A DNA stretch of 64,000 nt from Haladaptatus cibarius D43 (GTDB taxonomy: Archaea > Halobacteriota > Halobacteria > Halobacteriales > Haladaptataceae): positions 1-64,000 of the forward strand of contig NZ_JDTH01000013.1 of NCBI RefSeq assembly GCF_000710615.1, in the 5' to 3' direction. Of this stretch, positions 1-64,000 are shown in pieces; positions within the stretch are counted from its first letter, which is position 1; each line of letters opens with the position of its first letter. The notes under the pieces were generated by a model that saw nothing but the letters and a program-made list of their open reading frames with translations, was not told where the DNA came from and made no database searches. Position numbers and translations under genes: made by a program.

Positions 1-194
1 GCGCGCCACTCCGGCCCGCGGTCGACGTGGTCTTCTTCGACGACCAGTCCACAGTCGTCACAGACTATTTCGGACTGATCTGCACTGTTGACGAGGCTCT
101 TCGACCCGCACTCGGGACACCCCTTGACCCCCTCCTCCTCGGTTTCGGTTTGCTCCGCGCGGCGCTCCCGTTGGCGAGTGGACCGTTTCATCAT
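1..194 (-). CDS. tfb: Transcription initiation factor IIB (TFB), N-terminal part
   Basis: This is the start of a gene that runs off the left edge. The visible residues begin MMKRSTRQRERR, followed by an acidic stretch and a zinc ribbon with two CxxC pairs (CPECG and CDDCG, about 16 residues apart). The next residues, LVVEEDHVDRGPEWR, are typical of TFB, which bridges TBP at the promoter to RNA polymerase. Two adjacent ATG codons (194 and 191) could each be the start. The cyclin-fold repeats lie outside the window. Haloarchaea carry several TFB paralogues and the visible part does not say which this is. Confidence 0.9.
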   Translation of the reverse strand, partial: MMKRSTRQRERRAEQTETEEEGVKGCPECGSKSLVNSADQSEIVCDDCGLVVEEDHVDRGPEWR

Positions 195-350
195 TATTCT
201 ATACTCACAGCCAACATTTAAACCCCCGGATGAAACCTTGTGAGTGACAACCACACAAAAACTGTGATAATAACTTCGAAAACCCGATGCCGCTACCGAA
301 CTACTGGAAAACGAGATAGCAAAACGACATTTCGGGTGGTTTTTGCGTGG

Positions 351-740
351 TCAGTTTGTCGGTTTCGCCAACTGTGAAACCTCGACCATCACGTCGTTAC
401 TGTCCGGGTTCGTATCTCGGAACGTCCACGAACGGTTGAAAGTCATTCCTGCATCCTGTCCTTTTGTGAGCAGTTCTCCGAGTGCGGTTTTGAAGTCCGT
501 CGTCGTCGTCCCAGTGGGAACGCTCGGTTGGGTCGGAGTTGTGTCGGCCAGTTCTGGCCGCGGTGCGAGGCTCGTTATTTCGACCATGATGTCGTCGCGT
601 TCCATCCCCTCGTGGCGGAACGTCCATGACTGGTCGAGTTCGACTCCGTTCTCTCGTGCCGTCGAGATGAGTACTTCGAGCGTTGCTTCAAACTCCTCGG
701 GAGAGGCTGCCCAGGCGGGAATGTGGTCGGCCTGGCTCAT
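351..740 (-). CDS. Small protein with two tandem 'WTFR' repeats, function unknown
   Basis: A 129-residue acidic protein built from two copies of a repeat of about 43 residues. Each has the pattern F-x-x-x-L...(D/N)xSWTFR...(I/V)MVE(I/V)..LA, near residues 17-60 and 82-126. The middle is a Thr/Pro-rich linker. There is no signal peptide or membrane segment, so it is probably cytoplasmic. A paralogue with the same two-repeat plan lies at 16635-17024. I do not recognise a named function. The repeat looks like a small alpha-beta domain, but that is only an impression. The start is the ATG at 740. Confidence 0.75.
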   Translation of the reverse strand: MSQADHIPAWAASPEEFEATLEVLISTARENGVELDQSWTFRHEGMERDDIMVEITSLAPRPELADTTPTQPSVPTGTTTTDFKTALGELLTKGQDAGMTFNRSWTFRDTNPDSNDVMVEVSQLAKPTN

Positions 741-851
741 TCAATACAGTCTATGAGTAGTAGCCTCATAAACTCGGAATGCTGTTCCACCTGGTTTCGT
801 ATATTTTCACTGTTTGAAACAGTTTGAAACAGTCTGGGAGTGCGTCATTGG

Positions 852-860
852 TTTAATATC
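852..860 (+). promoter_or_regulatory. TATA box for the gene at 886
   Basis: TTTAATATC lies about 30 nt before the ATG at 886. The transcript would then begin at or next to the start codon, the usual haloarchaeal leaderless layout. This supports choosing the ATG at 886 over the upstream TTG at 871. Confidence 0.5.
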
Positions 861-885
861 GTAGAACAATTTGGTTGTTACTGTC

Positions 886-1458
886 ATGAGCGCGACGGAG
901 AGAGCGACCGAGCGCATCAGTAATCCAGTTACAGAAAGCGAACCGTCCGTCGAGCGCAAACTCTCGACGGACGATGTGTTTCACCTGCTTCAGAGTCAGC
1001 GTCGACGGGATGCCATCCGGTTCCTTCGAGATAAAGACGGCCCGGTCGAGATGCGCGACATCGCAGAACAGGTCGCCGCGTGGGAAAACGATACCACGGT
1101 GCAGACCCTCTCGTCCAGCGAGCGTCAGCGCGCGTACATCCCACTGTATCAGTCCCACCTGCCGAAACTCGACGAGGAAGGCATTATCGAATACGACCAG
1201 AACCGCGGTATTGTCCGAAAAACACCACTTTCCGAGCAACTAGAGTGCTACCTCGACGTGGATGACGAACCGACCGAGGACGAGGACAGTCGCCAGTGGA
1301 ACGCGTACTATCTCGGCGTCTCCGGGGCTGGAACGCTCCTGTTTCTCGGCGCGATACTCAACGCTCCGTTGTTTTCGCTGCTTCCTGCTACGGTCACAGT
1401 CGCCGTGGTTTTAGCGGCGTTTTGGATGGTGTCGATTTCCCACTCTATTTCCGTGTAA
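886..1458 (+). CDS. DUF7344-like winged-helix protein with two C-terminal membrane segments (copy A)
   Basis: A 190-residue protein. Residues about 25-110 form a winged-helix domain with the signatures HLLQSQRRR, MRDIAEQVAAWEN and YQSHLPKLDEEGIIEYDQNRG. An acidic linker follows, then NAYYLGVSG and two hydrophobic segments (about 140-160 and 165-185) ending just inside the C-terminus. The domain order suggests a membrane-tethered DNA-binding regulator. Three paralogues occur at 2662-3264, 21174-21767 and 48285-48860, and a membrane-half-only relative at 21948-22133. The DUF7344 name is from memory. The fold assignment rests on the pattern and on the family being haloarchaeal. Confidence 0.8.
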   Translation: MSATERATERISNPVTESEPSVERKLSTDDVFHLLQSQRRRDAIRFLRDKDGPVEMRDIAEQVAAWENDTTVQTLSSSERQRAYIPLYQSHLPKLDEEGIIEYDQNRGIVRKTPLSEQLECYLDVDDEPTEDEDSRQWNAYYLGVSGAGTLLFLGAILNAPLFSLLPATVTVAVVLAAFWMVSISHSISV

Positions 1459-1545
1459 CTCGCTCAGGATGCTGAACGACTCTCGACATCACGAACTGTG
1501 GCGGTGAAAAAGAATCCGCCGAAGTTTCCCCCTCCGAAACTGGAC

Positions 1546-1713
1546 TTATCTCGGTTCGTCCAAGCAGTTTTCGCAGACATCTACACTCGCTTTGAGATAG
1601 GTGTCGTCTTCGTGTAGTTCCATTTCGATACGCGTCACCGGGACATAGTCTCGGCAGTACGCGCAACGTTCGATAGCATCAACCCGTTTTTTCATGTCGT
1701 AATTTCCCGGCAT
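1546..1713 (-). CDS. Small zinc-finger protein
   Basis: A 55-residue protein with two CxxC knuckles, CAYC near residue 16 and CENC near residue 48, about 30 residues apart, which should bind one zinc. The middle is acidic (MELHEDDTYLK). I chose the ATG at 1713. An in-frame TTG at 1731 would add six residues. Short CxxC/CxxC proteins are common and mostly uncharacterised in haloarchaea. Roles in nucleic-acid or protein contacts are possible but nothing here decides between them. Confidence 0.65.
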   Translation of the reverse strand: MPGNYDMKKRVDAIERCAYCRDYVPVTRIEMELHEDDTYLKASVDVCENCLDEPR

Positions 1714-1863
1714 AGATGTGCGCTCATTCAAGCCTGATGGCCATCTGGCTTACACATGACAAGGAGGGTTCCAAAGTCTATGCGTTAGCATTTCCGCTTT
1801 TTAAATAGGAACGACGGATATATTGCGCTAAAAATGAACCGCAATGAATGACGCGTAGTGGTG

Positions 1864-2163
1864 TTAGTCCGCGAGTTCGGCCGTTTCTTTTTCGCTGACG
1901 TACTTCGCTTCCCACTCGCCGCGTGCCTCTATCTCGCGCTGGCCGCGACGAGTGAGGGTGTAGTAGTTCGTCCGGCGGTCGACTTGGCCCTTCTCGACCA
2001 ATCCTTTATCGACGAGCGTGTCGAGATTGGGGTACAGACGTCCGTGATGGATGTCCTTTTCGTAGTAATCTTCGAGTTCTTCCTTGATGGCGAGTCCGTG
2101 CGGCTCGGTCAAACCGTTGATGACGTACAACAGGTCGCGCTGGAAGCCAGTCAGGTCGTACAT
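1864..2163 (-). CDS. PadR-family transcriptional regulator
   Basis: A 99-residue single-domain winged helix. LTGFQRDLLYVI...EPHGLAIKEELEDYY is the PadR recognition-helix region, HHGRLYPNLDTLVDKGLVEKG is the signature PadR wing, and RTNYYTLTRRGQREI closes the domain. Family members bind DNA as dimers and usually repress a neighbouring or own gene in response to a ligand. There is no C-terminal Vir_act_alpha_C extension, so this is the short PadR-s2 type. Its target is not evident. The nearest upstream gene is the UPF0058 gene on the opposite strand, so the 220-nt region between them is a divergent promoter. Confidence 0.88.
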   Translation of the reverse strand: MYDLTGFQRDLLYVINGLTEPHGLAIKEELEDYYEKDIHHGRLYPNLDTLVDKGLVEKGQVDRRTNYYTLTRRGQREIEARGEWEAKYVSEKETAELAD

Positions 2164-2386
2164 GTTCGGCTCAATGTTATGTCTACACGGTATTAGTTAA
2201 GCGCATGATAATGCGCGCTGTATCGGGTGTAAACGGGGTTTGGGGTGTACTTTCGAATCTGATAACTACCTGGTCTAGACAAAATATTGTCATTCCATTT
2301 CGTTCCGCGATTGGAAAAACGCTGGAATATATGTCTGTTCCCGGCCCAAGATAATATTACGGTTGAACCACCACATCAGCCATGAT

Positions 2387-2620
2387 ATGAAGAAACAAGA
2401 GCTCATTCACCTCCACGGCCTACTGGCAGAGGTACGAAATCAGTACGAAATTAGAAATGATGGATCGATAGAAATACCCGACTACGAGAAAACTGGCGTT
2501 CATCCGACCTCGATTCACCATTCGAAAACAGCGCACATGGAAGCGGTATTCGAACTCACAGATGGACTTACTGACGCGATGAAAGATGAAGAAGCGGAGC
2601 TTACACCTCACGTTCGGTGA
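2387..2620 (+). CDS. UPF0058 family protein
   Basis: A 77-residue protein starting MKKQELIHLHGLLAEV, which is the family signature. It is followed by an Asp/Glu-rich middle and a helical C-terminus with HHSKTAHMEAV. UPF0058 proteins are small, conserved in haloarchaea and without a known function. The ATG at 2387 matches the usual family start. The TTG at 2363 would add eight residues not expected in the family. Confidence 0.88.
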   Translation: MKKQELIHLHGLLAEVRNQYEIRNDGSIEIPDYEKTGVHPTSIHHSKTAHMEAVFELTDGLTDAMKDEEAELTPHVR

Positions 2621-2661
2621 GGTTTGGAGGTGGCCTCTGGGCCACTACAGAGGGGAGTCGT

Positions 2662-3264
2662 CTACTTTTCGCTCCGTTCCGAAGCGAGTTGTGCGAGTGT
2701 TACCAGTGCGAACATGGCGACGATGCTGCCACCGATAGCGACGGTCGGGAGCGTCGCAAGCACAGGTGCGCCAAGAACTGAACCGGCGAGGAGAATCGTA
2801 CTGAATACGGAGATGCCGAGGTAGTACGCTTCCCACTGTATCTCGTCGTCGGTGTCGTCGTCCACATTATCGCTCTCATCGTCCGTGGAGAGATACCGGT
2901 CGAGTTGGTTCGCTATCTCGGTTCGCGTGACGGTTCCGCGACTCTGATTGTATTCGATGATGCCTTCCTCGTCGAGTTTCGGCAGGTGAGACTGGTACAG
3001 TGGGATGTATACGCGCTGGCGCTGGTCGGACGTTAGTTCCTGTACGGTGATGTCGTTCTCCCATGCGGCGACCTGTTCTGCGATGTCGCGCATCTCGATA
3101 GTCCCTTCGTGGTCTTTCAGGTATCGGAGGACGTGACGCCGACGCGGCGTCTGAAGGAGATGGAATATCTTATCCTTCGAGAGTTCGATGTCGAGGCTAT
3201 CCTCATCGACAACGTGCGTTTCCGCGCTTTCCGCGCTTTCCGCGTGAACCTCTGCAGCGCTCAT
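2662..3264 (-). CDS. DUF7344-like winged-helix protein with two C-terminal membrane segments (copy B)
   Basis: A 200-residue paralogue of the gene at 886-1458. The N-terminus is acidic. The winged helix carries KDKIFHLLQTPRRRHVLRYL, MRDIAEQVAAWEND and YQSHLPKLDEEGIIEYNQSRGTV. The C-terminus begins EAYYLGISVF and has two hydrophobic segments. I chose the ATG at 3264. TTTATTACC on the coding strand (about 3287-3297) is a TATA-like element 25-33 nt before it. The strongest identity among the copies is in the YQSHLPKLDEEG block, so the DNA- or partner-binding surface is probably conserved. It is likely a membrane-tethered regulator, with the target unknown. Confidence 0.8.
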   Translation of the reverse strand: MSAAEVHAESAESAETHVVDEDSLDIELSKDKIFHLLQTPRRRHVLRYLKDHEGTIEMRDIAEQVAAWENDITVQELTSDQRQRVYIPLYQSHLPKLDEEGIIEYNQSRGTVTRTEIANQLDRYLSTDDESDNVDDDTDDEIQWEAYYLGISVFSTILLAGSVLGAPVLATLPTVAIGGSIVAMFALVTLAQLASERSEK

Positions 3265-3972
3265 GACGAATGAATTATCGACAGAATGGGTAATAAACCA
3301 ATAATGCTCTCCCATTTTGTTGCGAACGGTTGCGATAGATTGCTAGGTTCCTTAGCACTCATATAAGATGTAATCCAAATTTATCTGTTTTGTTCAGTAA
3401 CACATATTGGAATTGGTATTATACTGTATTTCAGGTACTTGAAATCCGTGCTTAAAACCGGCCGTTTCATCCGTTTCTCGGGGTTTCACTCATAGTATGT
3501 TTCCCCTGCCACTATTCTGGCAGCACTTGTCGGAACATTCACACCGAAATAACGCCTATGCTATCTCCAACTTGTCCAATGTCCCCCGCACCCCGTCCGT
3601 TGCAACAATCGGGAACAAAACCCACCGATTCTATCTCAGCAGGCTGTCTTGGGTGTCGAAATACGTCCTCACGTGCATCAAAAGTTAACGTCTCTATAGT
3701 AATCACGAGTAATCACCTAGTGATAAATGCCCAGCGCGGAGGCGGGGTGTCACAATATCCGGCCGCGAGGGTCACTAGCGCTCATGACATTGACTCCCTC
3801 GCGTTTCAATACCAATTCACCAGCGCACTGCTTTCCGGCCGATTCAGGTTCGAGCTGTTCTCCACCCTGAAAGTCTTGGTTGCCGTACACTGTTCGTTGT
3901 CGGAATCATATTTTCCTAAAGTTTAATGCACGGTAATCGAATAACCAGAACAACAGTCGGTTCCTTCTAACA
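3265..3972. other. Intergenic region of about 700 bp with an imperfect hairpin, no convincing gene
   Basis: The open frames here have poor codon use and non-haloarchaeal composition. An imperfect hairpin pairs CGCGAGGG at 3764-3771 with CCCTCGCG at 3796-3803, with additional TCA/TGA pairing inside. AGTAATCAC occurs twice close together (about 3699-3717). A minus-strand frame near 3812-3910 is open for about 33 residues without a start codon, so a decayed gene or element end is possible. The promoter of the gene at 3973 must lie at the right end. Confidence 0.4.
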
Positions 3973-4716
3973 ATGGCACATGGTGCATCCAACTCTGACG
4001 GCGCCTTGGACGACACGGAGGAGTCGTCGGACGGTGTCGAAACCGCCACCTCTCCCGACTCTCCCAGAACGCTTTTCGCCGAAATTTTCGTTGCTCGTGA
4101 CGATTTGACTCTTGTTCCGACTATCGAATCGGTTCCAGACGTAACGATTCAGATGGAAGAAGTGCCGACCGCGGATACTCCGCTTGCCTTCGTCTCTGTT
4201 GTCGGAACTGATTTTGCGAAATTCGAGCGTGAAATAGAGGCAGACCCCACTGTTCGTGAGGTAACGCTTTTTTCCGCGACTGCCGACCAGCGAGTGTACC
4301 GAATCCGAACGACGTCGTCCGCGACATCCGTTTTCTCTACGACTACGGAGCTCGGTCTTCGGACACTCGACGTGACGAGCGGAAACGGTGGCTGGGTCAT
4401 CCGGGTGCAACTACTCGCGCGCGAACCACTTATCGAACTTCGAGAACGGTGTTTGGAGTCGGACGTTCAATTTCGGGTTCAGCAGTTGTACGACGCCAAT
4501 CCGAGTGCGGAAATCGAAGGAACGAGGCTGACGGGCCACCAGCGGGATACGATTCTCACTGCGTACCAGTCCGGCTACTACAACATTCCGCGAGAGATTT
4601 CGCAGGGAGAGCTTGCGAACGAACTCGATGTCTCTACGTCGGCGATTTCACAGCAACTGCGGCGCGCGACTGGTCAGCTAATCGCCAGTACGTTTGCCAT
4701 CGAACAGGACAGTTAG
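3973..4716 (+). CDS. HTH-10 (bacterio-opsin-activator-like) transcriptional regulator
   Basis: A 247-residue protein. A disordered acidic head (1-30) precedes a sensor-like alpha-beta domain (about 35-190), containing the pattern IESVPDVTIQMEEV shared with the regulator at 6233-6880. The C-terminus (about 195-240) is the HTH-10 domain: LTGHQRDTILTAYQSGYYNIPREIS followed by the helix-turn-helix ELANELDVSTSAISQQLRR. This family includes Bat, the bacterio-opsin activator, but lacks PAS/GAF sensing here. The effector is unknown. Its stop codon overlaps the stop of the convergent gene at 4713 by four bases (TTAG). Confidence 0.88.
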   Translation: MAHGASNSDGALDDTEESSDGVETATSPDSPRTLFAEIFVARDDLTLVPTIESVPDVTIQMEEVPTADTPLAFVSVVGTDFAKFEREIEADPTVREVTLFSATADQRVYRIRTTSSATSVFSTTTELGLRTLDVTSGNGGWVIRVQLLAREPLIELRERCLESDVQFRVQQLYDANPSAEIEGTRLTGHQRDTILTAYQSGYYNIPREISQGELANELDVSTSAISQQLRRATGQLIASTFAIEQDS

Positions 4717-5783
4717 GCTTCGAACGGTGATTTCGACGCTTCCGGCTCCGACCCGTTCAGGAAGACGAGGTTTCCGCGTCCGATCTGGACGCGAGTAATC
4801 TCGTCGTTGTTTTCCATCTTGGAGAGTTTTCTGCTCACGGTCGATTTCGACCACGAGGTTTCCGATGTAATATCTGCCTGCTTCATCCGACCTCCGTACT
4901 GAATGAGCAAGGAACGGATTCGCTCTTCGTCCGTCAGCATCTCCTCGTCTGCAAGATTGCCGACAGGCGGTTGCGGCTCCGGCTCGACACCCACCGATTC
5001 ACCCGCGACGTTGGTTTCGGGTTCAGGCTCCGGTTCCGGTTCCGGTTCGTCGGACGAGTTTCGCTCGAACAGCCCGGACAAAACCGTCCGTATCGAAGCC
5101 AGCGGGCCGTCGGATTGTGGTTCAGCTTCGATTTTCTCGTCCGCTGGCTGCTCGGTTTCCGTCGTGCTTTCCTGTGGGGTGTAGGCGGGCGTCGTCGTCC
5201 ATTCGGCACCGTCTTCGGAAATTTCGACGACAATATCGAACAGCGTTTTTAGCGTGTTGATGGTCTCCGGGTCGTGAATGTCTGGATCCATCTGGAAATA
5301 GCCGACTGCTCCGGCGGCTTGGATGCGGTGTGTGAGAATGTGGAGATAGCGGAATGCGGTGTCGAAATCGACGTATTCGAGGAGGACGGTGAGCGTCTGT
5401 ACCGATACTACCGGTTGTTCCTCGTCGTCAGTCCACGATTTTAGATGGCTGCTCAGAGGAACGATGATTTCCATCGGGTCGGTCGGGTCGACGACTGCCG
5501 TTGTTACCCCATCGGGCGTCTGTTCGTCGAAGTCCGACGGCTGACTCATGCCGCTCGCGTGGATGAAACGCATCTCTTGCGGTAGATGACCGATGCTTCG
5601 TTGCCAGTCACCGAGCCACTGATCCGGTGGCTGTGTGTAGGTGACTGCCGCGATATTGGCATCGTTCGGCGGCGTCGAAGCTACAAGCTCCATGTGGGCC
5701 TGATTGCCGTCTGGCGTCAGCGGCGCGAGTACGAGGACGTTTGCGGCGTCTTCGAGTTCTTTTTTTATTTTACGAACGTTCAT
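4713..5783 (-). CDS. DUF7504-like domain fused to a DUF7343-like winged helix
   Basis: A 356-residue protein. Residues 1-200 resemble the haloarchaeal DUF7504 group, a RecA/KaiC-like fold without a visible Walker A motif. A long acidic linker with an (EP)n run follows (about 205-285). The C-terminus (about 290-345) is a winged helix with SWSKSTVSRKLSKME and IGRGNLVFLNG. The same C-terminal domain ends the two calcium-repeat membrane proteins at 19682-20923 and 49122-50552. This one has no membrane segment, so it is presumably a soluble relative. The DNA-binding role is inferred from the domain. The DUF numbers are recalled, not searched. Confidence 0.7.
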   Translation of the reverse strand: MNVRKIKKELEDAANVLVLAPLTPDGNQAHMELVASTPPNDANIAAVTYTQPPDQWLGDWQRSIGHLPQEMRFIHASGMSQPSDFDEQTPDGVTTAVVDPTDPMEIIVPLSSHLKSWTDDEEQPVVSVQTLTVLLEYVDFDTAFRYLHILTHRIQAAGAVGYFQMDPDIHDPETINTLKTLFDIVVEISEDGAEWTTTPAYTPQESTTETEQPADEKIEAEPQSDGPLASIRTVLSGLFERNSSDEPEPEPEPEPETNVAGESVGVEPEPQPPVGNLADEEMLTDEERIRSLLIQYGGRMKQADITSETSWSKSTVSRKLSKMENNDEITRVQIGRGNLVFLNGSEPEASKSPFEA

Positions 5784-6232
5784 TTATGTTATGTCCCATA
5801 CATAAGACGACATGTTGGTATAGTGGCTGTAATTTCAGTTGCTTGTTCGATATAACCGACTATCAATGTATAGTTTTCCCCCTTTATCTCGTGCTACCCG
5901 ACCGTATCCTTTGTCTGTGAAACCCCATTATTTCGACCAACGAGTCACTCATTTGTGGCTGTTTTACCTCGTCTATATTCGGCGTTCCGATTTTTCTGGA
6001 TGGGGAATATGCCGAGCCGTTTCGAAAACTCGCGGACGGACATGGGAGTACGCACACGCTTGCCTCTGCGACACTTGTCCGGCTCTCCTTGTTCATGCCT
6101 GCCCCGAGTTGCGACCGACAACTCGCGTTCGTTGTAAGCCATACAGTAACTTACTGTAAAGGCAGTGTGTGAACATTAACACTCCTTATTATCCACCCTC
6201 TTAGCAAAAAACATGGGCTTGCAAATGCAGGG
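5784..6232. other. Intergenic region of about 450 bp, no supported gene
   Basis: The segment separates two minus-strand regulator genes. Its open frames (for example 5839-6159 plus and 5945-6142 minus) are rich in Arg, Cys and Ser and lack haloarchaeal acidic composition. I see no repeats or RNA-like structure. The promoter for the gene starting at 5783 must lie at its left end. Confidence 0.4.
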
Positions 6233-6880
6233 TCATCCTTCGTGTCGAAGTGTGTTCGTAATGAGGTTTGCGTGCCCACGACGGAGACGCGTCGAGAGTG
6301 CGTTCGGCGAGATGTCAAGTTCGACTGCAACGTCCTCCAAGGTAATATCGCGCGGAACGCTGAAGTAGCCCGATTCGAGCGCGACCAGCAACGCTTCTCG
6401 TTGCTTTGTCGTCACCTCGTACTTACCCAGTGCGTCGGGGTGTCGAGACTCGTATAAACGCGTTAGCTGAAATGAAAGCGAATGTTCCGTACAGTAGTCG
6501 TGGAAATCCGTCAGTGACGATTCGTCGGGAAACAGCAACTTGAGGTTCCACTCGCGCCCTTCGCTTGTCGCTTCGAGAATCGTCGCTTTCGCCTTCGAAA
6601 CCGCGTGCGAGATGGTTCCGATTCGTTGTTGCCAGACAACGCGGTAAAACTGCTTGTCGCTATGGTCTTCGAGTTGGATGACCGCCTCGACGCTTTTGTC
6701 AGCCTCAAGCGCACATTCGAACGCATCGAGTTGTTCACCGGTCACCCAGAAATATGGGGTCACGTGCTGACTGTCCGCGACGACTCGCTCGATTTCTATT
6801 CGAACGTCAGGAACTGCCTCCAGCGTTTCTCGCAGAATAAACTCTTTCGCAGGTACCGTGAACTCGGTTAGAACGCTCAT
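6233..6880 (-). CDS. HTH-10 (bacterio-opsin-activator-like) transcriptional regulator
   Basis: A 215-residue protein with the same plan as the regulator at 3973-4716: an N-terminal sensor-like domain (LEAVPDVRIEIERVV) and a C-terminal HTH-10 domain. The latter has VTTKQREALLVALESGYFSVPRDITLED, then VAVELDISPNALSTRLRRG. The two are diverged paralogues on either side of the DUF7504-like gene. It faces the HalX/KaiC/kinase cluster across a 250-bp region that could hold divergent promoters. Several TATA-like AT tracts lie there (for example near 6990-7000 and 7098-7105). No effector or target is visible. Confidence 0.88.
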   Translation of the reverse strand: MSVLTEFTVPAKEFILRETLEAVPDVRIEIERVVADSQHVTPYFWVTGEQLDAFECALEADKSVEAVIQLEDHSDKQFYRVVWQQRIGTISHAVSKAKATILEATSEGREWNLKLLFPDESSLTDFHDYCTEHSLSFQLTRLYESRHPDALGKYEVTTKQREALLVALESGYFSVPRDITLEDVAVELDISPNALSTRLRRGHANLITNTLRHEG

Positions 6881-7130
6881 CTATTTACAAAACCACATTT
6901 TTTCGAAGCTATTGTAGTTACCGGTGAGGGTGGGTTTCAGTCGGTTAGCTAACCGTTTTCCGCCTGTTTTTGGTGATGATATCGAAACGCTTTTATAAGT
7001 TTGCGGAAGACTCGTACATTAGTTGTAATAAAGGGTGCTTCGTCCATGATTTATATTCGAAGGAACTTCGCACGTACGAATCATATCGCTACATTTGATA
7101 TAGCGAGGATATTCAACCCCCACGTAACCA

Positions 7131-7754
7131 ATGTCTGACGTGTCCACCGTTCTCATCGTTGACGACGAACATGCGATTACCGACTTGCATGCTCGGTGGC
7201 TCGAAGATTCCTACGACATCAAAAAGGCGTACAATGGAACCGAGGCACTGGAGCAGATAGACGACTCCGTCGATGTCGTTCTCCTCGACCGGCGGATGCC
7301 CGATCGCTCCGGACGGGAGGTTCTCGGCGAAATCCGCGAACGAGGTATCGACTGCCGCGTTGCGATGGTGACCGCGGTAGAACCCGACTTCGATATTCTC
7401 GAACTCGGCTTCGACGACTACATCTGCAAGCCTGTTTCCGACCCAGAGCAACTTTGGGAAGTCGTCGCCTCACTCGAAACTCGTACCGCCTATGATTCGC
7501 AGGTACAGGAGATGATGGCGCTGTCTTCGAAACGAGCGGCGCTGGAGCAACGAAAAGATCCGGACGAACTTGCCGAAAACGAGGAGTACACCGCCCTCGA
7601 AACGAGGTTGGCAACCCTTCGGAACGACTTGTCCGACACCGCGATGGGACTGGACGACGACGACCTCCACGCCGAGTTCTACGACCGGAACACCGCCGGG
7701 TCGAAACTGATGCAGTCATCGGAACGAGACGACGCACCCGAAACTGAAGAGTAG
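7131..7754 (+). CDS. HalX-domain response regulator
   Basis: A 207-residue protein. Residues 4-115 form a receiver domain with the acidic pair D11-D12, the likely phospho-acceptor D53 in VVLLDRRMP, and the conserved Lys in YICKPV. The C-terminal half has the HalX pattern, a coiled segment (LSSKRAALEQRK...ALETRLATLRNDL) where a DNA-binding domain would be in bacterial regulators. HalX regulators are haloarchaea-specific and their output is unclear. The KaiC-like ATPase and histidine kinase follow in the same direction, so the three probably form one signalling unit. A TATA-like tract (TTGATATAG, about 7097-7105) is about 27-33 nt upstream. Confidence 0.92.
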   Translation: MSDVSTVLIVDDEHAITDLHARWLEDSYDIKKAYNGTEALEQIDDSVDVVLLDRRMPDRSGREVLGEIRERGIDCRVAMVTAVEPDFDILELGFDDYICKPVSDPEQLWEVVASLETRTAYDSQVQEMMALSSKRAALEQRKDPDELAENEEYTALETRLATLRNDLSDTAMGLDDDDLHAEFYDRNTAGSKLMQSSERDDAPETEE

Positions 7755-7835
7755 GCATTTTTCAGTTTTCTGTGGTTTTTAACATCCGATAGAACTATGA
7801 GTTGCGGTTCTAAATCTGCCACAATAAGCACATCT

Positions 7836-9314
7836 ATGACGCGGAACCGCCTACTGCGCATCTCAACGGGAGTGTCCGGTCTGGACGAGATACTGCATGG
7901 TGGACTCATTCCGGAACGGAACTACCTCGTCCGAGGTGACCCCGGAACGGGAAAGTCGATTCTCGGGATGAACTATCTCGCCGCCGGTGCTGAGGCGGGC
8001 GAATCTGTGTTGTTCGCCAACTTAGAGGAATCCGAGGACACTATCCGGAAGAACGCAGAAACGCTCGGTATCGACCTTTCTGCTGTCGAGTTCCTCGATT
8101 TGAGTCCTGATTCAAACGTCTTCACTGACCAACAATCCTACGATATCTTCACGCCGACCGAAGTCGAGCAGGAACCGTTGGCGCGAACGATTACGGAACA
8201 GGTCGAGTCTATCGACCCGGATCGAGTGTTCATCGACCCGATTACCCGCCTTCGCCATCTCACGTCGAGTCAGTACCAGTTCCGTCGGCAGGTTATCTCC
8301 CTGATGCATTTTCTCAAAGAACAGGGCGCTACGGTGTTGTTTACCTCGCAGAACACCCAACAGTCGTCGGACAACGATTTGCAGTATCTGTCCGACGGCA
8401 GTATCGAACTCGAACGGACGTTCGCCAACCGAACGATAACTGTGCCGAAGTTTCGTGGCTCGGCGATTCGACGGGGGAACCATACGATGTGCATCGAGGA
8501 GGGTGGCATCATCGTCTATCCCGAACTCTCGCACGACGACCGCGGGCGAGAGTTCGTCGCCGACCCGATTTCGTCCGGTCTTCCCCAAGTCGATGAACTG
8601 CTTCACGGTGGTTTCGAACGCGGAACGATTTCCATCCTGAGTGGGCCGTCGGGCGTCGGCAAAACGACGTTGGGGACGCAGTTCATGAAGGAGGCCGCAG
8701 GCCGGGGTGAACGGTCGGTTATCTACCTGTTCGAGGAGACAGAAAAAACGTTTCGCCGACGCTGTCACTCCATCGGAATTCAGGTCGAATCCATGGCGCG
8801 GGAAGCGTCGCTCGCCATCGAAGCAGTCGAGCCACTTCGCCTGTCCGCGCTCGAATTTGCTCGCAAAGTGCGTCGGGAGGTCGAGGAAAACGACACGGAC
8901 ATTGTGATGATCGACGGCATCGACGGCTATCGCCTCTCTCTTCGTGGAGAGTCCAGTGATCTGACCCGACGCCTCCACTCACTCTGTCGGTCGCTGAAGG
9001 ATATGGGCGTGACCGTCATCCTCGTTGACCAGACGAGCACGGTCGCTGGCGAGTTTTCGGCGACCGACGCTGGCGTCAGCTATCTCGCGGACAATATCGT
9101 TTTTCTTCAGTACGTAGAGACACTGGGCCGGATGCGAAAGGCTATCGGCGTGCTGAAGAAACGAACGAGCGACTTCGAACGAACCCTCCGTGAATTTCAC
9201 ATTACGGAACAGGGTATCAGGGTCGGTGAACCGATCACAGGACTTCACGGCGTTCTGAACGGGTCACTCCAACTGGCCGACAATCCGGAGCAGATTCCAT
9301 CGCACGATGATTAG
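7836..9314 (+). CDS. Double-domain KaiC-like ATPase
   Basis: A 492-residue protein with two RecA-like KaiC domains. The first has STGVSGLDEILHGG and a Walker A GDPGTGKS around K40. The second has SGLPQVDELLHGGFERG and a Walker A GPSGVGKT near residue 270. Both have acidic pairs (NLEESED, LFEETEK) where KaiC places catalytic Glu residues. In cyanobacteria KaiC is the clock ATPase/autokinase. In archaea such proteins usually partner with signal-transduction proteins. It lies 82 nt after the HalX regulator and 25 nt before the histidine kinase. The ATG at 7836 gives the usual family start, and an ATG at 7797 would add 13 residues. Confidence 0.9.
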   Translation: MTRNRLLRISTGVSGLDEILHGGLIPERNYLVRGDPGTGKSILGMNYLAAGAEAGESVLFANLEESEDTIRKNAETLGIDLSAVEFLDLSPDSNVFTDQQSYDIFTPTEVEQEPLARTITEQVESIDPDRVFIDPITRLRHLTSSQYQFRRQVISLMHFLKEQGATVLFTSQNTQQSSDNDLQYLSDGSIELERTFANRTITVPKFRGSAIRRGNHTMCIEEGGIIVYPELSHDDRGREFVADPISSGLPQVDELLHGGFERGTISILSGPSGVGKTTLGTQFMKEAAGRGERSVIYLFEETEKTFRRRCHSIGIQVESMAREASLAIEAVEPLRLSALEFARKVRREVEENDTDIVMIDGIDGYRLSLRGESSDLTRRLHSLCRSLKDMGVTVILVDQTSTVAGEFSATDAGVSYLADNIVFLQYVETLGRMRKAIGVLKKRTSDFERTLREFHITEQGIRVGEPITGLHGVLNGSLQLADNPEQIPSHDD

Positions 9315-9339
9315 ATATGGATAATCCGAACAACTACCG

Positions 9340-10755
9340 ATGAACGAATATCAACCGATGAGTACACAACTTTCCGCCAGAAGTATTCTCCTGCTCATCG
9401 ACCATCGGCGAAACCGACGGTTGCTGGCCGACTGGTTGAACTCCGAGTACGAAGTCATCCTCCCTGAAAACGGCGTTGAAACCACGTTCGACCTCTGTAT
9501 CGTGGACGAGACGTCATTTAGCCGCTACCGCGACGAACTCGACGCTCGAAAGGAGTCGGCGTTGCCGACGTTCCTTCCTTACTTGCTGGTCACATCGACT
9601 ACCTCTCCGGCACGAACACCGGAAGTGTGGAAGGGTGTCGATGAAGTCATTACGACACCCATCGAGAAGGCGGTACTACAGGCGCGCATCGACGGATTGT
9701 TGGAGCGACGCAGGCTCTCGGTCGAAATCGAACGTGAGAAAGAACAAAGCGAGGAGCGGTTTCGAACGCTGTTTCAGACTGCGCCCGACCCCGTCTTCGT
9801 CCTCGATGCGGACGGTCGGATACAGTCCGTCAACGACGCGTTTTGTCAAGTGTCCGGACTCGAACGAACTGCCGTTCTCGGCGAACGCGTAGAGAACATT
9901 CACGCATTCCCCAACGATTCGCTCGAACGACTGACCGCGGACATTTGTGGACAGGAAGATGACGACCAACTCCCACCGTATTCGGTGACGTATATGACGC
10001 CGGATGGGGAGACACGCTATGCGGAAATCAACACGGCGCAAATGCAGTTCGACACGGAGCGCCCGGAGATAATCGGTATTTTCCGCGACGTGACCGAACA
10101 CAAGCGCAGAAAACAGGAACTCCAACACCAGAACGAACGGTTGGACGAGTTTGCGAGCATGCTCGCACACGAACTTCGGAACCCGTTGGGAATCGCACAG
10201 GGGTATCTTCGGGTTGCGGAGTTAGAAAACGCCGACGACGCCTTCGATGAAGTTCGTGAAGCACACGACAGAATGGAGCGGATGATAAACGAAATGCTCG
10301 ACCTCGCGCGCAGGCCAGGGGCCATCGAGGACACGGAGCGGACGGAGTTCCACGACATCATCGAAAGCGCGTGGTCGAGGATGGCCCCCCCCGAGGCAAC
10401 CCTCGTGTTGGAAAACGTCGGTGGGGAGATTTCGGCCGACGTTGACCGGCTGAGTCAGGTGTTCGAAAATCTGTTTCGAAACGCCGTGGAACACGTCGGC
10501 GAGGACGTAACCGTTCGCGTTGAGCGCCTTTCCGATGGGATTCTGGTTGAGGACGACGGCCCCGGGATTCCGGCGGAACACCGCGATACCGTCTTCCAGA
10601 GCGGGTACACGACCGACAACGGAACCGGCCTCGGTCTTTCTATCGCTCGACAAATCGTCGAAGCTCACGGTTGGGATATTGACGTCGCCGAAGGGAACGA
10701 CGGCGGTGCTAGATTCGAAATCACGGGGATGCAGTTCGGTGAACGGGCGGAGTGA
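9340..10755 (+). CDS. PAS-domain sensor histidine kinase with a degenerate receiver-like N-terminus
   Basis: A 471-residue protein. Residues about 14-130 look like a receiver domain (ILLLIDHRR..., FDLCIVDETSF) with one of the two acidic-pair residues missing, so it may be a pseudo-receiver. A PAS domain follows (about 145-255, ERFRTLFQTAPDPVFVLD). The HisKA box is SMLAHELRNPLG with phospho-acceptor H277. The ATPase domain has FRNAVEH, DDGPGIP and GTGLGLSI. No membrane segments are present, so it senses a cytoplasmic signal. The likely partner is the HalX regulator at 7131 with the KaiC-like ATPase between them. An ATG at 9358 is an alternative start. Confidence 0.93.
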   Translation: MNEYQPMSTQLSARSILLLIDHRRNRRLLADWLNSEYEVILPENGVETTFDLCIVDETSFSRYRDELDARKESALPTFLPYLLVTSTTSPARTPEVWKGVDEVITTPIEKAVLQARIDGLLERRRLSVEIEREKEQSEERFRTLFQTAPDPVFVLDADGRIQSVNDAFCQVSGLERTAVLGERVENIHAFPNDSLERLTADICGQEDDDQLPPYSVTYMTPDGETRYAEINTAQMQFDTERPEIIGIFRDVTEHKRRKQELQHQNERLDEFASMLAHELRNPLGIAQGYLRVAELENADDAFDEVREAHDRMERMINEMLDLARRPGAIEDTERTEFHDIIESAWSRMAPPEATLVLENVGGEISADVDRLSQVFENLFRNAVEHVGEDVTVRVERLSDGILVEDDGPGIPAEHRDTVFQSGYTTDNGTGLGLSIARQIVEAHGWDIDVAEGNDGGARFEITGMQFGERAE

Positions 10756-10826
10756 CCGCCCGTTGGGGGTGGAAACAAAATCTGGGATACGCGTGGGGGA
10801 TAGCAGTCGCGCATGCCCAACCTCTT

Positions 10827-10851
10827 GTGCGGGCAACCGCCCCGCACTTTT
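10827..10851 (+). terminator. Hairpin with T-run after the kinase gene
   Basis: GTGCGGG (10827-10833) pairs with CCCGCAC (10841-10847) and is followed directly by TTTTACT-like sequence. It lies 72 nt after the histidine kinase stop. Archaeal termination depends mainly on the T-run, so the hairpin may only add to it. Confidence 0.45.
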
Positions 10852-10913
10852 ACTATAGTGACGAGATAAAAAAGAAATTTCCCTTACCCGGTGTGAAAGT
10901 AAAACCGTGTGCT

Positions 10914-10937
10914 CTGTGGAGTAAAGCCGCTCCACAG
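10914..10937 (-). terminator. Perfect 8-bp hairpin downstream of the zinc-ribbon pair
   Basis: CTGTGGAG (10914-10921) pairs exactly with CTCCACAG (10930-10937). On the minus strand it lies about 50 nt after the gene ending at 10990, and TTTTAC follows about 10 nt later, so it could help end that operon's transcript. Confidence 0.4.
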
Positions 10938-10989
10938 CCGAGCTGAGAAGAAACAGTTTCCCACCGGAAAAATGGCTTTCCCGTCCGCG

Positions 10990-11250
10990 TCAAAGGCTTA
11001 CCCGGCGTTCGAAGGTTGGACTTGCGGCGGCACCGTGCTTCAACGCGCCCCACGGAGTACATTCTGGGCAGGCGAACACCACACCCTCTGCCCCAAACAT
11101 CCGAACGAATTTCGGGTCGACGTGGTCGTTCTTACACGTCGGATTTTGACACGTCACGTATCTACTTGGATTCGATTTCAGTCTCCACACCTGTCGTTTA
11201 CGGCTGACGATACCGGTCTGACTGCCATCGGACTGTTCGGCTTTAGCCAT
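10990..11250 (-). CDS. Small zinc-ribbon protein, DUF7563-like
   Basis: An 86-residue protein with the metal ligands CQNPTC and CPEC about 28 residues apart, and the spaced pattern FVRMFG between them. The same C..C / F-x-R-x-FG / F-x-C-x-x-C arrangement occurs in the protein at 19324-19548, so I group the two as DUF7563-like. The ATG at 11250 lies inside the end of the upstream gene (8-nt overlap), indicating translational coupling. Longer in-frame extension to 11283 is less likely. The role is unknown. A single zinc ribbon of this size may bind nucleic acid or a protein partner. Confidence 0.65.
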   Translation of the reverse strand: MAKAEQSDGSQTGIVSRKRQVWRLKSNPSRYVTCQNPTCKNDHVDPKFVRMFGAEGVVFACPECTPWGALKHGAAASPTFERRVSL

Positions 11251-11446
11251 CCAGAACCACCTTCTCGCGCGTGAGGTTCTCACCGGTTTTTCTGTCGTGG
11301 AGTTCCCAGAACTCCGCGTCGATGTCGGGAACCCGACTGCACTGATGGCACCAGAAGTGGCTGTTGGTCGGTTCCCAACTGGTGTGCCCGTTCGGGCAGG
11401 TGTAGCGCCACTTCGCCATCGGGGTATCGATGTCGTGTGTACTCAT
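11243..11446 (-). CDS. Small zinc-ribbon protein, function unknown
   Basis: A 67-residue protein starting MSTHDIDTPMAKWRYTCP. Ligands are a single Cys plus nearby His (TCPNGH) and CHQC about 17 residues later. The C-terminal half is acidic and ends TREKVVLDG. It is first of a two-gene unit with the DUF7563-like gene, overlapping it by eight bases. The ATG at 11446 is chosen; an upstream in-frame start at 11473 would add nine residues with no support. Function is unknown. Confidence 0.6.
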   Translation of the reverse strand: MSTHDIDTPMAKWRYTCPNGHTSWEPTNSHFWCHQCSRVPDIDAEFWELHDRKTGENLTREKVVLDG

Positions 11447-11606
11447 ATTTCTGCCTACAACTATCCTACTCAAAACTTCGAGTCTTACGTGGAGTGAAAG
11501 TAAAATCGGGCGTGTTCGACATCGTTACCACCAGAGAGGCAGTCTTCTCCGAAGCAAGCGGTTTACTGCTCGGTGAAAGTGATTCATCGAACTCGCGGTA
11601 GAGCTG

Positions 11607-11732
11607 CTAATTTTGGAAATTTGTATATATTTCCCAGTTTTGCCGTTTTTGACAGTTTTGCCAATTTTACCAGTTTGTATGTATTTTATGATTTTGCTGG
11701 TTTTGCTGTTTTGGATGGATTTGCTATCTTGG
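11607..11732. repeat. Degenerate 9-bp tandem repeat, about 14 units
   Basis: The stretch divides into 9-nt units such as CCAGTTTTG, CCGTTTTTG, ACAGTTTTG, CCAATTTTA and CTGGTTTTG. It is much richer in T than its surroundings. Because 9 is a multiple of 3, all six frames give 3-residue repeats, which explains several spurious open frames here. It begins before and ends just inside the 3' end of tenA. Confidence 0.7.
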
Positions 11733-12389
11733 GCTATCCCACGTTTCCCGCCGATACGCCATTCCCCAGAATGTTGTTTCAAGACGCGTACTCGTCAAAA
11801 ACGCCTCTTTCATCGCTTGCTGTTCTCCCGGGTATTCCTCGGCACAGTGGTCAACGAACGTGCGCATCCATTCCACCGATTCTCGAAATTCGTCGCTCGT
11901 GTACTTCTCGATGAAGGGAGTGTACCGATGCTCCTCTTCTGCGATGGTCGCCATGTGGTCTGCAATGTCGAGGTAGCCTTGTCCGCACGGGTAAATCGCC
12001 GCGGCGAGTTCAGCGAGCGACCCCTCGTAGGCAACTCGAAGAAGGTAGTTCGTGTACGCGACGCACGTCGGCGCTTTTGTGACTGCTTCGAGTTCGGCTC
12101 GTGAAATTCCGTACTCATCGGCGAACTCCCGATGAAGTTCCAACTCGTCGGCGAGAATCGCGTGTGAAATCCCGAGTAGGTGGGTCATCGTCTCCTCGTC
12201 GCGCGCCTTGCACCCGCCGATGGCGAACACGCGAGCGTAATCGAGAAGGTACCGGTAATCCTGTTCGACCCAGTGGCGAAACGCCGCCGGGTCGAGGGTT
12301 CCCTCGGCCAATTCGACCACGAACGGGTGTTCTTTCTGTGCGTTCCAGAGGGCTTCGCCGTCGGTCAGTAGTTGGTCGCTGAACGCCAT
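11724..12389 (-). CDS. tenA: TenA family aminopyrimidine aminohydrolase (thiaminase II)
   Basis: A 221-residue all-helical protein matching the TenA family in length and pattern. It has HPFVVELAEGTLDPAAFRHW and YLLDYARVFAIGGCK, then YPCGQGY with Cys135 at the position of the catalytic Cys of Bacillus TenA, and a C-terminal helix ending in TTFWGMAY. The enzyme hydrolyses formylaminopyrimidine or aminomethyl-HMP to HMP in thiamin salvage. Presence of the Cys places it in the TenA_C group. No other thiamin gene is adjacent. The last codons run into the 9-bp repeat tract, so the extreme C-terminus may be variable. Confidence 0.92.
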   Translation of the reverse strand: MAFSDQLLTDGEALWNAQKEHPFVVELAEGTLDPAAFRHWVEQDYRYLLDYARVFAIGGCKARDEETMTHLLGISHAILADELELHREFADEYGISRAELEAVTKAPTCVAYTNYLLRVAYEGSLAELAAAIYPCGQGYLDIADHMATIAEEEHRYTPFIEKYTSDEFRESVEWMRTFVDHCAEEYPGEQQAMKEAFLTSTRLETTFWGMAYRRETWDSPR

Positions 12390-12511
12390 GACTGACCGTC
12401 AGTTTCCCAGAAATATAATTTAGTGGTATTACTCAGTCATCGCCGGTTGCTAACTCACGGCTTACCCCCTCTATGCTCGATTCCACCGACGAAATAGAAA
12501 CTAAGAATCGC

Positions 12512-13810
12512 CTACAGCAGGTCGAGGACGTGTTCGACGACCTCATCCTTCGGAACCTGCTCTTCCTCACCCGACTCCATGTTCTGTACCGTCACGACAC
12601 CCTCGTTTAGGTCGCGCTCGCCGACGACGACCGTATATTCGGCGTTGATGCGGTCGGCGTAGCCGAACTGTTCGCCGACACTGCGGTCGGTGAGGTCTGT
12701 TTCGACCGTCAATCCGCCTTGACGAAGCCCCATCGCGTACTCCAATCCGATTTCTCCCACGGAATCGGACACAGACAGGACGTAGGCGTCGGTCGAAACG
12801 TCTTCTTCCGGCCACTCTCCCAATTCCTTCATCAGGTGCATCGTCGGCGAGTAGCCGAACGCGAACCCGATTGCCGGAACGTCTCGACTTCCGAACTGGC
12901 CGATGAGGTCGTCGTACCGGCCTCCACCGAACAGAGCGCGCAGGTCGCTTTCGGTGGCGAACGCCTCGAACACTAGGCCGGTGTAGTAGTCCATCCCGCG
13001 CACGATGGAGAGGTCGAAGGTGCACATCGATTCGACGCCGTAGGCCGAAAGCGCATCGTAGAGTTCGTGCATCCGCCCGATTGCTTCGTCTGCGGCCTCG
13101 CTTTCGGGAGCCTTATCGGAAAGTTCGACCAGCGCGCGTTCCATCTCGCCGCTGATGGCGGTGAGTTCGTCGATTTCTTCGGCCGTTTCCGGGTCAACAC
13201 CCTCGGTTTCGAGCTTGTCCAAAAACTCTTCTCTGTTGATTTTCTCCTTCTTGTCGATGACGCGCATCACGTCCTTGCTCTCGCCGACGCCGATTCCGCG
13301 AAGCAGTGCGTCGAGCAGTTTGCGATCGTTCAGTCTGAACTCGACAGAGTCCGCCACGCCGAGTTTCTCGAAGATGGTGCCAGCACAGGCGATGATTTCC
13401 GCGTCGGCCTCGACGGATTCGACGCCGAAGATGTCGAAGTCGGTTTGGAAAAACTCGCGGTCGCGGCCCTTTTGTACCGCCTCGTAGCGCCAGCGTTTCG
13501 AGGTGTCGAACCACTTAATCGGGGTTCCGAGGTCTTTGCGCTGTTGCACCAACCGCGCCCGAGTCGGCGTCTGTTCGGGAATCAAGGTAACTTCGCGCCC
13601 ACCTTTGTCCTCGAAACTGTACGTCTCCTCGACGATGTCTTCGCCCGACTTTACCCGGAATAGGTCGGTGGGTTCGACGCTCGGCGCGTCGATTTCGCGG
13701 AAGCCGAACTCGCGGCCCGTCTCCTCGACGGTGTCCACGATTTTGCGCCACGCCGCCCACTCTCCGGGATAGCGGTCGTAAAAGCCCTTTAGGCTCTCGA
13801 ACTCGTCCAT
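12512..13810 (-). CDS. hisS: Histidine--tRNA ligase
   Basis: A 432-residue class II synthetase that charges tRNA-His. It opens with LKGFYDRYPGEWAAWR. Motif 2 appears as RWRYEAVQKGRDREFFQ, the HisRS signatures as FGGGRYDDLIGQFG, and the C-terminal anticodon-binding domain from about residue 335 (DAYVLSVSDS...). QTPTRARLV is the ATP-site region. I chose the ATG at 13810 since it matches the usual archaeal N-terminus. The longer frame to 13876 adds non-homologous residues. The gene stands alone, with tenA downstream on the same strand 120 nt away. Confidence 0.96.
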   Translation of the reverse strand: MDEFESLKGFYDRYPGEWAAWRKIVDTVEETGREFGFREIDAPSVEPTDLFRVKSGEDIVEETYSFEDKGGREVTLIPEQTPTRARLVQQRKDLGTPIKWFDTSKRWRYEAVQKGRDREFFQTDFDIFGVESVEADAEIIACAGTIFEKLGVADSVEFRLNDRKLLDALLRGIGVGESKDVMRVIDKKEKINREEFLDKLETEGVDPETAEEIDELTAISGEMERALVELSDKAPESEAADEAIGRMHELYDALSAYGVESMCTFDLSIVRGMDYYTGLVFEAFATESDLRALFGGGRYDDLIGQFGSRDVPAIGFAFGYSPTMHLMKELGEWPEEDVSTDAYVLSVSDSVGEIGLEYAMGLRQGGLTVETDLTDRSVGEQFGYADRINAEYTVVVGERDLNEGVVTVQNMESGEEEQVPKDEVVEHVLDLL

Positions 13811-14026
13811 GTGTGGCGTATCGAAGGCGAGCGATTTACGTTTGGCTATCTCTGGGACGAAAACACATATAATCACTGTGTATTTTCGAAACCCTCGTTG
13901 AGCGACCCCGAAGCCGACGAGCCACTCCGGGAAGAGTTCAGTGCTGTCGATAAATCCGCAACTGAAATTCTCGCCGATGCACGCGAGAGCGTACTTTACG
14001 ACGTTGGAAGTGTCGCAGAATGGTAG
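13811..14026 (+). CDS. Possible small ORF between hisS and the metallopeptidase
   Basis: A 71-codon frame with a GTG start adjoining the hisS start codon. The second half is acidic and has coding-like third positions (SDPEADEPLREEFSAVD), unlike a random frame. The first half is less convincing and there is no ATG. It could be a real small gene with another start, a decayed gene, or chance. The stretch to 14123 holds nothing else I can support. Confidence 0.25.
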   Translation: MWRIEGERFTFGYLWDENTYNHCVFSKPSLSDPEADEPLREEFSAVDKSATEILADARESVLYDVGSVAEW

Positions 14027-14123
14027 TACGGCCGCGCTGCTATACGTTCTACTGCACCTGTAATTTCTTCCATCTGAGTCAGGCGATGTATAACAAAACG
14101 ACTGTCCGACGCCATCACAGTCG

Positions 14124-15623
14124 ATGGCACTCGGGGGTTGGGTTTCCGGAAAGACAGTATCGCTGGTGTTGGTGTGCCTGCTCGTCGCTGGGGCGTTTGC
14201 GCCTCCCGCGACGGCACAGTCAGCAGGGGAACCTCCGGATGTCTCGATTTCTATCGAACGACCCGCGGACGATTCGACGACAGTACAGTATCAACTCGAC
14301 TTCGACGCTCCGGCGGAAACGGAATCGTTCTGGCTCATCAACTACACCGGAACCGTCGTCTCTTCCGATGGATTCGTCAGCGGTCAAACGCAAAACGACG
14401 ACCACGCACTTCGCTGGGATGGCGAAACGGAATCACCCTCTGTCACCGTCTCCGCGGACGTAAACGGCGGAAACGGTCGGGAGTTTTCCGCCACCAACGA
14501 CTGGATACTCTCGCCGACGCCGCAGTTGTCGGTTGCGTGGATGTCTGACGGGAGTGATGAGTGGCAGTACCGTCAGCCGCTTCAAGATGATTCCGACGAT
14601 TCGACCGTCGAGTTCTCCGATTCGGGCGTTCTCGGGTCGGCCTTCACCTACGTTGGCGACTACGAAGAACACACCCATCGCGCAGACGGCCAGCGGTTTA
14701 AGATGGTCGTCGTCGAGGGTGCGAATCCCGCGGAGTCTCCCGCTGACGTTTTCGAATCGTGGACGGCGACGAGCAAAGCCATGCCGGGCAAGTCGCCGGA
14801 CGAAGTGCTGGCTTTCGTCCTTCCCGACCCCAGTTGGCGTGGCGGATTCGCCTCGCCGGAACAGGACGAACTGTGGGTTCACGAGGATGCTCGGCTCTCC
14901 GACCCGCAAAACCTCTGGATTCACGAGTACGTCCACACGCGTCAGTCGTTCGAACTCGGCGAGGATATGACGTGGTTCCGTGAAGCCAGCGCGGCCTATC
15001 TCGCGTCCGATTTGTCGATGGAACAGGGCCGAACGTCGCCGTCTGCTGTGGCACAAACGCTCACCGCGAAGGATTTCGGTGAATCTGTGCTTTCGAAGTC
15101 GAACTCGTGGGAAAACGGCGAAGTGCCCTACTACCGCGGTGCGTATACACTGTGGGCGCTTGATGCGAAGATTCAGCAAGCAACTGACGGGGAAAAGAGC
15201 CTGCTCGACGTGTTCGACCGGATGAACGGCCACGAGGGAACCGTATCCTACGCCGATTTCCAAAGCATCGTCGCGGAGGTGTCCGGTCAACCGATGAACT
15301 CGTGGCTCGACCAGCACGTGACGACCGCTGCAACCCCGGAACTGCAAACTATCGCAGCCAGTGTCGATGACGATTCGACCGTCGATTCCGGTAGTTCCGG
15401 CGTCGGTGATTCGAACGGCGGGCAGGCATCCGGCGAAAGCGCGGATGATGCTGGAGATGGAAGCGACGACCTCGATATGCTCGACATAGAACCGTTGGCG
15501 ACGACCGGCGACCTCCAATCGACGCTGATACTCTGGGGTGGATTGGGACTCATCGGAGTGGTGTTCGGGCTGACGATTGCCCAGTACGTGTCTGGGTTGA
15601 TGGAACGAATACGCGAAAAATAG
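14124..15623 (+). CDS. Secreted, membrane-anchored zinc metallopeptidase (gluzincin-like)
   Basis: A 499-residue protein with an N-terminal signal peptide (hydrophobic 11-26, cut near ATAQS) and a C-terminal membrane segment (about 470-492) ending in basic residues. The active-site motif HEYVH is at 267-271. A downstream Glu at 287 in WFREASAAY is a candidate third zinc ligand. The spacing of 15 between the motif and that Glu is shorter than the 18 of M1 peptidases, so this is a distant relative (M1/M61-like) or a separate family. An acidic Ser/Gly/Asp spacer (about 405-460) precedes the anchor, so the catalytic domain should face outside. Confidence 0.7.
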   Translation: MALGGWVSGKTVSLVLVCLLVAGAFAPPATAQSAGEPPDVSISIERPADDSTTVQYQLDFDAPAETESFWLINYTGTVVSSDGFVSGQTQNDDHALRWDGETESPSVTVSADVNGGNGREFSATNDWILSPTPQLSVAWMSDGSDEWQYRQPLQDDSDDSTVEFSDSGVLGSAFTYVGDYEEHTHRADGQRFKMVVVEGANPAESPADVFESWTATSKAMPGKSPDEVLAFVLPDPSWRGGFASPEQDELWVHEDARLSDPQNLWIHEYVHTRQSFELGEDMTWFREASAAYLASDLSMEQGRTSPSAVAQTLTAKDFGESVLSKSNSWENGEVPYYRGAYTLWALDAKIQQATDGEKSLLDVFDRMNGHEGTVSYADFQSIVAEVSGQPMNSWLDQHVTTAATPELQTIAASVDDDSTVDSGSSGVGDSNGGQASGESADDAGDGSDDLDMLDIEPLATTGDLQSTLILWGGLGLIGVVFGLTIAQYVSGLMERIREK

Positions 15624-15693
15624 CCCGTGCATACGGTCCAATTCTGTATCATATTTGAGTAATCTTTTTAGCTGCTCAACTATTCGTATCCAT

Positions 15694-15945
15694 ATGTCTC
15701 GTCGTCCCTCTCACGAACTGTTCGGTGGCGTCGTCCTGCTACTGCTCGCCGGCGGTGTCCTTCAGTTGCTCGTGTGGCAAGACATTCTCCACGCAGGTTC
15801 TCCGTTCAGTTTCGGTTGGGTTGGAATCGGCTACAAAGAGTACTTTGCGCTGGTTTTACCGCCTGTTTTTCTGTTTCTCGCCGGTGGTCTCGTTTTTCTT
15901 CTCGGTATGCTCCCATGGCGCTACATCGAGTCGAGACGCGCATAG
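15694..15945 (+). CDS. Small membrane protein with two membrane segments
   Basis: An 83-residue hydrophobic protein. Two membrane segments (about 10-28 and 52-72) are joined by a short polar loop, and the tail is basic (YIESRRA). The ATG at 15694 is preceded by a T-rich element (CTTTTTAG near 15664-15671). It stands 70 nt after the metallopeptidase and 80 nt before a PH-domain membrane protein in the same direction, so they may be cotranscribed. No family recognised. Confidence 0.6.
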   Translation: MSRRPSHELFGGVVLLLLAGGVLQLLVWQDILHAGSPFSFGWVGIGYKEYFALVLPPVFLFLAGGLVFLLGMLPWRYIESRRA

Positions 15946-16025
15946 CGCGTCGTTCCCCGAATCTGTTATCGTTTTTTCACGCGCGACAAAGTGTAAGGTA
16001 CTCGCGGCCCTCGTTGTGGCATACG

Positions 16026-16523
16026 ATGACGAACGATTTCGACTCCTCGTGGCTTCACCTCACGCCGGACGAGGAGGTTCTCTGGGCCGGCCATCGAAGC
16101 GTGTACAACATCGTCCCGGCCGTACTGGCCGGTGTCATCTTTATTCTGCTCGGTGCAGGCGTAGGGGGAAGCGACTTCTTCGGCCCGGCGCGGTGGCTTG
16201 CAATCGCCCTCGTTCCACTCGGTTTTATCGTCGCCGTCCCACCGTTTCTTCGCTGGCGAAGCGAGTGGTACGTTCTCACAACTGAAGAGATATATCACAA
16301 AAGTGGTATTCTTTCCACAAATGTCACACAGATACGACTCGACCGAGTGCAAAACACGTCCTGTTCTCAGTCACTTTCCGAACGAATATTCGACTACGGT
16401 GATGTCACCGTTTACACTGCGGGGTCTGGTACCATAGACCTCGTCTTTCGAAACGTTTCCAACCCACAATCTATCAATGAACTGTTGACCGAACAGTTGG
16501 GTCGAGTTTCGACGCGACGGTAA
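16026..16523 (+). CDS. Membrane protein with bacterial PH domain (YdbS/DUF304-like)
   Basis: A 165-residue protein. The N-terminus is soluble and acidic (LTPDEEVLWAGHRS), followed by two hydrophobic segments (about 28-48 and 55-75). A bPH2 domain has WYVLTTEEIYHKSGILSTNVTQIRLDRVQN and FDYGDVTVYTAGSG, hallmarks of the YdbS/YdbT group. Family members are membrane proteins of unknown exact role, sometimes linked to stress or envelope functions. The ATG at 16026 matches the normal start. The longer upstream frame is an overlap with the preceding region. Confidence 0.82.
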   Translation: MTNDFDSSWLHLTPDEEVLWAGHRSVYNIVPAVLAGVIFILLGAGVGGSDFFGPARWLAIALVPLGFIVAVPPFLRWRSEWYVLTTEEIYHKSGILSTNVTQIRLDRVQNTSCSQSLSERIFDYGDVTVYTAGSGTIDLVFRNVSNPQSINELLTEQLGRVSTRR

Positions 16524-16611
16524 GTTTCAGGTGGGTGATTTGGGAGATATAAGCCTCAAAAAACCATATCTCGGGGTTTGAAACGATCCGAAACGGTGCA
16601 CGACGAGTTTC

Positions 16612-16621
16612 GGTTTTTATT
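16612..16621 (+). promoter_or_regulatory. TATA box for the gene at 16635
   Basis: TTTTTATTAC ends 14 nt before the ATG at 16635 and is centred close to the expected distance for a nearly leaderless message. It supports this ATG over the upstream frame beginning at 16578. Confidence 0.45.
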
Positions 16622-16634
16622 ACCCCCCGGTGGT

Positions 16635-17024
16635 ATGGCCGAATCGAGGAAAGCGAAAATGAGCCAAACTGATAGCGCCCCTCTCTGGAGTGCCCCCCAA
16701 GAATTCGAAGCCTCGTTGAAAAGTCTGCTAGCTGCCGCCGGACGCGGCGATGTCACGTTCGACCGTTCGTGGACATTTCGCTACGATGACGACAACCCTG
16801 ACCTGATGGTTGAGGTGACACGACTGGCTGGACAGTCTGGAATCACACGACCGTGTGGCAAGCACGCGCCGAAAATGCGCGCGGAAGCGTTCGAAACCGA
16901 ACTATCGGCCCTCCTCCGCGATGCGCACCGGTCGAACGTCGCGTTCGACCGTGCGTGGACCTTCCGCTGTGCAGATGGCTCTGACCTCATGGTCGAGATT
17001 ACACGCCTCGCAAAACCACAGTAA
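16635..17024 (+). CDS. Small protein with two tandem 'WTFR' repeats (paralogue of 351-740)
   Basis: A 129-residue protein with two repeats in the same arrangement as the gene at 351-740: FDRSWTFR...LMVEVTRLA and FDRAWTFR...LMVEITRLA. A short basic linker lies between them (HAPKMRAEAF). Both proteins begin with an MSQxD...W element, here at the second Met (16659), so that Met could be the true start. No membrane segment or signal is visible. Four repeats in total in this window agree on W-T-F-R and M-V-E, which suggests these residues form the core of an uncharacterised domain. Confidence 0.75.
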   Translation: MAESRKAKMSQTDSAPLWSAPQEFEASLKSLLAAAGRGDVTFDRSWTFRYDDDNPDLMVEVTRLAGQSGITRPCGKHAPKMRAEAFETELSALLRDAHRSNVAFDRAWTFRCADGSDLMVEITRLAKPQ

Positions 17025-17114
17025 CCCTCCTCGAACGGCTCACACAGCCGCCCTACTCTTATACCGGTCTTTACGCACTTTTCTGTACTATCGCGTTCCG
17101 AGAGCTTTCTGTTC

Positions 17115-17411
17115 TCACGTCAGTTCGATACCCTGTAGTTCACCGAGTGGTTGTCGTTCTTCCGCAACGGGCTTGAGACGGTCTACCTGCGGGTCGAGCC
17201 AGCCGCGCGCCCACTGCGTCTCGACGCGGAGGTAGTCGCCCGAGAACGTCTCAAGGAGGAGCGTGAAGCGGTCGTTCGTCCGGTCGATGTCGTGAACGTG
17301 GCAGTCGATGTCTACGTCGCTGACCGTGATTCGGAGGGGGTCTTCGATTCGGAGGCCGACGAACGCATCGACCAAGTCGGAAACCTTGTGGCGGCTTTCG
17401 GTCGCGCTCAT
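17115..17411 (-). CDS. Conserved-looking haloarchaeal protein, function unknown
   Basis: A 98-residue acidic protein. The first half looks like a small beta domain (RITVSDVDIDCHVHDIDRT) and the second has a WARGWLDPQVDRLKPV element. There are no membrane segments or metal-binding Cys pairs. Acidic composition and strong third-position GC support it as a real gene. It is convergent with the WTFR gene at 16635. I do not recognise the family. Confidence 0.65.
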   Translation of the reverse strand: MSATESRHKVSDLVDAFVGLRIEDPLRITVSDVDIDCHVHDIDRTNDRFTLLLETFSGDYLRVETQWARGWLDPQVDRLKPVAEERQPLGELQGIELT

Positions 17412-17605
17412 GTCATCTGGTCGTATTCAGTCCGGAGACAAAAAGGGGGAATACGGTTTCACACCGTTTTATTCACTACCGGACAGCTAACATACCGGTG
17501 CTGTCATGCGGTTTTATTCGGTTCCTGTCTGAATATTGTTAATACATCCAACCCCATATAAAAGATGGGCACACGAAGGCTAACCTCTTTGACTGTGTAT
17601 TTTGA

Positions 17606-18022
17606 ATGATAGGTCAAGATGTTTCGGGACTGCTACGCAATCGAGGTGCGAAAATGAAACAGGTCGTCAGTCACGTCGTCCGCGAGGCGGATGGATTCCA
17701 TGAGTCGATTCCGGTTCGCATCGACGAGTTCCGACTACAACACAATGGTTACGGCGGTATCGAGTGGACTGACAGAACCGAGACGGTAGTTTGCCGACGG
17801 GTCGGCGAGCAGTGGCAGGCAGTGGTCGAACGGAACGGCTTGACACGCGCCCTTCTCCCCGGATTGGGTTCGCAAAACCACGCCCTCTGGCTAGCACGAG
17901 AGTACATGGAGTTCGGGCGAACCTACGACACCGATGACGTGTGGAACGACCTTCCGCCCAGAGAACAGTCGAACCCCTTCCGCGACATTCTTTCGACCGA
18001 GCGCGACACCGCCTTCGTGTAG
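17606..18022 (+). CDS. Haloarchaeal protein of unknown function
   Basis: A 138-residue soluble protein. It contains a beta-rich middle (IEWTDRTETVVCRRVGEQWQ) and an acidic C-terminus (YDTDDVWNDLP). Starts are possible at 17606 and at the internal Met at 17654 (MKQVVSHVV). It lies 52 nt before the glmU-like gene in the same direction. Nothing in the sequence suggests a function. Confidence 0.6.
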   Translation: MIGQDVSGLLRNRGAKMKQVVSHVVREADGFHESIPVRIDEFRLQHNGYGGIEWTDRTETVVCRRVGEQWQAVVERNGLTRALLPGLGSQNHALWLAREYMEFGRTYDTDDVWNDLPPREQSNPFRDILSTERDTAFV

Positions 18023-18074
18023 TCTGACGGTTAGCCCGTGAATAATTATACGCCTTCTAGCGGAAGGTACTGCC

Positions 18075-19256
18075 ATGCAGGCAATCGTTCTTGCGGCGGG
18101 TGAAGGGACACGAATGCGACCGCTTTCCGGGTCGGTTCCGAAACCCATGTTGCCGGTCGCGGAGGAACCGCTGGTCGCACACACAGTTCGCGCCGCCGTC
18201 GAAGCAGGGGCCGACGAACTCGTTCTGGTCGTGGGATACGAGGCGGAGACGGTTCGTGAACATTTTGGCGAAGAGTACGCCGGAATCCCGGTCAAATACG
18301 CGATACAGGAAGAACAGCGCGGCACCGCGGACGCGGTACGTTCTGCACGCGACCACATCGACGGGCAGTTTGCGGTTCTCAACGGCGACAATCTCTACGA
18401 CACGCCCGCCGTGAAGCGCCTTCTGAGCAACGGCCCGAGCGTCGGTACGTTCCGGGTTGATGACCCGTCGAACTACGGTGTCATTTCGGCGGATGGAGAC
18501 ACTGTGACTGGAATTGTCGAAAAGCCGGACGACCCACCGACCGACCTCGCAAACACCGGGGCCTACGTCTTCCCCGAGGAAGCGCGTGACTGGCTCGACG
18601 TGGGCGAGAGCGAGCGCGGCGAGTTCGAGATTACGGACGTGGTCGAGCAAGTCATCGAGGAGTACGACGTAACGCCGGTCGAACTGGAACGATGGCTCGA
18701 CGTTGGTCGTCCGTGGGAACTGCTCGAAGCGAACGAGTGGAAACTTGGTGAACTCGAACGCGACGTTCAGGGCGACGTGAGCGACCAAGCTGTCATCGAC
18801 GGAACCGTCGTCGTCGAGGAAGGCGCGACGGTGAAAGCGGGTGTCGTCATCGAAGGCCCCGCACTGATTCGTTCGGGCGCGAGCATCGGACCGAACGCCT
18901 ACATTCGCGGGGCGACGCTCGTCGGCAAGGATGTAAAAGTCGGCCACAGCGTCGAAGTGAAAAACAGCGTTCTCTCCCCCGGTGCGACCGTCGGACACCT
19001 CTCTTACGTCGGCGATAGCGTCCTCGGACGCGACGTGAACTTCGGTGCGGGAACGAACGTGGCGAATCTCCGCCACGACGATGCGAATATCAAGTTCACC
19101 GTGAAAGGTGACCGCGTTTCGACCGACCGACGAAAGTTCGGTGTGGTGGCTGGCGACGAGGTCAAAACGGGAATCAACACCAGTCTCACGCCGGGGCTGA
19201 AGCTCTCGACGGGAGCGACGACGCTTCCGGGTGACGTTGTGACTCGGGACAAGTAG
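18075..19256 (+). CDS. glmU: Bifunctional sugar-1-phosphate nucleotidylyltransferase / acetyltransferase (GlmU-like)
   Basis: A 393-residue protein. Residues 1-230 form the nucleotidyltransferase domain, with LAAGEGTRMRPL and SVPKPMLPV at the nucleotide site and LNGDNLYD at the metal site. Residues about 245-385 are a left-handed beta-helix of hexapeptide repeats (VVIEGPALI, IGPNAYIRG) with the acetyltransferase signature FGAGTNVANLRHD. Archaeal relatives acetylate glucosamine-1-phosphate and form UDP-GlcNAc. With glmS at 50915 and glmM at 53272 the window encodes the whole fructose-6-P to UDP-GlcNAc route. A related alternative is a glucose- or mannose-1-phosphate transferase. Confidence 0.88.
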   Translation: MQAIVLAAGEGTRMRPLSGSVPKPMLPVAEEPLVAHTVRAAVEAGADELVLVVGYEAETVREHFGEEYAGIPVKYAIQEEQRGTADAVRSARDHIDGQFAVLNGDNLYDTPAVKRLLSNGPSVGTFRVDDPSNYGVISADGDTVTGIVEKPDDPPTDLANTGAYVFPEEARDWLDVGESERGEFEITDVVEQVIEEYDVTPVELERWLDVGRPWELLEANEWKLGELERDVQGDVSDQAVIDGTVVVEEGATVKAGVVIEGPALIRSGASIGPNAYIRGATLVGKDVKVGHSVEVKNSVLSPGATVGHLSYVGDSVLGRDVNFGAGTNVANLRHDDANIKFTVKGDRVSTDRRKFGVVAGDEVKTGINTSLTPGLKLSTGATTLPGDVVTRDK

Positions 19257-19323
19257 CGTCCGCTGCTCTCTTTGATATTGTACTACTGCGAATGATGTGA
19301 GAAGAAAGGGCCGTACTCGGACA

Positions 19324-19548
19324 CTACCGCATTTCCTCGCGGGCGCGGTCAGCTTTGTCCGGGTGGTTTGCGCGGCCTCGTTTCACTTCAGTAGCAGTCA
19401 TGCATTCGAAACAGCCGAAGACCTCGTTTTGATTATTTCCGAACACGCGGGTGAACTGTGGTGTTACGAACGAACCGCAGTTCCGGCACTGGGTGTCGGC
19501 CATCGTGCTGTCATCGACGTTTCGAGATGCGCTCATGTCTATCGACAT
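19324..19548 (-). CDS. Small zinc-ribbon protein, DUF7563-like
   Basis: A 74-residue protein with CRNCG and CFEC as metal ligands, with the spaced motif FVTPQFTRVFGNN between them. The ribbon matches that of 10990-11250. GGATAATAATAG on the coding strand (about 19573-19585) is a TATA-like element about 30 nt before the ATG at 19548, favouring that start over internal Mets at 19536 and 19503. The tail is charged and Arg/Lys-rich (RANHPDKADRAREEMR), which may touch nucleic acid. Function unknown. Confidence 0.7.
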   Translation of the reverse strand: MSIDMSASRNVDDSTMADTQCRNCGSFVTPQFTRVFGNNQNEVFGCFECMTATEVKRGRANHPDKADRAREEMR

Positions 19549-19681
19549 TGTATTCTCTCCTTCTCAGGATACCACTATTATTATCCAGCAGTTAATGGTG
19601 TGAAACGGAATGGAACAGTGTCGCAAAAAGAGATTGTTCCAACCGTCCCGCAACACTGTCATGCGATTTTTTGATATCTAT

Positions 19682-20923
19682 TTAACTATATGAATCTTCT
19701 TCATGTGGGGAGCGTGCACCGCTCGGTTTCGCCCCATCGAGATAGACGATGTTCCCGCGTCCGACGCGAAGGCGGTTGACATCTCCGCGGTCTTCCATCC
19801 GTGAGAGCAGTCGGCTCACCTTCGACTTCGACCAGCCCGTCTCCTCGACGACGTCTACCTGCTTCATCCGCCCGCGATTTTCCCGGAGTAGTTGGAGGAC
19901 AACGCCTTCGTCGGTGAGGATGTCTTCCGACTCGTCTGCGTCCTCTTCGGGCGGTGGCGTTTCGTTCGTGTCGCGTACTTCTGTTACGGATACCGGTGGG
20001 TCGGAGTCGTCGTTGTTCGTTCTCCAAAGGAGTGCCGCCGCACCGACGACACCCATACCGACGATTGCGACGAGCAGCAACTGAACGCCTGAAATGCCAC
20101 CCGACTGCGCGTCCTCATCTCCCGGATTCGCCGCAGTCGTGTTGGTGGCGTCGTTTGGGTCGTTCGGATCGAGATTTGGGTCGTTGTATTCGGTTCCATC
20201 GTCGACTTTGTCCCCATCCGTATCGGGGTCGCTTGGGTCTGTGTCGATATTGAGTTCGAGTCCGTCACGAAGCCCATCGTTATCTGTGTCGGCTTTCGTG
20301 GGGTCGAGTCGCGGGTTGTCGTACTCCTGACCATCCGGGATGCCGTCGCCGTCCATATCCCAGTTGCGGAACGCGGTTTCGTTCCATCCCGTTTCACTCT
20401 GATTGACCTCGAACTCGTTTTCCAGTCCGTCGTTGTCCACGTCACCGCTCTTCGTGATGACGGTTTGGTTGATACTGCGGTTGTCTATCGTAGGCGCATC
20501 GTTGTTGAACGTCGGTCTGACGCGGAAGAAAATCGTTCGCTCGCCCGGTTCAACCGCTGTCGAGCCGTTGAGTTCGACGGTTGCGGTCGAACCATTTCCG
20601 ATTTTCGTGCTTCGACAGTCGAGTTCTTCGGCGTTACCACTCCCCCGACGCTCGTACAGACAGACCGCGTACTGGTCTTCGCTGGCGTTTATTTGAAACG
20701 TGACGTTGGCGGTGTACGGTTCGGATTGCCAAACATATGTCGTGTCAGCTGTCGTTGCAACGACGGCCGTTCCAGTTTGGTTGACGGTGACGATACGACC
20801 GACATCCGATTCGGATTGCCCACCCACGGACATCGGAACCGAAGCGAAACCGGCAACGACGAGAACGACGACAAACACGGCATAGAGCGTCCACCGGTCA
20901 CGGTTCCCGAAGCCGAGATACAT
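19682..20923 (-). CDS. Calcium-repeat membrane protein with cytoplasmic winged helix (copy 1)
   Basis: A 413-residue protein. A signal/anchor segment (about 11-30) precedes an ectodomain with YVWQSEP and one Cys pair (C88, C103). Four DxDxDG-type repeats follow (about 161-245), resembling thrombospondin type 3 calcium repeats. One membrane segment (about 280-300) then leads to an acidic linker and a winged helix (about 333-395) with TGWSKSKVSRLLSRME. The layout fits a one-protein sensor binding Ca2+ outside and DNA inside, though the calcium and DNA roles are inferred. The ATG at 20923 gives a normal signal peptide. A TTG at 20983 is possible. It follows the DUF7344-like gene at 21174 in the same direction. 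Confidence 0.78.
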   Translation of the reverse strand: MYLGFGNRDRWTLYAVFVVVLVVAGFASVPMSVGGQSESDVGRIVTVNQTGTAVVATTADTTYVWQSEPYTANVTFQINASEDQYAVCLYERRGSGNAEELDCRSTKIGNGSTATVELNGSTAVEPGERTIFFRVRPTFNNDAPTIDNRSINQTVITKSGDVDNDGLENEFEVNQSETGWNETAFRNWDMDGDGIPDGQEYDNPRLDPTKADTDNDGLRDGLELNIDTDPSDPDTDGDKVDDGTEYNDPNLDPNDPNDATNTTAANPGDEDAQSGGISGVQLLLVAIVGMGVVGAAALLWRTNNDDSDPPVSVTEVRDTNETPPPEEDADESEDILTDEGVVLQLLRENRGRMKQVDVVEETGWSKSKVSRLLSRMEDRGDVNRLRVGRGNIVYLDGAKPSGARSPHEEDSYS

Positions 20924-21173
20924 TTTTTTCGAGTACGTAGAGCGAGGTTTAGTACCTTCGGCATTTAGTTCTGTGTCAGACAAAACTAACGCATTAAAAT
21001 CTGAATTTATTAAAACATGTATGTATTTTTATACGTTCGATTTCCGTCTCTGAACGGTAGAACCATTCGACTACCACCTAAGTAGAAAGCCGGAGGCTGT
21101 TCGTAGTCGTCTCGGGACTGTGTTGGGGTTGGAAACGTTAGAAGCGGTGAATCTGAAACAACGGAACCCGTGA

Positions 21174-21767
21174 CTATCGAAGCGCAAACTGGGCACTCGA
21201 AATAGCGGCGTAGAGACAGACGACGAAGGCCCCGAGGACGTGTGTCGGAGCGGCAGAGAGAAGCGGGGCGTTCAACCACGCGGCGGCGAAGGTTCCGGCG
21301 CTCGCCGCGGTTGCCCAGCGATAGTAGCTAAACCAGCGGTCATCGTCCATTTCGGATTCGGCATCGGCCGCATCGTCCACGTTGGTACTGCCGACCGTCG
21401 TCGTGTCGAGGTACGGGTCGAACTGGTCTGCCAACGGGCCGCGTTCGACGATGCCGCGGCTTTGGTTGTACTCGATGATGCCCTCGTTGTCGAGTTTTGG
21501 GAGATGCGACTGGTAGAGGGCAATGTACACGCGCTGGCGCTCGTCCGAGGCGAGCGCTTGGAGGGTCGTGTCGTTCTCCCACGCGGCGACCTGTTCCGCG
21601 AGGTCGCGCATTTCGACCGCGCCGTCGTGTTCTTTCAGGTAGCGAAGCGCATGGCGTCTGCGCTGTGTCTGGAGGATGTGGAAAATTTTGTCCTTCGAGA
21701 GTTCGTCCGGGTCGTCGTCGTTCGGCAACGACGGGCCGTCAGAGAGAGTCTGCGTCGTAGCGCTCAT
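21174..21767 (-). CDS. DUF7344-like winged-helix protein with two C-terminal membrane segments (copy C)
   Basis: A 197-residue paralogue of the genes at 886, 2662 and 48285. KDKIFHILQTQRRRHALRYL, MRDLAEQVAAWEND and YQSHLPKLDNEGIIEYNQSRG form the winged helix. The C-terminus starts FSYYRWAT and carries two hydrophobic segments that match the others less closely. The ATG at 21767 is chosen; the long upstream extension is Cys/Arg-rich and unlikely. The calcium-repeat membrane regulator follows 250 nt downstream in the same direction. The same gene pair recurs at 48285-50552. Confidence 0.8.
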   Translation of the reverse strand: MSATTQTLSDGPSLPNDDDPDELSKDKIFHILQTQRRRHALRYLKEHDGAVEMRDLAEQVAAWENDTTLQALASDERQRVYIALYQSHLPKLDNEGIIEYNQSRGIVERGPLADQFDPYLDTTTVGSTNVDDAADAESEMDDDRWFSYYRWATAASAGTFAAAWLNAPLLSAAPTHVLGAFVVCLYAAISSAQFALR

Positions 21768-21947
21768 TGTCTTGATACAGGGCAGACATGGATAGCACAT
21801 AAAGCAAACCGACCCTCTCGCTTCCTTGCGAGCCGTTGCATTCCGTTTACGTCTTGCGATTGTACGATTTGAACGAAGCAAAATATTACTCAAAATTCAT
21901 ACTGGTTTCTAACTGAGTCATGGAATACGACAGATGTTAGGGAGTGT

Positions 21948-22133
21948 CTAACTTCCCCATAGCGATTGAGCGACTGTCAGCGCAGTGAACAACGCGATGA
22001 CGACGCCCGTTGATTGCATCATCGTGAGATGTTCGAGTGGCCCGAGGTTGAGCACGGTGCAACCGAACAGTAGTGTCGAAACTACTGACAGCCCGAGATA
22101 GTAGTGAGCGTACCGTGGCTCGTGTGTCGTCAT
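21948..22133 (-). CDS. Free-standing DUF7344-type membrane half (two membrane segments, no winged helix)
   Basis: A 61-residue protein aligning to the C-terminal membrane halves of the DUF7344-like copies: HYYLGLSVVSTLLFG here against EAYYLGISVFSTILLAG in copy B, and ALFTALTVAQ against AMFALVTLAQ. It lacks the winged helix. Its ATG overlaps the stop of the upstream glycosyltransferase by four bases (ATGA), so the two are translationally coupled. It may be a truncated relative or a small membrane partner of the full-length proteins. Length and composition argue against chance, since the match spans the whole protein. Confidence 0.7.
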   Translation of the reverse strand: MTTHEPRYAHYYLGLSVVSTLLFGCTVLNLGPLEHLTMMQSTGVVIALFTALTVAQSLWGS

Positions 22134-23044
22134 CCGATGTTCGCTCTGGCGCCAGAGTACAGGTTCATCATGAGTCCCGGAACTTGGCGCAGTTCAGGTC
22201 GTTTCGACCGTCGTAGATACCGGAACCCGGTACGGAACTGCCCTTCGTCCAGATAGTGTCTGGCGAGGATGTAGTTGTGTGCACCCGTGACGTCGATACC
22301 CTGCTGTTCGAGACGCTCGACTTCCTCGGCGAAGGTTCGTCGGTAGTGTTCGTCCGCCTTCGCCACCGCATCTGCCGGTGGTGACCCGGTTTCGTACCGG
22401 AGAAGCAGTGGTTCGTTCACGCAGGCGAGTTTGCCGTGTTTGAGGACGCGGATGAGGAACTCGGGGTCTTGAAACCGGTCGAACGACTCGTCGAAGCCGT
22501 CGATTTTTCGCGCAATGTCGCTTTCCACGATGAGGGTGGAACCGGCGCTGGTGTGAAGACTGTCGCTTAGCAGTGGCCCAATGAGTTCCTTGCCACCTTC
22601 CGCACCTTCGGTTTTGTTCCGCCGCGAAATCAGTTGTGTCGCCCACTTCATAATCGGATTCTGCCCGTCGGGATAGACGGTTTCCGCTTTACAGTAGGCC
22701 GCAATCCAGTCGTCCGACCGCAGTTGTAGAGTGAGAACTTGCTTTTCGAGTTTGGTCGGAAGCCAGACGTCGTCCGAATCGAGAAACGCCATGTACTCTC
22801 CTTCGGCGTGTTCGATTCCCGTATTTCGCGCAGCACTCGCACCCTGATTTTCTTCGTGTTCGAAAAAGCGGATTCGCTCGTCGTCGTAGGATGCGACGAC
22901 GTCTGCCGTGTCGTCGTCAGAAGCGTCGTCCACGATGATGAGTTCTAGCTTTTCGAGCGTCTGCGAAAGGACGCTCTCTACGGTTCGGGGCAGGGAATGT
23001 GCCCGGTTGTACGTCGGCACGATAACGCTCACAGTCGGGGCCAT
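22130..23044 (-). CDS. Family 2 glycosyltransferase
   Basis: A 304-residue GT-A fold enzyme. VSVIVPTYNRAHSL, DDASDDDT and AARNTGIEHAEGEYMAFLDSDDVW are the classic GT2 nucleotide-sugar and metal-binding motifs. The C-terminal half covers the acceptor side. There is no membrane segment, so it should act on a lipid-linked or soluble acceptor at the inner face. The ATG at 23044 is chosen because the frame beyond starts with TTG. A TATA-like GATAATAAAGC (sense strand, 23073-23083) is 30-40 nt upstream. It is the first clear glycan gene on this side of the locus. Confidence 0.92.
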   Translation of the reverse strand: MAPTVSVIVPTYNRAHSLPRTVESVLSQTLEKLELIIVDDASDDDTADVVASYDDERIRFFEHEENQGASAARNTGIEHAEGEYMAFLDSDDVWLPTKLEKQVLTLQLRSDDWIAAYCKAETVYPDGQNPIMKWATQLISRRNKTEGAEGGKELIGPLLSDSLHTSAGSTLIVESDIARKIDGFDESFDRFQDPEFLIRVLKHGKLACVNEPLLLRYETGSPPADAVAKADEHYRRTFAEEVERLEQQGIDVTGAHNYILARHYLDEGQFRTGFRYLRRSKRPELRQVPGLMMNLYSGARANIG

Positions 23045-23072
23045 TCGTTGCTCCAACGTCCGTCTCCTCGGG

Positions 23073-23084
23073 GCTTTATTATCG
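23073..23084 (-). promoter_or_regulatory. TATA-like element of the glycosyltransferase gene
   Basis: On the coding strand this reads CGATAATAAAGC. Similar RTAATAAARY elements precede several other genes of the glycan locus (near 26526, 30685, 40276, 47938 and 57815). Confidence 0.45.
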
Positions 23085-23089
23085 ACTTC

Positions 23090-23773
23090 CTAATCGTGAA
23101 GCGCCACCGCGAGCAGGACGACGGCGACGAGTAGGAGTACCAGCGAGCCCAGCGAAAGTCCGGACGGGCCGACCCCACCGGAAAATTTCGCGGTTTCGAC
23201 CGCAAGCAGTGCGACGAGTCCCGTCCCGGCGATATGCACGAGTTCCGTCTCGCGCGTTTCCCGACCACGGCCGAGATGCTCGCCGACGTTAATCGCGTGT
23301 TCTCCGGCATCCCACGCAACGACGGTTGCGGCCCCCGCCAGTAAGAGCGCCCCGAGCGAAACCGCGTTGAAGATGCCGGACGCGAGGACGGCGACGAAGA
23401 CGAGTCCCGTGCCAACTTTCACGAGCGTCCGTGACCCGGTTCCGCGCACGGGGACGAGCGCGAGCGCGAGGACGAAGATGCCGAACAGCCCCGGAATCAA
23501 TCGAATGATTCCACTCATTCCGACGACTCCCGAAAACGCGACGCCGACCGCACCAGCGAATCCTGCGAGGCCGAGCGTTCCGACCAACGCACCGGCGATT
23601 TTCCAGTCGCGTCGCCAGAGGCCGAAACCTCCGGTGAGTGCGGTCACGCCGACCGCTTCGAGCGCCAACGCGGTTGTTGATGCGTTCAGTTTCCACATCG
23701 CGGCCAGCGCGACACAGACCGCGAGCGCGCTGGCCAGCCGAGTCGGTCGCCGGGTTGCGATTGCTGTACTCAT
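23090..23773 (-). CDS. Polytopic membrane protein, DUF7519-like
   Basis: A 227-residue protein with about seven to eight hydrophobic segments and short loops. It ends a tightly packed minus-strand unit with DUF58, DUF7269-like and DUF4129-like genes, overlapping the DUF58 stop by four bases (ATGA). In haloarchaea such cassettes usually also carry a MoxR AAA ATPase gene. I see none here. The family name is recalled from such operons rather than searched. The function is unknown, probably envelope-related. Confidence 0.65.
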   Translation of the reverse strand: MSTAIATRRPTRLASALAVCVALAAMWKLNASTTALALEAVGVTALTGGFGLWRRDWKIAGALVGTLGLAGFAGAVGVAFSGVVGMSGIIRLIPGLFGIFVLALALVPVRGTGSRTLVKVGTGLVFVAVLASGIFNAVSLGALLLAGAATVVAWDAGEHAINVGEHLGRGRETRETELVHIAGTGLVALLAVETAKFSGGVGPSGLSLGSLVLLLVAVVLLAVALHD

Positions 23774-25017
23774 GCGTTCACCTTCCGTGGCCGGTTCATC
23801 AGCGCCGCGGCGAGCGGCGTTTCGGATTTCCATTCGACCACCGGCACACCGGACTTCCGGAGCGCACTGAGTCGATTTTCTCGTTCGACACCGGCGAGAC
23901 GCTGCCCGACGCTTTCCTCGCCGGTCACGTCCGGACTGATGACGCTCACCCGGTGGCCGTAGGCGTCCAGTCGCCGGGCCGTTTCGACGATTGCGTCGTC
24001 GGAAAGCGGCGACAGGAGGACGACCTGTGTCGTGCTCGAAAGCCGCATCCGAAGCTGTTCGACCTGTTCTTCGTGTTCTGGCTCCTCCGTCGGCGGTATC
24101 GAGGCGAAGGCGGAATGGGTTGCCAACAGTCGTTGTGCCTTCGCGCGATGGCTTCGTCCTGCACCGGGTTCGAGCCAACAGGCTTCCCGCCCGAACGCGG
24201 CAAGGCCGACGAGATTTCTGTCGCGGTGGAGTGAACCAAGCAACTGTTCGGCGGCGGAGACGCTGTACGCTACAGCGTGCGGTTCGTCGGTTGCGGCCCG
24301 ATATGCGACGGCGCGCGCGTCGACCAACAGCACGACGGTTGCCGCGTTCTCCTCGCGGTATTCGACGGTCGTCAGGTCGCCAGTTCGGGCGTACCGATTC
24401 CAGTCGATTCGGTGCATGGCATCACCAGCACGGTACTCCCGGGTGCGGTAGAATTCGATACCACTGCCACCTTTTTGCGCGACGATTCGTCCGACTTGGT
24501 CGAGGGTTTGATCGCGTAGTGGGCCGTCTGCCTCGGTTGCGGTGCAGTCGAGTTCGGTGTCAGCGGAGATGGTCGTCTCGACCTCCCATGCGCCACTGAT
24601 GTCGCGCGCGACGACCGTGGCGGGTTCGAACGGATGTTTTCCGTGTTTGGTGCCGACACGGTACGAAAAGCTGACCGACCGCCCCGGCCAGAAAACTGCG
24701 CCTTTTCGCGGCGAACCGACGGAAACGGAGAGTAGCGCGGGTACGCCGTCTACAATTCGAACGTCGGGAAGAAACCCGCCTTCGTTGGTCACCGTGACGG
24801 TGACCGTCACCTCGTCGCCGGGGCGAGGCGTGCTATTGCTCAGTCGTCGCTCGATGCGGAGTTTCGGCGTTGGTTCCGAGAGAACGTGGGGATACGCGGC
24901 GAAGACAACGCCGATAACCGAAAGCAGGAGCATCGACGGGCGGTCTATGGCGAGTCCGACTGCGCCCGCGGCCAGCGACAGCGCGATGACGCCGCGCCAG
25001 CGGTGCGTTTCCGTCAT
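23770..25017 (-). CDS. DUF58 domain protein (vWA-like fold)
   Basis: A 415-residue protein with two N-terminal membrane segments (about 8-45), a beta-rich domain (about 60-150), and the DUF58 core. The core includes FYRTREYRAGDAMHRIDWNRYARTG, the family signature, and VVLLVDARA, whose Asp is the metal-site position of vWA folds. It usually works with a MoxR ATPase in assembling cell-surface or membrane complexes. It overlaps its upstream neighbour by four bases, so the unit is one operon. Confidence 0.9.
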   Translation of the reverse strand: MTETHRWRGVIALSLAAGAVGLAIDRPSMLLLSVIGVVFAAYPHVLSEPTPKLRIERRLSNSTPRPGDEVTVTVTVTNEGGFLPDVRIVDGVPALLSVSVGSPRKGAVFWPGRSVSFSYRVGTKHGKHPFEPATVVARDISGAWEVETTISADTELDCTATEADGPLRDQTLDQVGRIVAQKGGSGIEFYRTREYRAGDAMHRIDWNRYARTGDLTTVEYREENAATVVLLVDARAVAYRAATDEPHAVAYSVSAAEQLLGSLHRDRNLVGLAAFGREACWLEPGAGRSHRAKAQRLLATHSAFASIPPTEEPEHEEQVEQLRMRLSSTTQVVLLSPLSDDAIVETARRLDAYGHRVSVISPDVTGEESVGQRLAGVERENRLSALRKSGVPVVEWKSETPLAAALMNRPRKVNA

Positions 25018-25595
25018 GCCATTTCACCCGTTTTGGCGATGGTTTCGGCGGTTCTTCGGGCGCAGTGTTGGTTCCACGTCCGTCCCCGCAGGAGTACGGC
25101 GGAACGAGTGCCGACGCCAGCGCCCGAAACCGTGGAATCGCCGATATAGGACGCCACGGCGGGGTCGTCCGTCCATTCTCCGGAATCTACCAGCCCGCGA
25201 GCCTCCTCACGGGAGCAGTTTTCGGCCCGCATGAGCGTCTCGATGGCCGCGGTTCGAAGCCGTTCGCGGACGTTTTTTCGCTGGCTTCGACCCACGAGCG
25301 GCAGGCGATACCGCCACGACCCGACGGTTTCGTCGAACGTGTATCCCGCGGACGGAACCGTCACCGGTTCCTCCGGGGCGGGCATTTCGGCTTGAACCAG
25401 ATTTCCATCTCGTCCCGACGCGAGTACCGGAATTGCGACGAGGAGGCCGAATCCGCCGATGGCGACGACGAGCAGATAGTCGTTGCCGAGGAGCGACAAT
25501 AGTGCTCGAACCGGAAGCGTTCCGGGGCCGCCAGCGACCGCCATCAGAACTGCAACTGCTCCGGAGAGTCCGAACAGGATACGACGACCATTCAT
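25014..25595 (-). CDS. Membrane protein, DUF7269-like
   Basis: A 193-residue protein with two hydrophobic segments near the N-terminus (about 5-22 and 38-58), then a cytoplasmic-looking domain containing ENCSREEARGLVDSGEWTDDPAVASYIGD. That 'SREEA...L..G.WTDD' element is typical of the DUF7269 partner in DUF58 cassettes. It overlaps the DUF4129-like gene upstream by four bases and DUF58 downstream by four. The start ATG at 25595 agrees with both overlaps. Confidence 0.72.
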   Translation of the reverse strand: MNGRRILFGLSGAVAVLMAVAGGPGTLPVRALLSLLGNDYLLVVAIGGFGLLVAIPVLASGRDGNLVQAEMPAPEEPVTVPSAGYTFDETVGSWRYRLPLVGRSQRKNVRERLRTAAIETLMRAENCSREEARGLVDSGEWTDDPAVASYIGDSTVSGAGVGTRSAVLLRGRTWNQHCARRTAETIAKTGEMA

Positions 25596-26335
25596 TGTCC
25601 GCCTCCCAGTCTGTCGGACTGATTTCGAGTTTGGCTGAGGCGGTCGTCGGTGATCGGCGCACCGCCGTACCGCACCTCCTCGAAGGTTTGCGTCAGCGTT
25701 TCTGCGGCGGTTCTGTCCGCACCAGCATCGACTGCCTCGCGGGCGCACTCGCCCGGCGTCTTGGTGTGTGGTTGCTCGACGCCGAACCGTTTGACCATCG
25801 ACCACCACGCCCGTTCGATTTCGTTCGACGGATTCGGCTCCGGCGGTGGCGGCCTGCGCGACCGAGCCGAACTATTCGGTTCGGTCGGGGAGTCAAACAG
25901 CCGACCGCCGAACCGCACGCCGAGTGCGATCCCTCCGGCAACTGCGACGAACGGAACGACCCAAATGAGCAGTTGCAGAAGCTGTTGAAGCAGTTCCATG
26001 AGCCGGTCGAGGAAATCCAACGGCTCTTTCGAAGCGTTCTTTTCGGACTGCTTTTGCTTCTGTTGCTGTTTGGTCGCGCTCGACTGCTGTTTCTGATTCG
26101 ATTGTGACTGCTGTTGGTCGTTTTGTGACTTCGCCGACTGCGGTTCGCCCTTCGATTGTGCTTCCTGTTTCAGCTCCCCTGCATCGTCCGGATTGATCGG
26201 AAGCGACTCGTAATTGACATCGATGACATCGTCGGGGTTGGTGTCCACCGACGACCCCAGCGTCGAAGCGGAGGTGCCGATAGCAAAGATACAACACAGC
26301 GCGATTCCGGCCGTGAGGAGTCTATCCGTATTCAT
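25592..26335 (-). CDS. DUF4129 domain protein
   Basis: A 247-residue protein. A hydrophobic signal/anchor (about 7-23) is followed by a long Gln/Lys/Ser-rich linker (about 50-100). A central membrane segment (about 119-141) precedes the DUF4129 domain, with NEIERAWWSMVKRFG and KTPGECAREAVDAGAD typical of the family. DUF4129 is often fused to transglutaminase-like domains, but no such domain is present. It is first of the DUF4129-DUF7269-DUF58-DUF7519-like unit. The divergent gene at 26560 begins 224 nt away. Confidence 0.82.
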   Translation of the reverse strand: MNTDRLLTAGIALCCIFAIGTSASTLGSSVDTNPDDVIDVNYESLPINPDDAGELKQEAQSKGEPQSAKSQNDQQQSQSNQKQQSSATKQQQKQKQSEKNASKEPLDFLDRLMELLQQLLQLLIWVVPFVAVAGGIALGVRFGGRLFDSPTEPNSSARSRRPPPPEPNPSNEIERAWWSMVKRFGVEQPHTKTPGECAREAVDAGADRTAAETLTQTFEEVRYGGAPITDDRLSQTRNQSDRLGGGQ

Positions 26336-26525
26336 ACAAGTCCGTCCCTGTCGGTGGTCGGCCGCCCTGTTCCACCGGTAACATGAATAGTCTATCACCC
26401 CTTTCCCGGTTAATTATAGACCTCGTAAAGTTTCAGTAGGCGTACCAGTACACCGAACGAACGACCGTTTCGTTCGGTTTCAGGCGGTGTCTATCGCTGA
26501 GAAGAACCCGCACGCTTAGCCACCC

Positions 26526-26535
26526 GATAATAAAC
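26526..26535 (+). promoter_or_regulatory. TATA-like element of the GT4 gene
   Basis: GATAATAAAC is centred about 30 nt before the ATG at 26560. It matches the RTAATAAARY pattern seen before other genes in this locus. Confidence 0.45.
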
Positions 26536-26559
26536 ATCGACGGACGCTTCCCATCTAGT

Positions 26560-27846
26560 ATGTCGAGCGACACGCACGCGCAGGTCACCGAACCGCCAGA
26601 CGCGGGGGACGTGCCACGAACGGAGGATGCACTCAAAAAAGGTGAGGTACCGCGAAATCACGATTTGGACGGACTGGCGGACAAAAACCTGCTCATCGTC
26701 TCGCACAGCTACAACCATTTCGTCAAGGGGCAGGTGGACGTGCTCGCCGACTATTTCAACGAAGTGTACGTTCTCGTCCGATACAACCGGTTCGCGGACG
26801 TCGCCGAATATCTCCCCATCGACTACGCGAAACCGTTCAGCAAGAGCGCGAAAATCAACGTCGAAGACAAACCGGCCAACGTGACGGTCGTCAGCACACC
26901 ACTGCTTTATCTCCCTATCGACCTTCACCGCCGATATCTCGGCGACCAACACGTGTTGAAGTTAAAGCGGACGCTCGCCAACCTCGCCGTCGAGTTCGAC
27001 GTGATTCATTCCCATCTAACGTGGACTGCTGGCTACGCCGGAACCGTCCTCGGGAAGCAACTCGGTATTCCGTCAGTTCTCACAGTTCATGAGAATCATG
27101 ACCTGTTCGTGGAGCAACTCGAATCCTCGAACGACAAAATAAATCGAACGTGGCGGGACGCCGACGCCATCGTTCGCGTGAATCAGCAAGACCAAGACAC
27201 GCTTCGACGGTTCAACGACGACGTGTACTACATCTCGAACGGCTTCAGCCAAGACCGCCTTCGCCGAGTGCCGCAGGCCGAGGCGAAGGCGGAAATCGGT
27301 GTCCCGGAGGATACGAGACTACTGTTCGCGCTCGGCCATCTAAAAGAACGGAAGGGGTTCCAGCATCTCATCAACGTGATGCCCGAAATCGTCGAAGCAG
27401 AGGGTGAAGTCGTCTGTGCAATCGGCGGTCACGGCGGAATGCGGGCCGACCTCGAAGCAAGAATCGAGGAGTTAGGACTCGACGATCGCGTCCGTCTGCT
27501 TGGCTACGTGTCGAACGAGGACTTGAAATACTGGATGAGTGCCAGCGACGCCTTCGTCCTGCCGAGTTACAGCGAGAGTTTCGGCCTCGTGCAGTTGGAA
27601 GCGATGGCCTGCGGGTCACCCGTCGTCTCGACGATAAACGGTGGAAGCGAAGAAGTCGTCACCTCAGAAGACCACGGCTTCCTCATCGACAGCCCGGAAG
27701 ATCACAACGCACTCGCGGATGCTGTCGTGCGCGCGCTTCAGAAGGATTGGAACCGCGATGGAATCGAAGCACACGCAGAACAGTTCACGTGGGAGCGCGT
27801 CTGTGTAGACATTGCGCATCTCTACGCCGAACTGCTCGAACTGTAG
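26560..27846 (+). CDS. Family 4 glycosyltransferase
   Basis: A 428-residue GT-B enzyme. An acidic extension (1-40) precedes LLIVSHSYNHFVKGQ. Later VIHSHLTWTAGYAG lines the acceptor side, and the C-terminal half has LFALGHLKERKGFQHLI and the GT4 E-x7-E motif in SYSESFGLVQLEAMACG. It would retain the anomeric configuration of the donated sugar. No membrane segments are visible. It opens the rightward part of the glycan locus and is followed by a Tat-exported beta-helix gene. Confidence 0.93.
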   Translation: MSSDTHAQVTEPPDAGDVPRTEDALKKGEVPRNHDLDGLADKNLLIVSHSYNHFVKGQVDVLADYFNEVYVLVRYNRFADVAEYLPIDYAKPFSKSAKINVEDKPANVTVVSTPLLYLPIDLHRRYLGDQHVLKLKRTLANLAVEFDVIHSHLTWTAGYAGTVLGKQLGIPSVLTVHENHDLFVEQLESSNDKINRTWRDADAIVRVNQQDQDTLRRFNDDVYYISNGFSQDRLRRVPQAEAKAEIGVPEDTRLLFALGHLKERKGFQHLINVMPEIVEAEGEVVCAIGGHGGMRADLEARIEELGLDDRVRLLGYVSNEDLKYWMSASDAFVLPSYSESFGLVQLEAMACGSPVVSTINGGSEEVVTSEDHGFLIDSPEDHNALADAVVRALQKDWNRDGIEAHAEQFTWERVCVDIAHLYAELLEL

Positions 27847-27876
27847 CCAAAAATCTATTTTCCCCGACATGATGGA

Positions 27877-27900
27877 CAGTAGTGGAGTGAATCACTACTG
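27877..27900. repeat. Perfect 8-bp inverted repeat after the GT4 gene
   Basis: CAGTAGTG (27877-27884) pairs with CACTACTG (27893-27900) across an 8-nt loop. It lies 30 nt after the GT4 stop. A weak terminator or RNA-processing site is possible, but no T-run follows. Confidence 0.35.
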
Positions 27901-28107
27901 ACTATTCTACAAGTGAACAGCCACTATGATAGATGTTGTCATGGTGATAGAACTTAAAGGGTGGAAATACTAAGGCACAGACTTTGGCCGAAAGGTTCTA
28001 GTATGTTTATTCGAAGACCGTCAGGACCCACAGGGTGCGGATATTTCGGTACGTCGCCACGGCGTGCCACTCGCTCGACGGTTGTCACTAACGCGCTGGG
28101 AGACAGA

Positions 28108-29694
28108 ATGACTCACAAAATCGACACACGGGACGCAAACTGCACTGACAACACGGAATCGAACAAGGGAACGACTCGACGAACCTTCTTGAAAGGCGTA
28201 AGCGCCGCAGGGCTGTGCGCCGCGGGCACGCAAGCGATGTCCGACCGAGTGAGTGCACACCACGGATATTTGGACGACTACGGAACGGTCGTCAATATGG
28301 TCGAAGACGCCGGTGCCGACCCGAACGGTGACGAACCCATCAACGACCTGCTAGAAGAGTATGCAGACGACGACACGATGCTTCTCTTCCCGCCGGGACG
28401 CTACCGCATGAACCGGCAGTTCCGTTTCACCGGATTCGAGCACTTTGCCATCGTTGGCCAGTACAACGTCACCATTGTCCCTGACAACTACCACGACTTC
28501 GACGACGGCGGTGACTGGAACTACCGCCTCTTCCGACTCGGAATCGACTACAACCCCGGACGTGACCTCCTGTTCGAGGACATCAACATCGACCAAACCG
28601 CAGACGACACCGGTGTTCGTGTTCTTGAGGCCGCCGTCGAGGACGATTTGACGGTTCGAAACGTCAACGTCCACGGCGAACACGACAGCGGAGCATGGGG
28701 TCCGGGACGTTTCGTCGTCACCGACCCCGACGGAAGCGGCGTCGTGGAGAACTTCAACGCGCCGGACGGCGGCGACTGGTCGGAAAACACACCGGGAGAT
28801 AAGCTCTGGCGCGGCCCGACGGGTATCATCTGTAACAACGGGAACAGAGGGACGATAGCGTTCAAAGACTGCTCACTCGGTGCGTTTCCGGACAACGGTC
28901 TGTACGCCGCAAACGGTTCCGGGAAAGTCATCGTTGACGGTGGTCTCTACAAAAACAGCCAGACCGCGAGCGTCCGTGTCGGTGGCAACAACAGCGTCGT
29001 GAAAAACGCGAAGATAATCGTGGACGACAGCAGCGGCCGCGGAAATCAACACGCGCTTCGCGTCGAGAGCAGTAACTACCTCCGCATAGAAAATTGTGAC
29101 ATCGAAGTCAGCGACCCCAACGGCGATGCCATCAAAACGATGGACGTGGATATTCTCGTCTTCGACGGCGTCGAACTTCGAACGTCTGGAAGCGACGTCG
29201 TTCACGGACTCGTTCTCCAATCGAAGAACAAAAAAGCGCGAATCAAGAACTCGAAATTCGTCCACGAAGCAGACGGCGGATTTTCACTCTGGATAGAACC
29301 CAGCGACGAGCCTGCCTACATCGAAAATTGCGTGTTTAAAGGAGAGGGCGGTCACGAGAGCGCGCGTGCCGCGATTCGCTGTGAGCGCGACGGAACGCAG
29401 TTCAGAAACGTTGCGGTCGAACAGATGGGCACGTCACGACGCCGAGCATTGGTGAACACGGCTTCCGACGTGCTGATTTACGAAGGTGACTACCGCTCCC
29501 GCGAATATCCCATCATCGACCACGGCAACGACGTGTGGATAGAAGGAATCTACTCCCGCTCCGAACGAGATCTCCCCGGACTCAAACTGTCGAGTTCGTC
29601 CGATAACGCATACATCAAAAAGAACAACATCGTCAACGGAATCCGCGACGATAGCGGCGAAGCAAGCGGCTGGGGGAATAACTTTAGCCTCTAA
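28108..29694 (+). CDS. Tat-exported right-handed beta-helix protein (copy 1)
   Basis: A 528-residue protein. A twin-arginine signal, TTRRTFLKGVSAAGL, is at about residues 23-37. The mature part has the repeating short strands of a pectate-lyase-like beta-helix, with LLFPPGRYRMNRQFRFTGF and RGPTGIICNNG as landmarks. No lyase catalytic set can be assigned by eye. It is paralogous to 35595-37133 along its whole length, including the C-terminal SGWGNNF. Tat export suggests a folded glycan-active or glycan-binding surface protein. The ATG at 28108 is chosen, as it puts the twin arginines in the usual place. Confidence 0.85.
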   Translation: MTHKIDTRDANCTDNTESNKGTTRRTFLKGVSAAGLCAAGTQAMSDRVSAHHGYLDDYGTVVNMVEDAGADPNGDEPINDLLEEYADDDTMLLFPPGRYRMNRQFRFTGFEHFAIVGQYNVTIVPDNYHDFDDGGDWNYRLFRLGIDYNPGRDLLFEDINIDQTADDTGVRVLEAAVEDDLTVRNVNVHGEHDSGAWGPGRFVVTDPDGSGVVENFNAPDGGDWSENTPGDKLWRGPTGIICNNGNRGTIAFKDCSLGAFPDNGLYAANGSGKVIVDGGLYKNSQTASVRVGGNNSVVKNAKIIVDDSSGRGNQHALRVESSNYLRIENCDIEVSDPNGDAIKTMDVDILVFDGVELRTSGSDVVHGLVLQSKNKKARIKNSKFVHEADGGFSLWIEPSDEPAYIENCVFKGEGGHESARAAIRCERDGTQFRNVAVEQMGTSRRRALVNTASDVLIYEGDYRSREYPIIDHGNDVWIEGIYSRSERDLPGLKLSSSSDNAYIKKNNIVNGIRDDSGEASGWGNNFSL

Positions 29695-29730
29695 CTTTCC
29701 GCGATTGCAGGTAGACAGGGCTTAAGAGAC

Positions 29731-29743
29731 GTATAATAATATA
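29731..29743 (+). promoter_or_regulatory. TATA-like element of the gene at 29768
   Basis: GTATAATAATATA is centred about 31 nt before the ATG at 29768, consistent with leaderless transcription. Confidence 0.45.
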
Positions 29744-29767
29744 GAAACGTATCTTGCTCAGAGATAC

Positions 29768-30670
29768 ATGAATATCTCTGATACGGTTCGACGTGTTCGT
29801 CGTGGTCTCAGGGAACCACATCTGGTCGTTCGAGAACTGAATAAGTACTACTACCAGCAGAAAGGTCCCGACGAAGACGGGGTCGAGTTCTTCGACGAAG
29901 ACTGGGACAACCTCATTATTCTCGATGCGTGTAGATACGATACGTTCGAGAAAACACACAAACTCCCCGGGGAACTCCAGTCGAGACAGACCAATTCGAG
30001 TTCAACTCCTGACTTCCTCTACACGTATTTCGACGGTGCAGACCTTCGTGATACGGTTTACGTGACTGCTAACCCGCAGTTGTATCGCAAGCGTGACAGA
30101 GTCGATGTGAAACTCCACAAAGTTATCAACATCTGGCAAGACGAGGGTTGGGACGAAGAGTTTAGAACGGTTCGCCCGGAGACGGTCACTGAAATCGCGG
30201 AACAAGCCGCCGAGGAGTTCCCAAACAAGCGAATCGTCGTCCACTTTATTCAGCCACACTACCCGTTCATCGGGCCGACTGGGAAGAAATACCTCGACCT
30301 CGACTCGCTCGACTTTTGGAACCGCGTCATGGCTGGCGAGGTCGATGTCCCTATCGACGTTCTCTACAAGGCATACGAGGAGAACTTGGAAATGGTGTAC
30401 CCTCACGTCGAGCAGTTGTTGAACACGTTCAAAGGAAAGACGGTCGTCACCGCAGACCACGGCGAAGCGTTCGGCGAACGGTCGTGGCCGCTTCCGATGG
30501 CCGAGTACGGCCACCCGAACGGTATTTACATCCCACAACTGACGACGGTTCCGTGGCTCGTCCATCAAAACGGCGACCGACGGACTATTACGACAGGGGA
30601 GGAAGGGGAAGATATGGACGAGGTATCGGTCGATGTCGAGCAACGTCTTCAGGATCTCGGCTACGCCTGA
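29768..30670 (+). CDS. Alkaline-phosphatase-superfamily (sulfatase-like) protein
   Basis: A 300-residue protein. LIILDACRYDTF matches the first metal-ligand Asp region of the sulfatase/alkaline-phosphatase superfamily, and VVTADHGEAFGE supplies the late Asp-His metal ligands. VVHFIQPHYPFIG is also typical. The CxPxR motif of true sulfatases is absent, so the nucleophile may be the Thr or another residue after RYD. No signal peptide or membrane segment is visible. It could be a phosphoryl or sulfuryl hydrolase or transferase in glycan modification. It lies between a Tat beta-helix gene and the flippase gene. Confidence 0.8.
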   Translation: MNISDTVRRVRRGLREPHLVVRELNKYYYQQKGPDEDGVEFFDEDWDNLIILDACRYDTFEKTHKLPGELQSRQTNSSSTPDFLYTYFDGADLRDTVYVTANPQLYRKRDRVDVKLHKVINIWQDEGWDEEFRTVRPETVTEIAEQAAEEFPNKRIVVHFIQPHYPFIGPTGKKYLDLDSLDFWNRVMAGEVDVPIDVLYKAYEENLEMVYPHVEQLLNTFKGKTVVTADHGEAFGERSWPLPMAEYGHPNGIYIPQLTTVPWLVHQNGDRRTITTGEEGEDMDEVSVDVEQRLQDLGYA

Positions 30671-30757
30671 GCGACTAGCAGATTCATAATAAAGTCCCCA
30701 TAGAGATACTGTGATGATAGGTGCTGTTACGATGAGTAGCGCACTGACGGTGATTTT

Positions 30758-33034
30758 GTGCAACGAAGTATTCTAAGTGGCGTCATCTCGGTTGCCGGGA
30801 CGAAAGTGCTCACGCTCGTTATCGGCATCCTTACGACTCCGATTCTGTATCGATTGCTGGAACCAGCAGGTGTCGGTGTGTACACGACCGTCATCTCGGT
30901 GTTCTCGCTGTTCATGATTCTCGTCAGTTCCGGGGTAACCGACGGCGTTCGGAAGTTCATCGCCGAAGAACGTGACATGGACTGTTGGGAGGAGTACGTC
31001 GTCGGATTCTACTTCCGACTCGCGCTCCTCCTTGCGGTCGTCGGGTCCGGGATTCTCGCGCTCGCAACCTGGAGCGGCGTCGTCGGGCGGATATTCGGAC
31101 AACAGTACGAGTTGTACTTCTACCTGCTCACGGTGATGACCATTGCGAGCCAACTCCGGGCGTACAGCCGCCGGACGCTGATGGGCTTCGGCTTGGAACG
31201 TTACTCCGAGCCGTTAAAAGTGGTTCAGCGAGTTGCGTTCGTCGTCGTCGCACTTCCACTCGTTTACGTGATGAAAGACCGCGGCCTGCTCGAAATCGCG
31301 GTTGCTGGTGCACTCGTCGGAAAAATTGCGGCCGCGACCGCGGTCGCAGTCATCGGGTTCTATCTCATCTTCCGGCGCGTTTCCCTGCGAAGCCTCCTTC
31401 GCCCGACGCCGGAGGATTTCCCGCGACGCACGATGCTGACATTCAATTCGCTGTCTATCGTGCTGATCTTCCTCCTGATGTCGCTCTACCACGTGGACAT
31501 TCTAATGTTGCAGGCGCTCGCGGACAACGTGCAGGTCGGCTACTATCGGGCGGCGCTCAAGCTTGCGGAGTTCCTGTGGTTCGTTCCGCTGGCGCTTCAA
31601 ACGGTCTTCGTCCACTCGACCTCGGAACTGTGGTCGAACGACAGAACCGAGAAGATTTCCGACCTCGCAGCGCGGACGACGCGATACACGTTCCTTCTCA
31701 CAGCTATCATGGCGCTCGGTTTGGCGGTGCTCGCGGACATTGCCGTCCCAGTGTACTTCGGTTCGCAGTACATGCCCGCAGTGATTCCCCTACTCTTGCT
31801 CCTCCCGGGTGCGCTCGGGTTCGCGGTCGCGCGACCCATCCTCGCCATCGCACAGGGGAAAGGGAACCTCAAATATCCGATTGCGGCCACAGGAACCGCG
31901 GCAACTATCAACCTCGCATTGAACGCCCTCCTCATTCCACGATATGGGATGCACGGTGCCGCGATTTCCACGAGCATCGGCTACGGCCTGATGTTCGTGT
32001 TCCACCTCTGGAGTGCTCGGAAAGTCGGTTTCGACCCACTGTCGGACGCTCGTCTCGGACGCGTTTTCGCTGCGACAGTGCTCTCTTTCCCACCCGTATT
32101 CTTGTTCTCCCGGCTACTGGACGTGCGCCTGAACCTGCTGGGAACCGAGTTCCCGCTGTCGATACTTATCGTGCCACCGCTCGGCCTCGCAGTGTTCCTG
32201 TTTTTCGCCTTCGGGACGGGAGCACTCGATTTCGACGAAGTGTTTGATATGCTTTCGTCCCTTCCAGAACCCATCTGTTCGCGCACTGAAATGCTTCGAA
32301 ACAAGGTTAAAAAGATGTCATCCAACTCAATGCAGCAAATGATGGTCGTCGTCGGCGTCCTGCTCTTCGTCTCCGGAATTGGGTATGCGTTCCTCGACCC
32401 CGGACTGGGAGTGCTCGGCGACGATTCCGACAATGAACCGCAAATGACCACGGAACCGCCGGAAACAACGACAGTCACCGAGACGACGGACGGAACGACT
32501 CCGACGGACTCGACGACAGAAGAAGAGACGACGCCGGAGAGTACGACGAAACCGCCGTCTACGACACCACCGGAGGAAACCACGGAGGAAGCACCCGACG
32601 AGACGACGGAGGAGACGGAAGAGCCGTCCGACCCACCGTCCACGACGAGTACGTCGGCCCCACCGAGTACGACCAGTGAACCGCCGGAAACGACGAGCAC
32701 GGCGCCACCAAGCACGACTAGCGAACCACCGACGACAACGAGTACGACACCGGCGGAAACGACGACCAGCACCACGTCATCCACAACGAGTACGACAACG
32801 TCCACCACGACGGAACAGACGACTACCACAACCACGACGGACACGGCGGGAACGAACTCGACGACACAGTCCAACAGTCTGACGCAGACCGAAACGACGC
32901 AAACCGGAACGGCACAGACGAACACAGAAACCACGCAATCGACCACGATGACGTTAGGTACGGAAATCACGTCGAGTACGGCGACCACGCAGACAAACAC
33001 GACCGACGACGGTTGGTTTAGCGTTAGACTGTGA
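30758..33034 (+). CDS. Polysaccharide flippase (Wzx/MATE-like) with a long Thr-rich C-terminal tail
   Basis: A 758-residue protein with a GTG start. Residues about 1-495 resemble polysaccharide flippases with many membrane segments (opening VISVAGTKVLTLVIGILTTPILYRLLEP in parts). A further hydrophobic segment is at about 527-545. Residues about 555-748 are dominated by Thr, Pro, Ser and Glu (TTE, PPST, TTST repeats), like an O-glycosylated stalk. The protein ends DDGWFSVRL. The extra part starts near the internal Met at 32315, so it may once have been a separate gene, or could have its own start. The DUF1616 protein at 40313 ends with a related DDGFFS motif. Confidence 0.88.
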   Translation: MQRSILSGVISVAGTKVLTLVIGILTTPILYRLLEPAGVGVYTTVISVFSLFMILVSSGVTDGVRKFIAEERDMDCWEEYVVGFYFRLALLLAVVGSGILALATWSGVVGRIFGQQYELYFYLLTVMTIASQLRAYSRRTLMGFGLERYSEPLKVVQRVAFVVVALPLVYVMKDRGLLEIAVAGALVGKIAAATAVAVIGFYLIFRRVSLRSLLRPTPEDFPRRTMLTFNSLSIVLIFLLMSLYHVDILMLQALADNVQVGYYRAALKLAEFLWFVPLALQTVFVHSTSELWSNDRTEKISDLAARTTRYTFLLTAIMALGLAVLADIAVPVYFGSQYMPAVIPLLLLLPGALGFAVARPILAIAQGKGNLKYPIAATGTAATINLALNALLIPRYGMHGAAISTSIGYGLMFVFHLWSARKVGFDPLSDARLGRVFAATVLSFPPVFLFSRLLDVRLNLLGTEFPLSILIVPPLGLAVFLFFAFGTGALDFDEVFDMLSSLPEPICSRTEMLRNKVKKMSSNSMQQMMVVVGVLLFVSGIGYAFLDPGLGVLGDDSDNEPQMTTEPPETTTVTETTDGTTPTDSTTEEETTPESTTKPPSTTPPEETTEEAPDETTEETEEPSDPPSTTSTSAPPSTTSEPPETTSTAPPSTTSEPPTTTSTTPAETTTSTTSSTTSTTTSTTTEQTTTTTTTDTAGTNSTTQSNSLTQTETTQTGTAQTNTETTQSTTMTLGTEITSSTATTQTNTTDDGWFSVRL

Positions 33035-33197
33035 TGGACAAGGCAGTTCATCGGATGACTGCGGACTCATTTTTCTCGCGTTCGACTACCGGAATATGAA
33101 CTAACGGAGCATGAACTGAAGGTCGGACGATACGGAATCGAAGTCCAGTATCGGCCCAGGGATATATCAGTCTCGGCTGATAATTCACGGGAAAGCG

Positions 33198-34010
33198 ATG
33201 TCTTCGAAAAAGATTACTACGGGAATGGTTCAGATGGGCAGACGTGCGCTCTCGACGCCGCCCGCCCGAAGCGTTATCGAACGTCTCGGACTCCAATCGA
33301 CACTCTCTCGTGCCTACTGGCAGTTGCTCTTTCGAACCAGTGGAGGAACGCACACACAGCAAGTGGGTAGCGTCAGCACAACCTTTCACGCTTCGACGGC
33401 AGACGACTTTCGTCACTATCGGACGCTGGTAGACGAACGTCCCGTCCTCGCTGACCTCCTCTCCCGATTGGAGCCGGACGACGTGTTCTACGACGTCGGC
33501 GCGTACATCGGTAGCTACACCTGTCTCGCCGCGACGGCGCTCTCCGAGGGGGAGGTCGTGACGTTCGAACCGCGAAGGGAGAAGGCGATGCACATCGAAG
33601 CAAATCTCACACGCAACGGTTTGCAGGCCGACGTGCGACTGGAAGCACTTTCGGACGAAAACGGTGAAGCGACGTTTTCAACGGACGGAGTCGCGCAGAT
33701 TTCGGAAACCGGAACCGAACAGGTCGTTCTCAAAAATGGCGACGAGTTGGTTGAAACGGGTGAAGTGCCACCACCGACAGTCATCAAACTCGACGTGGAG
33801 GGTGCAGAACTAGACGCGATTCGCGGCCTCGAAGCGACGCTCTCACGACCCGAATGTCGGCTGGTGTACTGCGAAGTCCATCCGACGTTCCTCGACGAAT
33901 ACGGAGCGGACGAAGACGACGTTCTGACAGCACTGGAAGAGTGCGGGTTCACAGTCGAAACGATACACGACCGCGGAGTGGAGTATTTCGTCCGAGCGGA
34001 GAAACAGTAG
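33198..34010 (+). CDS. FkbM-family methyltransferase
   Basis: A 270-residue SAM-dependent methyltransferase. FYDVGAYIGSYTCLAA is the SAM-binding loop, VVTFEPRREKAMHIEANLTRNG continues the Rossmann core, and VIKLDVEGAELDAIRGLE is the FkbM signature. Members methylate sugar hydroxyls or other small substrates, which in a glycan locus suggests O-methylation. A paralogue is at 37197-38003. A TATA-like GGATATATC is about 30 nt before the ATG. Confidence 0.9.
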   Translation: MSSKKITTGMVQMGRRALSTPPARSVIERLGLQSTLSRAYWQLLFRTSGGTHTQQVGSVSTTFHASTADDFRHYRTLVDERPVLADLLSRLEPDDVFYDVGAYIGSYTCLAATALSEGEVVTFEPRREKAMHIEANLTRNGLQADVRLEALSDENGEATFSTDGVAQISETGTEQVVLKNGDELVETGEVPPPTVIKLDVEGAELDAIRGLEATLSRPECRLVYCEVHPTFLDEYGADEDDVLTALEECGFTVETIHDRGVEYFVRAEKQ

Positions 34011-34103
34011 GACAGCGAAAAAACGGTAGAAAGCGCAGCATCGACGCACTGCTGTTCGGGGAGTGGGCGGAGAAAGCACGACGTAGGTTACGGGACGACG
34101 CGC

Positions 34104-35408
34104 TTAGATGAGCATACCCTTCTTTTCCAAGTCGGAGAGGGTGACGACTTCGACGTTTTTCTTGTTGATGTATTTGAGGATTTCCTTGAACTTGTTCTCG
34201 GCCAGACCATCGCCACCGATTTTGTGGAAGATAAGCGGCGACAACTGCTTATATTTCGCCGCGAAGTCGATAGACTCCTTGGTCGCTTGCATGTTGTTTT
34301 CACCGTACATCCGCGAGATGATGGTGTTCTTCTTGATGGCAGGGAGTGCGTTGGGCGACGCACCGAACGACATCGTCACATCGAAGTGTTTCTTTGCGAG
34401 GTCGAAGGTGTTCGGCCCGACGACGTTTTTCGGGACGGCCATGAATTTGTGGCCGTCGTAGCCGTACTGTTTGAGCCACTGCTTTGACTCCTTCATCAGA
34501 CTTTCCTGCTCCTTTTTCGAGCGCTGGTCTAACGGAGTTGCCTGCGTGTTCGGATGAGCGATCATATCCCATCCGTCCTCGACCATCTCGTTCATCTGGA
34601 TTCGAGTGAGGAACCCGTCGTCGTAGACGGCGTCGGTGATGACGGCGTCCACTCCCGGGAAGTCGTACTCCTTCATCATCTTGTACGCCTTCGTGTACTG
34701 CGATTCGAGGCCGTCGTCGAAGGTCAGCATCACCATCCCCTTTTTCGGGGCGGGCACCGTTTTGAGGTCGTCCACGAAGAACTCGATCGGCGTACTCGTG
34801 TTGGGGTCGCTCGGGCGGCCGATGATACGAACCTCATACACCTTCGAGAGGTCGATGTTCTTCGGGTCATTATGGCCGGTAACGCCGAGATTAACGCGAA
34901 CCCACTTTCCTTTCGGGCCGTAGAGCGTTCGCTTCATCTCGACGATGTGACCACGGTCGGGTGCATACAACTGGACGGCGACTTTCATGAAGTCGTGCGT
35001 CGTACACTTGAAAGCGAGAGAGAGATTCTTGTTGCTGAAATCAGCTGGGTTGCCACCGAAGTTGATGCGGTGAATCTGTCCCTGTTTGGTGTCCTGGCTA
35101 CCGACGACGTGGGCCGACTGCGAGCCTTCGACTTTCTGCTTCGTACTCTTTTTGAGGCTCCCGTGGCCGTCAACCGCCTTCCACGGGCCGAGCTTTTCGA
35201 AGTTCTCGAACGTCTGTGGCCCGCTCTGCGGATCGTCCCCATTGGAGGGGTTCTTACCATCGGTCGTGGAGGACGTTCCGTTGCCGTCGGTACCGTCAGG
35301 AGAGGTCGTATCGCCGCCGGAGTCACCGATACCGGAACAGCCAGCAAGACCAAGAGTACCGGCCGCTCCGACCGTCGTCAGGAACGTACGTCGTGTCTGT
35401 CGTTTCAT
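34104..35408 (-). CDS. Tat lipoprotein, polysaccharide-deacetylase-like
   Basis: A 434-residue protein. The twin-arginine signal TRRTFLTTVGAAG runs into a lipobox LAGC at Cys24, so it should be exported folded and lipid-anchored outside. An acidic Ser/Gly/Thr linker follows (to about 65), then a beta-rich carbohydrate-binding-like domain (about 65-215). From about 222 comes the NodB-type region with MLTFDDGLES. The second metal motif is weak: DMIAHPNTQ has one His but lacks the usual HxxxH. It may therefore be an atypical or altered-activity deacetylase. A CATATAAGA element (about 35435-35443) is about 30 nt upstream. Confidence 0.85.
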   Translation of the reverse strand: MKRQTRRTFLTTVGAAGTLGLAGCSGIGDSGGDTTSPDGTDGNGTSSTTDGKNPSNGDDPQSGPQTFENFEKLGPWKAVDGHGSLKKSTKQKVEGSQSAHVVGSQDTKQGQIHRINFGGNPADFSNKNLSLAFKCTTHDFMKVAVQLYAPDRGHIVEMKRTLYGPKGKWVRVNLGVTGHNDPKNIDLSKVYEVRIIGRPSDPNTSTPIEFFVDDLKTVPAPKKGMVMLTFDDGLESQYTKAYKMMKEYDFPGVDAVITDAVYDDGFLTRIQMNEMVEDGWDMIAHPNTQATPLDQRSKKEQESLMKESKQWLKQYGYDGHKFMAVPKNVVGPNTFDLAKKHFDVTMSFGASPNALPAIKKNTIISRMYGENNMQATKESIDFAAKYKQLSPLIFHKIGGDGLAENKFKEILKYINKKNVEVVTLSDLEKKGMLI

Positions 35409-35594
35409 CGCTACTTTACCAGAACAGTCATAGGTATTTTCTTATATGGCGCTTAAGAACCGGACGTAAACAATTATACACACGGAAAATTCCCGGGCGA
35501 GAGACCGTTTACAACGTTTCCAACAGAGGGAAAACGGGGAGGGAATGAACTAGGCACCAGATAATTAATATATACGGTCGTTTTGCAGATTTTG

Positions 35595-37133
35595 ATGGCG
35601 TCAGACAAGCGTAATCGAAACGCAACGACTCGCAGAACTTATCTCAAGCTCACTGGTGCGGTTGCTGCATCGACGGCGGTTATGGGGACCGCGTCGGCAA
35701 ATCCTTCAGAATATGAAGACAATTACGGGACCGTCATCGACGTGACGGATGTGGGGGCGGACAACGATGGAGACGAATCCATTACACCGATTCTCCGGGA
35801 GCACGCGGACGACGATACGCTCCTCTACTTCCCGCCGGGACGATACTACATGGACGAGCAGTTCCGCTTCACCGGCTTCGACAACTTCGGACTCGTCGGC
35901 GACGACGCGGAACTCGTTCCCGCGAACTACCACGACTTCGACGATGGGGGAGATGGAAACTACCGCCTCTTCCGACTGGGAGTTCACTATGACCCCGGAC
36001 ACGCCCTGCGCGTGGAAGGATTCACGGTTGACCAGACGAGGGACGACACTGGTATCCGCGTTATCGAAGCCGAAGTAGACGACGGGCTGATGGTACGCGA
36101 CATCGAAATCATCGGCCGACACGACAGCGGAACGTTCGGGCCGGGACGGTTCGCCGTCACCGACCCGGACGGAGAGGGACTGGTCGAGGGATTCGAAGCA
36201 CCGGACGGTGCAGACTGGTCGGGCGACACGCCGAGTGATGCCCTCTGGCGTGGCCCAACCGGTATCCTTTGCAATCAGAACGAAGGGACGATGACCTTCC
36301 GTGACTGTCATCTCGGAAGTTTCCCGGACAACGGTCTGTACGCCGCAAACGGTTCCGGCTCCATCCAGATACAGGGTGGACGATTCCAGAACAGCACGGG
36401 CGCAAACGTTCGACTCGGCGGAAACAACAGCTACATTCAGGACGCAACGATTGTCGTTGACCTCGACGACTCGAACGGCATTGCCCAACGTGGACTCCGC
36501 ATGGAGGAAGGAACTCTCCTCGTCGCACGGAACGTCGATTTCCAAACGAGCGTCGGCGAAAGCCCCGCGATTTGGATCGGACACGGTGCACGATACTGCT
36601 ACGTCACCGACTCGACAGTGACGGCGCGGACGGACGACCCAACTCCAGCGATTTCCATCCGCGATTCCGCAGGCCAAACCCGCATCAAGCGGACGAACAT
36701 CGAACACGAGGTAGGTGGCGGCCCAGCCATCAAAATTCAGGACGGCGACGACCCAGTGTACCTCGAAGACGTCACCATCACCGGAGACGCACCGACGACG
36801 GGAACCCGAGCGGCCATCGAAAACAAGCGTGATGGCTGTGAATTCCGCAGTGTAAACGTCAACCACGGCGGCGGTTGGGGTCGGCGTGCACTGGCGAACC
36901 GAGGAAAGGACTGTCTCATCTACGAAGGCGACTACGTCTCCGAAGATAACGCAATCGTTGACGACGGGGCGGGAACGTGGATTGAGGGCGTCTCGGCACG
37001 CTCACGAAGCGGCAACGAGGGACTTCGCATCACGGACGATGCCAAAGACATCTACGTCAAAAAGAGCAACATCGAAAACGGAATCGAGGACAACAGTTCG
37101 GACGGTTATGACGGCTGGGGCAACGACTTCTAA
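35595..37133 (+). CDS. Tat-exported right-handed beta-helix protein (copy 2)
   Basis: A 512-residue paralogue of 28108-29694. TTRRTYLKLTGAVAAS is the Tat signal, with a likely cut near ASA. The mature region shares LLYFPPGRYYMDEQFRFTG, NYHDFDDGGD and WRGPTGILCNQ with copy 1 and also ends in a Trp-Gly-Asn element (GWGNDF). The copies differ more in the central coils, where binding specificity would be set. The ATG at 35595 is chosen; AGATAATTAATATATA upstream (about 35560-35575) supplies a TATA box about 25-30 nt before it. Confidence 0.85.
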   Translation: MASDKRNRNATTRRTYLKLTGAVAASTAVMGTASANPSEYEDNYGTVIDVTDVGADNDGDESITPILREHADDDTLLYFPPGRYYMDEQFRFTGFDNFGLVGDDAELVPANYHDFDDGGDGNYRLFRLGVHYDPGHALRVEGFTVDQTRDDTGIRVIEAEVDDGLMVRDIEIIGRHDSGTFGPGRFAVTDPDGEGLVEGFEAPDGADWSGDTPSDALWRGPTGILCNQNEGTMTFRDCHLGSFPDNGLYAANGSGSIQIQGGRFQNSTGANVRLGGNNSYIQDATIVVDLDDSNGIAQRGLRMEEGTLLVARNVDFQTSVGESPAIWIGHGARYCYVTDSTVTARTDDPTPAISIRDSAGQTRIKRTNIEHEVGGGPAIKIQDGDDPVYLEDVTITGDAPTTGTRAAIENKRDGCEFRSVNVNHGGGWGRRALANRGKDCLIYEGDYVSEDNAIVDDGAGTWIEGVSARSRSGNEGLRITDDAKDIYVKKSNIENGIEDNSSDGYDGWGNDF

Positions 37134-37196
37134 CTCCATTCCAGTGTTTCACATCGCTGTACCGACATCCCTGCGATAGCATTTCGGCGCGGTAGA

Positions 37197-38003
37197 CTAG
37201 TTTTGCGATTTGACGGCGCGGATGTGATAGGCGTCCGGACGCTCGCCGAGTCGCTCGACTTCGAATCCGTAGTCACGGAGATATGCTTCGATTTCTTCCG
37301 TCGAGGTTCCGTACTCCGCACTCAGGTTGTGGTGGAGTTCCGCGTAGACGAGACGGACGTCTGCCAGTCGATCATCGAATCCTTCGAGAACTTGGAGTTC
37401 CGCCCCCTCAACGTCGATTTTGAGAATATCCGGTGCAGGGTAGCGGCCCTCTTCTATCAGCGTTTCACCCCGAACGACGTCGATTTCGAGTTCGCCGTCC
37501 GCCGAGAGAGCGTGTCGCCCCTCGCCGTAATTCTCACTTTCCACTGCGAGCGTACCGGAACCGTCCTCGTTCGAGAGTGCGAGTTCCGCGACCTGCCACC
37601 GACTCGTCGGGAGGTTAGCAGAAAGGTTGTGCCGAAGTCGAACCGAGTTGGTCGGCATGGGTTCGAATGCGACGACCGTGCCGCTTTCCAGCCGTTTCCC
37701 GGCGAAACAGGTGTGAGTTCCGATGTTGGCACCGATGTCGTACAACACATCGGACTCCTGAACGTCCGAGAGCAGTGACTCCACGACAGCGCGTTCGCCG
37801 ACGAGAGAGGTAGCGCGCTGATACTCGGTTCGCGTGTCCGCGGCAAATTCCGCCGTATATCCACCAACAGTGACCGATGCGGACCAGAGATGGAGCGCGA
37901 GCTTGGTGTGCCAATAACCGGTTGCGAGAACTGGCGCGATACCCACCCGTTTACAGAAGTTCCACAGGTGACTTCGGGCGGCCCGGCGCTCCAAATCAAG
38001 CAT
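37197..38003 (-). CDS. FkbM-family methyltransferase (second copy)
   Basis: A 268-residue relative of 33198-34010. LYDIGANIGTHTCFAGKRL is the SAM loop and ILKIDVEGAELQVLEGFD the FkbM signature. The N-terminal region before residue 60 is unlike the other copy (RAARSHLWNFCKRVG). The start is the ATG at 38003; a very AT-rich TATATATTTATG on the coding strand (about 38026-38038) lies about 25-35 nt upstream. The upstream extension to 38462 has non-coding character. It likely methylates a sugar in this polysaccharide. Confidence 0.88.
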   Translation of the reverse strand: MLDLERRAARSHLWNFCKRVGIAPVLATGYWHTKLALHLWSASVTVGGYTAEFAADTRTEYQRATSLVGERAVVESLLSDVQESDVLYDIGANIGTHTCFAGKRLESGTVVAFEPMPTNSVRLRHNLSANLPTSRWQVAELALSNEDGSGTLAVESENYGEGRHALSADGELEIDVVRGETLIEEGRYPAPDILKIDVEGAELQVLEGFDDRLADVRLVYAELHHNLSAEYGTSTEEIEAYLRDYGFEVERLGERPDAYHIRAVKSQN

Positions 38004-38548
38004 ATGAGAAATCACAGGAGGCGAGGCATAAATATATATCACGGATAAGCGGCGAGGGAAAGCGAGTAGAACCCGTTTTAGCAGGCGCATAACAGTGCGA
38101 AACGGTTGGTACGGAGGACGAACGACCGGATAGTAGCGCAGGACGACAGGCGAAAAATCAGCCGGATTGATGAGCAAGCCAGTTTCCGACTTTCCGACAG
38201 GTCGTTCCATCGTCCACGACACCGTGTTCTCGACACGGATTCGAACGGAGGAGTCCGATAGCGGAGAAGTAGGATTGAAAGCAGAAAAAGAGGAGAGAAC
38301 ACCATCCGAGGATGTTCTTCGGGGGCGTTTCGGCTGCTGTCGGATACCGAGCACTGTTTCAGATGTTCCTAAACACAATCTTCCTGATGTTATACTGTGT
38401 ATAGTTAACCGCCATAGACACGATAGCAGAAATAGAGCCAACCGTGACACGAGCGCAGACAACTGACGTGAGACGGAATCGGCGGACGATTACGTGCCGC
38501 CGTGGCACGGGACGACCACCAAACGGTGGCGACTGAGGTGTGTGAACG
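38004..38548. other. Divergent intergenic region of about 545 bp
   Basis: It separates the FkbM gene (minus) from the asparagine-synthase-like gene (plus). The open frames here lack coding character. A hairpin pairs CGTGCC (38493-38498) with GGCACG (38504-38509). GAGGTG at 38535-38540 is a Shine-Dalgarno-like sequence 8 nt before the ATG at 38549, unusual among the mostly leaderless genes here. I see no other structure. Confidence 0.4.
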
Positions 38549-40267
38549 ATGAATAAAGAAATATTCGGCGTCTTCGGTGACCGGGACGAGTTCGAGCGAT
38601 TTCGTTCGGAGCGCGAGTTCGACGATGTCGTAACGAGCGACGTTGCGACCGTCGGGATTCGGGATACCGGACTCGGTATTCCCGGACGAAGTGCCTCCTA
38701 CTCCGGCAAACTCGGTTCGTGTGTTATCTGGGGAGAGGCATATCCAAACAAGCGTGGCTGGACGGAGCCTGCTCGCTGGTTGCTAGAACAGTATTCGGAG
38801 AAAGGAAAAGACGCCATCAAGGCGCTTAACGGGTCGTACCTCGCGTTCATCGAACACGAGGGCGATGCGGTGGTTCTCACCGACATGATTCGTTCGTGGG
38901 AATGTTTCTACACGGACGACCCCGGCGTTCGGGTGTTCGGCTCCGACGCGGCGGAAGTGGCGAAAACCGTCGATAACCCGACCATGCGCAGGCAGTCGGT
39001 CGGCGAGTTCCTCCATATGGGCGTCATTCTCGGAAACAAGACGCTGTTTCACGAACTCCACCGCACCTCCTTCGACGGCTATCTGACGGCCGACGAGGTC
39101 GGTGACTTAGACCGGTTCGTCTACGACGAACAGGAGATGGACTACGCGGGCGAGCTTGCAGACCGCATGCAACGGGCGATTCGACGGCGTTCCCGTCAGC
39201 CCGGCAAGAAAGGACTGCTGCTGTCGGCGGGGTACGATTCGCGGACGCTGTTGTCGCAATTCCCCGAAATCGAACACTGCTACACGGTCGGAATGCCCGA
39301 CGCACAGGAAGTGAAAGTCGCTCGCAGACTGGCTAAACAGTACAACGTAGACCACACGACGCTGGTGACGAACGACCGCTACATCATGCCCGGCGAGCAG
39401 AAAGTGCGGGATACGAATGGTATCAAAGAGTCCATTCACATCCACCACGCGGGTTACAACAACGACATCGAAGTGGACACGATGTACCACGGACTGCTGT
39501 TCGACACGCTTCTGCGCGGATTCGGCCACAAACGAAGCGAATTCGAACTACTCGGCAAGACGCTTCCGCTGAAGCGGATGGAAGACGACCCAGACCCCGT
39601 CGAAGCCTCACTCGACAACTTTGGGTTCCTTCCCAACCGAAGCCGGAAAGTTGCAGAGCAGTATGCGGACGATTCGGATGCGGCCGGAGAGTTCGTGCGC
39701 AACGCCATCGCAAGCGAATTCGACCGCTGTTGGGGACGTACCGACTCGGTGCAGAACGCGCTGTCGCTGTTCAGCATCAGCAACCAGCCAACGATTCCGT
39801 TCCGGACGCATCTCGCGGACAACTACCTCGAATCGTTCATCGCGGCAGATACGGAACTGCTCGAATGGCACCTGCAGACGCCGCCGAGATACCGAACCAC
39901 GGCGACGTTCATCCGCGCAATTCGACAGTTAGATGATGGACTTTTCCGCCATCGGCCACCAGACCGACCGTACATGTCCACGCTCCTGTCGGAGATGGAG
40001 CGATTCGCACGGCGAAAGCTCCCGTTCGTGCAGTCGTTCGAGCCGGCGTGGCCGGACAGACAACAGATATACGACCGATACAACTTAGACCAGCGGTTGT
40101 TCCCGAAACACGAGACGATTCACGAGCTGCCCTCGCGCCACAAACTCCGAATCAACGATATGGTCGGCTGGGTCGCACAGTGCTCGGAGACGGCAGTCAA
40201 CCCGACTGACGTCCTCTATATGCCCAGCGAAGACGGCGGAGCGGACGAAATTCGATCCGAGAACTGA
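38549..40267 (+). CDS. Asparagine-synthase-like protein without the glutaminase Cys
   Basis: A 572-residue protein. The N-terminal region looks like the asparagine synthase glutaminase fold (MNKEIFGVFGD), but the usual Cys after Met is replaced by Asn, so glutamine hydrolysis is unlikely. The C-terminal half has the ATP PP-loop motif in LLSAGYDSRTLL (S226-S231). Members in polysaccharide loci can amidate uronic acids using ammonia or another amine source. With the nucleotide-sugar dehydrogenase nearby this role is plausible but unproven. Asparagine synthesis itself seems unlikely. Confidence 0.82.
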   Translation: MNKEIFGVFGDRDEFERFRSEREFDDVVTSDVATVGIRDTGLGIPGRSASYSGKLGSCVIWGEAYPNKRGWTEPARWLLEQYSEKGKDAIKALNGSYLAFIEHEGDAVVLTDMIRSWECFYTDDPGVRVFGSDAAEVAKTVDNPTMRRQSVGEFLHMGVILGNKTLFHELHRTSFDGYLTADEVGDLDRFVYDEQEMDYAGELADRMQRAIRRRSRQPGKKGLLLSAGYDSRTLLSQFPEIEHCYTVGMPDAQEVKVARRLAKQYNVDHTTLVTNDRYIMPGEQKVRDTNGIKESIHIHHAGYNNDIEVDTMYHGLLFDTLLRGFGHKRSEFELLGKTLPLKRMEDDPDPVEASLDNFGFLPNRSRKVAEQYADDSDAAGEFVRNAIASEFDRCWGRTDSVQNALSLFSISNQPTIPFRTHLADNYLESFIAADTELLEWHLQTPPRYRTTATFIRAIRQLDDGLFRHRPPDRPYMSTLLSEMERFARRKLPFVQSFEPAWPDRQQIYDRYNLDQRLFPKHETIHELPSRHKLRINDMVGWVAQCSETAVNPTDVLYMPSEDGGADEIRSEN

Positions 40268-40275
40268 TTAGGAGC

Positions 40276-40290
40276 CGTATAATAAAACCC
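40276..40290 (+). promoter_or_regulatory. TATA-like element of the DUF1616 gene
   Basis: CGTATAATAAAACCC is centred about 30 nt before the ATG at 40313, one of the RTAATAAARY elements of this locus. Confidence 0.45.
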
Positions 40291-40312
40291 GTTTCACGCT
40301 ACTGAGATTACA

Positions 40313-41632
40313 ATGAGTACGAATAGCCGCTGGTGGTTCGCAGACCTCCTACTAGCCCTCGTTCTGACCGGTATCGGAGGTTTCGCGGCGTACGCCGGAA
40401 TTGGCGGTCGAGCGCAGGTCGCGCTGGTTCTCCCGCTCGTCGTCTTTCTTCCAGGGTACGTCTTTATTTCGGCGCTCTTTCCCGAAGGCGGGAAGTCAGA
40501 TGGCCGAACGTTCGGGAACGACAAAAACGATGCCGCATACGCGCTCGGTGGCCCCGAACGGGTCGGACTCGCCGTAACGATAAGCGTTGCCGTGGTTCCA
40601 ATCGTCGCCGCGATAGCGAACTTCACGCCGTGGGGGATTCGACTGCGACCGATTTTGGTGGGAGTGCTCGCCTTCACGGCTTTCTTTACGCTCGTCGCGC
40701 TCGCTCGACGGGTGCGCGTTCCGACAGAGCGACGGTACACTCCCGGACTGCCGGGTCTGCTGTTTAGTTCGTCGGGGAGACGTTCGGGAGGTCGGACGAT
40801 GACGATTTTGAACATCGGCATCGTCATTAGCTTCCTGTTGGTCGCGTCGAGCCTCGGATTTGCAGTGCTGAACCCACCGCAGGGAGAGCAGTTCACCGAG
40901 TTCTACGTGGACACACAGAACATAGACAGCAATACGAATACGCTGTATCAGGCCGACCTCGGGAACGATGGTGTGACGGCCAACGTCATCAACCACGAAA
41001 ATGAACGAACCCAGTACACCGTCGTCGCAGTGCTTCAGCGCGTCGAGGATGGCAGTGTCACGGAACAGTCCCAGTTCGACGAACAGCAGGTGACGGTCGC
41101 CGATGGAGCGAGGGGGCAAGTGACACTCACCGGCGACCAGTCCATCTCCGGCGACAACGTCCGGATTCTCCTCCAACTCTACAAAGGAAATCCGTCCGGG
41201 GAACCATACCTAACGAATCCAGTATGGCTCTCGGAGCAGAGTCCACCACAGCAAGGGAACTCCGACACGGGAGACGGCTCGGACGAGAACCAGAACGAAG
41301 GAAACAGCGGAAGTGGGAACGGAGACGGCCAGAGTGACGGCAACAGCGGAGACAATCAGAACGGCAACGATGGTGACGCAGGGAACGGTGGTGCAGGAGA
41401 TGGTGACGGGAATGCTGGCAACGGCAATGGCGGCGAGCAGACGACGCAACCGCCGGAAACCGGCACTACCACCACGACATCGGCACCGGGAACCACGACC
41501 TCGGCTGGGACGACACAGCCGGGAACCACCACGACCGAGACGGGTGGAACGACTCAACCCGGAGAAACGACTACCACGACGACCGACGACGGTTTCTTCT
41601 CGTCGCTTAGTTCGAACGGTTTGAGCGGGTAA
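40313..41632 (+). CDS. DUF1616 membrane protein with Gly/Asn- and Thr-rich tail
   Basis: A 439-residue protein. Four membrane segments are in the first 130 residues and one more near 165-185, followed by an extracytoplasmic DUF1616 domain (about 190-305). A Gly/Asn/Asp-rich stretch (about 310-380) and a Thr-rich stretch (about 380-425) come next, and the protein ends with DDGFFS and a short polar tail. The same Thr-rich plus DDG(W/F)FS ending is on the flippase at 30758. DUF1616 proteins occur in archaeal glycan loci with unknown function. Confidence 0.82.
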   Translation: MSTNSRWWFADLLLALVLTGIGGFAAYAGIGGRAQVALVLPLVVFLPGYVFISALFPEGGKSDGRTFGNDKNDAAYALGGPERVGLAVTISVAVVPIVAAIANFTPWGIRLRPILVGVLAFTAFFTLVALARRVRVPTERRYTPGLPGLLFSSSGRRSGGRTMTILNIGIVISFLLVASSLGFAVLNPPQGEQFTEFYVDTQNIDSNTNTLYQADLGNDGVTANVINHENERTQYTVVAVLQRVEDGSVTEQSQFDEQQVTVADGARGQVTLTGDQSISGDNVRILLQLYKGNPSGEPYLTNPVWLSEQSPPQQGNSDTGDGSDENQNEGNSGSGNGDGQSDGNSGDNQNGNDGDAGNGGAGDGDGNAGNGNGGEQTTQPPETGTTTTTSAPGTTTSAGTTQPGTTTTETGGTTQPGETTTTTTDDGFFSSLSSNGLSG

Positions 41633-41646
41633 TAGACGAAGTGTTC

Positions 41647-41860
41647 TAGATGCGACGAAGACGGATTGGTTTTGTTGTACCACACCCCACTTTGTCCAGT
41701 GTCTTCTGTGGCTTCTCACACACACCCCATCGTGTCCAGTGTCTTCTGGCGTGAGGGTAGGGAAGAAGAATGAAAAGTCGAAACAGTATCATCGAGACAC
41801 TGGACAGAGTGGGGTGTGTGTATTCCGGATAGAGAGAGACAGAAGACACAGTAGATGCGA
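41647..41860. repeat. Cluster of three origin-box-like repeats flanked by a 9-bp direct repeat
   Basis: Two direct copies (41680-41708 and 41719-41748) contain GTCCAGTGTCTTCTG preceded by CACACCCCA. A third (41794-41820) is inverted, reading GACACTGGACAGAGTGGGG. TAGATGCGA occurs at 41647-41655 and again at 41852-41860. The inverted core CACTGGA...GTGGGGTGTG resembles the ORBs at 61-62 kb, yet no orc1/cdc6 is adjacent. A MITE-like element or a relic origin are both possible. Confidence 0.55.
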
Positions 41861-42078
41861 TGGTTTGTCAAAGATAACACGAATGGGGTGATGATATAGC
41901 TGCGGAGAGGAACACACCGGATTTCCTCTGCTTTTCGTTGACCGAGTGTATCGTGCCAAAATAGACGATCGATAATGGAAAATCTATAACTACTAAGATA
42001 AAATTACTCTGTATTCTATATACTCTGTCAGAGATTAAAGAATGAAGTTTTTGAATTTCGCTAGTGGTACAGGTTCGA
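41861..42078. other. AT-rich non-coding stretch
   Basis: About 220 bp between the origin-box-like repeats and the sugar-epimerase fragment, with an AT-rich core near 41970-42045. No coding frame is convincing. If the repeats mark an origin, this would be the candidate unwinding region. Confidence 0.35.
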
Positions 42079-42321
42079 CTAAAAGCAGCGGAAATCCGGT
42101 GTGTATGCGCGCAGTCCGAAACGTACTCTCGACACCAGTGCGGAAAAAACAGAAGCCAAACAAAACCCCAAAATCGGATTTTCCACGTATTCGGGTTCCA
42201 CGTCGGTTCCAAGATAGCCATCGTCTCCGGCGACAACGTCGTTCGCTTCTGCGAGATGATTAGCGAGGTTCGACCTGATGAATCCGGTATTACCGGTCAC
42301 GAGAACGCGTTGTCCCTGCAT
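42079..42321 (-). pseudogene. Truncated sugar-nucleotide epimerase/dehydratase (SDR) fragment
   Basis: The first 49 codons encode the N-terminus of an extended SDR enzyme: MQGQRVLVTGNTGFIRSNLANHL, split here into its NAD-binding loop, followed by DDGYLGT. The canonical loop GGxGFIGS is altered to GNTGFIRS, and the frame leaves the family after about residue 49 and ends at 42079. The rest of the gene (normally about 250 more residues) is missing. This is a decayed nucleotide-sugar enzyme. Confidence 0.75.
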
Positions 42322-42370
42322 GGCTTTCCGTCTTCTCGGGTGCGAGAAAAGAATTTACATCGTTAGCGAA

Positions 42371-44362
42371 TCAGATCGTCTGATTCGCACACATCGTCAC
42401 ATCGCCGTTGTTGTAGAGCACACTCTGGCTCGGACGACAGACATCCTCTCTCGGAATCGTTCGGCTGATCGGAACACTTGCGTTCTCGCTCTCGTTGACG
42501 AGACGGTAGTTCGGCGCACCTGTAGACTGATACGTCCGATAGACGGTGATGGGATGGTCAGTCGGCCCCCCATCTACCGAGACGTTGAACGGAGCCGCTG
42601 GATACGCCCCTGTTCTGGCGAACACCGTCTGATACGGATGGTCAGTGCGAAGCACCTGCCGCGGTAGGATGTTCGAGGAGTCCGGCGACCCGGTCATCGT
42701 CCCGATAGTCGAGACGGCGGCGACCTCCTGTTCAGTGTACGTCAACCGTGTCTGCTCCTGCTCGAAGACGGGACTGTCGAGCGTCCCGTGACCCGAAATC
42801 ACCATCACGCCCGGATAGATGAGGGCGACGACGAGCAGAGTAGCCACGGCGACGTTCCGGTTGAGGTTGTAGACGAGGTAGGCCACGCCCAGCGCGGCAA
42901 GGATAGCCATCGGCGCGTAGAGGAACGCGAACCACCGTTGCGGGATGAAGTTTCGGATACCGAACAGCGGCAGACCGAGCGTGAACCCGGTCATCACCAC
43001 GGTTGCGAACAACAGGGTGAACACGGAGTGTGAGATGCGTTTGCGCCGGAGGACGTACAGACAGCCCACGACGGTCAGGCCGAACAGCACCAAGAAGCCT
43101 ATCGTCTCGGTGTACGTCGCCACGTTGTCCATGAACGTCGGCGGCGGCAGTGCGATACCAGCGGCGCTGTCGCCCGGATTTACGAGATTCATAAATCCGA
43201 AGCTCTCTCGCATGGTTTGCCCGAGGTACAACAGGACGGTTTCGAGGAACGAATCCCCGTTGTACGGCGTGAACGACCACATGAACGTGATGAGGCCGAT
43301 GTCGAACGCCAACAGTCCCGCGAGGTTGACCGGTTCGATTTTTCGGTAGACGCCCGGCCTCCGCGCCGTCGTCTGTCGGAAGATGCCGAGTCGTAGAATG
43401 AACTGCGCGGCCAATCCCGAAAACAGCACGACGAGCATGATGAACGTCGAAACTTGGTGTGTCAGGATGATGGCGATGGAAAGGAACACGAGCAGACCGA
43501 AATCTCGCGCGTTGTATTCCAGTTCCATGATACGCATGAGAGCGTAGAGGATACCGGCGAAGAACAGCAGGCCGTGACTCGTTGGGATGATGTGGATACC
43601 CCACTCGATGACGTAGTCGCCAATCGAGTAGAGCATGGCCGCGAACACGGCCCACCGCGCCGGAACGAGCAGTTTAGTCGCCCCGTACACGAACAGAATT
43701 ATCATCGGCATTGCGATGCCGACGGAGAGATAGAGCGCGTTGCGGAGCGACACATCGTACAGCATCGCCGCCGACGCGACGAGTACGTGGTACAGCGGTG
43801 CGGCGATGTGTTTGTTCCCTTCCATCGAAGCGAGCGAACGCTCGTCGAGGATACCCTGCGACAAATCCGCCACGTGTGTCCAGATGTCGATTCCGATGTA
43901 CGTCGGCGTGGTGTACACCGCCATAAATCGGATGACGAACGCGAGGACGAGAATTTGGGTGAGCAGCAGGGCTGGCAGGAAATCCTCATCGTCGGTGAAC
44001 AGGATTTGGAGTACGATGAGCGTCCCCGCGAAGCCGGAGAGGCCGTGAAAGAGCAACGACCGCTCGCCCGAGTAGAGCGCGACGGCGACCATCGCCGCTG
44101 TCGTCACGAAGACGAAACTCGGTAGTAACTGTGCGACTGGGCGTGAAAGTGACGGGAATACATCCATCGACTCGCGGCCATTCCGAACTGCGAGAAGGTA
44201 GAGTCCACAGCCCAGTCCGAGGACGATTGGAATCGTTTGGATGTAAATCTGGGAAGCGAAAAACCGCAGTGGTAACAGCCCCAGTGCGATTATGAAGCCG
44301 ATAATCGCGGCATCCACGTCGAATCGCCGCTTTTGCAGCCAGCCAGCCACTCGTCCGAACAT
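42371..44362 (-). CDS. Large polytopic membrane protein, possible GT-C glycosyltransferase
   Basis: A 663-residue protein with about 13-14 membrane segments in residues 15-510 and an extracytoplasmic C-terminal domain (about 510-663). The first large loop carries TYIGIDIWTHVADL, an acidic motif placed as the catalytic loop is in GT-C enzymes (GT39/OST-like). Such enzymes use lipid-linked sugars on the outer face. I cannot confirm the catalytic Asp. It ends an operon with DUF354, GT2 and dehydrogenase genes. A polymerase (Wzy-like) role is an alternative. Confidence 0.7.
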   Translation of the reverse strand: MFGRVAGWLQKRRFDVDAAIIGFIIALGLLPLRFFASQIYIQTIPIVLGLGCGLYLLAVRNGRESMDVFPSLSRPVAQLLPSFVFVTTAAMVAVALYSGERSLLFHGLSGFAGTLIVLQILFTDDEDFLPALLLTQILVLAFVIRFMAVYTTPTYIGIDIWTHVADLSQGILDERSLASMEGNKHIAAPLYHVLVASAAMLYDVSLRNALYLSVGIAMPMIILFVYGATKLLVPARWAVFAAMLYSIGDYVIEWGIHIIPTSHGLLFFAGILYALMRIMELEYNARDFGLLVFLSIAIILTHQVSTFIMLVVLFSGLAAQFILRLGIFRQTTARRPGVYRKIEPVNLAGLLAFDIGLITFMWSFTPYNGDSFLETVLLYLGQTMRESFGFMNLVNPGDSAAGIALPPPTFMDNVATYTETIGFLVLFGLTVVGCLYVLRRKRISHSVFTLLFATVVMTGFTLGLPLFGIRNFIPQRWFAFLYAPMAILAALGVAYLVYNLNRNVAVATLLVVALIYPGVMVISGHGTLDSPVFEQEQTRLTYTEQEVAAVSTIGTMTGSPDSSNILPRQVLRTDHPYQTVFARTGAYPAAPFNVSVDGGPTDHPITVYRTYQSTGAPNYRLVNESENASVPISRTIPREDVCRPSQSVLYNNGDVTMCANQTI

Positions 44363-44404
44363 CTTATTGCCTCCGTCCGTCGATTCGTAGTTCCGTCATA
44401 GTAC

Positions 44405-45466
44405 TTAAACCTCTGCGCCAGATGTGTGAGTTTGGCCGTCCGTTTGCCGAGAGCGGCCTGTAACCGCACGCAAAATTACGTCGGTCGTATCGACCTTATC
44501 GTCGAGCAGACGCGCTCGATGTTCGTCCCAGTCCTCGTCACCTTCGAGGATAGAGACTGCTTTGTCGAGGGCTAATGCGTGGCGGTCGTCGTCTTGATAG
44601 TTGAACAGCAGTCCGTAGCGTTCGTCCAATTCGTTCGTGTAGCCCATCGTGAGGGTGTTGACGTAGATGGCCGGCGTGCCGAGAACTGCGCTTTCGGCCG
44701 CCATCGTCGCACCTTCGCCGATAAAGAGGTCGGCATACGCCAGCAGGTCGTGCATTCGATGGGGTTCGACCGTCGCACGATACGATTCGAGTTCCGATGG
44801 AAGCGAACGCTCCGAGGTAATGAGCACCTCGGCACCCGCGTTTTCGAGTCGTTCGACCACGTCTTGTACGTCGCCGAAACCACCTTGCCCAACGTCGTGG
44901 GACGCGCCCCACTCGATGAGTCGAAGCACGACGAATTTGTCGTCTGGGTCGAGTCCGAGGTCGGAGACGACGGTCGAGTCGGGCGTAAAGCGGTTCGGGT
45001 GGAGATACGCGAGTTCGTGGTAACCGGGGTATCGAACCTGTTTCGGCCCGATGCTTCGCGTGTAGCAGTCGGGGGTATAAACGGCATCAGCGAACGGGAA
45101 CGCGAGGTTTTGGATGAGTTTCGCGTGTTCCGTGTCGTAAAAGATGGCGCTCCGCGCGCCGACGACTTTTGCGATGTGGGCCGCCGCGACCCCGCCAATA
45201 GCGGTTATCACGTCGGGTTTCAACTGCACTGCTCGGCGGAGCAAGCGCGCCTCGTAGGTCGCCTGCACGCGCGCCAACTGTGACAGTCCGGACGCAGTGC
45301 CAGCCAACACTTCGTGTGAAATGTCGTATCGCTGAAGCAGTTCCACCGCCATCTCCTTCTCGCGGGCGAAGACGTGAACGTCGTGGCCTTCGCTCTCCAA
45401 CTCCGAAATCGCGTTCCGGAAGAAGTGGACGTGCGCCGGATGTTGAATCGTCACGAACACCCTCAT
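44405..45466 (-). CDS. DUF354 protein, GT-B-like
   Basis: A 353-residue protein starting MRVFVTIQHPAHVHFFRN, the DUF354 signature. Later VITAIGGVAAAHIAKVVG and DLFIGEGATMAAESAVLGTPAIYVN resemble the nucleotide-sugar-binding half of GT-B enzymes (UDP-GlcNAc 2-epimerase / MurG type). The family is uncharacterised. It could be a glycosyltransferase or a nucleotide-sugar epimerase. Its ATG overlaps the stop of the upstream GT2 by four bases. Confidence 0.85.
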   Translation of the reverse strand: MRVFVTIQHPAHVHFFRNAISELESEGHDVHVFAREKEMAVELLQRYDISHEVLAGTASGLSQLARVQATYEARLLRRAVQLKPDVITAIGGVAAAHIAKVVGARSAIFYDTEHAKLIQNLAFPFADAVYTPDCYTRSIGPKQVRYPGYHELAYLHPNRFTPDSTVVSDLGLDPDDKFVVLRLIEWGASHDVGQGGFGDVQDVVERLENAGAEVLITSERSLPSELESYRATVEPHRMHDLLAYADLFIGEGATMAAESAVLGTPAIYVNTLTMGYTNELDERYGLLFNYQDDDRHALALDKAVSILEGDEDWDEHRARLLDDKVDTTDVILRAVTGRSRQTDGQTHTSGAEV

Positions 45467-46419
45467 CGGTTCTCCCTCCTGTCGAGGACGACTCCGGCGA
45501 CGATGCCGACCACGCCGAGCACGAGCGACGTGAGCGACTTCTGCGCGTCGTCGTTCTCCGCTCCCGTGACGGCGGAGCCGACTGCTCTGAACCCGTGAAC
45601 GACGCCAGCAAGCGCCGCGATGATACCAAGTGCGTAGGCGACTCCAAGCGGGTGGGTGCGGTAGCGCGAACCCAATCGCCAGAAGAAGTTGCCCAACAGC
45701 ATGAGCGACACCTTCGGGATGTAGTCGCCGTACTCGATGCTACTCTCTTCATCGCCGTAGGCCGCAGGCATGTCCACGTCGGCGACTCGCATTCCCGCCA
45801 CATTCAGCTTGACGAGGATGTCGTTGCAGTAGCCGTAGTACTCATACATCTCTTCGAGGTCGATTGCCTCCAGTGCCGAAATCGAGATGGCCGTGTAGCC
45901 GTTCTGCGGGTCAGTAATATCCCAGTAGCCGCTGGCGATTCGCGTCAATCCGGTCAACAACCAGTTGCCGAGCAGGCGGAACCGCGGCATCGCGCTCCGG
46001 AACTCGGAGTTCGAGAGTCGGTTTCCTTTGGTGTAGTCGGCCTCACCGGCCACGATAGGGTCTAGGAATCGCGTCATCATCGAGGGATCCATCTGACCGT
46101 CCGCGTCGATGGTGACCGTCACGTCGGTTCCATCGTCGCGCGCGGCGAGGTAGCCGGTCTTGATGGCCCCGCCAGCACCGCGGTTCTGGTTGTGCCGGAT
46201 AGCGACGACCTGTCCGTCGGTGTCGTCACTCACGCCAGCGCGCGGCGCGCGCTCGACCGCAGCGTACTCACGAATCTCGTCCCACGTACCGTCAGTCGAG
46301 GCGTCGTCTACAGCGTAGACGCGGTCTACGAAGTCGGGAAGCGAATCGAGGACATCGCCGACGAACCCTTCTTCGTTGTACGCGGGCACGACGACGCCTA
46401 TCGTGTGCCCTTCGTACAT
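45463..46419 (-). CDS. Family 2 glycosyltransferase with C-terminal membrane segments
   Basis: A 318-residue protein. IGVVVPAYNEEGFV, VDDASTDGT and VTIDADGQMDP are the GT2 motifs of dolichyl-phosphate sugar synthases and relatives. Two hydrophobic segments near the C-terminus (about 245-265 and 290-312) anchor it. It may make a polyprenyl-phosphate sugar or start a chain. The ATG at 46419 lies one base after the dehydrogenase stop, and the stop overlaps DUF354 by four bases, so this is one operon. Confidence 0.9.
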   Translation of the reverse strand: MYEGHTIGVVVPAYNEEGFVGDVLDSLPDFVDRVYAVDDASTDGTWDEIREYAAVERAPRAGVSDDTDGQVVAIRHNQNRGAGGAIKTGYLAARDDGTDVTVTIDADGQMDPSMMTRFLDPIVAGEADYTKGNRLSNSEFRSAMPRFRLLGNWLLTGLTRIASGYWDITDPQNGYTAISISALEAIDLEEMYEYYGYCNDILVKLNVAGMRVADVDMPAAYGDEESSIEYGDYIPKVSLMLLGNFFWRLGSRYRTHPLGVAYALGIIAALAGVVHGFRAVGSAVTGAENDDAQKSLTSLVLGVVGIVAGVVLDRRENR

Positions 46420-46420
46420 C

Positions 46421-47791
46421 CTACACCCTCCGGTAGGAGAATCCGGCTTCAGAAACCGCTTCCTCGTCGAATGCACCGGTTACGTCCACGAAAGCAGGCT
46501 TCTCGTTCATCCGGCCTGCAATCGCCTCCAAATCGAGGTCGTAGAACTCGTGGTGCGGCGTAGCGAGGACGATGCCGTCAAATTTCTCGAACTCCGGTTC
46601 GTCCGTGTCCTGCACCGAGATACCAAACTGGTCGCGCATTAGGTCGTTGTCCCCGTGTGGGTCGTAGCCAATCGTCTCGATGTCGTATTCGTGGAGTTGT
46701 CGGATGATTCCGTCCACTTTCGAGGTGCGAATGTCGGCCACGTCGGGCTTGTAGGTGAGTCCGAGAACGAGGACACGACTGTCTCGGAGCGTCTTGCCCG
46801 CACGATTCAGCTCCTTTATCATCATGTTGGAGACGTGTGCGGGCATCGCCTCGTTCACGTTTCGACTCTGTTCGATGAGGTGTGGCGCGTAGCCAGCCTG
46901 CTTGGAACGGTGGATGAAGAAGTACGGGTCAACTGGGATGCAGTGACCGCCGACCAGTCCGGGGCGGTAGTTGTGGAAATTCCACTTCGTGCCCGACGCT
47001 TCGAGTACTGCACGCGTGTCGATGTCCATGTCCATACCGTCGAACGCCATCGCAAGTTCGTTCACGAGGGCGATATTCAGGTCGCGCTGGACGTTTTCGA
47101 CGACTTTGCTCGCCTCCGCAACTTCCAGCGAGGCGGCCTTGTGGACACCCGCGTCGATGACCGTCTCGTAGAGGTCTGCGACGTCGTCACGAACTTCGTC
47201 GTTCATGCCACCGACGACTTTCACCACGTCGCGCAGTCCGTGTTCCGGGTCACCCGGCGTCGCGCGTTCGGGTGAGTAGCCGACGTAGAAGTCCTCGCCG
47301 CACGTCAGCCCGGAAGCGGCTTCGATTGCGGGGACAAGTACTTCGCGGGTCGCACCCGGGAAGACGGTCGATTCGAGGATGACCGTCGTTCCGGGGGACA
47401 TGTGTTCGCCCACAGTGCGTCCGGCGCTCTCGACGAAATCGAGGTTGGGTTGTTCGTTCTGGTCAACGGGCGTGGGAACCGTAATCATCACGTAGTCCGC
47501 GTTGGCGATGTCCGCCTCGTCGGTCGTGTACGTGATTTCGCTCTCGGCAATCGTGTCGTCACCGAGGTCGCCCGTCGTGTCGGTGCCACCGCGAAGGGTT
47601 TCGACTTTTCCGTCGTCGATGTCGAAACCGACGACGCTGTATCCTTCCTGGTCAAAGCCGACCGCCAGTGGAAGGCCAACGTAGCCAAGACCGACAACAC
47701 AAATCGTCGCGTCTCGACTGTCTTTCGCGTCGCTCTCCTCGGTTCCAGCATGGTCCGGCTGGCTGTCGATGTCTCCTATCGTCGAGTTCAT
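46421..47791 (-). CDS. UDP-sugar dehydrogenase (WecC/UGD-like)
   Basis: A 456-residue protein. An acidic head (1-27) precedes the NAD site VVGLGYVGLPLAVGF. YSPERATPG and the catalytic Cys284 in LVGGHCIPVDPYF identify the nucleotide-sugar dehydrogenase family that oxidises C6 to a carboxylate in two steps. GHCIPVDPYF is more like WecC (UDP-ManNAc dehydrogenase) than typical UDP-glucose dehydrogenase, but the substrate cannot be settled by eye. It is the first gene of the minus-strand operon running to 42371 and would supply uronic acids to the polymer. Confidence 0.94.
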   Translation of the reverse strand: MNSTIGDIDSQPDHAGTEESDAKDSRDATICVVGLGYVGLPLAVGFDQEGYSVVGFDIDDGKVETLRGGTDTTGDLGDDTIAESEITYTTDEADIANADYVMITVPTPVDQNEQPNLDFVESAGRTVGEHMSPGTTVILESTVFPGATREVLVPAIEAASGLTCGEDFYVGYSPERATPGDPEHGLRDVVKVVGGMNDEVRDDVADLYETVIDAGVHKAASLEVAEASKVVENVQRDLNIALVNELAMAFDGMDMDIDTRAVLEASGTKWNFHNYRPGLVGGHCIPVDPYFFIHRSKQAGYAPHLIEQSRNVNEAMPAHVSNMMIKELNRAGKTLRDSRVLVLGLTYKPDVADIRTSKVDGIIRQLHEYDIETIGYDPHGDNDLMRDQFGISVQDTDEPEFEKFDGIVLATPHHEFYDLDLEAIAGRMNEKPAFVDVTGAFDEEAVSEAGFSYRRV

Positions 47792-48284
47792 GATGATGTT
47801 CCTCCGTCGTTCGCTCTTCGACGCCGTTTTCAGGCACCGAAGCGACCGGTAGTAGGGCGTTCGGAGGTGTGGTACCCTATAGTCCGGTCGGACGCGAGCC
47901 TCACTTCAATCCATGAAACCCTGTAGGCTTTATTATACAGTGGCTAAGCCCCTCACGCCCGAAAACGCGTGTTTCGCCAATTATTTTTCGTGGTGGATAA
48001 CCACATGGTTGTCAGTACCATAGTTTGATACATCAACAATAATTAAATTCGAACAGATGACACGGAAGCAGTACAAAGAAGCGCATTCTGACCACCTCAA
48101 TAGGAATCCGATGTCCACTATAGTATGAAAATAAGTGTAGGTTAGAAATCGATAGACTGCGCGGAGATAAACTCGGTACAACGGTTCGAAAGGTAATCGA
48201 ACTGGAAAGAACGATGCGGGAAAGAGCTTGCAACGTCCGGGAGGGGGTTCCCGCTTTATTATCCGTCCCAGTAACTCACGAAAC
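47792..48284. other. Divergent intergenic region of about 490 bp with promoters
   Basis: It lies between the dehydrogenase operon (minus) and the DUF7344-like gene (plus). GCTTTATTATAC at 47938-47949 (coding-strand TATAATAAAGC) may be the operon promoter, giving a leader of about 125 nt. GCTTTATTATCC at 48253-48264 is about 26 nt before the ATG at 48285. The rest is AT-rich and non-coding. This is the right edge of the glycan locus. Confidence 0.5.
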
Positions 48285-48860
48285 ATGAGCACGACGACAC
48301 AACAGGTTGGGAACCAGTCCGAGACGCCCACGGACGAGGACGCGCACGTAGAGTTGAGCGAAGATCAGATTTATCATCTCCTTCAGAACGAACGACGCCG
48401 CAACGTCCTCCGGTATCTACACGATGCGGACGAACAGGTTTCGATGCGTGACATCGCGGAGCAGGTCGCGGCGTGGGAAAACGACATCACGGTGCAGACC
48501 CTCTCGTCCAGCGAGCGCCAACGAGTTTACATCCCTCTGTATCAGTCTCATCTCCCGAAACTCGACGAGGAAGGCGTCATTGAGTACGACCAGAGTCGCG
48601 GTACGGTTCGAAAAACCCCCCTCGCGGACAAACTGTACGATTACCTCGAACCGACCCAGCCGACCACTGACGAAGAAGTAGAAGACGACGAGGACACCCA
48701 CTGGGAGCGATATTACCTCGGTGCGTCCGGACTCGGCGCAACCGTCCTCGCTGGAACGACGCTCGGCGTCACGCCGTTTGCGCTTCTTCCACAAAGCGCG
48801 CTCGGATTTCTCATCCTCGGAATGTTCTGGTCGTTGACTGTCGGCCAGCGATTTGCGTGA
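48285..48860 (+). CDS. DUF7344-like winged-helix protein with two C-terminal membrane segments (copy D)
   Basis: A 191-residue paralogue of copies A-C. EDQIYHLLQNERRRNVLRYL, MRDIAEQVAAWEND and YQSHLPKLDEEGVIEYDQSRGTV form the winged helix. The C-terminus starts ERYYLGASGLG and has two hydrophobic segments. The ATG at 48285 is supported by the TATA box at 48253-48264. The calcium-repeat protein follows 261 nt downstream, repeating the gene order at 21767-19682. It is probably membrane-tethered, with an unknown regulatory target. Confidence 0.82.
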   Translation: MSTTTQQVGNQSETPTDEDAHVELSEDQIYHLLQNERRRNVLRYLHDADEQVSMRDIAEQVAAWENDITVQTLSSSERQRVYIPLYQSHLPKLDEEGVIEYDQSRGTVRKTPLADKLYDYLEPTQPTTDEEVEDDEDTHWERYYLGASGLGATVLAGTTLGVTPFALLPQSALGFLILGMFWSLTVGQRFA

Positions 48861-49121
48861 GTTCGAACCCTAGTGGGTCGATAAATAGTCCCGAATATCG
48901 TGTTAGTTCCCAACTAACACGTATATAAAAAGAGATTGATACAGGTTCCGTACCGGTGATTTTCATGAGTAGAAGCGTGAATGGTCGTAGATAGCTCAAA
49001 AGACCTGACTAAATCCAAAAAATATATACAATAGAAATTCAACCCCAAAGGAAAAATACTCGTTGCAGAGATACCAAACACAGGACGGTTCACACTCTGA
49101 AACCGGTACACCGACCTCGAA

Positions 49122-50552
49122 ATGAACATGACAAACAGGCCATTCGTAATATTCTATACGTGCCTACTTCTGTTCGCCACCGTAACACCCGCGGCGACAG
49201 TCGCACAGACATCGGGTAATCAATTCGTCATTCAAAGTGTCACGTACGCGGGGGCGGGCGTTGCCGAGACTGGCGAGAACAATACATATCTCTGGCAGTC
49301 AGAGCCGCACAATCTGACAGTGAACGTCTACACCGGAAATCGTTCCGGTAATTACAACGTCTGCACAGGATACCGAGCGCCAGAAAACAACACCACGGAT
49401 ACGGTCGCGTGCAAAGATGTGTCGTTCAGTTCTAATTCGACACAGCGCGTCAACTTCACGTTCGGCTCAGCTCCGAATATGAGCGGCGAGCGGATTGCGA
49501 CTGTCACTGTAGAGGACGGCGGAAACGTTGTCGCACGGGAGACGATGCCGGTATATATCATGTCGAAGTCCGGTGACGAGGACGACGACGGACTGCTAAA
49601 CGAGAGGGAAATAGAGCTCGGAACCAACGCCACGGCCTCCGATTCCGATAAGGACGGCCTCGGTGACGGCGAAGAAATAAACACGTACGAAACCAACCCG
49701 GCAAAGGCGGATACGGACGACGATGGGCTTCGAGACGCAGAGGAGATACAGCTAGGGACGGATCCGAACCGCCCCGACACTGATGCCGACGGATTGCTCG
49801 ACGGGCGAGAACGGGAAGTCGGAACGAACGCGAGCGCCGCAGATACCGACAATGACGGGCTAACTGACGTTGCGGAGCTAAACGTCAGTACCGACCCGAC
49901 GAAACCTGACACGGACGGCGATGGTCTGAGCGATGCCAAAGAACTTGAGGCGAGAACGGATCCGGCCGAAGCGGACACCGACGGCGACGGACTCGATGAC
50001 GGGGAGGAAAAAGAACTGGGGACAGACCCGCTCGCGGCGGATTCGGACGGTGATGGCCTGAACGATGGGAAAGAGGTCGAAATCGGTACAGACCCACTCG
50101 ACGGAGATACCGACGATGACGGACTCGGCGACGGGTTCGAGCATCGATTCGGAACGAATCCGAAAAGCCCTATCATCGCAGGCGGGTTGTATCTCGTCTT
50201 GCTGAGCCTACTCATCGGCGGTGCGGTGCTGTTCCAACGAAATGGGACGGAGTGGCTCTCCGGAGCACTTGACGGCGAAGAGGTAGAACCGAAGTCGGAA
50301 CAGACACAAACCAACGACGTGGTGACCGACGCCGACCGCGTCCTCTCTCTCCTGCGAGAGAACGGGGGTCGACTTCCACAGAGCGACATAATCGAAAAAA
50401 CCGGGTGGTCGAAGTCGAAAGTGAGCCGACTGCTATCGAAGATGGAAGACAAACAGCAGATCAGCAAAATCAACATCGGTCGGAAGAACATCGTCATCCT
50501 CTATGGACAGGAACCAGGGAATATGGGTTCTTCGACGGGAGAAAAACAATAA
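49122..50552 (+). CDS. Calcium-repeat membrane protein with cytoplasmic winged helix (copy 2)
   Basis: A 476-residue paralogue of 19682-20923. A signal peptide (about 9-28) is followed by an ectodomain with YLWQSEP and a Cys pair (C81, C97). Nine DxDxDG-type repeats occupy about 152-340 against four in copy 1. One membrane segment (about 352-371) leads to an acidic linker and the winged helix (about 400-465), with TGWSKSKVSRLLSKME nearly identical to copy 1. The difference in repeat number suggests different reach or calcium response. An alternative start is the ATG at 49128. Confidence 0.8.
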   Translation: MNMTNRPFVIFYTCLLLFATVTPAATVAQTSGNQFVIQSVTYAGAGVAETGENNTYLWQSEPHNLTVNVYTGNRSGNYNVCTGYRAPENNTTDTVACKDVSFSSNSTQRVNFTFGSAPNMSGERIATVTVEDGGNVVARETMPVYIMSKSGDEDDDGLLNEREIELGTNATASDSDKDGLGDGEEINTYETNPAKADTDDDGLRDAEEIQLGTDPNRPDTDADGLLDGREREVGTNASAADTDNDGLTDVAELNVSTDPTKPDTDGDGLSDAKELEARTDPAEADTDGDGLDDGEEKELGTDPLAADSDGDGLNDGKEVEIGTDPLDGDTDDDGLGDGFEHRFGTNPKSPIIAGGLYLVLLSLLIGGAVLFQRNGTEWLSGALDGEEVEPKSEQTQTNDVVTDADRVLSLLRENGGRLPQSDIIEKTGWSKSKVSRLLSKMEDKQQISKINIGRKNIVILYGQEPGNMGSSTGEKQ

Positions 50553-50722
50553 ATATCGTTTCGAGCTCTAATTTTCCTAAATTGTAGACAGTACCAAACC
50601 CCATAGCTGTTGTTTTAACTACATTAAAACTCAATGAAACAGTGCTGAGAGGTCGGGAATATGGTTTACAGCCCTGCTAAGGAACCCCCTTAATCAGTCT
50701 ATAGTAATGGGGTTAGGGTGAA

Positions 50723-50914
50723 ATGTCGAAGACAAGAGCCAGTCGTCGCCCCGGCAGTCGGGTCGGTGCGACGCGGCTACAGGACACACCCATGAACCAC
50801 CCAACTAGCAACGGACGTGCGGCGGCTCGCTCCGGAACGGCTCGCCCAATCACGAGGCAAGTCGTCCCGAAAACACATGACGAGCAGACCGCAGTTCAAA
50901 CGGAGGAGACGTAG
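50723..50914 (+). CDS. Possible 63-residue leader ORF upstream of glmS
   Basis: A basic, Arg/Thr/Ser-rich ORF whose TAG stop (50912-50914) directly precedes the glmS ATG. TATAGTAAT (about 50700-50708) is a TATA-like element about 20-25 nt before its ATG, so a transcript could begin here. The composition is unlike most haloarchaeal proteins. It could be a translated leader, a small gene, or just untranslated leader. Confidence 0.35.
   Translation: MSKTRASRRPGSRVGATRLQDTPMNHPTSNGRAAARSGTARPITRQVVPKTHDEQTAVQTEET
50902..50908 (+). promoter_or_regulatory. Shine-Dalgarno sequence before glmS
   Basis: GGAGGAG ends 6 nt before the glmS ATG at 50915 and matches the anti-Shine-Dalgarno of archaeal 16S rRNA. 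Most genes in this window lack one, so glmS is probably translated from a leadered message. Confidence 0.6.
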
Positions 50915-52729
50915 ATGTGTGGAATTATCGCGCGCATCGGCGAAGGTGACGCGATTACGAAGCTCGTCACGGGCCTCGAAAATCTGGAGTACCGAGGCTA
51001 CGACTCGGCTGGCGTCGCCGTCCAGAACGGCTCCGGAATTTCGGTCTACAAACGCTCCGGCCAGATTTCGGAACTGAAAGACACCATCGTCGGAAGCGTT
51101 CCGAAAGGGAACGTCGGCATCGGCCACACTCGCTGGAGTACCCACGGCCCACCAACCGACGAGAACGCCCACCCTCACACGAGCGAAACCGAAAACGTCG
51201 CCGTCGTTCACAACGGCATCATCGAGAACTACACCGAACTCAAAGAACGCCTCGAATCGGAGGGTCACGAGTTTACGAGCGACACCGACACCGAGGTCAT
51301 TCCGCACCTCTTCGAACAACATCTCGAAGAAGAGGCGACCATCGAGGATGCCTTCCGAAAAACCATCGGTGACCTCGAAGGAAGCTATGCGGTCGCCGCA
51401 CTCGTCGATGGCGTTCACGCCATCTACGCGGCCCGACAAGGCTCGCCGCTCATCCTCGGACTGGACAACGACGAATATTATCTGGCAAGCGACGTTCCCG
51501 CCTTCCTCGACCACACCGACAGAGTGGTCTACTTCGAGGACGGCGACGTCGCCATCCTCGAACCGAACGGCGTCACCATGACCGACCTCGAAGGTAACAT
51601 GGTCAACCGCGACGTCGAACATATCGACTGGAACCCGGAAGACGCTGGAAAGGGTGGCTACGAGCATTACATGCTCAAGGAGATACACACCCAGCCGAAC
51701 GCCCTCTCGAACACCATCGAGGGCCGCGTACAGGATGGGGAAATCAATCTCGAAGAGTTCCCCAAAGGCACGTTCAGCGGCATCGACGACGTTCATTTCG
51801 TCGCCTGCGGCACTTCGTACCACGCCGCGCTGTACGGCCAGCAGATGCTCAACCGAGCGGGAATCCGAGCACAGGCGTTCCGCGCCAGCGAGTACGTCGA
51901 TTCCAACCCCGGGCCGGTTTCCGAAAGCACACTCACCATCGCGGTTACACAGAGTGGCGAAACGGCGGACACTCTCGGTGCGCTCAAACAAGCGAAATCG
52001 CAGGGCGCTCACGTCGTCACTGTGACGAACGTGATGGGTTCGACGGCGGCCCGCGAGGCCGACGACGCGCTGTTCATTCGGGCTGGGCCGGAAATCGGTG
52101 TCGCCGCGACGAAGACGTTCTCCTCGCAGGCAGTGACGCTCTCCATGCTCGCCATTCGCCTCGCCGAGGACATCGAAACTGCAACCCCACCGGAGGATAA
52201 AGCTGACCTCCTCCAAAGTCTGAAAGCACTACCGGAGAACGTCGAGAAGGTACTCGACTCCACGGAAGGGAAACGTATCGCCAGCCGGTACACCGGGAGC
52301 GAGTCGTTCTTCTTCATCGGCAGAGGGTTGAACAACGCCGTCGCGAAAGAAGGCGCGCTGAAGTTCAAGGAAATCACATACGAACACGCCGAAGGATTCG
52401 CCTCCGGCGAATTGAAACACGGGCCGCTGGCACTCGTAACGCCGGACACACCGATATTCGCGCTGTTCAACGGTGAGAACGACAAGAAAACATTGCAAAA
52501 CGCAGAGGAAGCGCAGGCACGTGGTGCGCCAATCGTCGCAGTGGCGAGCAAAAACCACGCGTCGGCGGATATCGCGGATTCGTTCCTCGAAATTCCCGAG
52601 ACGCACCCAATGTGGTCGGGACTGCTGGCGAACGTCCAACTCCAGTTGGTGTCCTACCACGCCGCCCGAAACCTCGGACGGCCTATCGACAAGCCGCGAA
52701 ATCTGGCAAAGAGTGTGACCGTCGAATAA
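50915..52729 (+). CDS. glmS: Glutamine--fructose-6-phosphate aminotransferase (isomerising)
   Basis: A 604-residue enzyme making glucosamine-6-phosphate from fructose-6-P and glutamine. Cys2 in MCGIIARIG is the glutaminase nucleophile, with LEYRGYDSAGVAV and GIGHTRWSTHG next. Two SIS domains follow: VACGTSYHAALYG and TQSGETADTL (first), then FIGRGLNNAVAKEGALKFKEITY (second). The length matches the family. It feeds the GlmM and GlmU-like enzymes also in this window. A Shine-Dalgarno and possible leader ORF lie upstream. Confidence 0.97.
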   Translation: MCGIIARIGEGDAITKLVTGLENLEYRGYDSAGVAVQNGSGISVYKRSGQISELKDTIVGSVPKGNVGIGHTRWSTHGPPTDENAHPHTSETENVAVVHNGIIENYTELKERLESEGHEFTSDTDTEVIPHLFEQHLEEEATIEDAFRKTIGDLEGSYAVAALVDGVHAIYAARQGSPLILGLDNDEYYLASDVPAFLDHTDRVVYFEDGDVAILEPNGVTMTDLEGNMVNRDVEHIDWNPEDAGKGGYEHYMLKEIHTQPNALSNTIEGRVQDGEINLEEFPKGTFSGIDDVHFVACGTSYHAALYGQQMLNRAGIRAQAFRASEYVDSNPGPVSESTLTIAVTQSGETADTLGALKQAKSQGAHVVTVTNVMGSTAAREADDALFIRAGPEIGVAATKTFSSQAVTLSMLAIRLAEDIETATPPEDKADLLQSLKALPENVEKVLDSTEGKRIASRYTGSESFFFIGRGLNNAVAKEGALKFKEITYEHAEGFASGELKHGPLALVTPDTPIFALFNGENDKKTLQNAEEAQARGAPIVAVASKNHASADIADSFLEIPETHPMWSGLLANVQLQLVSYHAARNLGRPIDKPRNLAKSVTVE

Positions 52730-53271
52730 CCGCGAAAGGCGGAGTCGAGTAACCGGCATGGGTGGTCGCCGGGTGCTTTTTATAGGAGTGGCAGTTTTCG
52801 AAATTCACGGGCACGAACCAGTGCGAGCACTGTTTTGCACAACGAAGTCAAGCATACATATAAAATCCTATTGCATAATATAACGTCATACACAGCATGA
52901 ATAATTATTTAAGATAGAGAACGGTCACCTCGTCGCTGCTCAAAATAGTCATGCTAAATACTAGCATGGAATTGAGAAAAACAGAACATCCCGGAAAAGA
53001 AAATAAATTCAGACATGTGATTTTGCCTGAAAGTGCCGGTTTCGACCGAGCCGAAAATTATTACTAACCAGAGGCCGTAGTAAGAAACGTCCCGTCGTCG
53101 CCGTGGCAGTCGCCGACAGGGACGCTGTCATCCACTTCCTTCTGCGCAACGTATTCGAGAGCACTGAACGGTACGTATCAACTAAAATTCGATTCGGAAC
53201 CAAAACGTCGGTCGTTGTGTGGAAATGGGCAAAAAGACAGTACAAAGCGCGAGAGTCGGAGATTAAGACAG
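52730..53271. other. Convergent intergenic region of about 540 bp, no supported gene
   Basis: It lies between glmS and glmM (convergent), both stops facing in. The middle is AT-rich (about 52850-53000). The open frame beginning at 53103 runs into antisense of glmM, and the minus frame at 53009-53245 is unconvincing. I see no repeats. Confidence 0.4.
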
Positions 53272-54585
53272 CTACTCCATGTAGTCTGCGACGAACGCAT
53301 CCGCCGTTTCGAACACTTCATTCGCCGCCGCCGGGTCGCGGGCCTCCGCCGCGATGCGAACCAGCGGTTGCGTTCCGCTGGCGCGAATCAGGAACCAGCC
53401 TTCGTCCAGTGAAACGCGCACGCCGTCAATGGTGTTGGCGTCGTCGTACCGCTCGGTTACCGATTCCGAGAGGGCGGCCATCAGACCGACTTTGTCCTCT
53501 ACTTCGATGTTCTTCCGTCGAATCGGATATTCACCGACATCGGCGGCGAGTTCCGACAGCGACCCCGTTTCGGCGACGAGTTCCGCGAGTCGGCAAGCCG
53601 CGAGCGAGCCGTCCGGACAGAGCGTCTGGTCGGGCCAAATCCACGCACCAGACTGCTCGCCCCCGAAGACGACGCCCGGTTCGGTCGCGCGCTCGGCGAC
53701 GTACACGTCGCCGACTTGGGTTCGAACCACGTCGGCACCCTGCTCCGCAAGCACGTCCTCGACGATGAGGCTGGTGTCCACCGGTGTCGCAATCGTCTCG
53801 CCTCCACCCGTCCGCTGACGAGCGAACAGCGTGAGCAAAACGTCGCCCGGAAGGAACTCGCCGTTTTCGTCCACGGCCATCATACGGTCTGCATCGCCAT
53901 CGTGGGCAATACCGAGGTCTGCGCCGGTTGCAATGACGTGGTCGCAGAGCGATTGACAGTTCTCCGAAGTGGGTTCGCTCGGCCGTGCCGGGAATCGGCC
54001 GTCGGGCTGTCCGTTCAGCGTCTCCACGTCACAACCGAGTTCGTAGAGTGCGTCGGCGGTTGCTCCGCCTGCACCATTTCCAACGTCTACGACGACGGAG
54101 AGGTCTGCCGGTTCGACGGCATCGACGAGGGTTTCGACGTGTCGGTCGTGTGCGCCGTCCCAGTGCGTTTTGTCGCCGGTTTCGTCCCATCCAGCGAGGT
54201 TGAAGTCCTCTTCCTCGATTCTGCGGGTGACTTCCTCGCGCTGGTCTGCGTCGAACGCCTGTCCGGACGGATTCCAGAGTTTGATGCCGTTGTCCGTCTC
54301 AGGGTTGTGAGACGCGGTAATCGAGACGCCTGCATCGGCGTGCTGCCATTCGACGCTCCGGGCAACCGTGGGCGTTGCGGCGAGGCCGAGATGTACGACA
54401 TCAGTTCCGCACTCTCGCAAGCCAGCCGAAAGCGCATCCGAAAGAAATCGTCCGCTATCACGAGGGTCACGCCCGACGACGACGCGCTCTACGCCCGTCG
54501 AAGCGAGTGCGCGACCGACCGCCAGCGCGAGGTCACCCGTGACGACTTCACCGACAGGTCCGCGGATTCCGCTGGTACCGAACAT
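53272..54585 (-). CDS. glmM: Phosphoglucosamine mutase-type phosphohexomutase
   Basis: A 437-residue enzyme of the alpha-D-phosphohexomutase family. MFGTSGIRGPVG opens the protein, the active Ser92 is in ITASHNPETDNGIKLW, the metal loop is AHDGDADRM, and SGTQPLVRI near the C-terminus binds substrate phosphate. It converts glucosamine-6-P to glucosamine-1-P, or possibly glucose/mannose phosphates. glmS on the opposite strand and the GlmU-like gene support the GlmM role. The ATG at 54585 matches the family N-terminus. Confidence 0.92.
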   Translation of the reverse strand: MFGTSGIRGPVGEVVTGDLALAVGRALASTGVERVVVGRDPRDSGRFLSDALSAGLRECGTDVVHLGLAATPTVARSVEWQHADAGVSITASHNPETDNGIKLWNPSGQAFDADQREEVTRRIEEEDFNLAGWDETGDKTHWDGAHDRHVETLVDAVEPADLSVVVDVGNGAGGATADALYELGCDVETLNGQPDGRFPARPSEPTSENCQSLCDHVIATGADLGIAHDGDADRMMAVDENGEFLPGDVLLTLFARQRTGGGETIATPVDTSLIVEDVLAEQGADVVRTQVGDVYVAERATEPGVVFGGEQSGAWIWPDQTLCPDGSLAACRLAELVAETGSLSELAADVGEYPIRRKNIEVEDKVGLMAALSESVTERYDDANTIDGVRVSLDEGWFLIRASGTQPLVRIAAEARDPAAANEVFETADAFVADYME

Positions 54586-54681
54586 TGGTCGTATGTCATC
54601 CGGGGCGGGCAAAAGGGTTGCTTTCGTGCGAAAATTACGCACGCTCGGTTCCGCGAGGAACGTTCGCTAGCCGTCAGAAAA

Positions 54682-56319
54682 TCACACCGGTTGCGGACCG
54701 TGTTCCGGCACCTCGACCGGTTTCATTGGTTCGTCGACGCGGAACACCATCGCGCCCTCGTTCTCGTAGACGAGATGGTAGCGGTCGGAGTCAACGAGAT
54801 GGCCGCGCATCCACGGCTTTTGGTATTCGTCGATACCGCGCACCGTGTAATGGCCCTTCGGCACGTAGATGTAGTTCGGGTCAACGTCGTTCCCTATCAT
54901 TTTCTTCGTCAGACAGGCCTTTCCGGGACAACGCGACATGCGCTTGTACAAGCCGAGATGATGCCGATAGTTGTCGTGACCTTCCCACTCAACGCCCCAC
55001 GGGCCGACGAGAATCGGACGGTCGGTCATGAGCGGGAACCACTCGGCGGCGTCACCGAGAACGACGAATTCGGAGCCGGATGCGGTGTTTTCCTGCACCC
55101 ACTCCATCGTCGCCATGTCGTCGTCGTCCATGAACGCCGGTTGTGTGGTGCTGTCGTGATGGGAGTTAAGACCACTTGCGGCGAACGAGACGCCGACGCT
55201 GGAAACAATCAGCACGATGACCATGACGACGACCAATGGTGCCGACCGAGAGTAGCGCGTCCGCGCCGACAAATTTCGAACCCGCGGGACGATGACCTCG
55301 AAGACCAGAATGGACAGCATCATCGCTCCGGCGGGGAACTGGAAGCGTAGTTTGCCGAGCATGAACGCCGCGGCCACCAGCCACAGTGGAAGGAACGGCC
55401 GCCGCTTTGCGACCAGATACACTGCCCCCGCAAACGACCCGATGAAGAAAATGACGGGGAGTTCCGGGTCGAGCGAGTAGACGAACTGGTTGAGGAGACG
55501 GCCCATGCCGCCGCCAAGACCAGTGTGGGTTCCGGACGCCGCCGTGAAAATTCCTGCACCGTGCGTGGCGACGATTTGGAGCCACCAAGGCGAGGCCAAC
55601 AGGATACCACCGCTAGCGACGATGGCCCCGCGGACGAGGCCGCGCGGCGTTCGACTGAAGCAGGCGAACATGACGAGATACGTCGTTCCGAAAAAGACGG
55701 TGTACACTGGATGCGTGAGAATCGTCATCCCGAACAACACGGTCGAAGAGACGAGCCATTTCGTTTCTCCGGTTTTGAACATCCTTATACCGGTGTACGC
55801 GCCGGTCAGGGCGAAGAGGAACGCTGGTGCCCGCACGACGCCACCCGCCGAAAGATGCCATTGGAGGACAGGGGGGGTCACCGCGAGGACGACCGTCGCA
55901 AAGCCTGCCCGCGGCGTTGATTCGAGCACCTCGCGTGCAAGATAGTAGAACGGAATGAGATACAACACCGTCACGAATCCGGGGAGCAGTCGGCTCAGCG
56001 TAATCGGGTCAACACCCGTTACGTCCATTATTACAGCCGAAACGTAGTACATCAACGGCGGATAGGCGAACGGAATGCCATCGCGCGTGTAGAGCGGAAT
56101 GCGCTCCGGGAGTCCGTAGCCGTGGGCGCTGATTTCTTCGGCAATCTGGAGATACAACCCGGCACCGTAAGCAGGATAGGGATGTGTTGTCAGGTAGACG
56201 AAGTGAACGAGCAGTGCGGTTCCTATCGCCGTCGCGAGCCACGCTCGCTCGTCACTGGCCAGTTCGGTCAGCTTGGCTGTGAGACTCCACTCTCGTCGTT
56301 CAGTAATACCGTGCGACAT
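54682..56319 (-). CDS. Polytopic GT-C-like glycosyltransferase
   Basis: A 545-residue protein with about 11-12 membrane segments in residues 25-440, then a soluble extracytoplasmic domain. HPYPAYGAGLYLQIAEEI in the first loop has the place of the GT-C acidic loop, and RIPLYTRDGIPFAYPPLMYY follows as in ArnT/PMT-like enzymes. The domain at 440-545 has NTASGSEFVVLGDAAEWFPLM. The ATG at 56319 is chosen; the upstream extension is not membrane-like. It lies next to the arylsulfotransferase-like gene in the same direction, 49 nt away. Confidence 0.78.
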   Translation of the reverse strand: MSHGITERREWSLTAKLTELASDERAWLATAIGTALLVHFVYLTTHPYPAYGAGLYLQIAEEISAHGYGLPERIPLYTRDGIPFAYPPLMYYVSAVIMDVTGVDPITLSRLLPGFVTVLYLIPFYYLAREVLESTPRAGFATVVLAVTPPVLQWHLSAGGVVRAPAFLFALTGAYTGIRMFKTGETKWLVSSTVLFGMTILTHPVYTVFFGTTYLVMFACFSRTPRGLVRGAIVASGGILLASPWWLQIVATHGAGIFTAASGTHTGLGGGMGRLLNQFVYSLDPELPVIFFIGSFAGAVYLVAKRRPFLPLWLVAAAFMLGKLRFQFPAGAMMLSILVFEVIVPRVRNLSARTRYSRSAPLVVVMVIVLIVSSVGVSFAASGLNSHHDSTTQPAFMDDDDMATMEWVQENTASGSEFVVLGDAAEWFPLMTDRPILVGPWGVEWEGHDNYRHHLGLYKRMSRCPGKACLTKKMIGNDVDPNYIYVPKGHYTVRGIDEYQKPWMRGHLVDSDRYHLVYENEGAMVFRVDEPMKPVEVPEHGPQPV

Positions 56320-56368
56320 CAGAGATCTCCCCGTTTCACGGTTTGACCCGCAGTTCGTCCATACATGG

Positions 56369-57787
56369 TCATCCCCTCCGCTCGATGTGAACCGTCCACG
56401 GGATAGTGAGCGACCGAGACGACCAGCGCCATTCGGTGACTGCCCACGCCAGCAACCCAAAAACGAGTGCAAGGAGAGCAAACACTTCGGTCGAACCCAT
56501 CCACGCAGGCAGAACGTACATGAATCCATTCATGTAGCGTCCCGGGACGATATTCTTTATCTCTATCCAGGCGCTTCCAACTATACTTTCTTTCTGGCCG
56601 TTTTGCTTACCAGTATCAACTGCGCTACTTTCGCCCGTGGATTTCGAAACGAGGCCGAGCGCGCTGGCACTCTGGCCACCTGAACTCTCGTCACCGGTTT
56701 CGAGACGCTCCGCTTCGTACGGGAACGCAATATCGACCGACCAGACGACGTCTCCCTGTTGATTTACCTCAAAGACCCGATTGCCGTTCGAGTCCGTGAT
56801 GAGGGTATGACCGTTCGGAAGGCGATCTGCATCACGAGGCCACTGCATCTGCGCGTCTTGCCACATCCACGTCCGATTCCACTCGCCGTTTTCGCGTTGG
56901 TACTCGACCACGCGATTGCTCTCGGAGTCACCGATGAGAACGGCAGGGCCGCCCTGCGATTCGGGAATGTAATCGGGGTTGTGCTGTTCGTAGATGATGT
57001 CGTGTTGGTCGTCGGTTCCGAGCGTCCAGTTCTCGACTAAACCGGTTTCACGGTCGAGGAAGGCGATCTGGTCGTGATTGCGAAGGCTAACCATCAACCG
57101 ACCGTCTTCGAGGACTTCCACATCGTTGATATGCGTCCAATCCTCGGGATACGGCCCGCCGCTGTTCGTCGGTTCGAAGTCGTTTTGGGCCTCCCACGAC
57201 CACTCAAGCAGCCCCGTCGTCGTGTTGACGACGAAAACCCGGTCTTGAGCAATATCGGCGATGGCGTAGGTCGAGTCGTTGATTCGGTCGCCGTCGTGCC
57301 ATCGAGTCGAGTGTTTTCCGGGTGTGATGCGACTGTAAACGTCGGTTACCGCCCCCGTAGAGAGGTTGACGCGCTCGACTCCGTTTCGAGTACAAACCTC
57401 GGTGCCACACTCCGACTTGTTCAGGTGGTCGGCGTAAAGGAACTCGACGGTCGTCTCTGTCCCCTCTACCGGGTCAACGTCCCAATAGCGCGTGTGCGAG
57501 TCATTGTAGTAGAGAACAGTCCCGTTCGAATTGAACGCCACCAGTTCGGCGCGAGCGCGGGGGCCGTCGCCCGCTTTGCCGAACCACGTGTTCGAGTCGG
57601 TCGCAATGACGGTGATGTTGTTCGTCTGCGGTGCGATTTGCTTGCCGTCGCCAGTCGAAATGTTCGCTTGGCGAATCTGTTCGTCGGTCTGTCCAACCGA
57701 TGAGCTTGCGGCTCCGTTCGCCAGAGCGAGAACCGAGAGGACGACGAGGGAAGCAAAGACAAGGCGGACCAGCTTCCGGGCAGACAT
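56369..57787 (-). CDS. Arylsulfotransferase (ASST)-like membrane protein
   Basis: A 472-residue protein. A signal/anchor segment (about 5-25) precedes a beta-propeller-like ectodomain. YWDVDPVEGTETTVEFLYADHLNK, split across strands, and HSTRWHDGDRINDSTYAIAD with DWTHINDVEVLEDGRLMVSLRNHDQIAFLDR are ASST hallmarks. The His in THIND is the probable catalytic residue. Two C-terminal segments (about 425-460) anchor it. Such enzymes transfer sulfate from a phenolic donor to an acceptor. Starts at 57796 or 57787 are possible; TTTTTATTATCG (57815-57826) is a TATA-like element 25-35 nt upstream. Confidence 0.82.
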   Translation of the reverse strand: MSARKLVRLVFASLVVLSVLALANGAASSSVGQTDEQIRQANISTGDGKQIAPQTNNITVIATDSNTWFGKAGDGPRARAELVAFNSNGTVLYYNDSHTRYWDVDPVEGTETTVEFLYADHLNKSECGTEVCTRNGVERVNLSTGAVTDVYSRITPGKHSTRWHDGDRINDSTYAIADIAQDRVFVVNTTTGLLEWSWEAQNDFEPTNSGGPYPEDWTHINDVEVLEDGRLMVSLRNHDQIAFLDRETGLVENWTLGTDDQHDIIYEQHNPDYIPESQGGPAVLIGDSESNRVVEYQRENGEWNRTWMWQDAQMQWPRDADRLPNGHTLITDSNGNRVFEVNQQGDVVWSVDIAFPYEAERLETGDESSGGQSASALGLVSKSTGESSAVDTGKQNGQKESIVGSAWIEIKNIVPGRYMNGFMYVLPAWMGSTEVFALLALVFGLLAWAVTEWRWSSRSLTIPWTVHIERRG

Positions 57788-58154
57788 CTTTAACATAGAG
57801 TATACGTAGCTACTTTTTATTATCGCGTCGCTAAGCCGTTCAGATACCGTTTGAACATTCCGTGAACGATATAATAGCGTCCTGATGGGGCAGAAGAACC
57901 ATGAAACGGTAATCGAAAGTACACATATGATAAAATATATCACAATATACTTAATTTTGCGGAAGTATCGCTACCATGGGAACAGGTTACAAAAGACATG
58001 GTCAATGCTGAAGGGGAGTGTTATTAAGTTCTGTATAATAAAACGAAAAGGGACGCTCTCCAGAGATAGTAACTACCGGTATCGTCCGCGCGGAACCTTC
58101 GGAACCACGGCCGCCCCAGACAATCCGCTACCAGCGTGATACGTACGCAAAAAT
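57788..58154. other. Divergent intergenic region of about 365 bp
   Basis: It separates the ASST-like gene from the solute-binding protein gene. TTTTTATTATCG (57815-57826) serves the minus-strand gene. CTGTATAATAAAACG (58031-58045) could serve the plus-strand gene with a leader of about 80 nt. No gene is supported in between. Confidence 0.45.
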
Positions 58155-60005
58155 ATGCCATCAAAACAGGACTTCAACGCTTCCGATACCCTCCCAACCA
58201 TCCCGAAAACAGGACGACGAGAGCTGCTCGCCGCCGTCGGGATGACGCTCGGAAGTGGCTGTATCGACGAAGCTCAGTCGCTCGTGAGTCGTGACGGCGC
58301 GACACAGGTAACGTTCTCTATAAAGACCCTTCCTGCTGATGCAGACCCGCGAGCGATTCGTATTGCCCGATTTTTAGCGAAACGGCTGAACGAAGTCGGT
58401 GTTGCGGCGCGGGTCGTTCCGATGGAACGCGTCGAACTGCTTCGAGACATCCTCATCGACCACACGTTCGACTGCTACGTTGCATGTCATCCCGGCTTCG
58501 ACGACCCAGACACGCTTAGAACGCTGTTACATTCTCGATTCGACATGGGGACAGGGTGGCAGAATCCATTCGGCTACGCGAACCTCGGCATGGACGAGCT
58601 GCTGATGGCCCAGAAACGACAGAGTGGACGCCAACGAACCAAAACAGTAGAACAAATTCAACACTCGATAGCCCGCAACCAGCCGTTTACTACCGTCGCG
58701 TTTCCAGACGATATTCGAGCAACTAGAACCGACAGGTTCGACGGCTGGGCGAAAATTAAGCGACCACATTCAGTTCACGGCTATCTCTCGCTCAAAACAA
58801 CGGACGGGGAGAGTACGCTTCGAATGACGACACAAGACTCCCGTCCGACGGAGAATCTCAATCCGCTCGCGCCGGAGTTCAGAAACGATGGAACGATAGT
58901 CGACTTGCTGTACGACTCCATGGGACGCTGGATAGACGGTGAAATCTGTCCATGGCTCGCTCGCGCGTGGGAGTGGCAGTCCCCGAAAAATTCACCCGAA
59001 GGGGAACCAGTCGCAACAGTTCACCTCAGGGACGACCTCTGGTGGCACGACGAGGAAGCACTCACTGCAAAAGACGTTGCGTTTACCTATCGATTTCTCA
59101 ACGACACGGCACTCGGAACGCTCGAAAGTCCGGTTCCGTCGCCACGGTTCCGTGGTGCCGCCACGTTAGTAAAGTCCGCAACGGCGATAAATGAGCAGAC
59201 GGTTCGCGTTCGATTCAATTCGGCAAGTCGAGCAGTCGCAGCTCGCGCATTTTCGGCACCCGTTCTTCCGAAGCACGTGTGGGAGGAACGGCATAAAAAG
59301 GCAGATATTGTGTTCGGAAGCGACACAACCGCCACAAGAGCACTCGTCTGGGACAACCTGCGACCAGTTGGGAGCGGTGCATTTCAGTTTTCGAGCGCGG
59401 AAGCAGGAGAACACCTGACCCTCGAACGATTCGACCAGCATTTTCTCCGGCGTACCGACACCGACTACGAAACGATGGACGCTAACGACGTCTCGACATC
59501 GAACTTAGAACACGCGCAACGATACGCGGGAGGACCGCAGTTCGAGCGACTACGGTTCATCGTCGTTCCGTCGGGAGCGGCCGCAACGCAAGTCGTCTTG
59601 AACGATGATGCCGACGCGACGGCAACCGGAGTGTCCGCGAACGACGTGCGCACCATCGGACGCGACGAAAACGTCCAACTACACGTTGACGAGTCGCCGT
59701 CGATGTATCACGTCGGTTTCAATGTCCGAAAAACACCGTTCAGTAACGTCCGATTCCGCAGAGCAGTGGCACAACTACTGGACAAAAAACACATCGTCGA
59801 TACGGTGTTCGACGGCTACGCGGAACCAGCGGCAAGCCCCTTGGCCCGGCACGACTCCCTCGCAGAAGACCTTCGATGGTCCGAAGTAGACCCCGAGCTT
59901 CCGTTCCCGGGAACGGACGGCACCCTCAACAGAGCAAAGGCAAAAACCACATTCGAGAACGCGGGCTTTCGGTACACGAACGATGGAAAGCTCCTCCGAC
60001 GGTGA
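58155..60005 (+). CDS. Family 5 solute-binding lipoprotein (ABC transporter or orphan)
   Basis: A 616-residue protein. GRRELLAAVGMTLGSGC has a twin-arginine-like start and a lipobox with Cys36, so it should be an exported lipoprotein. The mature part has the SBP_5 (oligopeptide/nickel-type) features: LNPLAPEF, GEPVATVHLRDDLWWHDEEALTAKDVAFTYRF, and NVRKTPFSNVRFRRAVAQLLDKK near the C-terminus. An extra N-terminal domain (about 45-210) precedes this. No ABC permease or ATPase is next to it, so its partners lie elsewhere or it acts as a stand-alone binding protein. Confidence 0.85.
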   Translation: MPSKQDFNASDTLPTIPKTGRRELLAAVGMTLGSGCIDEAQSLVSRDGATQVTFSIKTLPADADPRAIRIARFLAKRLNEVGVAARVVPMERVELLRDILIDHTFDCYVACHPGFDDPDTLRTLLHSRFDMGTGWQNPFGYANLGMDELLMAQKRQSGRQRTKTVEQIQHSIARNQPFTTVAFPDDIRATRTDRFDGWAKIKRPHSVHGYLSLKTTDGESTLRMTTQDSRPTENLNPLAPEFRNDGTIVDLLYDSMGRWIDGEICPWLARAWEWQSPKNSPEGEPVATVHLRDDLWWHDEEALTAKDVAFTYRFLNDTALGTLESPVPSPRFRGAATLVKSATAINEQTVRVRFNSASRAVAARAFSAPVLPKHVWEERHKKADIVFGSDTTATRALVWDNLRPVGSGAFQFSSAEAGEHLTLERFDQHFLRRTDTDYETMDANDVSTSNLEHAQRYAGGPQFERLRFIVVPSGAAATQVVLNDDADATATGVSANDVRTIGRDENVQLHVDESPSMYHVGFNVRKTPFSNVRFRRAVAQLLDKKHIVDTVFDGYAEPAASPLARHDSLAEDLRWSEVDPELPFPGTDGTLNRAKAKTTFENAGFRYTNDGKLLRR

Positions 60006-60015
60006 CGAAACTACG

Positions 60016-60141
60016 ATGAAAAAGGCAAAGCGTGGGATGGGCTGGCTCGAAAAAAGCGGGAGTGAGAGGGACGAGTTCGAAAAACGAAAGACCAAGAATC
60101 GGAAAGCCACAGAGTCGGCGAGAAAAACGGTGAAGCCGTGA
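60016..60141 (+). CDS. Possible 41-residue basic protein coupled to the PAP2 gene
   Basis: ATG at 60016, 41 codons, TGA at 60139-60141. It is rich in Lys, Arg and Glu (KKAKRGMGWLEKSGSERDEF...), with net positive charge, unlike most proteins here. Its stop overlaps the GTG start of the PAP2 gene by four bases (GTGA). That spacing suggests translational coupling, but so short a frame may be chance. Confidence 0.4.
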   Translation: MKKAKRGMGWLEKSGSERDEFEKRKTKNRKATESARKTVKP

Positions 60142-60953
60142 ATTTAGCCGAAATTGCGGGCAAAGTTTTCGTCGGCGCAAGCATACTGCTCGGTATCGCG
60201 ACGATGCTGTTCGTCGGACGGGAAGGTCTTGAGCGCGCGCGCGAACAGTTTCGAGAGCGTATTATTTCCGTGTACCCGTATCTTGTCCTGCTCATCGGCG
60301 TCCTCGGAGTGAACAAAGTAGCCCGCGAGTTCGGTCCCGAGCTTTCGTGGCTCATCGACTGGAACATTACTGGGCTGATTCATGCCATCGAAGGCGACTT
60401 CGTCGGTAAGATACAGGCGATTGCGACGCCGGAGTTGACGGCGTATTTCTCGTTTATGTACATCTATGGCTACGTCTTTCTGCTCGTGTTCCCTTTCATC
60501 GCATATTTCGCACTGCCGGATGACGGACCACTGAAAGAAACCGCAATCACCTACGCACTGAACTACGGTCTGGGTCTTGTGTGTTACATCCTCTTCATTT
60601 CATACGGGCCGCGAAACCTGATTCCGGATGTGGTCAATCCATTGCTCTACTCGACGTATCCTCAGTCGCAGATTCTGACGGGAGAAGTGAACGCGAACAC
60701 GAACGTCTTCCCCTCCTTGCACACCTCGCTGTCCGTCAGCGCCGCCATACTCGCATACCGAACTCGCGAGGCATATCCCGGTTGGGCGGCCGTTGCGATT
60801 CCGACCGCACTGAGCATCCTCATCGCAACGATGTATCTCGGAATCCACTGGGGCACGGACGTAGTTGCAGGGATAGCGCTCGGAATCGTCAGTGTCCTCA
60901 TCGCTGTACGCTACGTTTCGAACCAAAAGCTCGTACCGATTAACGACGAGTAA
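60138..60953 (+). CDS. PAP2-family lipid phosphatase
   Basis: A 271-residue polytopic membrane protein with about six segments and a GTG start. The PAP2 active-site motifs are present in the late segments: FPSLHTSLSVSA (the SxxxxxH-type second motif with its His) and YLGIHWGTDVVAG (third motif His plus Asp). The first motif KxxxxxxRP is less clear, as in inositol-phosphoceramide-synthase-like PAP2 relatives. It probably dephosphorylates or transfers a phosphate on a lipid carrier. It follows the solute-binding protein gene in the same direction, through a possible small ORF. Confidence 0.88.
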   Translation: MNLAEIAGKVFVGASILLGIATMLFVGREGLERAREQFRERIISVYPYLVLLIGVLGVNKVAREFGPELSWLIDWNITGLIHAIEGDFVGKIQAIATPELTAYFSFMYIYGYVFLLVFPFIAYFALPDDGPLKETAITYALNYGLGLVCYILFISYGPRNLIPDVVNPLLYSTYPQSQILTGEVNANTNVFPSLHTSLSVSAAILAYRTREAYPGWAAVAIPTALSILIATMYLGIHWGTDVVAGIALGIVSVLIAVRYVSNQKLVPINDE

Positions 60954-61274
60954 CAGTAGACCGGCATTGGGTCGGCGAGGTCGGGAGTTACTCTACTTGG
61001 GTAGCCTTTGGTGTAGGTTATATGTTATGAAGAGTGCGATATAATGTCGAAGTGGTCGATATTTCACCCGAAAATGATGGTACTCTACTTGACATCGAGA
61101 CAGGCCCATGACCCATGATAACTAATAACGTTTAGACACACACCACGTTTCCAGTGAAATGGTGTGAGAGGGTAAGGAGGGGTTCCAGATGAAACGGGGG
61201 TTGGGTGGGGTGAAATTACTCTGGATTATAGAAAGAAGCATATCAAACTACCCCCGGGCATGAAGCAGACAACC

Positions 61275-61405
61275 TAATATCAATTTTATAATTCATAACT
61301 ATAGAAAATTATGTATTCGAAATTATCATAGGGGTAAAAACCGGGGTGAATATCTAGAAAATAATATTTAAATTATTATTATTATTTGTATAGTAATAAA
61401 TTGGG
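61275..61405. other. AT-rich candidate duplex-unwinding element
   Basis: A run almost free of G and C, including AATATTTAAATTATTATTAT-like sequence. It lies between reverse ORBs on the left and forward ORBs on the right, the usual layout of haloarchaeal origins. Confidence 0.65.
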
Positions 61406-61654
61406 ACGATGAATGCTTATGAAATACTATTGACCAATATCGCACCATATTTCCACTGAAACCAACTGTTGAGTTCCTTCAACGAGTTTGATTTCAGTGG
61501 AAACGCGGTGTCTCACCGGCGTTATTCACCATACAAAAGTATCGAGAAGACGCATTTCACCGGAAACACGGTGTCTGACGCGTTCAGACGAAGAAATACG
61601 CTCAATCGAATCGAAAGAATTGGTGGCGTTCTGAATATCTATCAGAAATGTAGT

Positions 61655-61726
61655 GTGAAAAACGGTTAAGACATTCCGGTGAAAGATGGTTAAGACATTC
61701 CAGTGAAAGACGGTTGAGCTGTGCCG
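61655..61726. repeat. Three tandem 24-bp iterons within the origin
   Basis: Units at 61655-61678, 61679-61702 and 61703-61726 share GTGAAAxAyGGTTrAG and end in CATTCCr in the first two. Across unit junctions they form TTCC(A/G)GTGAAA, the ORB core in reverse orientation. A fourth, weaker unit may follow. Confidence 0.75.
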
Positions 61727-62067
61727 AGAGACAGTTGAGGCGGTTGTGAAGGCTAGTTAGGCCGCATCGCGTAACGTAAACCGCCACAAAAAGATGAAAG
61801 TCGAAGCGTTCGGTTATTTCGAGACCCACACACCACGTTTCCAGTGAAACACGAAGTAAGAGTACCCCGTAACCCTCAGTTCGAGTGCACGTGTCCTTCG
61901 GAACCCGTGATAAAATCACGGGTTATTCTGTCGTTTGTGATTAACTTAATGGACTTTAACACATCCGAGCTATAAAATAGCTTTGATGTAGGATCATTTT
62001 ATGCAAGGGAATTTACATTACTATGCGGCAATATTATCCGCATGACTCACCCCCCACCCCACCTTTT

Positions 62068-62093
62068 CACCACGTTTCACTGGAAACGTGGTG
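62068..62093. repeat. Palindromic ORB
   Basis: CACCACGTTTC (62068-62078) and GAAACGTGGTG (62083-62093) form a perfect 11-bp inverted repeat around ACTG. It is the most symmetric box of the set and GTGTGTC follows on the right. Confidence 0.75.
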
Positions 62094-62219
62094 TGTGTCT
62101 CACAACCCAAAATCGACTCTCGTCAATTTTCTAAAGTTTTGTTGACAACAAATGTCGTCACTTCGCCGTCCGTTCTTACCCCGGAACAGTAAAGGGATTT
62201 CACTGGAAACGTGGTGTCC

Positions 62220-63419
62220 ATGAGCGACGCCGACTCGGACGAACTGTTTTCCCGGGAAGACCCTATCTTCGAGAAGAAGGAACTCCTCGAAATCAACCAC
62301 CTTCCCGACCACGGGCGTATCGTCGGACGGGACGACGAGATCTCCGCCCTCGCTAACGCGCTGAATCCCGCGCTGTTCAATCAGTCGCCGAGTAACGTCC
62401 TTCTCTACGGAAAGACTGGAACGGGAAAGTCGCTCTGCGCGAAACACGTCTCCCGCAGGCTCATTGACGAGGCTGACGAGGAAGGCGTCGTCGTCGGCGT
62501 TGCCTACGTAGACTGCGCACAGGATAGCACCGAAACGCAGGCTGTCCAGACGATTGCGAGTTCTATCAACGCCCCGGAAACCGAAGTATCAATTCCGGAT
62601 AAAGGAATCTCGACTTCGACGTACTACAAGCGACTATGGCGGATCCTCGACGAACTGTACGACGTGGTCGTCATCATTCTCGACGAAATCGACAAGTTGG
62701 AGAACGACGATATTCTGATGCAACTTTCCCGTGCCGGAGAGGCGGGAAAACTCGAACGCTGTAAACTCGGCGTTATCGGCATCAGTAACAAAATCAAGTA
62801 CAAAGACAGGATGGACGAGCGCGTCAAATCGAGTCTCTGCGAGCGTGAGTTCGTCTTCCCGCCATACGACGCAAACCAACTTCGCGCTATCATGGAAGCT
62901 CGGAGTGATGCGTTCAAGAAAGGTGTCCTCGAACCGGGTACGATTCCGCTCGCGGCCGCACAGGCCGCACAAGAACACGGTGACGCACGCAAAGCAATCG
63001 ATATTCTTCGCTACGCAGGTGAACTCGCGCAGGCGGAGAGTGCCGAAACGGTTCGTGAGGTGTACGTTAAGAAAGCACGGGAACGCGCCGAGAACGACCG
63101 TTTTCGAGAGTTAATTCGCGGGGCGACACCTCACTCGAAGTACGCACTTCAAGCTCTTGCGATTCTTTCGCTCGACAACCCCGACGTGGACGCTTTCAGG
63201 ACGAGTCGGGTGTACGAGGTGTACGAACAGGTCTGTCGGCAGATGGATAGCGACCCGCTGTCGACCCGTCGCGTTCGTGACCTACTCCGCGAACAGGCGT
63301 TCCTCGACGTTATCGAGCAGGCTCGGCAGAGCGGCGGAAGTGCGGAGGGAAGCTACACTGAACACCGACTGCTTGAAGACCCGATGGTTGTGAAGAAGGT
63401 TCTCGTCTCTGGTTCTTGA
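62220..63419 (+). CDS. orc1: Orc1/Cdc6 replication initiator
   Basis: A 399-residue AAA+ ATPase that binds origin boxes and loads the MCM helicase. The Walker A motif is GKTGTGKS (residues 64-71, K70), Walker B is VIILDEIDKL with D155-E156, and sensor-region residues IGISNKIKYKDRMDERV follow. The C-terminal winged helix is at about 300-399. An ORB ends at the start codon, so binding there could also repress its own transcription. A GTG at 62211 is the only longer start and lies inside the ORB, so the ATG at 62220 is preferred. Confidence 0.95.
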   Translation: MSDADSDELFSREDPIFEKKELLEINHLPDHGRIVGRDDEISALANALNPALFNQSPSNVLLYGKTGTGKSLCAKHVSRRLIDEADEEGVVVGVAYVDCAQDSTETQAVQTIASSINAPETEVSIPDKGISTSTYYKRLWRILDELYDVVVIILDEIDKLENDDILMQLSRAGEAGKLERCKLGVIGISNKIKYKDRMDERVKSSLCEREFVFPPYDANQLRAIMEARSDAFKKGVLEPGTIPLAAAQAAQEHGDARKAIDILRYAGELAQAESAETVREVYVKKARERAENDRFRELIRGATPHSKYALQALAILSLDNPDVDAFRTSRVYEVYEQVCRQMDSDPLSTRRVRDLLREQAFLDVIEQARQSGGSAEGSYTEHRLLEDPMVVKKVLVSGS

Positions 63420-63481
63420 CTACTGTCGCTGTAATTCCGCCTAGCTAAAACATATACGACAATTTGCCCCGATAGTGTTGC

Positions 63482-63508
63482 TTTTCATCGGAAATACAGT
63501 GTCTTTCA
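63482..63508 (+). repeat. Degenerate ORB after orc1
   Basis: TTTTCATCGGAAATACAGTGTC shares the ORB pattern TTTCA-x-x-GGAAA-x-x-C-x-GTGTC and lies about 60 nt after the orc1 stop. It closes the box set on the right of the gene, as in several haloarchaeal origins. Confidence 0.5.
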
Positions 63509-63540
63509 CAATTATTTCTCCTCTCCTCTCCTCTCCGCCT

Positions 63541-63735
63541 TCACTGCTCCCACGCATCACGACACGTTTTCCCACAAAACGCTCGAATATGAAACGCGCC
63601 CCCATCATCGTCCGCGATGACGGGGTGCCACTCGTCTATTTCGATACACTTTCCGCAGTTTGAGCAGGCTTCCGGCGTTGTCTTCGTCCCGCCGGAACTG
63701 CGGTACCCCACCTCGCCGTTCCCGTCCATTGCCAT
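63541..63735 (-). CDS. Small zinc-finger protein (DUF7576-like)
   Basis: A 64-residue protein with ligands CSNCGKC and a later CGKTC pair about 30 residues on. The tail FHIRAFCGKTCRDAWEQ resembles small MYM/TRASH-like metal-binding ends, and the middle is acidic (DEWHPVIADDDGG). I chose the ATG at 63735; the frame extends to 63750. Function unknown. The family number is recalled and uncertain. Confidence 0.6.
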   Translation of the reverse strand: MAMDGNGEVGYRSSGGTKTTPEACSNCGKCIEIDEWHPVIADDDGGAFHIRAFCGKTCRDAWEQ

Positions 63736-63853
63736 GTTCGTATGTACCATACCTATCTTACAAGATATATAATTTACTCTTCATAATCAGGGGTAGGCGG
63801 AGTATCCCGAAAAAGGAAGAAAATGACACGGGAAATATAGAAAAAGACGGCTC

Positions 63854-64000
63854 TCAGTCGTGTCGGAATTCGCTTCCCGTCGGCGCACTTCCGTCTTCGT
63901 CCTCGGTCGATTCGACGGGAGGCGTCACGATGACTTGCTCGTTATCGTAAACCACGACCTCACAGTCGGCCATACTGAGCACGAGGCGGGCTGCCGATGG
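63854..64000 (-). CDS. C-terminal end of an unidentified protein (partial)
   Basis: The last 48 codons of a gene entering from the right edge. Residues read LVLSMADCEVVVYDNEQVIV and then a disordered acidic tail rich in Glu, Asp, Ser and Pro ending in HD. The fragment is too short to assign. Its composition supports a real haloarchaeal gene. A start at the internal ATG (about 63971) would make a 39-residue protein, which seems less likely. Confidence 0.6.
   Translation of the reverse strand, partial: PSAARLVLSMADCEVVVYDNEQVIVTPPVESTEDEDGSAPTGSEFRHD

Follow-up and report, generated by a model that had tools for sequence, protein, structure and literature searches.

Putative membrane-tethered one-component regulators encoded in two gene pairs within a conserved haloarchaeal surface-glycan locus

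Two inverted gene pairs of Haladaptatus cibarius D43 lie inside a conserved surface-glycan locus, several operons of which share a promoter box. The box is a dedicated control element, specific to the locus, and the best explanation, on the whole a somewhat favored one, is that it marks a dedicated regulon. We consider it somewhat more likely than not that the four paired proteins, here P1 to P4, are membrane-tethered one-component transcription regulators of this locus. Domains, topology-compatible models, neighborhood conservation, and the box with its locus specificity were computed, starting from a window of 64,000 nucleotides, the whole stretch of DNA that was analyzed (NZ_JDTH01000013.1, positions 1 to 64,000). 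The analysis contributes a widespread pair of putative membrane-tethered regulators, the conserved glycan locus in which the pair resides and, as a new finding, a near-private promoter box; with them archaeal on/off control of surface polysaccharide becomes testable.

Two gene pairs within a glycan locus

Module A, on the minus strand, consists of the DUF7344 gene P2 (21174..21767) and of P1 (19682..20983); module B, on the plus strand, of the DUF7344 gene P3 (48285..48860) and of P4 (49122..50552). The initial annotation had described a DUF7344-like gene followed by a gene for calcium repeats, a transmembrane (TM) segment and a winged helix (wHTH) at 21767-19682 (minus) and again at 48285-50552 (plus), and all four genes lie exactly there, in two inverted pairs that each point outward, as it had reported. 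The two copies are indeed paralogous: P2 and P3 are 45% identical, and P1 and P4 align with 28% overall identity, most strongly over the wHTH. The gap between paired genes, given as about 250 nt, is 261 nt in copy B and 250 nt in copy A when P1 is read from the ATG at 20923. It shrinks to 190 nt with the TTG start of the open reading frame, but an in-frame stop codon between the two positions in two orthologues makes the ATG the more probable start.

Do the pairs mark the edges of a polysaccharide locus, as had been proposed? They are instead embedded in it. The locus extends from 18075 to 60953 (about 18-61 kb) with both modules inside, and encodes GlmU, GT2, DUF58/DUF7269/DUF4129, GT4, beta-helix, flippase, FkbM, deacetylase and AsnB-like proteins, as well as DUF1616, DUF354, a further GT2, UGD, GlmS, PGM, PMT-like, ASST, SBP and PAP2-like proteins. 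GlmU (18.1-19.3 kb), GlmS (50.9-52.7 kb) and the PGM, PMT-like, ASST and PAP2-like genes (53-61 kb) all lie beyond the pairs, and several of the genes outside them are orthologues of Haloferax locus members. The window contains two more DUF7344 genes (871-1458, plus; 2662-3315, minus) and a DUF7504-DUF7343 gene (4713-5783, minus). Genome-wide, DUF7344-like matches number about 34 and DUF7343-like genes about 7, so both are expanded families.

P2 is retained by each of the nine Haladaptatus genomes, four of which have lost P1, and by Halomicrococcus. P4 is likewise present in nine of nine Haladaptatus genomes, two of which (G006 and G008) lack P3; it was not found in Halomicrococcus, where a P3 relative (59% identical) stands without an adjacent P4. 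The view that each module works as a unit thus fails in its strict sense: partners were lost separately in three combinations, and the two-gene unit is not obligate, since P1, P3 and P4 are absent independently of their partners. Related species can do without P1 or P3.

Predicted membrane-bound winged-helix proteins

P2 carries a cytoplasmic wHTH (residues 25-109) and two C-terminal TM helices. Both P2 (1.2e-31, 109.3 bits) and P3 (6.6e-32, 110.1 bits) match DUF7344 (PF24035) far above the Pfam gathering cut-off of 27.8 bits. In the AlphaFold model of P2 (pLDDT 86), a linker of about 20 low-confidence residues joins the wHTH to the TM helices. Pfam gave no HAMP match in P2 or P3, and a sequence search of DUF7344 against solved structures gave no match.

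P1 begins with a hydrophobic segment, followed by a beta-sandwich ectodomain with two conserved cysteines, TSP3 repeats, a TM helix (299-321) and a C-terminal DUF7343 wHTH (358-415); its AlphaFold model (pLDDT 80) contains beta-sandwich, TSP3, TM and wHTH. P4 combines a TSP3-rich ectodomain (7 Pfam repeats), a TM segment and a C-terminal DUF7343 wHTH. Matches to DUF7343 (PF24034, gathering cut-off 27.6 bits) are strong for P1 (1.3e-25, 89.5 bits) and P4 (1.7e-24, 85.9 bits). TSP3_bac repeats score 136.4 bits over 7 stretches of P4, above the gathering cut-off of 25, and 24.4 bits in P1, slightly below it. Sequence searches of P1 against solved structures returned EF-hand/TSP3-like matches only, and Foldseek with the models returned generic wHTH and Ig/FnIII/NPC2-like folds. 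The wHTH of P1 and P4 matches IclR/MarR models. The recognition-helix residues WSKxKVSRLL are unchanged across 34 relatives. By sequence and model, P1 to P4 thus have the predicted layout of membrane-bound one-component regulators, with wHTH and TM in one chain and no kinase or receiver domain. For the surface-sensing regulation of the glycan locus put forward in the initial annotation, this layout fits sensing and regulation at the membrane, while control of the glycan genes is what we still infer.

Pfam records no function for PF24034 (DUF7343) or PF24035 (DUF7344), and the literature searched contained no mention of either name and no characterized protein. Like ArnR/ArnR1 of Sulfolobus acidocaldarius, membrane-bound one-component regulators of archaellum and pilus genes (PMC6396743), P2 and P3 join an N-terminal HTH to two C-terminal TM segments (PMC6396743; P2 model), in a comparison of layout and not of sequence. 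ArnR controls surface structures, and it possesses a sensor domain and a putative HAMP where DUF7344 has a short linker only. P2 and P3 differ further in being paired with an ectodomain partner, and we do not assign them to the ArnR family. ToxR and CadC consist of an N-terminal cytoplasmic OmpR-type wHTH, a single TM segment and a C-terminal outer sensor. P1 and P4 share this single-TM one-component design, with the sensor outside and the wHTH inside, but in reversed order, the sensor being N-terminal and the IclR/MarR-like wHTH C-terminal, and they contain TSP3 repeats. We rejected an assignment of P1 and P4 to the ToxR/CadC type because of the reverse domain order and the IclR/MarR-like wHTH.

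A promoter box of the locus

The box TTAG-N7-ATAATWAW stands upstream of six glycan operons of the locus. It occurs at 18031..18049 (plus), there as TTAG-N7-ATAATTAT, 25 nt upstream of the GlmU ATG; at 23075..23093 (minus), upstream of GT22130 (GT2); at 26516..26534 (plus), 25 nt upstream of GT26560 (GT4); at 40268..40286 (plus), 26 nt upstream of the DUF1616 gene; at 47929..47947 (minus), 137 nt upstream of the UGD ATG, for the UGD-GT2-DUF354 run; and at 57816..57834 (minus), upstream of the arylsulfotransferase gene. In short form, these are TTAG-N7-ATAATAAA promoters. Six of the 10 exact matches in the whole genome fall in the locus, which makes up 1.9% of it (p 8.6e-9), a count that is partly by construction because the motif was first noticed in the locus itself. 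TTAG was found at exactly -11 in 51 sites, against an average of 0.22 for the remaining offsets. Six further Haladaptatus genomes have 6-8 of their 9-13 matches in the locus, and Halomicrococcus has seven of nine there; the box is weak in Haloferax, numbers 0-3 in more distant genomes, and is absent at the Haloarcula, Halorussus-like and Natronococcus loci. P2 is present in 10/10 box-bearing Haladaptatus and Halomicrococcus genomes, the sole one of P1 to P4 so distributed. The box also tracks a TFB paralogue across genomes.

Between P3 and P4 lies a perfect dyad, CGTGTTAGTT-CCC-AACTAACACG (48899..48921), whose core TTAG-N7-CTAA is kept in 6 of 8 orthologous gaps. A genome search allowing one mismatch returned this site as its single match, and the dyad was discarded as a regulon-wide operator. 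Upstream of P2, eight Haladaptatus genomes share a non-coding block of strong conservation (21800..21885, minus), of which the genome has no second copy; this block and a P4 leader motif, single copies each, were set aside as regulon motifs. In one species, a TnpB-like insertion separates P3 and P4.

Glycan context and candidate readers of the box

Such pairs occur in six genera or more, and paired copies mostly lie at glycan loci, with kinship ignored in the counts; neither of the outcomes that the initial annotation had named as refuting, a lack of conserved adjacency or of enrichment near glycan loci, was thus observed. At least two glycan gene classes accompany 19/27 paired TSP3-type loci, versus 1/17 unpaired loci and 2/22 random windows, again with kinship ignored; a phylogenetically independent test of pair against glycan context has at most three usable pairs and cannot support the association. 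This genome's other DUF7344 loci revealed no glycan enrichment (2/14), and within 10 kb of the Halorussus-like pairs (L084, L085) and of several Haloarcula pairs, glycan genes are few or absent. An orthologous set of glycan genes is found on Haloferax megaplasmids, where the pair adjoins the same GT2; next to this orthologous GT2 the pair is found in both Haloferax and Halomicrococcus despite altered gene order. We suspected that the H. mediterranei pHME505 locus is the known EPS cluster, an identity that was not established; since the HFX_52xx genes are located on pHM300 (PMC8387396), we make no such claim.

How might the pairs act? DNA binding, the signal, the sign of regulation and the identity of the box reader are all inference. 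P1 and P4, each predicted to place a beta-sandwich and calcium-type TSP3 repeats outside the cell and, across a single TM segment, a winged helix in the cytoplasm, may sense the state of the envelope or glycan, or divalent cations. P2 and P3 would be winged helices anchored by two TM segments, with P2 the best candidate among the four for reading the box (TTAG-N7-TATA), and P1 and P4 its putative sensory or modulating partners; the TTAG-N7-CTAA dyad of P4 may serve for its autoregulation. A bolder version, which we regard as decidedly doubtful, has one wHTH dimer of the pair reading both TTAG-N7-CTAA upstream of P4 and, at the six glycan promoters, the corresponding half-site joined to TATA (TTAG-N7-ATAA). 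The locus would be a self-contained regulon under direct control from the membrane, its product being sensed by calcium-binding regulator ectodomains that face the sugar polymer; if true, it would be a kinase-free feedback loop at the cell surface.

The main rival reader of the box is a TFB paralogue encoded by the same replicon. Should this TFB or another regulator there (HTH_10/Bat-like, a HalX response regulator, another DUF7344 protein) read it, the pairs would have a different target, such as themselves alone or events at the membrane. The box directly adjoins the TATA box, the place of action of TFB and upstream activators, and positions 4-9 kb of the window encode HTH_10/Bat, HalX and KaiC proteins. 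Encoded on the same contig, the TFB shows 98-100% identity across 234 aa in 10/10 genomes tested, Halomicrococcus included; yet such near-total conservation suggests a general TFB, which would leave a near-private box unexplained. TTAG begins 11 nt upstream of the TATA-like element, slightly beyond the usual BRE, and in Haloferax and elsewhere the pairs keep their place at glycan loci. We judge this alternative unlikely, though one to be reckoned with.

Simple hitch-hiking, in which DUF7343/DUF7344 genes, abundant in haloarchaea, were passed on together with an old syntenic glycan locus to which they have no functional link, draws on the size of these families, the uninformative tree-aware test and the unenriched DUF7344 loci elsewhere in the genome. 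It is the more doubtful proposal, as the pair adjoins the same GT2 in Haladaptatus and in Haloferax although the surrounding genes are ordered and oriented differently in the two, and both members have long been preserved, in two copies per locus in Haladaptatus. Highly improbable is that the inverted pairs are the ends of a recently acquired island, the flanking duplication that the initial annotation had offered as its other option, even though the outward layout and the TnpB-like insertion might suggest it. Modules A and B fall into separate, family-old clades, each with relatives in other genera; the pairs are hence ancient paralogues and not a recent flanking duplication. D43 and D44 trees are concordant for module A, which speaks for the main reading. 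The locus is syntenic across all Haladaptatus genomes read, with locus genes outside both pairs, and we dismissed a mobile-island boundary because the copies are neither each other's closest relatives nor at island ends.

If membrane-tethered regulators do control the locus, what precedent is there? Haloarcula hispanica acidic EPS genes HAH_1662/1667 (PMC5467301) and AepG (PMC9943897) likewise concern haloarchaeal exopolysaccharide synthesis, with glycosyltransferases and uronic acid/sulfate chemistry in the accessible parts of these reports, a likeness that does not imply orthology. Those parts describe no regulator (PMC5467301, PMC9943897), and none for haloarchaeal polysaccharide synthesis came to light in the literature searched, as far as its text was accessible. 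Close to P2, a 61-aa gene with two TM segments (21948..22133, minus) resembles the DUF7344 tail without its wHTH; it overlaps the stop codon of GT2 by 4 bp and adjoins GT2 in Halomicrococcus and at every module A locus of Haladaptatus that was read.

Two pairs of probable regulator genes inside a glycan locus

All four genes claimed by the initial annotation were found at their coordinates: P2 (21174-21767, minus strand) and P1 (19682-20983, minus strand) form module A, P3 (48285-48860, plus strand) and P4 (49122-50552, plus strand) module B. Pfam assigns P2 and P3 to DUF7344 and finds DUF7343 together with TSP3 repeats in P1 and P4; only the TSP3 match of P1 falls short of the cut-off. Identity is 45% between P2 and P3 and 28% between P1 and P4, which align best in the winged helix (wHTH). 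P1 more probably starts at the ATG at 20923, because in the alignment two orthologues have an in-frame stop between the TTG and this ATG; given that start, both intergenic gaps measure about 250-260 nt, in agreement with the earlier estimate. Both families are expanded in the genome (about 34 DUF7344-like matches, about 7 DUF7343-like genes), and the window contains a further two DUF7344 members as well as a DUF7504-DUF7343 gene.

The AlphaFold model of P2, built on a 39-sequence alignment (pLDDT 86), comprises a wHTH (~25-109) and long helices compatible with two TM segments; Foldseek matches were generic wHTH folds with weak E-values. In the P1 model (pLDDT 80), a hydrophobic N-terminal helix (29-47) is followed by a nine-strand, NPC2/FnIII-like sandwich (62-176); then come the TSP3 stretch, one TM helix (299-321) and, last, the wHTH (358-415). 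Among 34 relatives, WSKxKVSRLL in the recognition-helix region shows no variation, and two cysteines of the ectodomain vary little or not at all. As modelled, the layout is that of a one-component membrane regulator, with a polarity opposite to that of ToxR/CadC; P2 and P3 resemble ArnR (PMC6396743) in layout only.

Do the pairs mark the edges of the polysaccharide locus, as proposed? Glycan genes continue beyond both: GlmU at 18 kb outside module A, and GlmS, PGM, PMT-like, ASST, SBP and PAP2-like genes at 51-61 kb outside module B. The locus is syntenic among the Haladaptatus genomes read. Most of its genes, many at 50-60% identity, recur on Haloferax gibbonsii pHGLR2 and H. mediterranei pHME505, where the gene order is rearranged and one DUF7344-DUF7343 pair adjoins the orthologous GT2 (56% identity). 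The pairs are thus embedded in a glycan locus conserved among haloarchaea and do not border an island. Gene content makes a product containing uronic acid (UGD) and amino sugar (GlmS, GlmU) plausible, and sulfate (ASST) perhaps plausible.

Nor do the genes behave as a strict unit. P1 is missing and P2 kept in G005-G008 (read as H. litoreus, H. pallidirubidus, H. salinisoli and H. caseinilyticus), P3 is missing and P4 kept in G006 and G008, and in Halomicrococcus a P3 relative (59% identity) is flanked by UGD and GlmS and lacks an adjacent P4. Although old, the pairing is not obligatory. In the DUF7343 tree, P1 groups with Halomicrococcus and next with Halorussus-like copies, and P4 falls in a different clade; the DUF7344 tree returns the same module A grouping. 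Modules A and B thus diverged before the genus, and these positions exclude a recent flanking duplication. What stands of the initial annotation is the observation of duplicated, inverted gene pairs; its "unit" and "edge" reading has to be corrected. We regard a regulatory role of the pairs at the glycan locus as the best reading, and lean modestly towards it.

Several smaller features accompany the pairs. A stand-alone two-TM gene (21948-22133, minus strand) resembles a DUF7344 tail lacking the wHTH; it overlaps GT2 by 4 bp at the stop codon, is conserved as far as Halomicrococcus and may be a DUF7344 partner with a dominant or linking role. Some 100 nt upstream of P2, a non-coding block (21800-21885, minus strand) is strongly conserved in eight Haladaptatus genomes and has no second copy in the D43 genome. 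The P4 promoter and leader (49010-49120), with CAACCCCAAAGGAAAAATAC and its flanks, show high conservation throughout Haladaptatus. In H. halobius, a gene read from sequence as TnpB-like (L064:11745-12398) is inserted between P3 and P4.

Pairing and glycan context across haloarchaea

A scan for WSK[SA]KVSRL across genomes of bacteria and archaea yielded 80 haloarchaeal loci. A DUF7344 gene is adjacent on the same strand at 27 of 44 TSP3-type loci; the adjacency recurs in other genera. At least two of GT2, GT4, UGD and flippase lie within 10 kb at 19/27 paired versus 1/17 unpaired TSP3-type loci (Fisher p 2.8e-5); as controls, random 20-kb windows gave 2/22 and other DUF7344 loci of the D43 genome 2/14. 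The enrichment near glycan loci is thus seen in the counts but is not demonstrably independent of descent, because adjacency and context change 8-9 times each on the tree and an independent-pairs test has at most three usable pairs. The link between pairing and glycan context is suggestive. Unpaired TSP3-DUF7343 genes often adjoin a gene read from the sequences as uvrC in several haloarchaea (L107, L113, L082); they form a subfamily apart, with synteny of its own.

A promoter box and its candidate readers

A search for sequence common to orthologous promoters found TTTATTATNNNGTGGCTAAG, in gene direction CTTAGCCAC-N3-ATAATAAA, which at up to one mismatch occurs three times in the genome, always in this locus. 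The core, TTAG-N7-ATAATWAW, matches 10 sites in the 3.93-Mb genome, of which 6 lie in the glycan locus, preceding the GlmU, GT2, GT4, DUF1616, UGD and ASST genes; the ATG usually follows 25-30 nt past the box, a spacing as in leaderless transcripts. Across Haladaptatus loci, TTAG lies exactly at -11 from TATA-like sequences in 51 cases, versus 0.22 on average at the other offsets, and in none at random or unpaired loci. Six other Haladaptatus genomes place 6-8 of 9-13 matches inside the locus, and Halomicrococcus 7 of 9 on a 79.8-kb plasmid (each binomial p < 1e-7); in distant genomes the count is 0-3. Since the motif was first found here, its presence in this locus partly follows from how it was found, which does not hold for its rarity elsewhere or its recurrence in Halomicrococcus. 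Of the new results we consider the box the most useful, since with it the glycan regulon and its reader can be tested directly.

Which protein might read it? P2 is the first candidate, being the only one of P1-P4 present in all ten box-bearing Haladaptatus and Halomicrococcus genomes. The main rival is a TFB paralogue that the replicon also encodes (L197:13013-13717, that is 73013-73717 of the window's contig, C13; minus strand), which is co-distributed with the box as fully as P2: it occurs in all ten genomes, Halomicrococcus included, at 98-100% identity over 234 aa. Between P3 and P4, a TTAG-N7-CTAA dyad (48899-48921), single in the genome, is conserved in most Haladaptatus, a compensated change (GTG/CAC to GTA/TAC) included; Halomicrococcus, which lacks P4 at this place, does not have it in the corresponding gap. 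Autoregulation of P4 through this dyad is plausible. Dyad and box have identical TTAG-N7 spacing, which may be coincidence.

Of the four matches outside the locus, one (L225:1035-1053; C2:193534) lies ahead of the gene for a malectin-domain protein, which may belong to the regulon as an outlier. A variant of the box occurs in the promoter region between the divergent deacetylase and beta-helix genes (35530-35610); in relatives it reads CTAGCCAC-CCG-ATAATTAA, and the nearby TTGTCTGAC is also present in the P1 leader.

The replicon

The window covers 64 kb of a 73.8-kb Haladaptatus contig. This contig carries the genome's only hisS (histidyl-tRNA synthetase) match (12512-13876, minus strand) and an Orc1/Cdc6 gene (62211-63419) adjoining a stretch of 41% GC. 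The replicon looks like a small essential chromid; in Halomicrococcus and four further Haladaptatus genomes, hisS is found on records named as plasmids.
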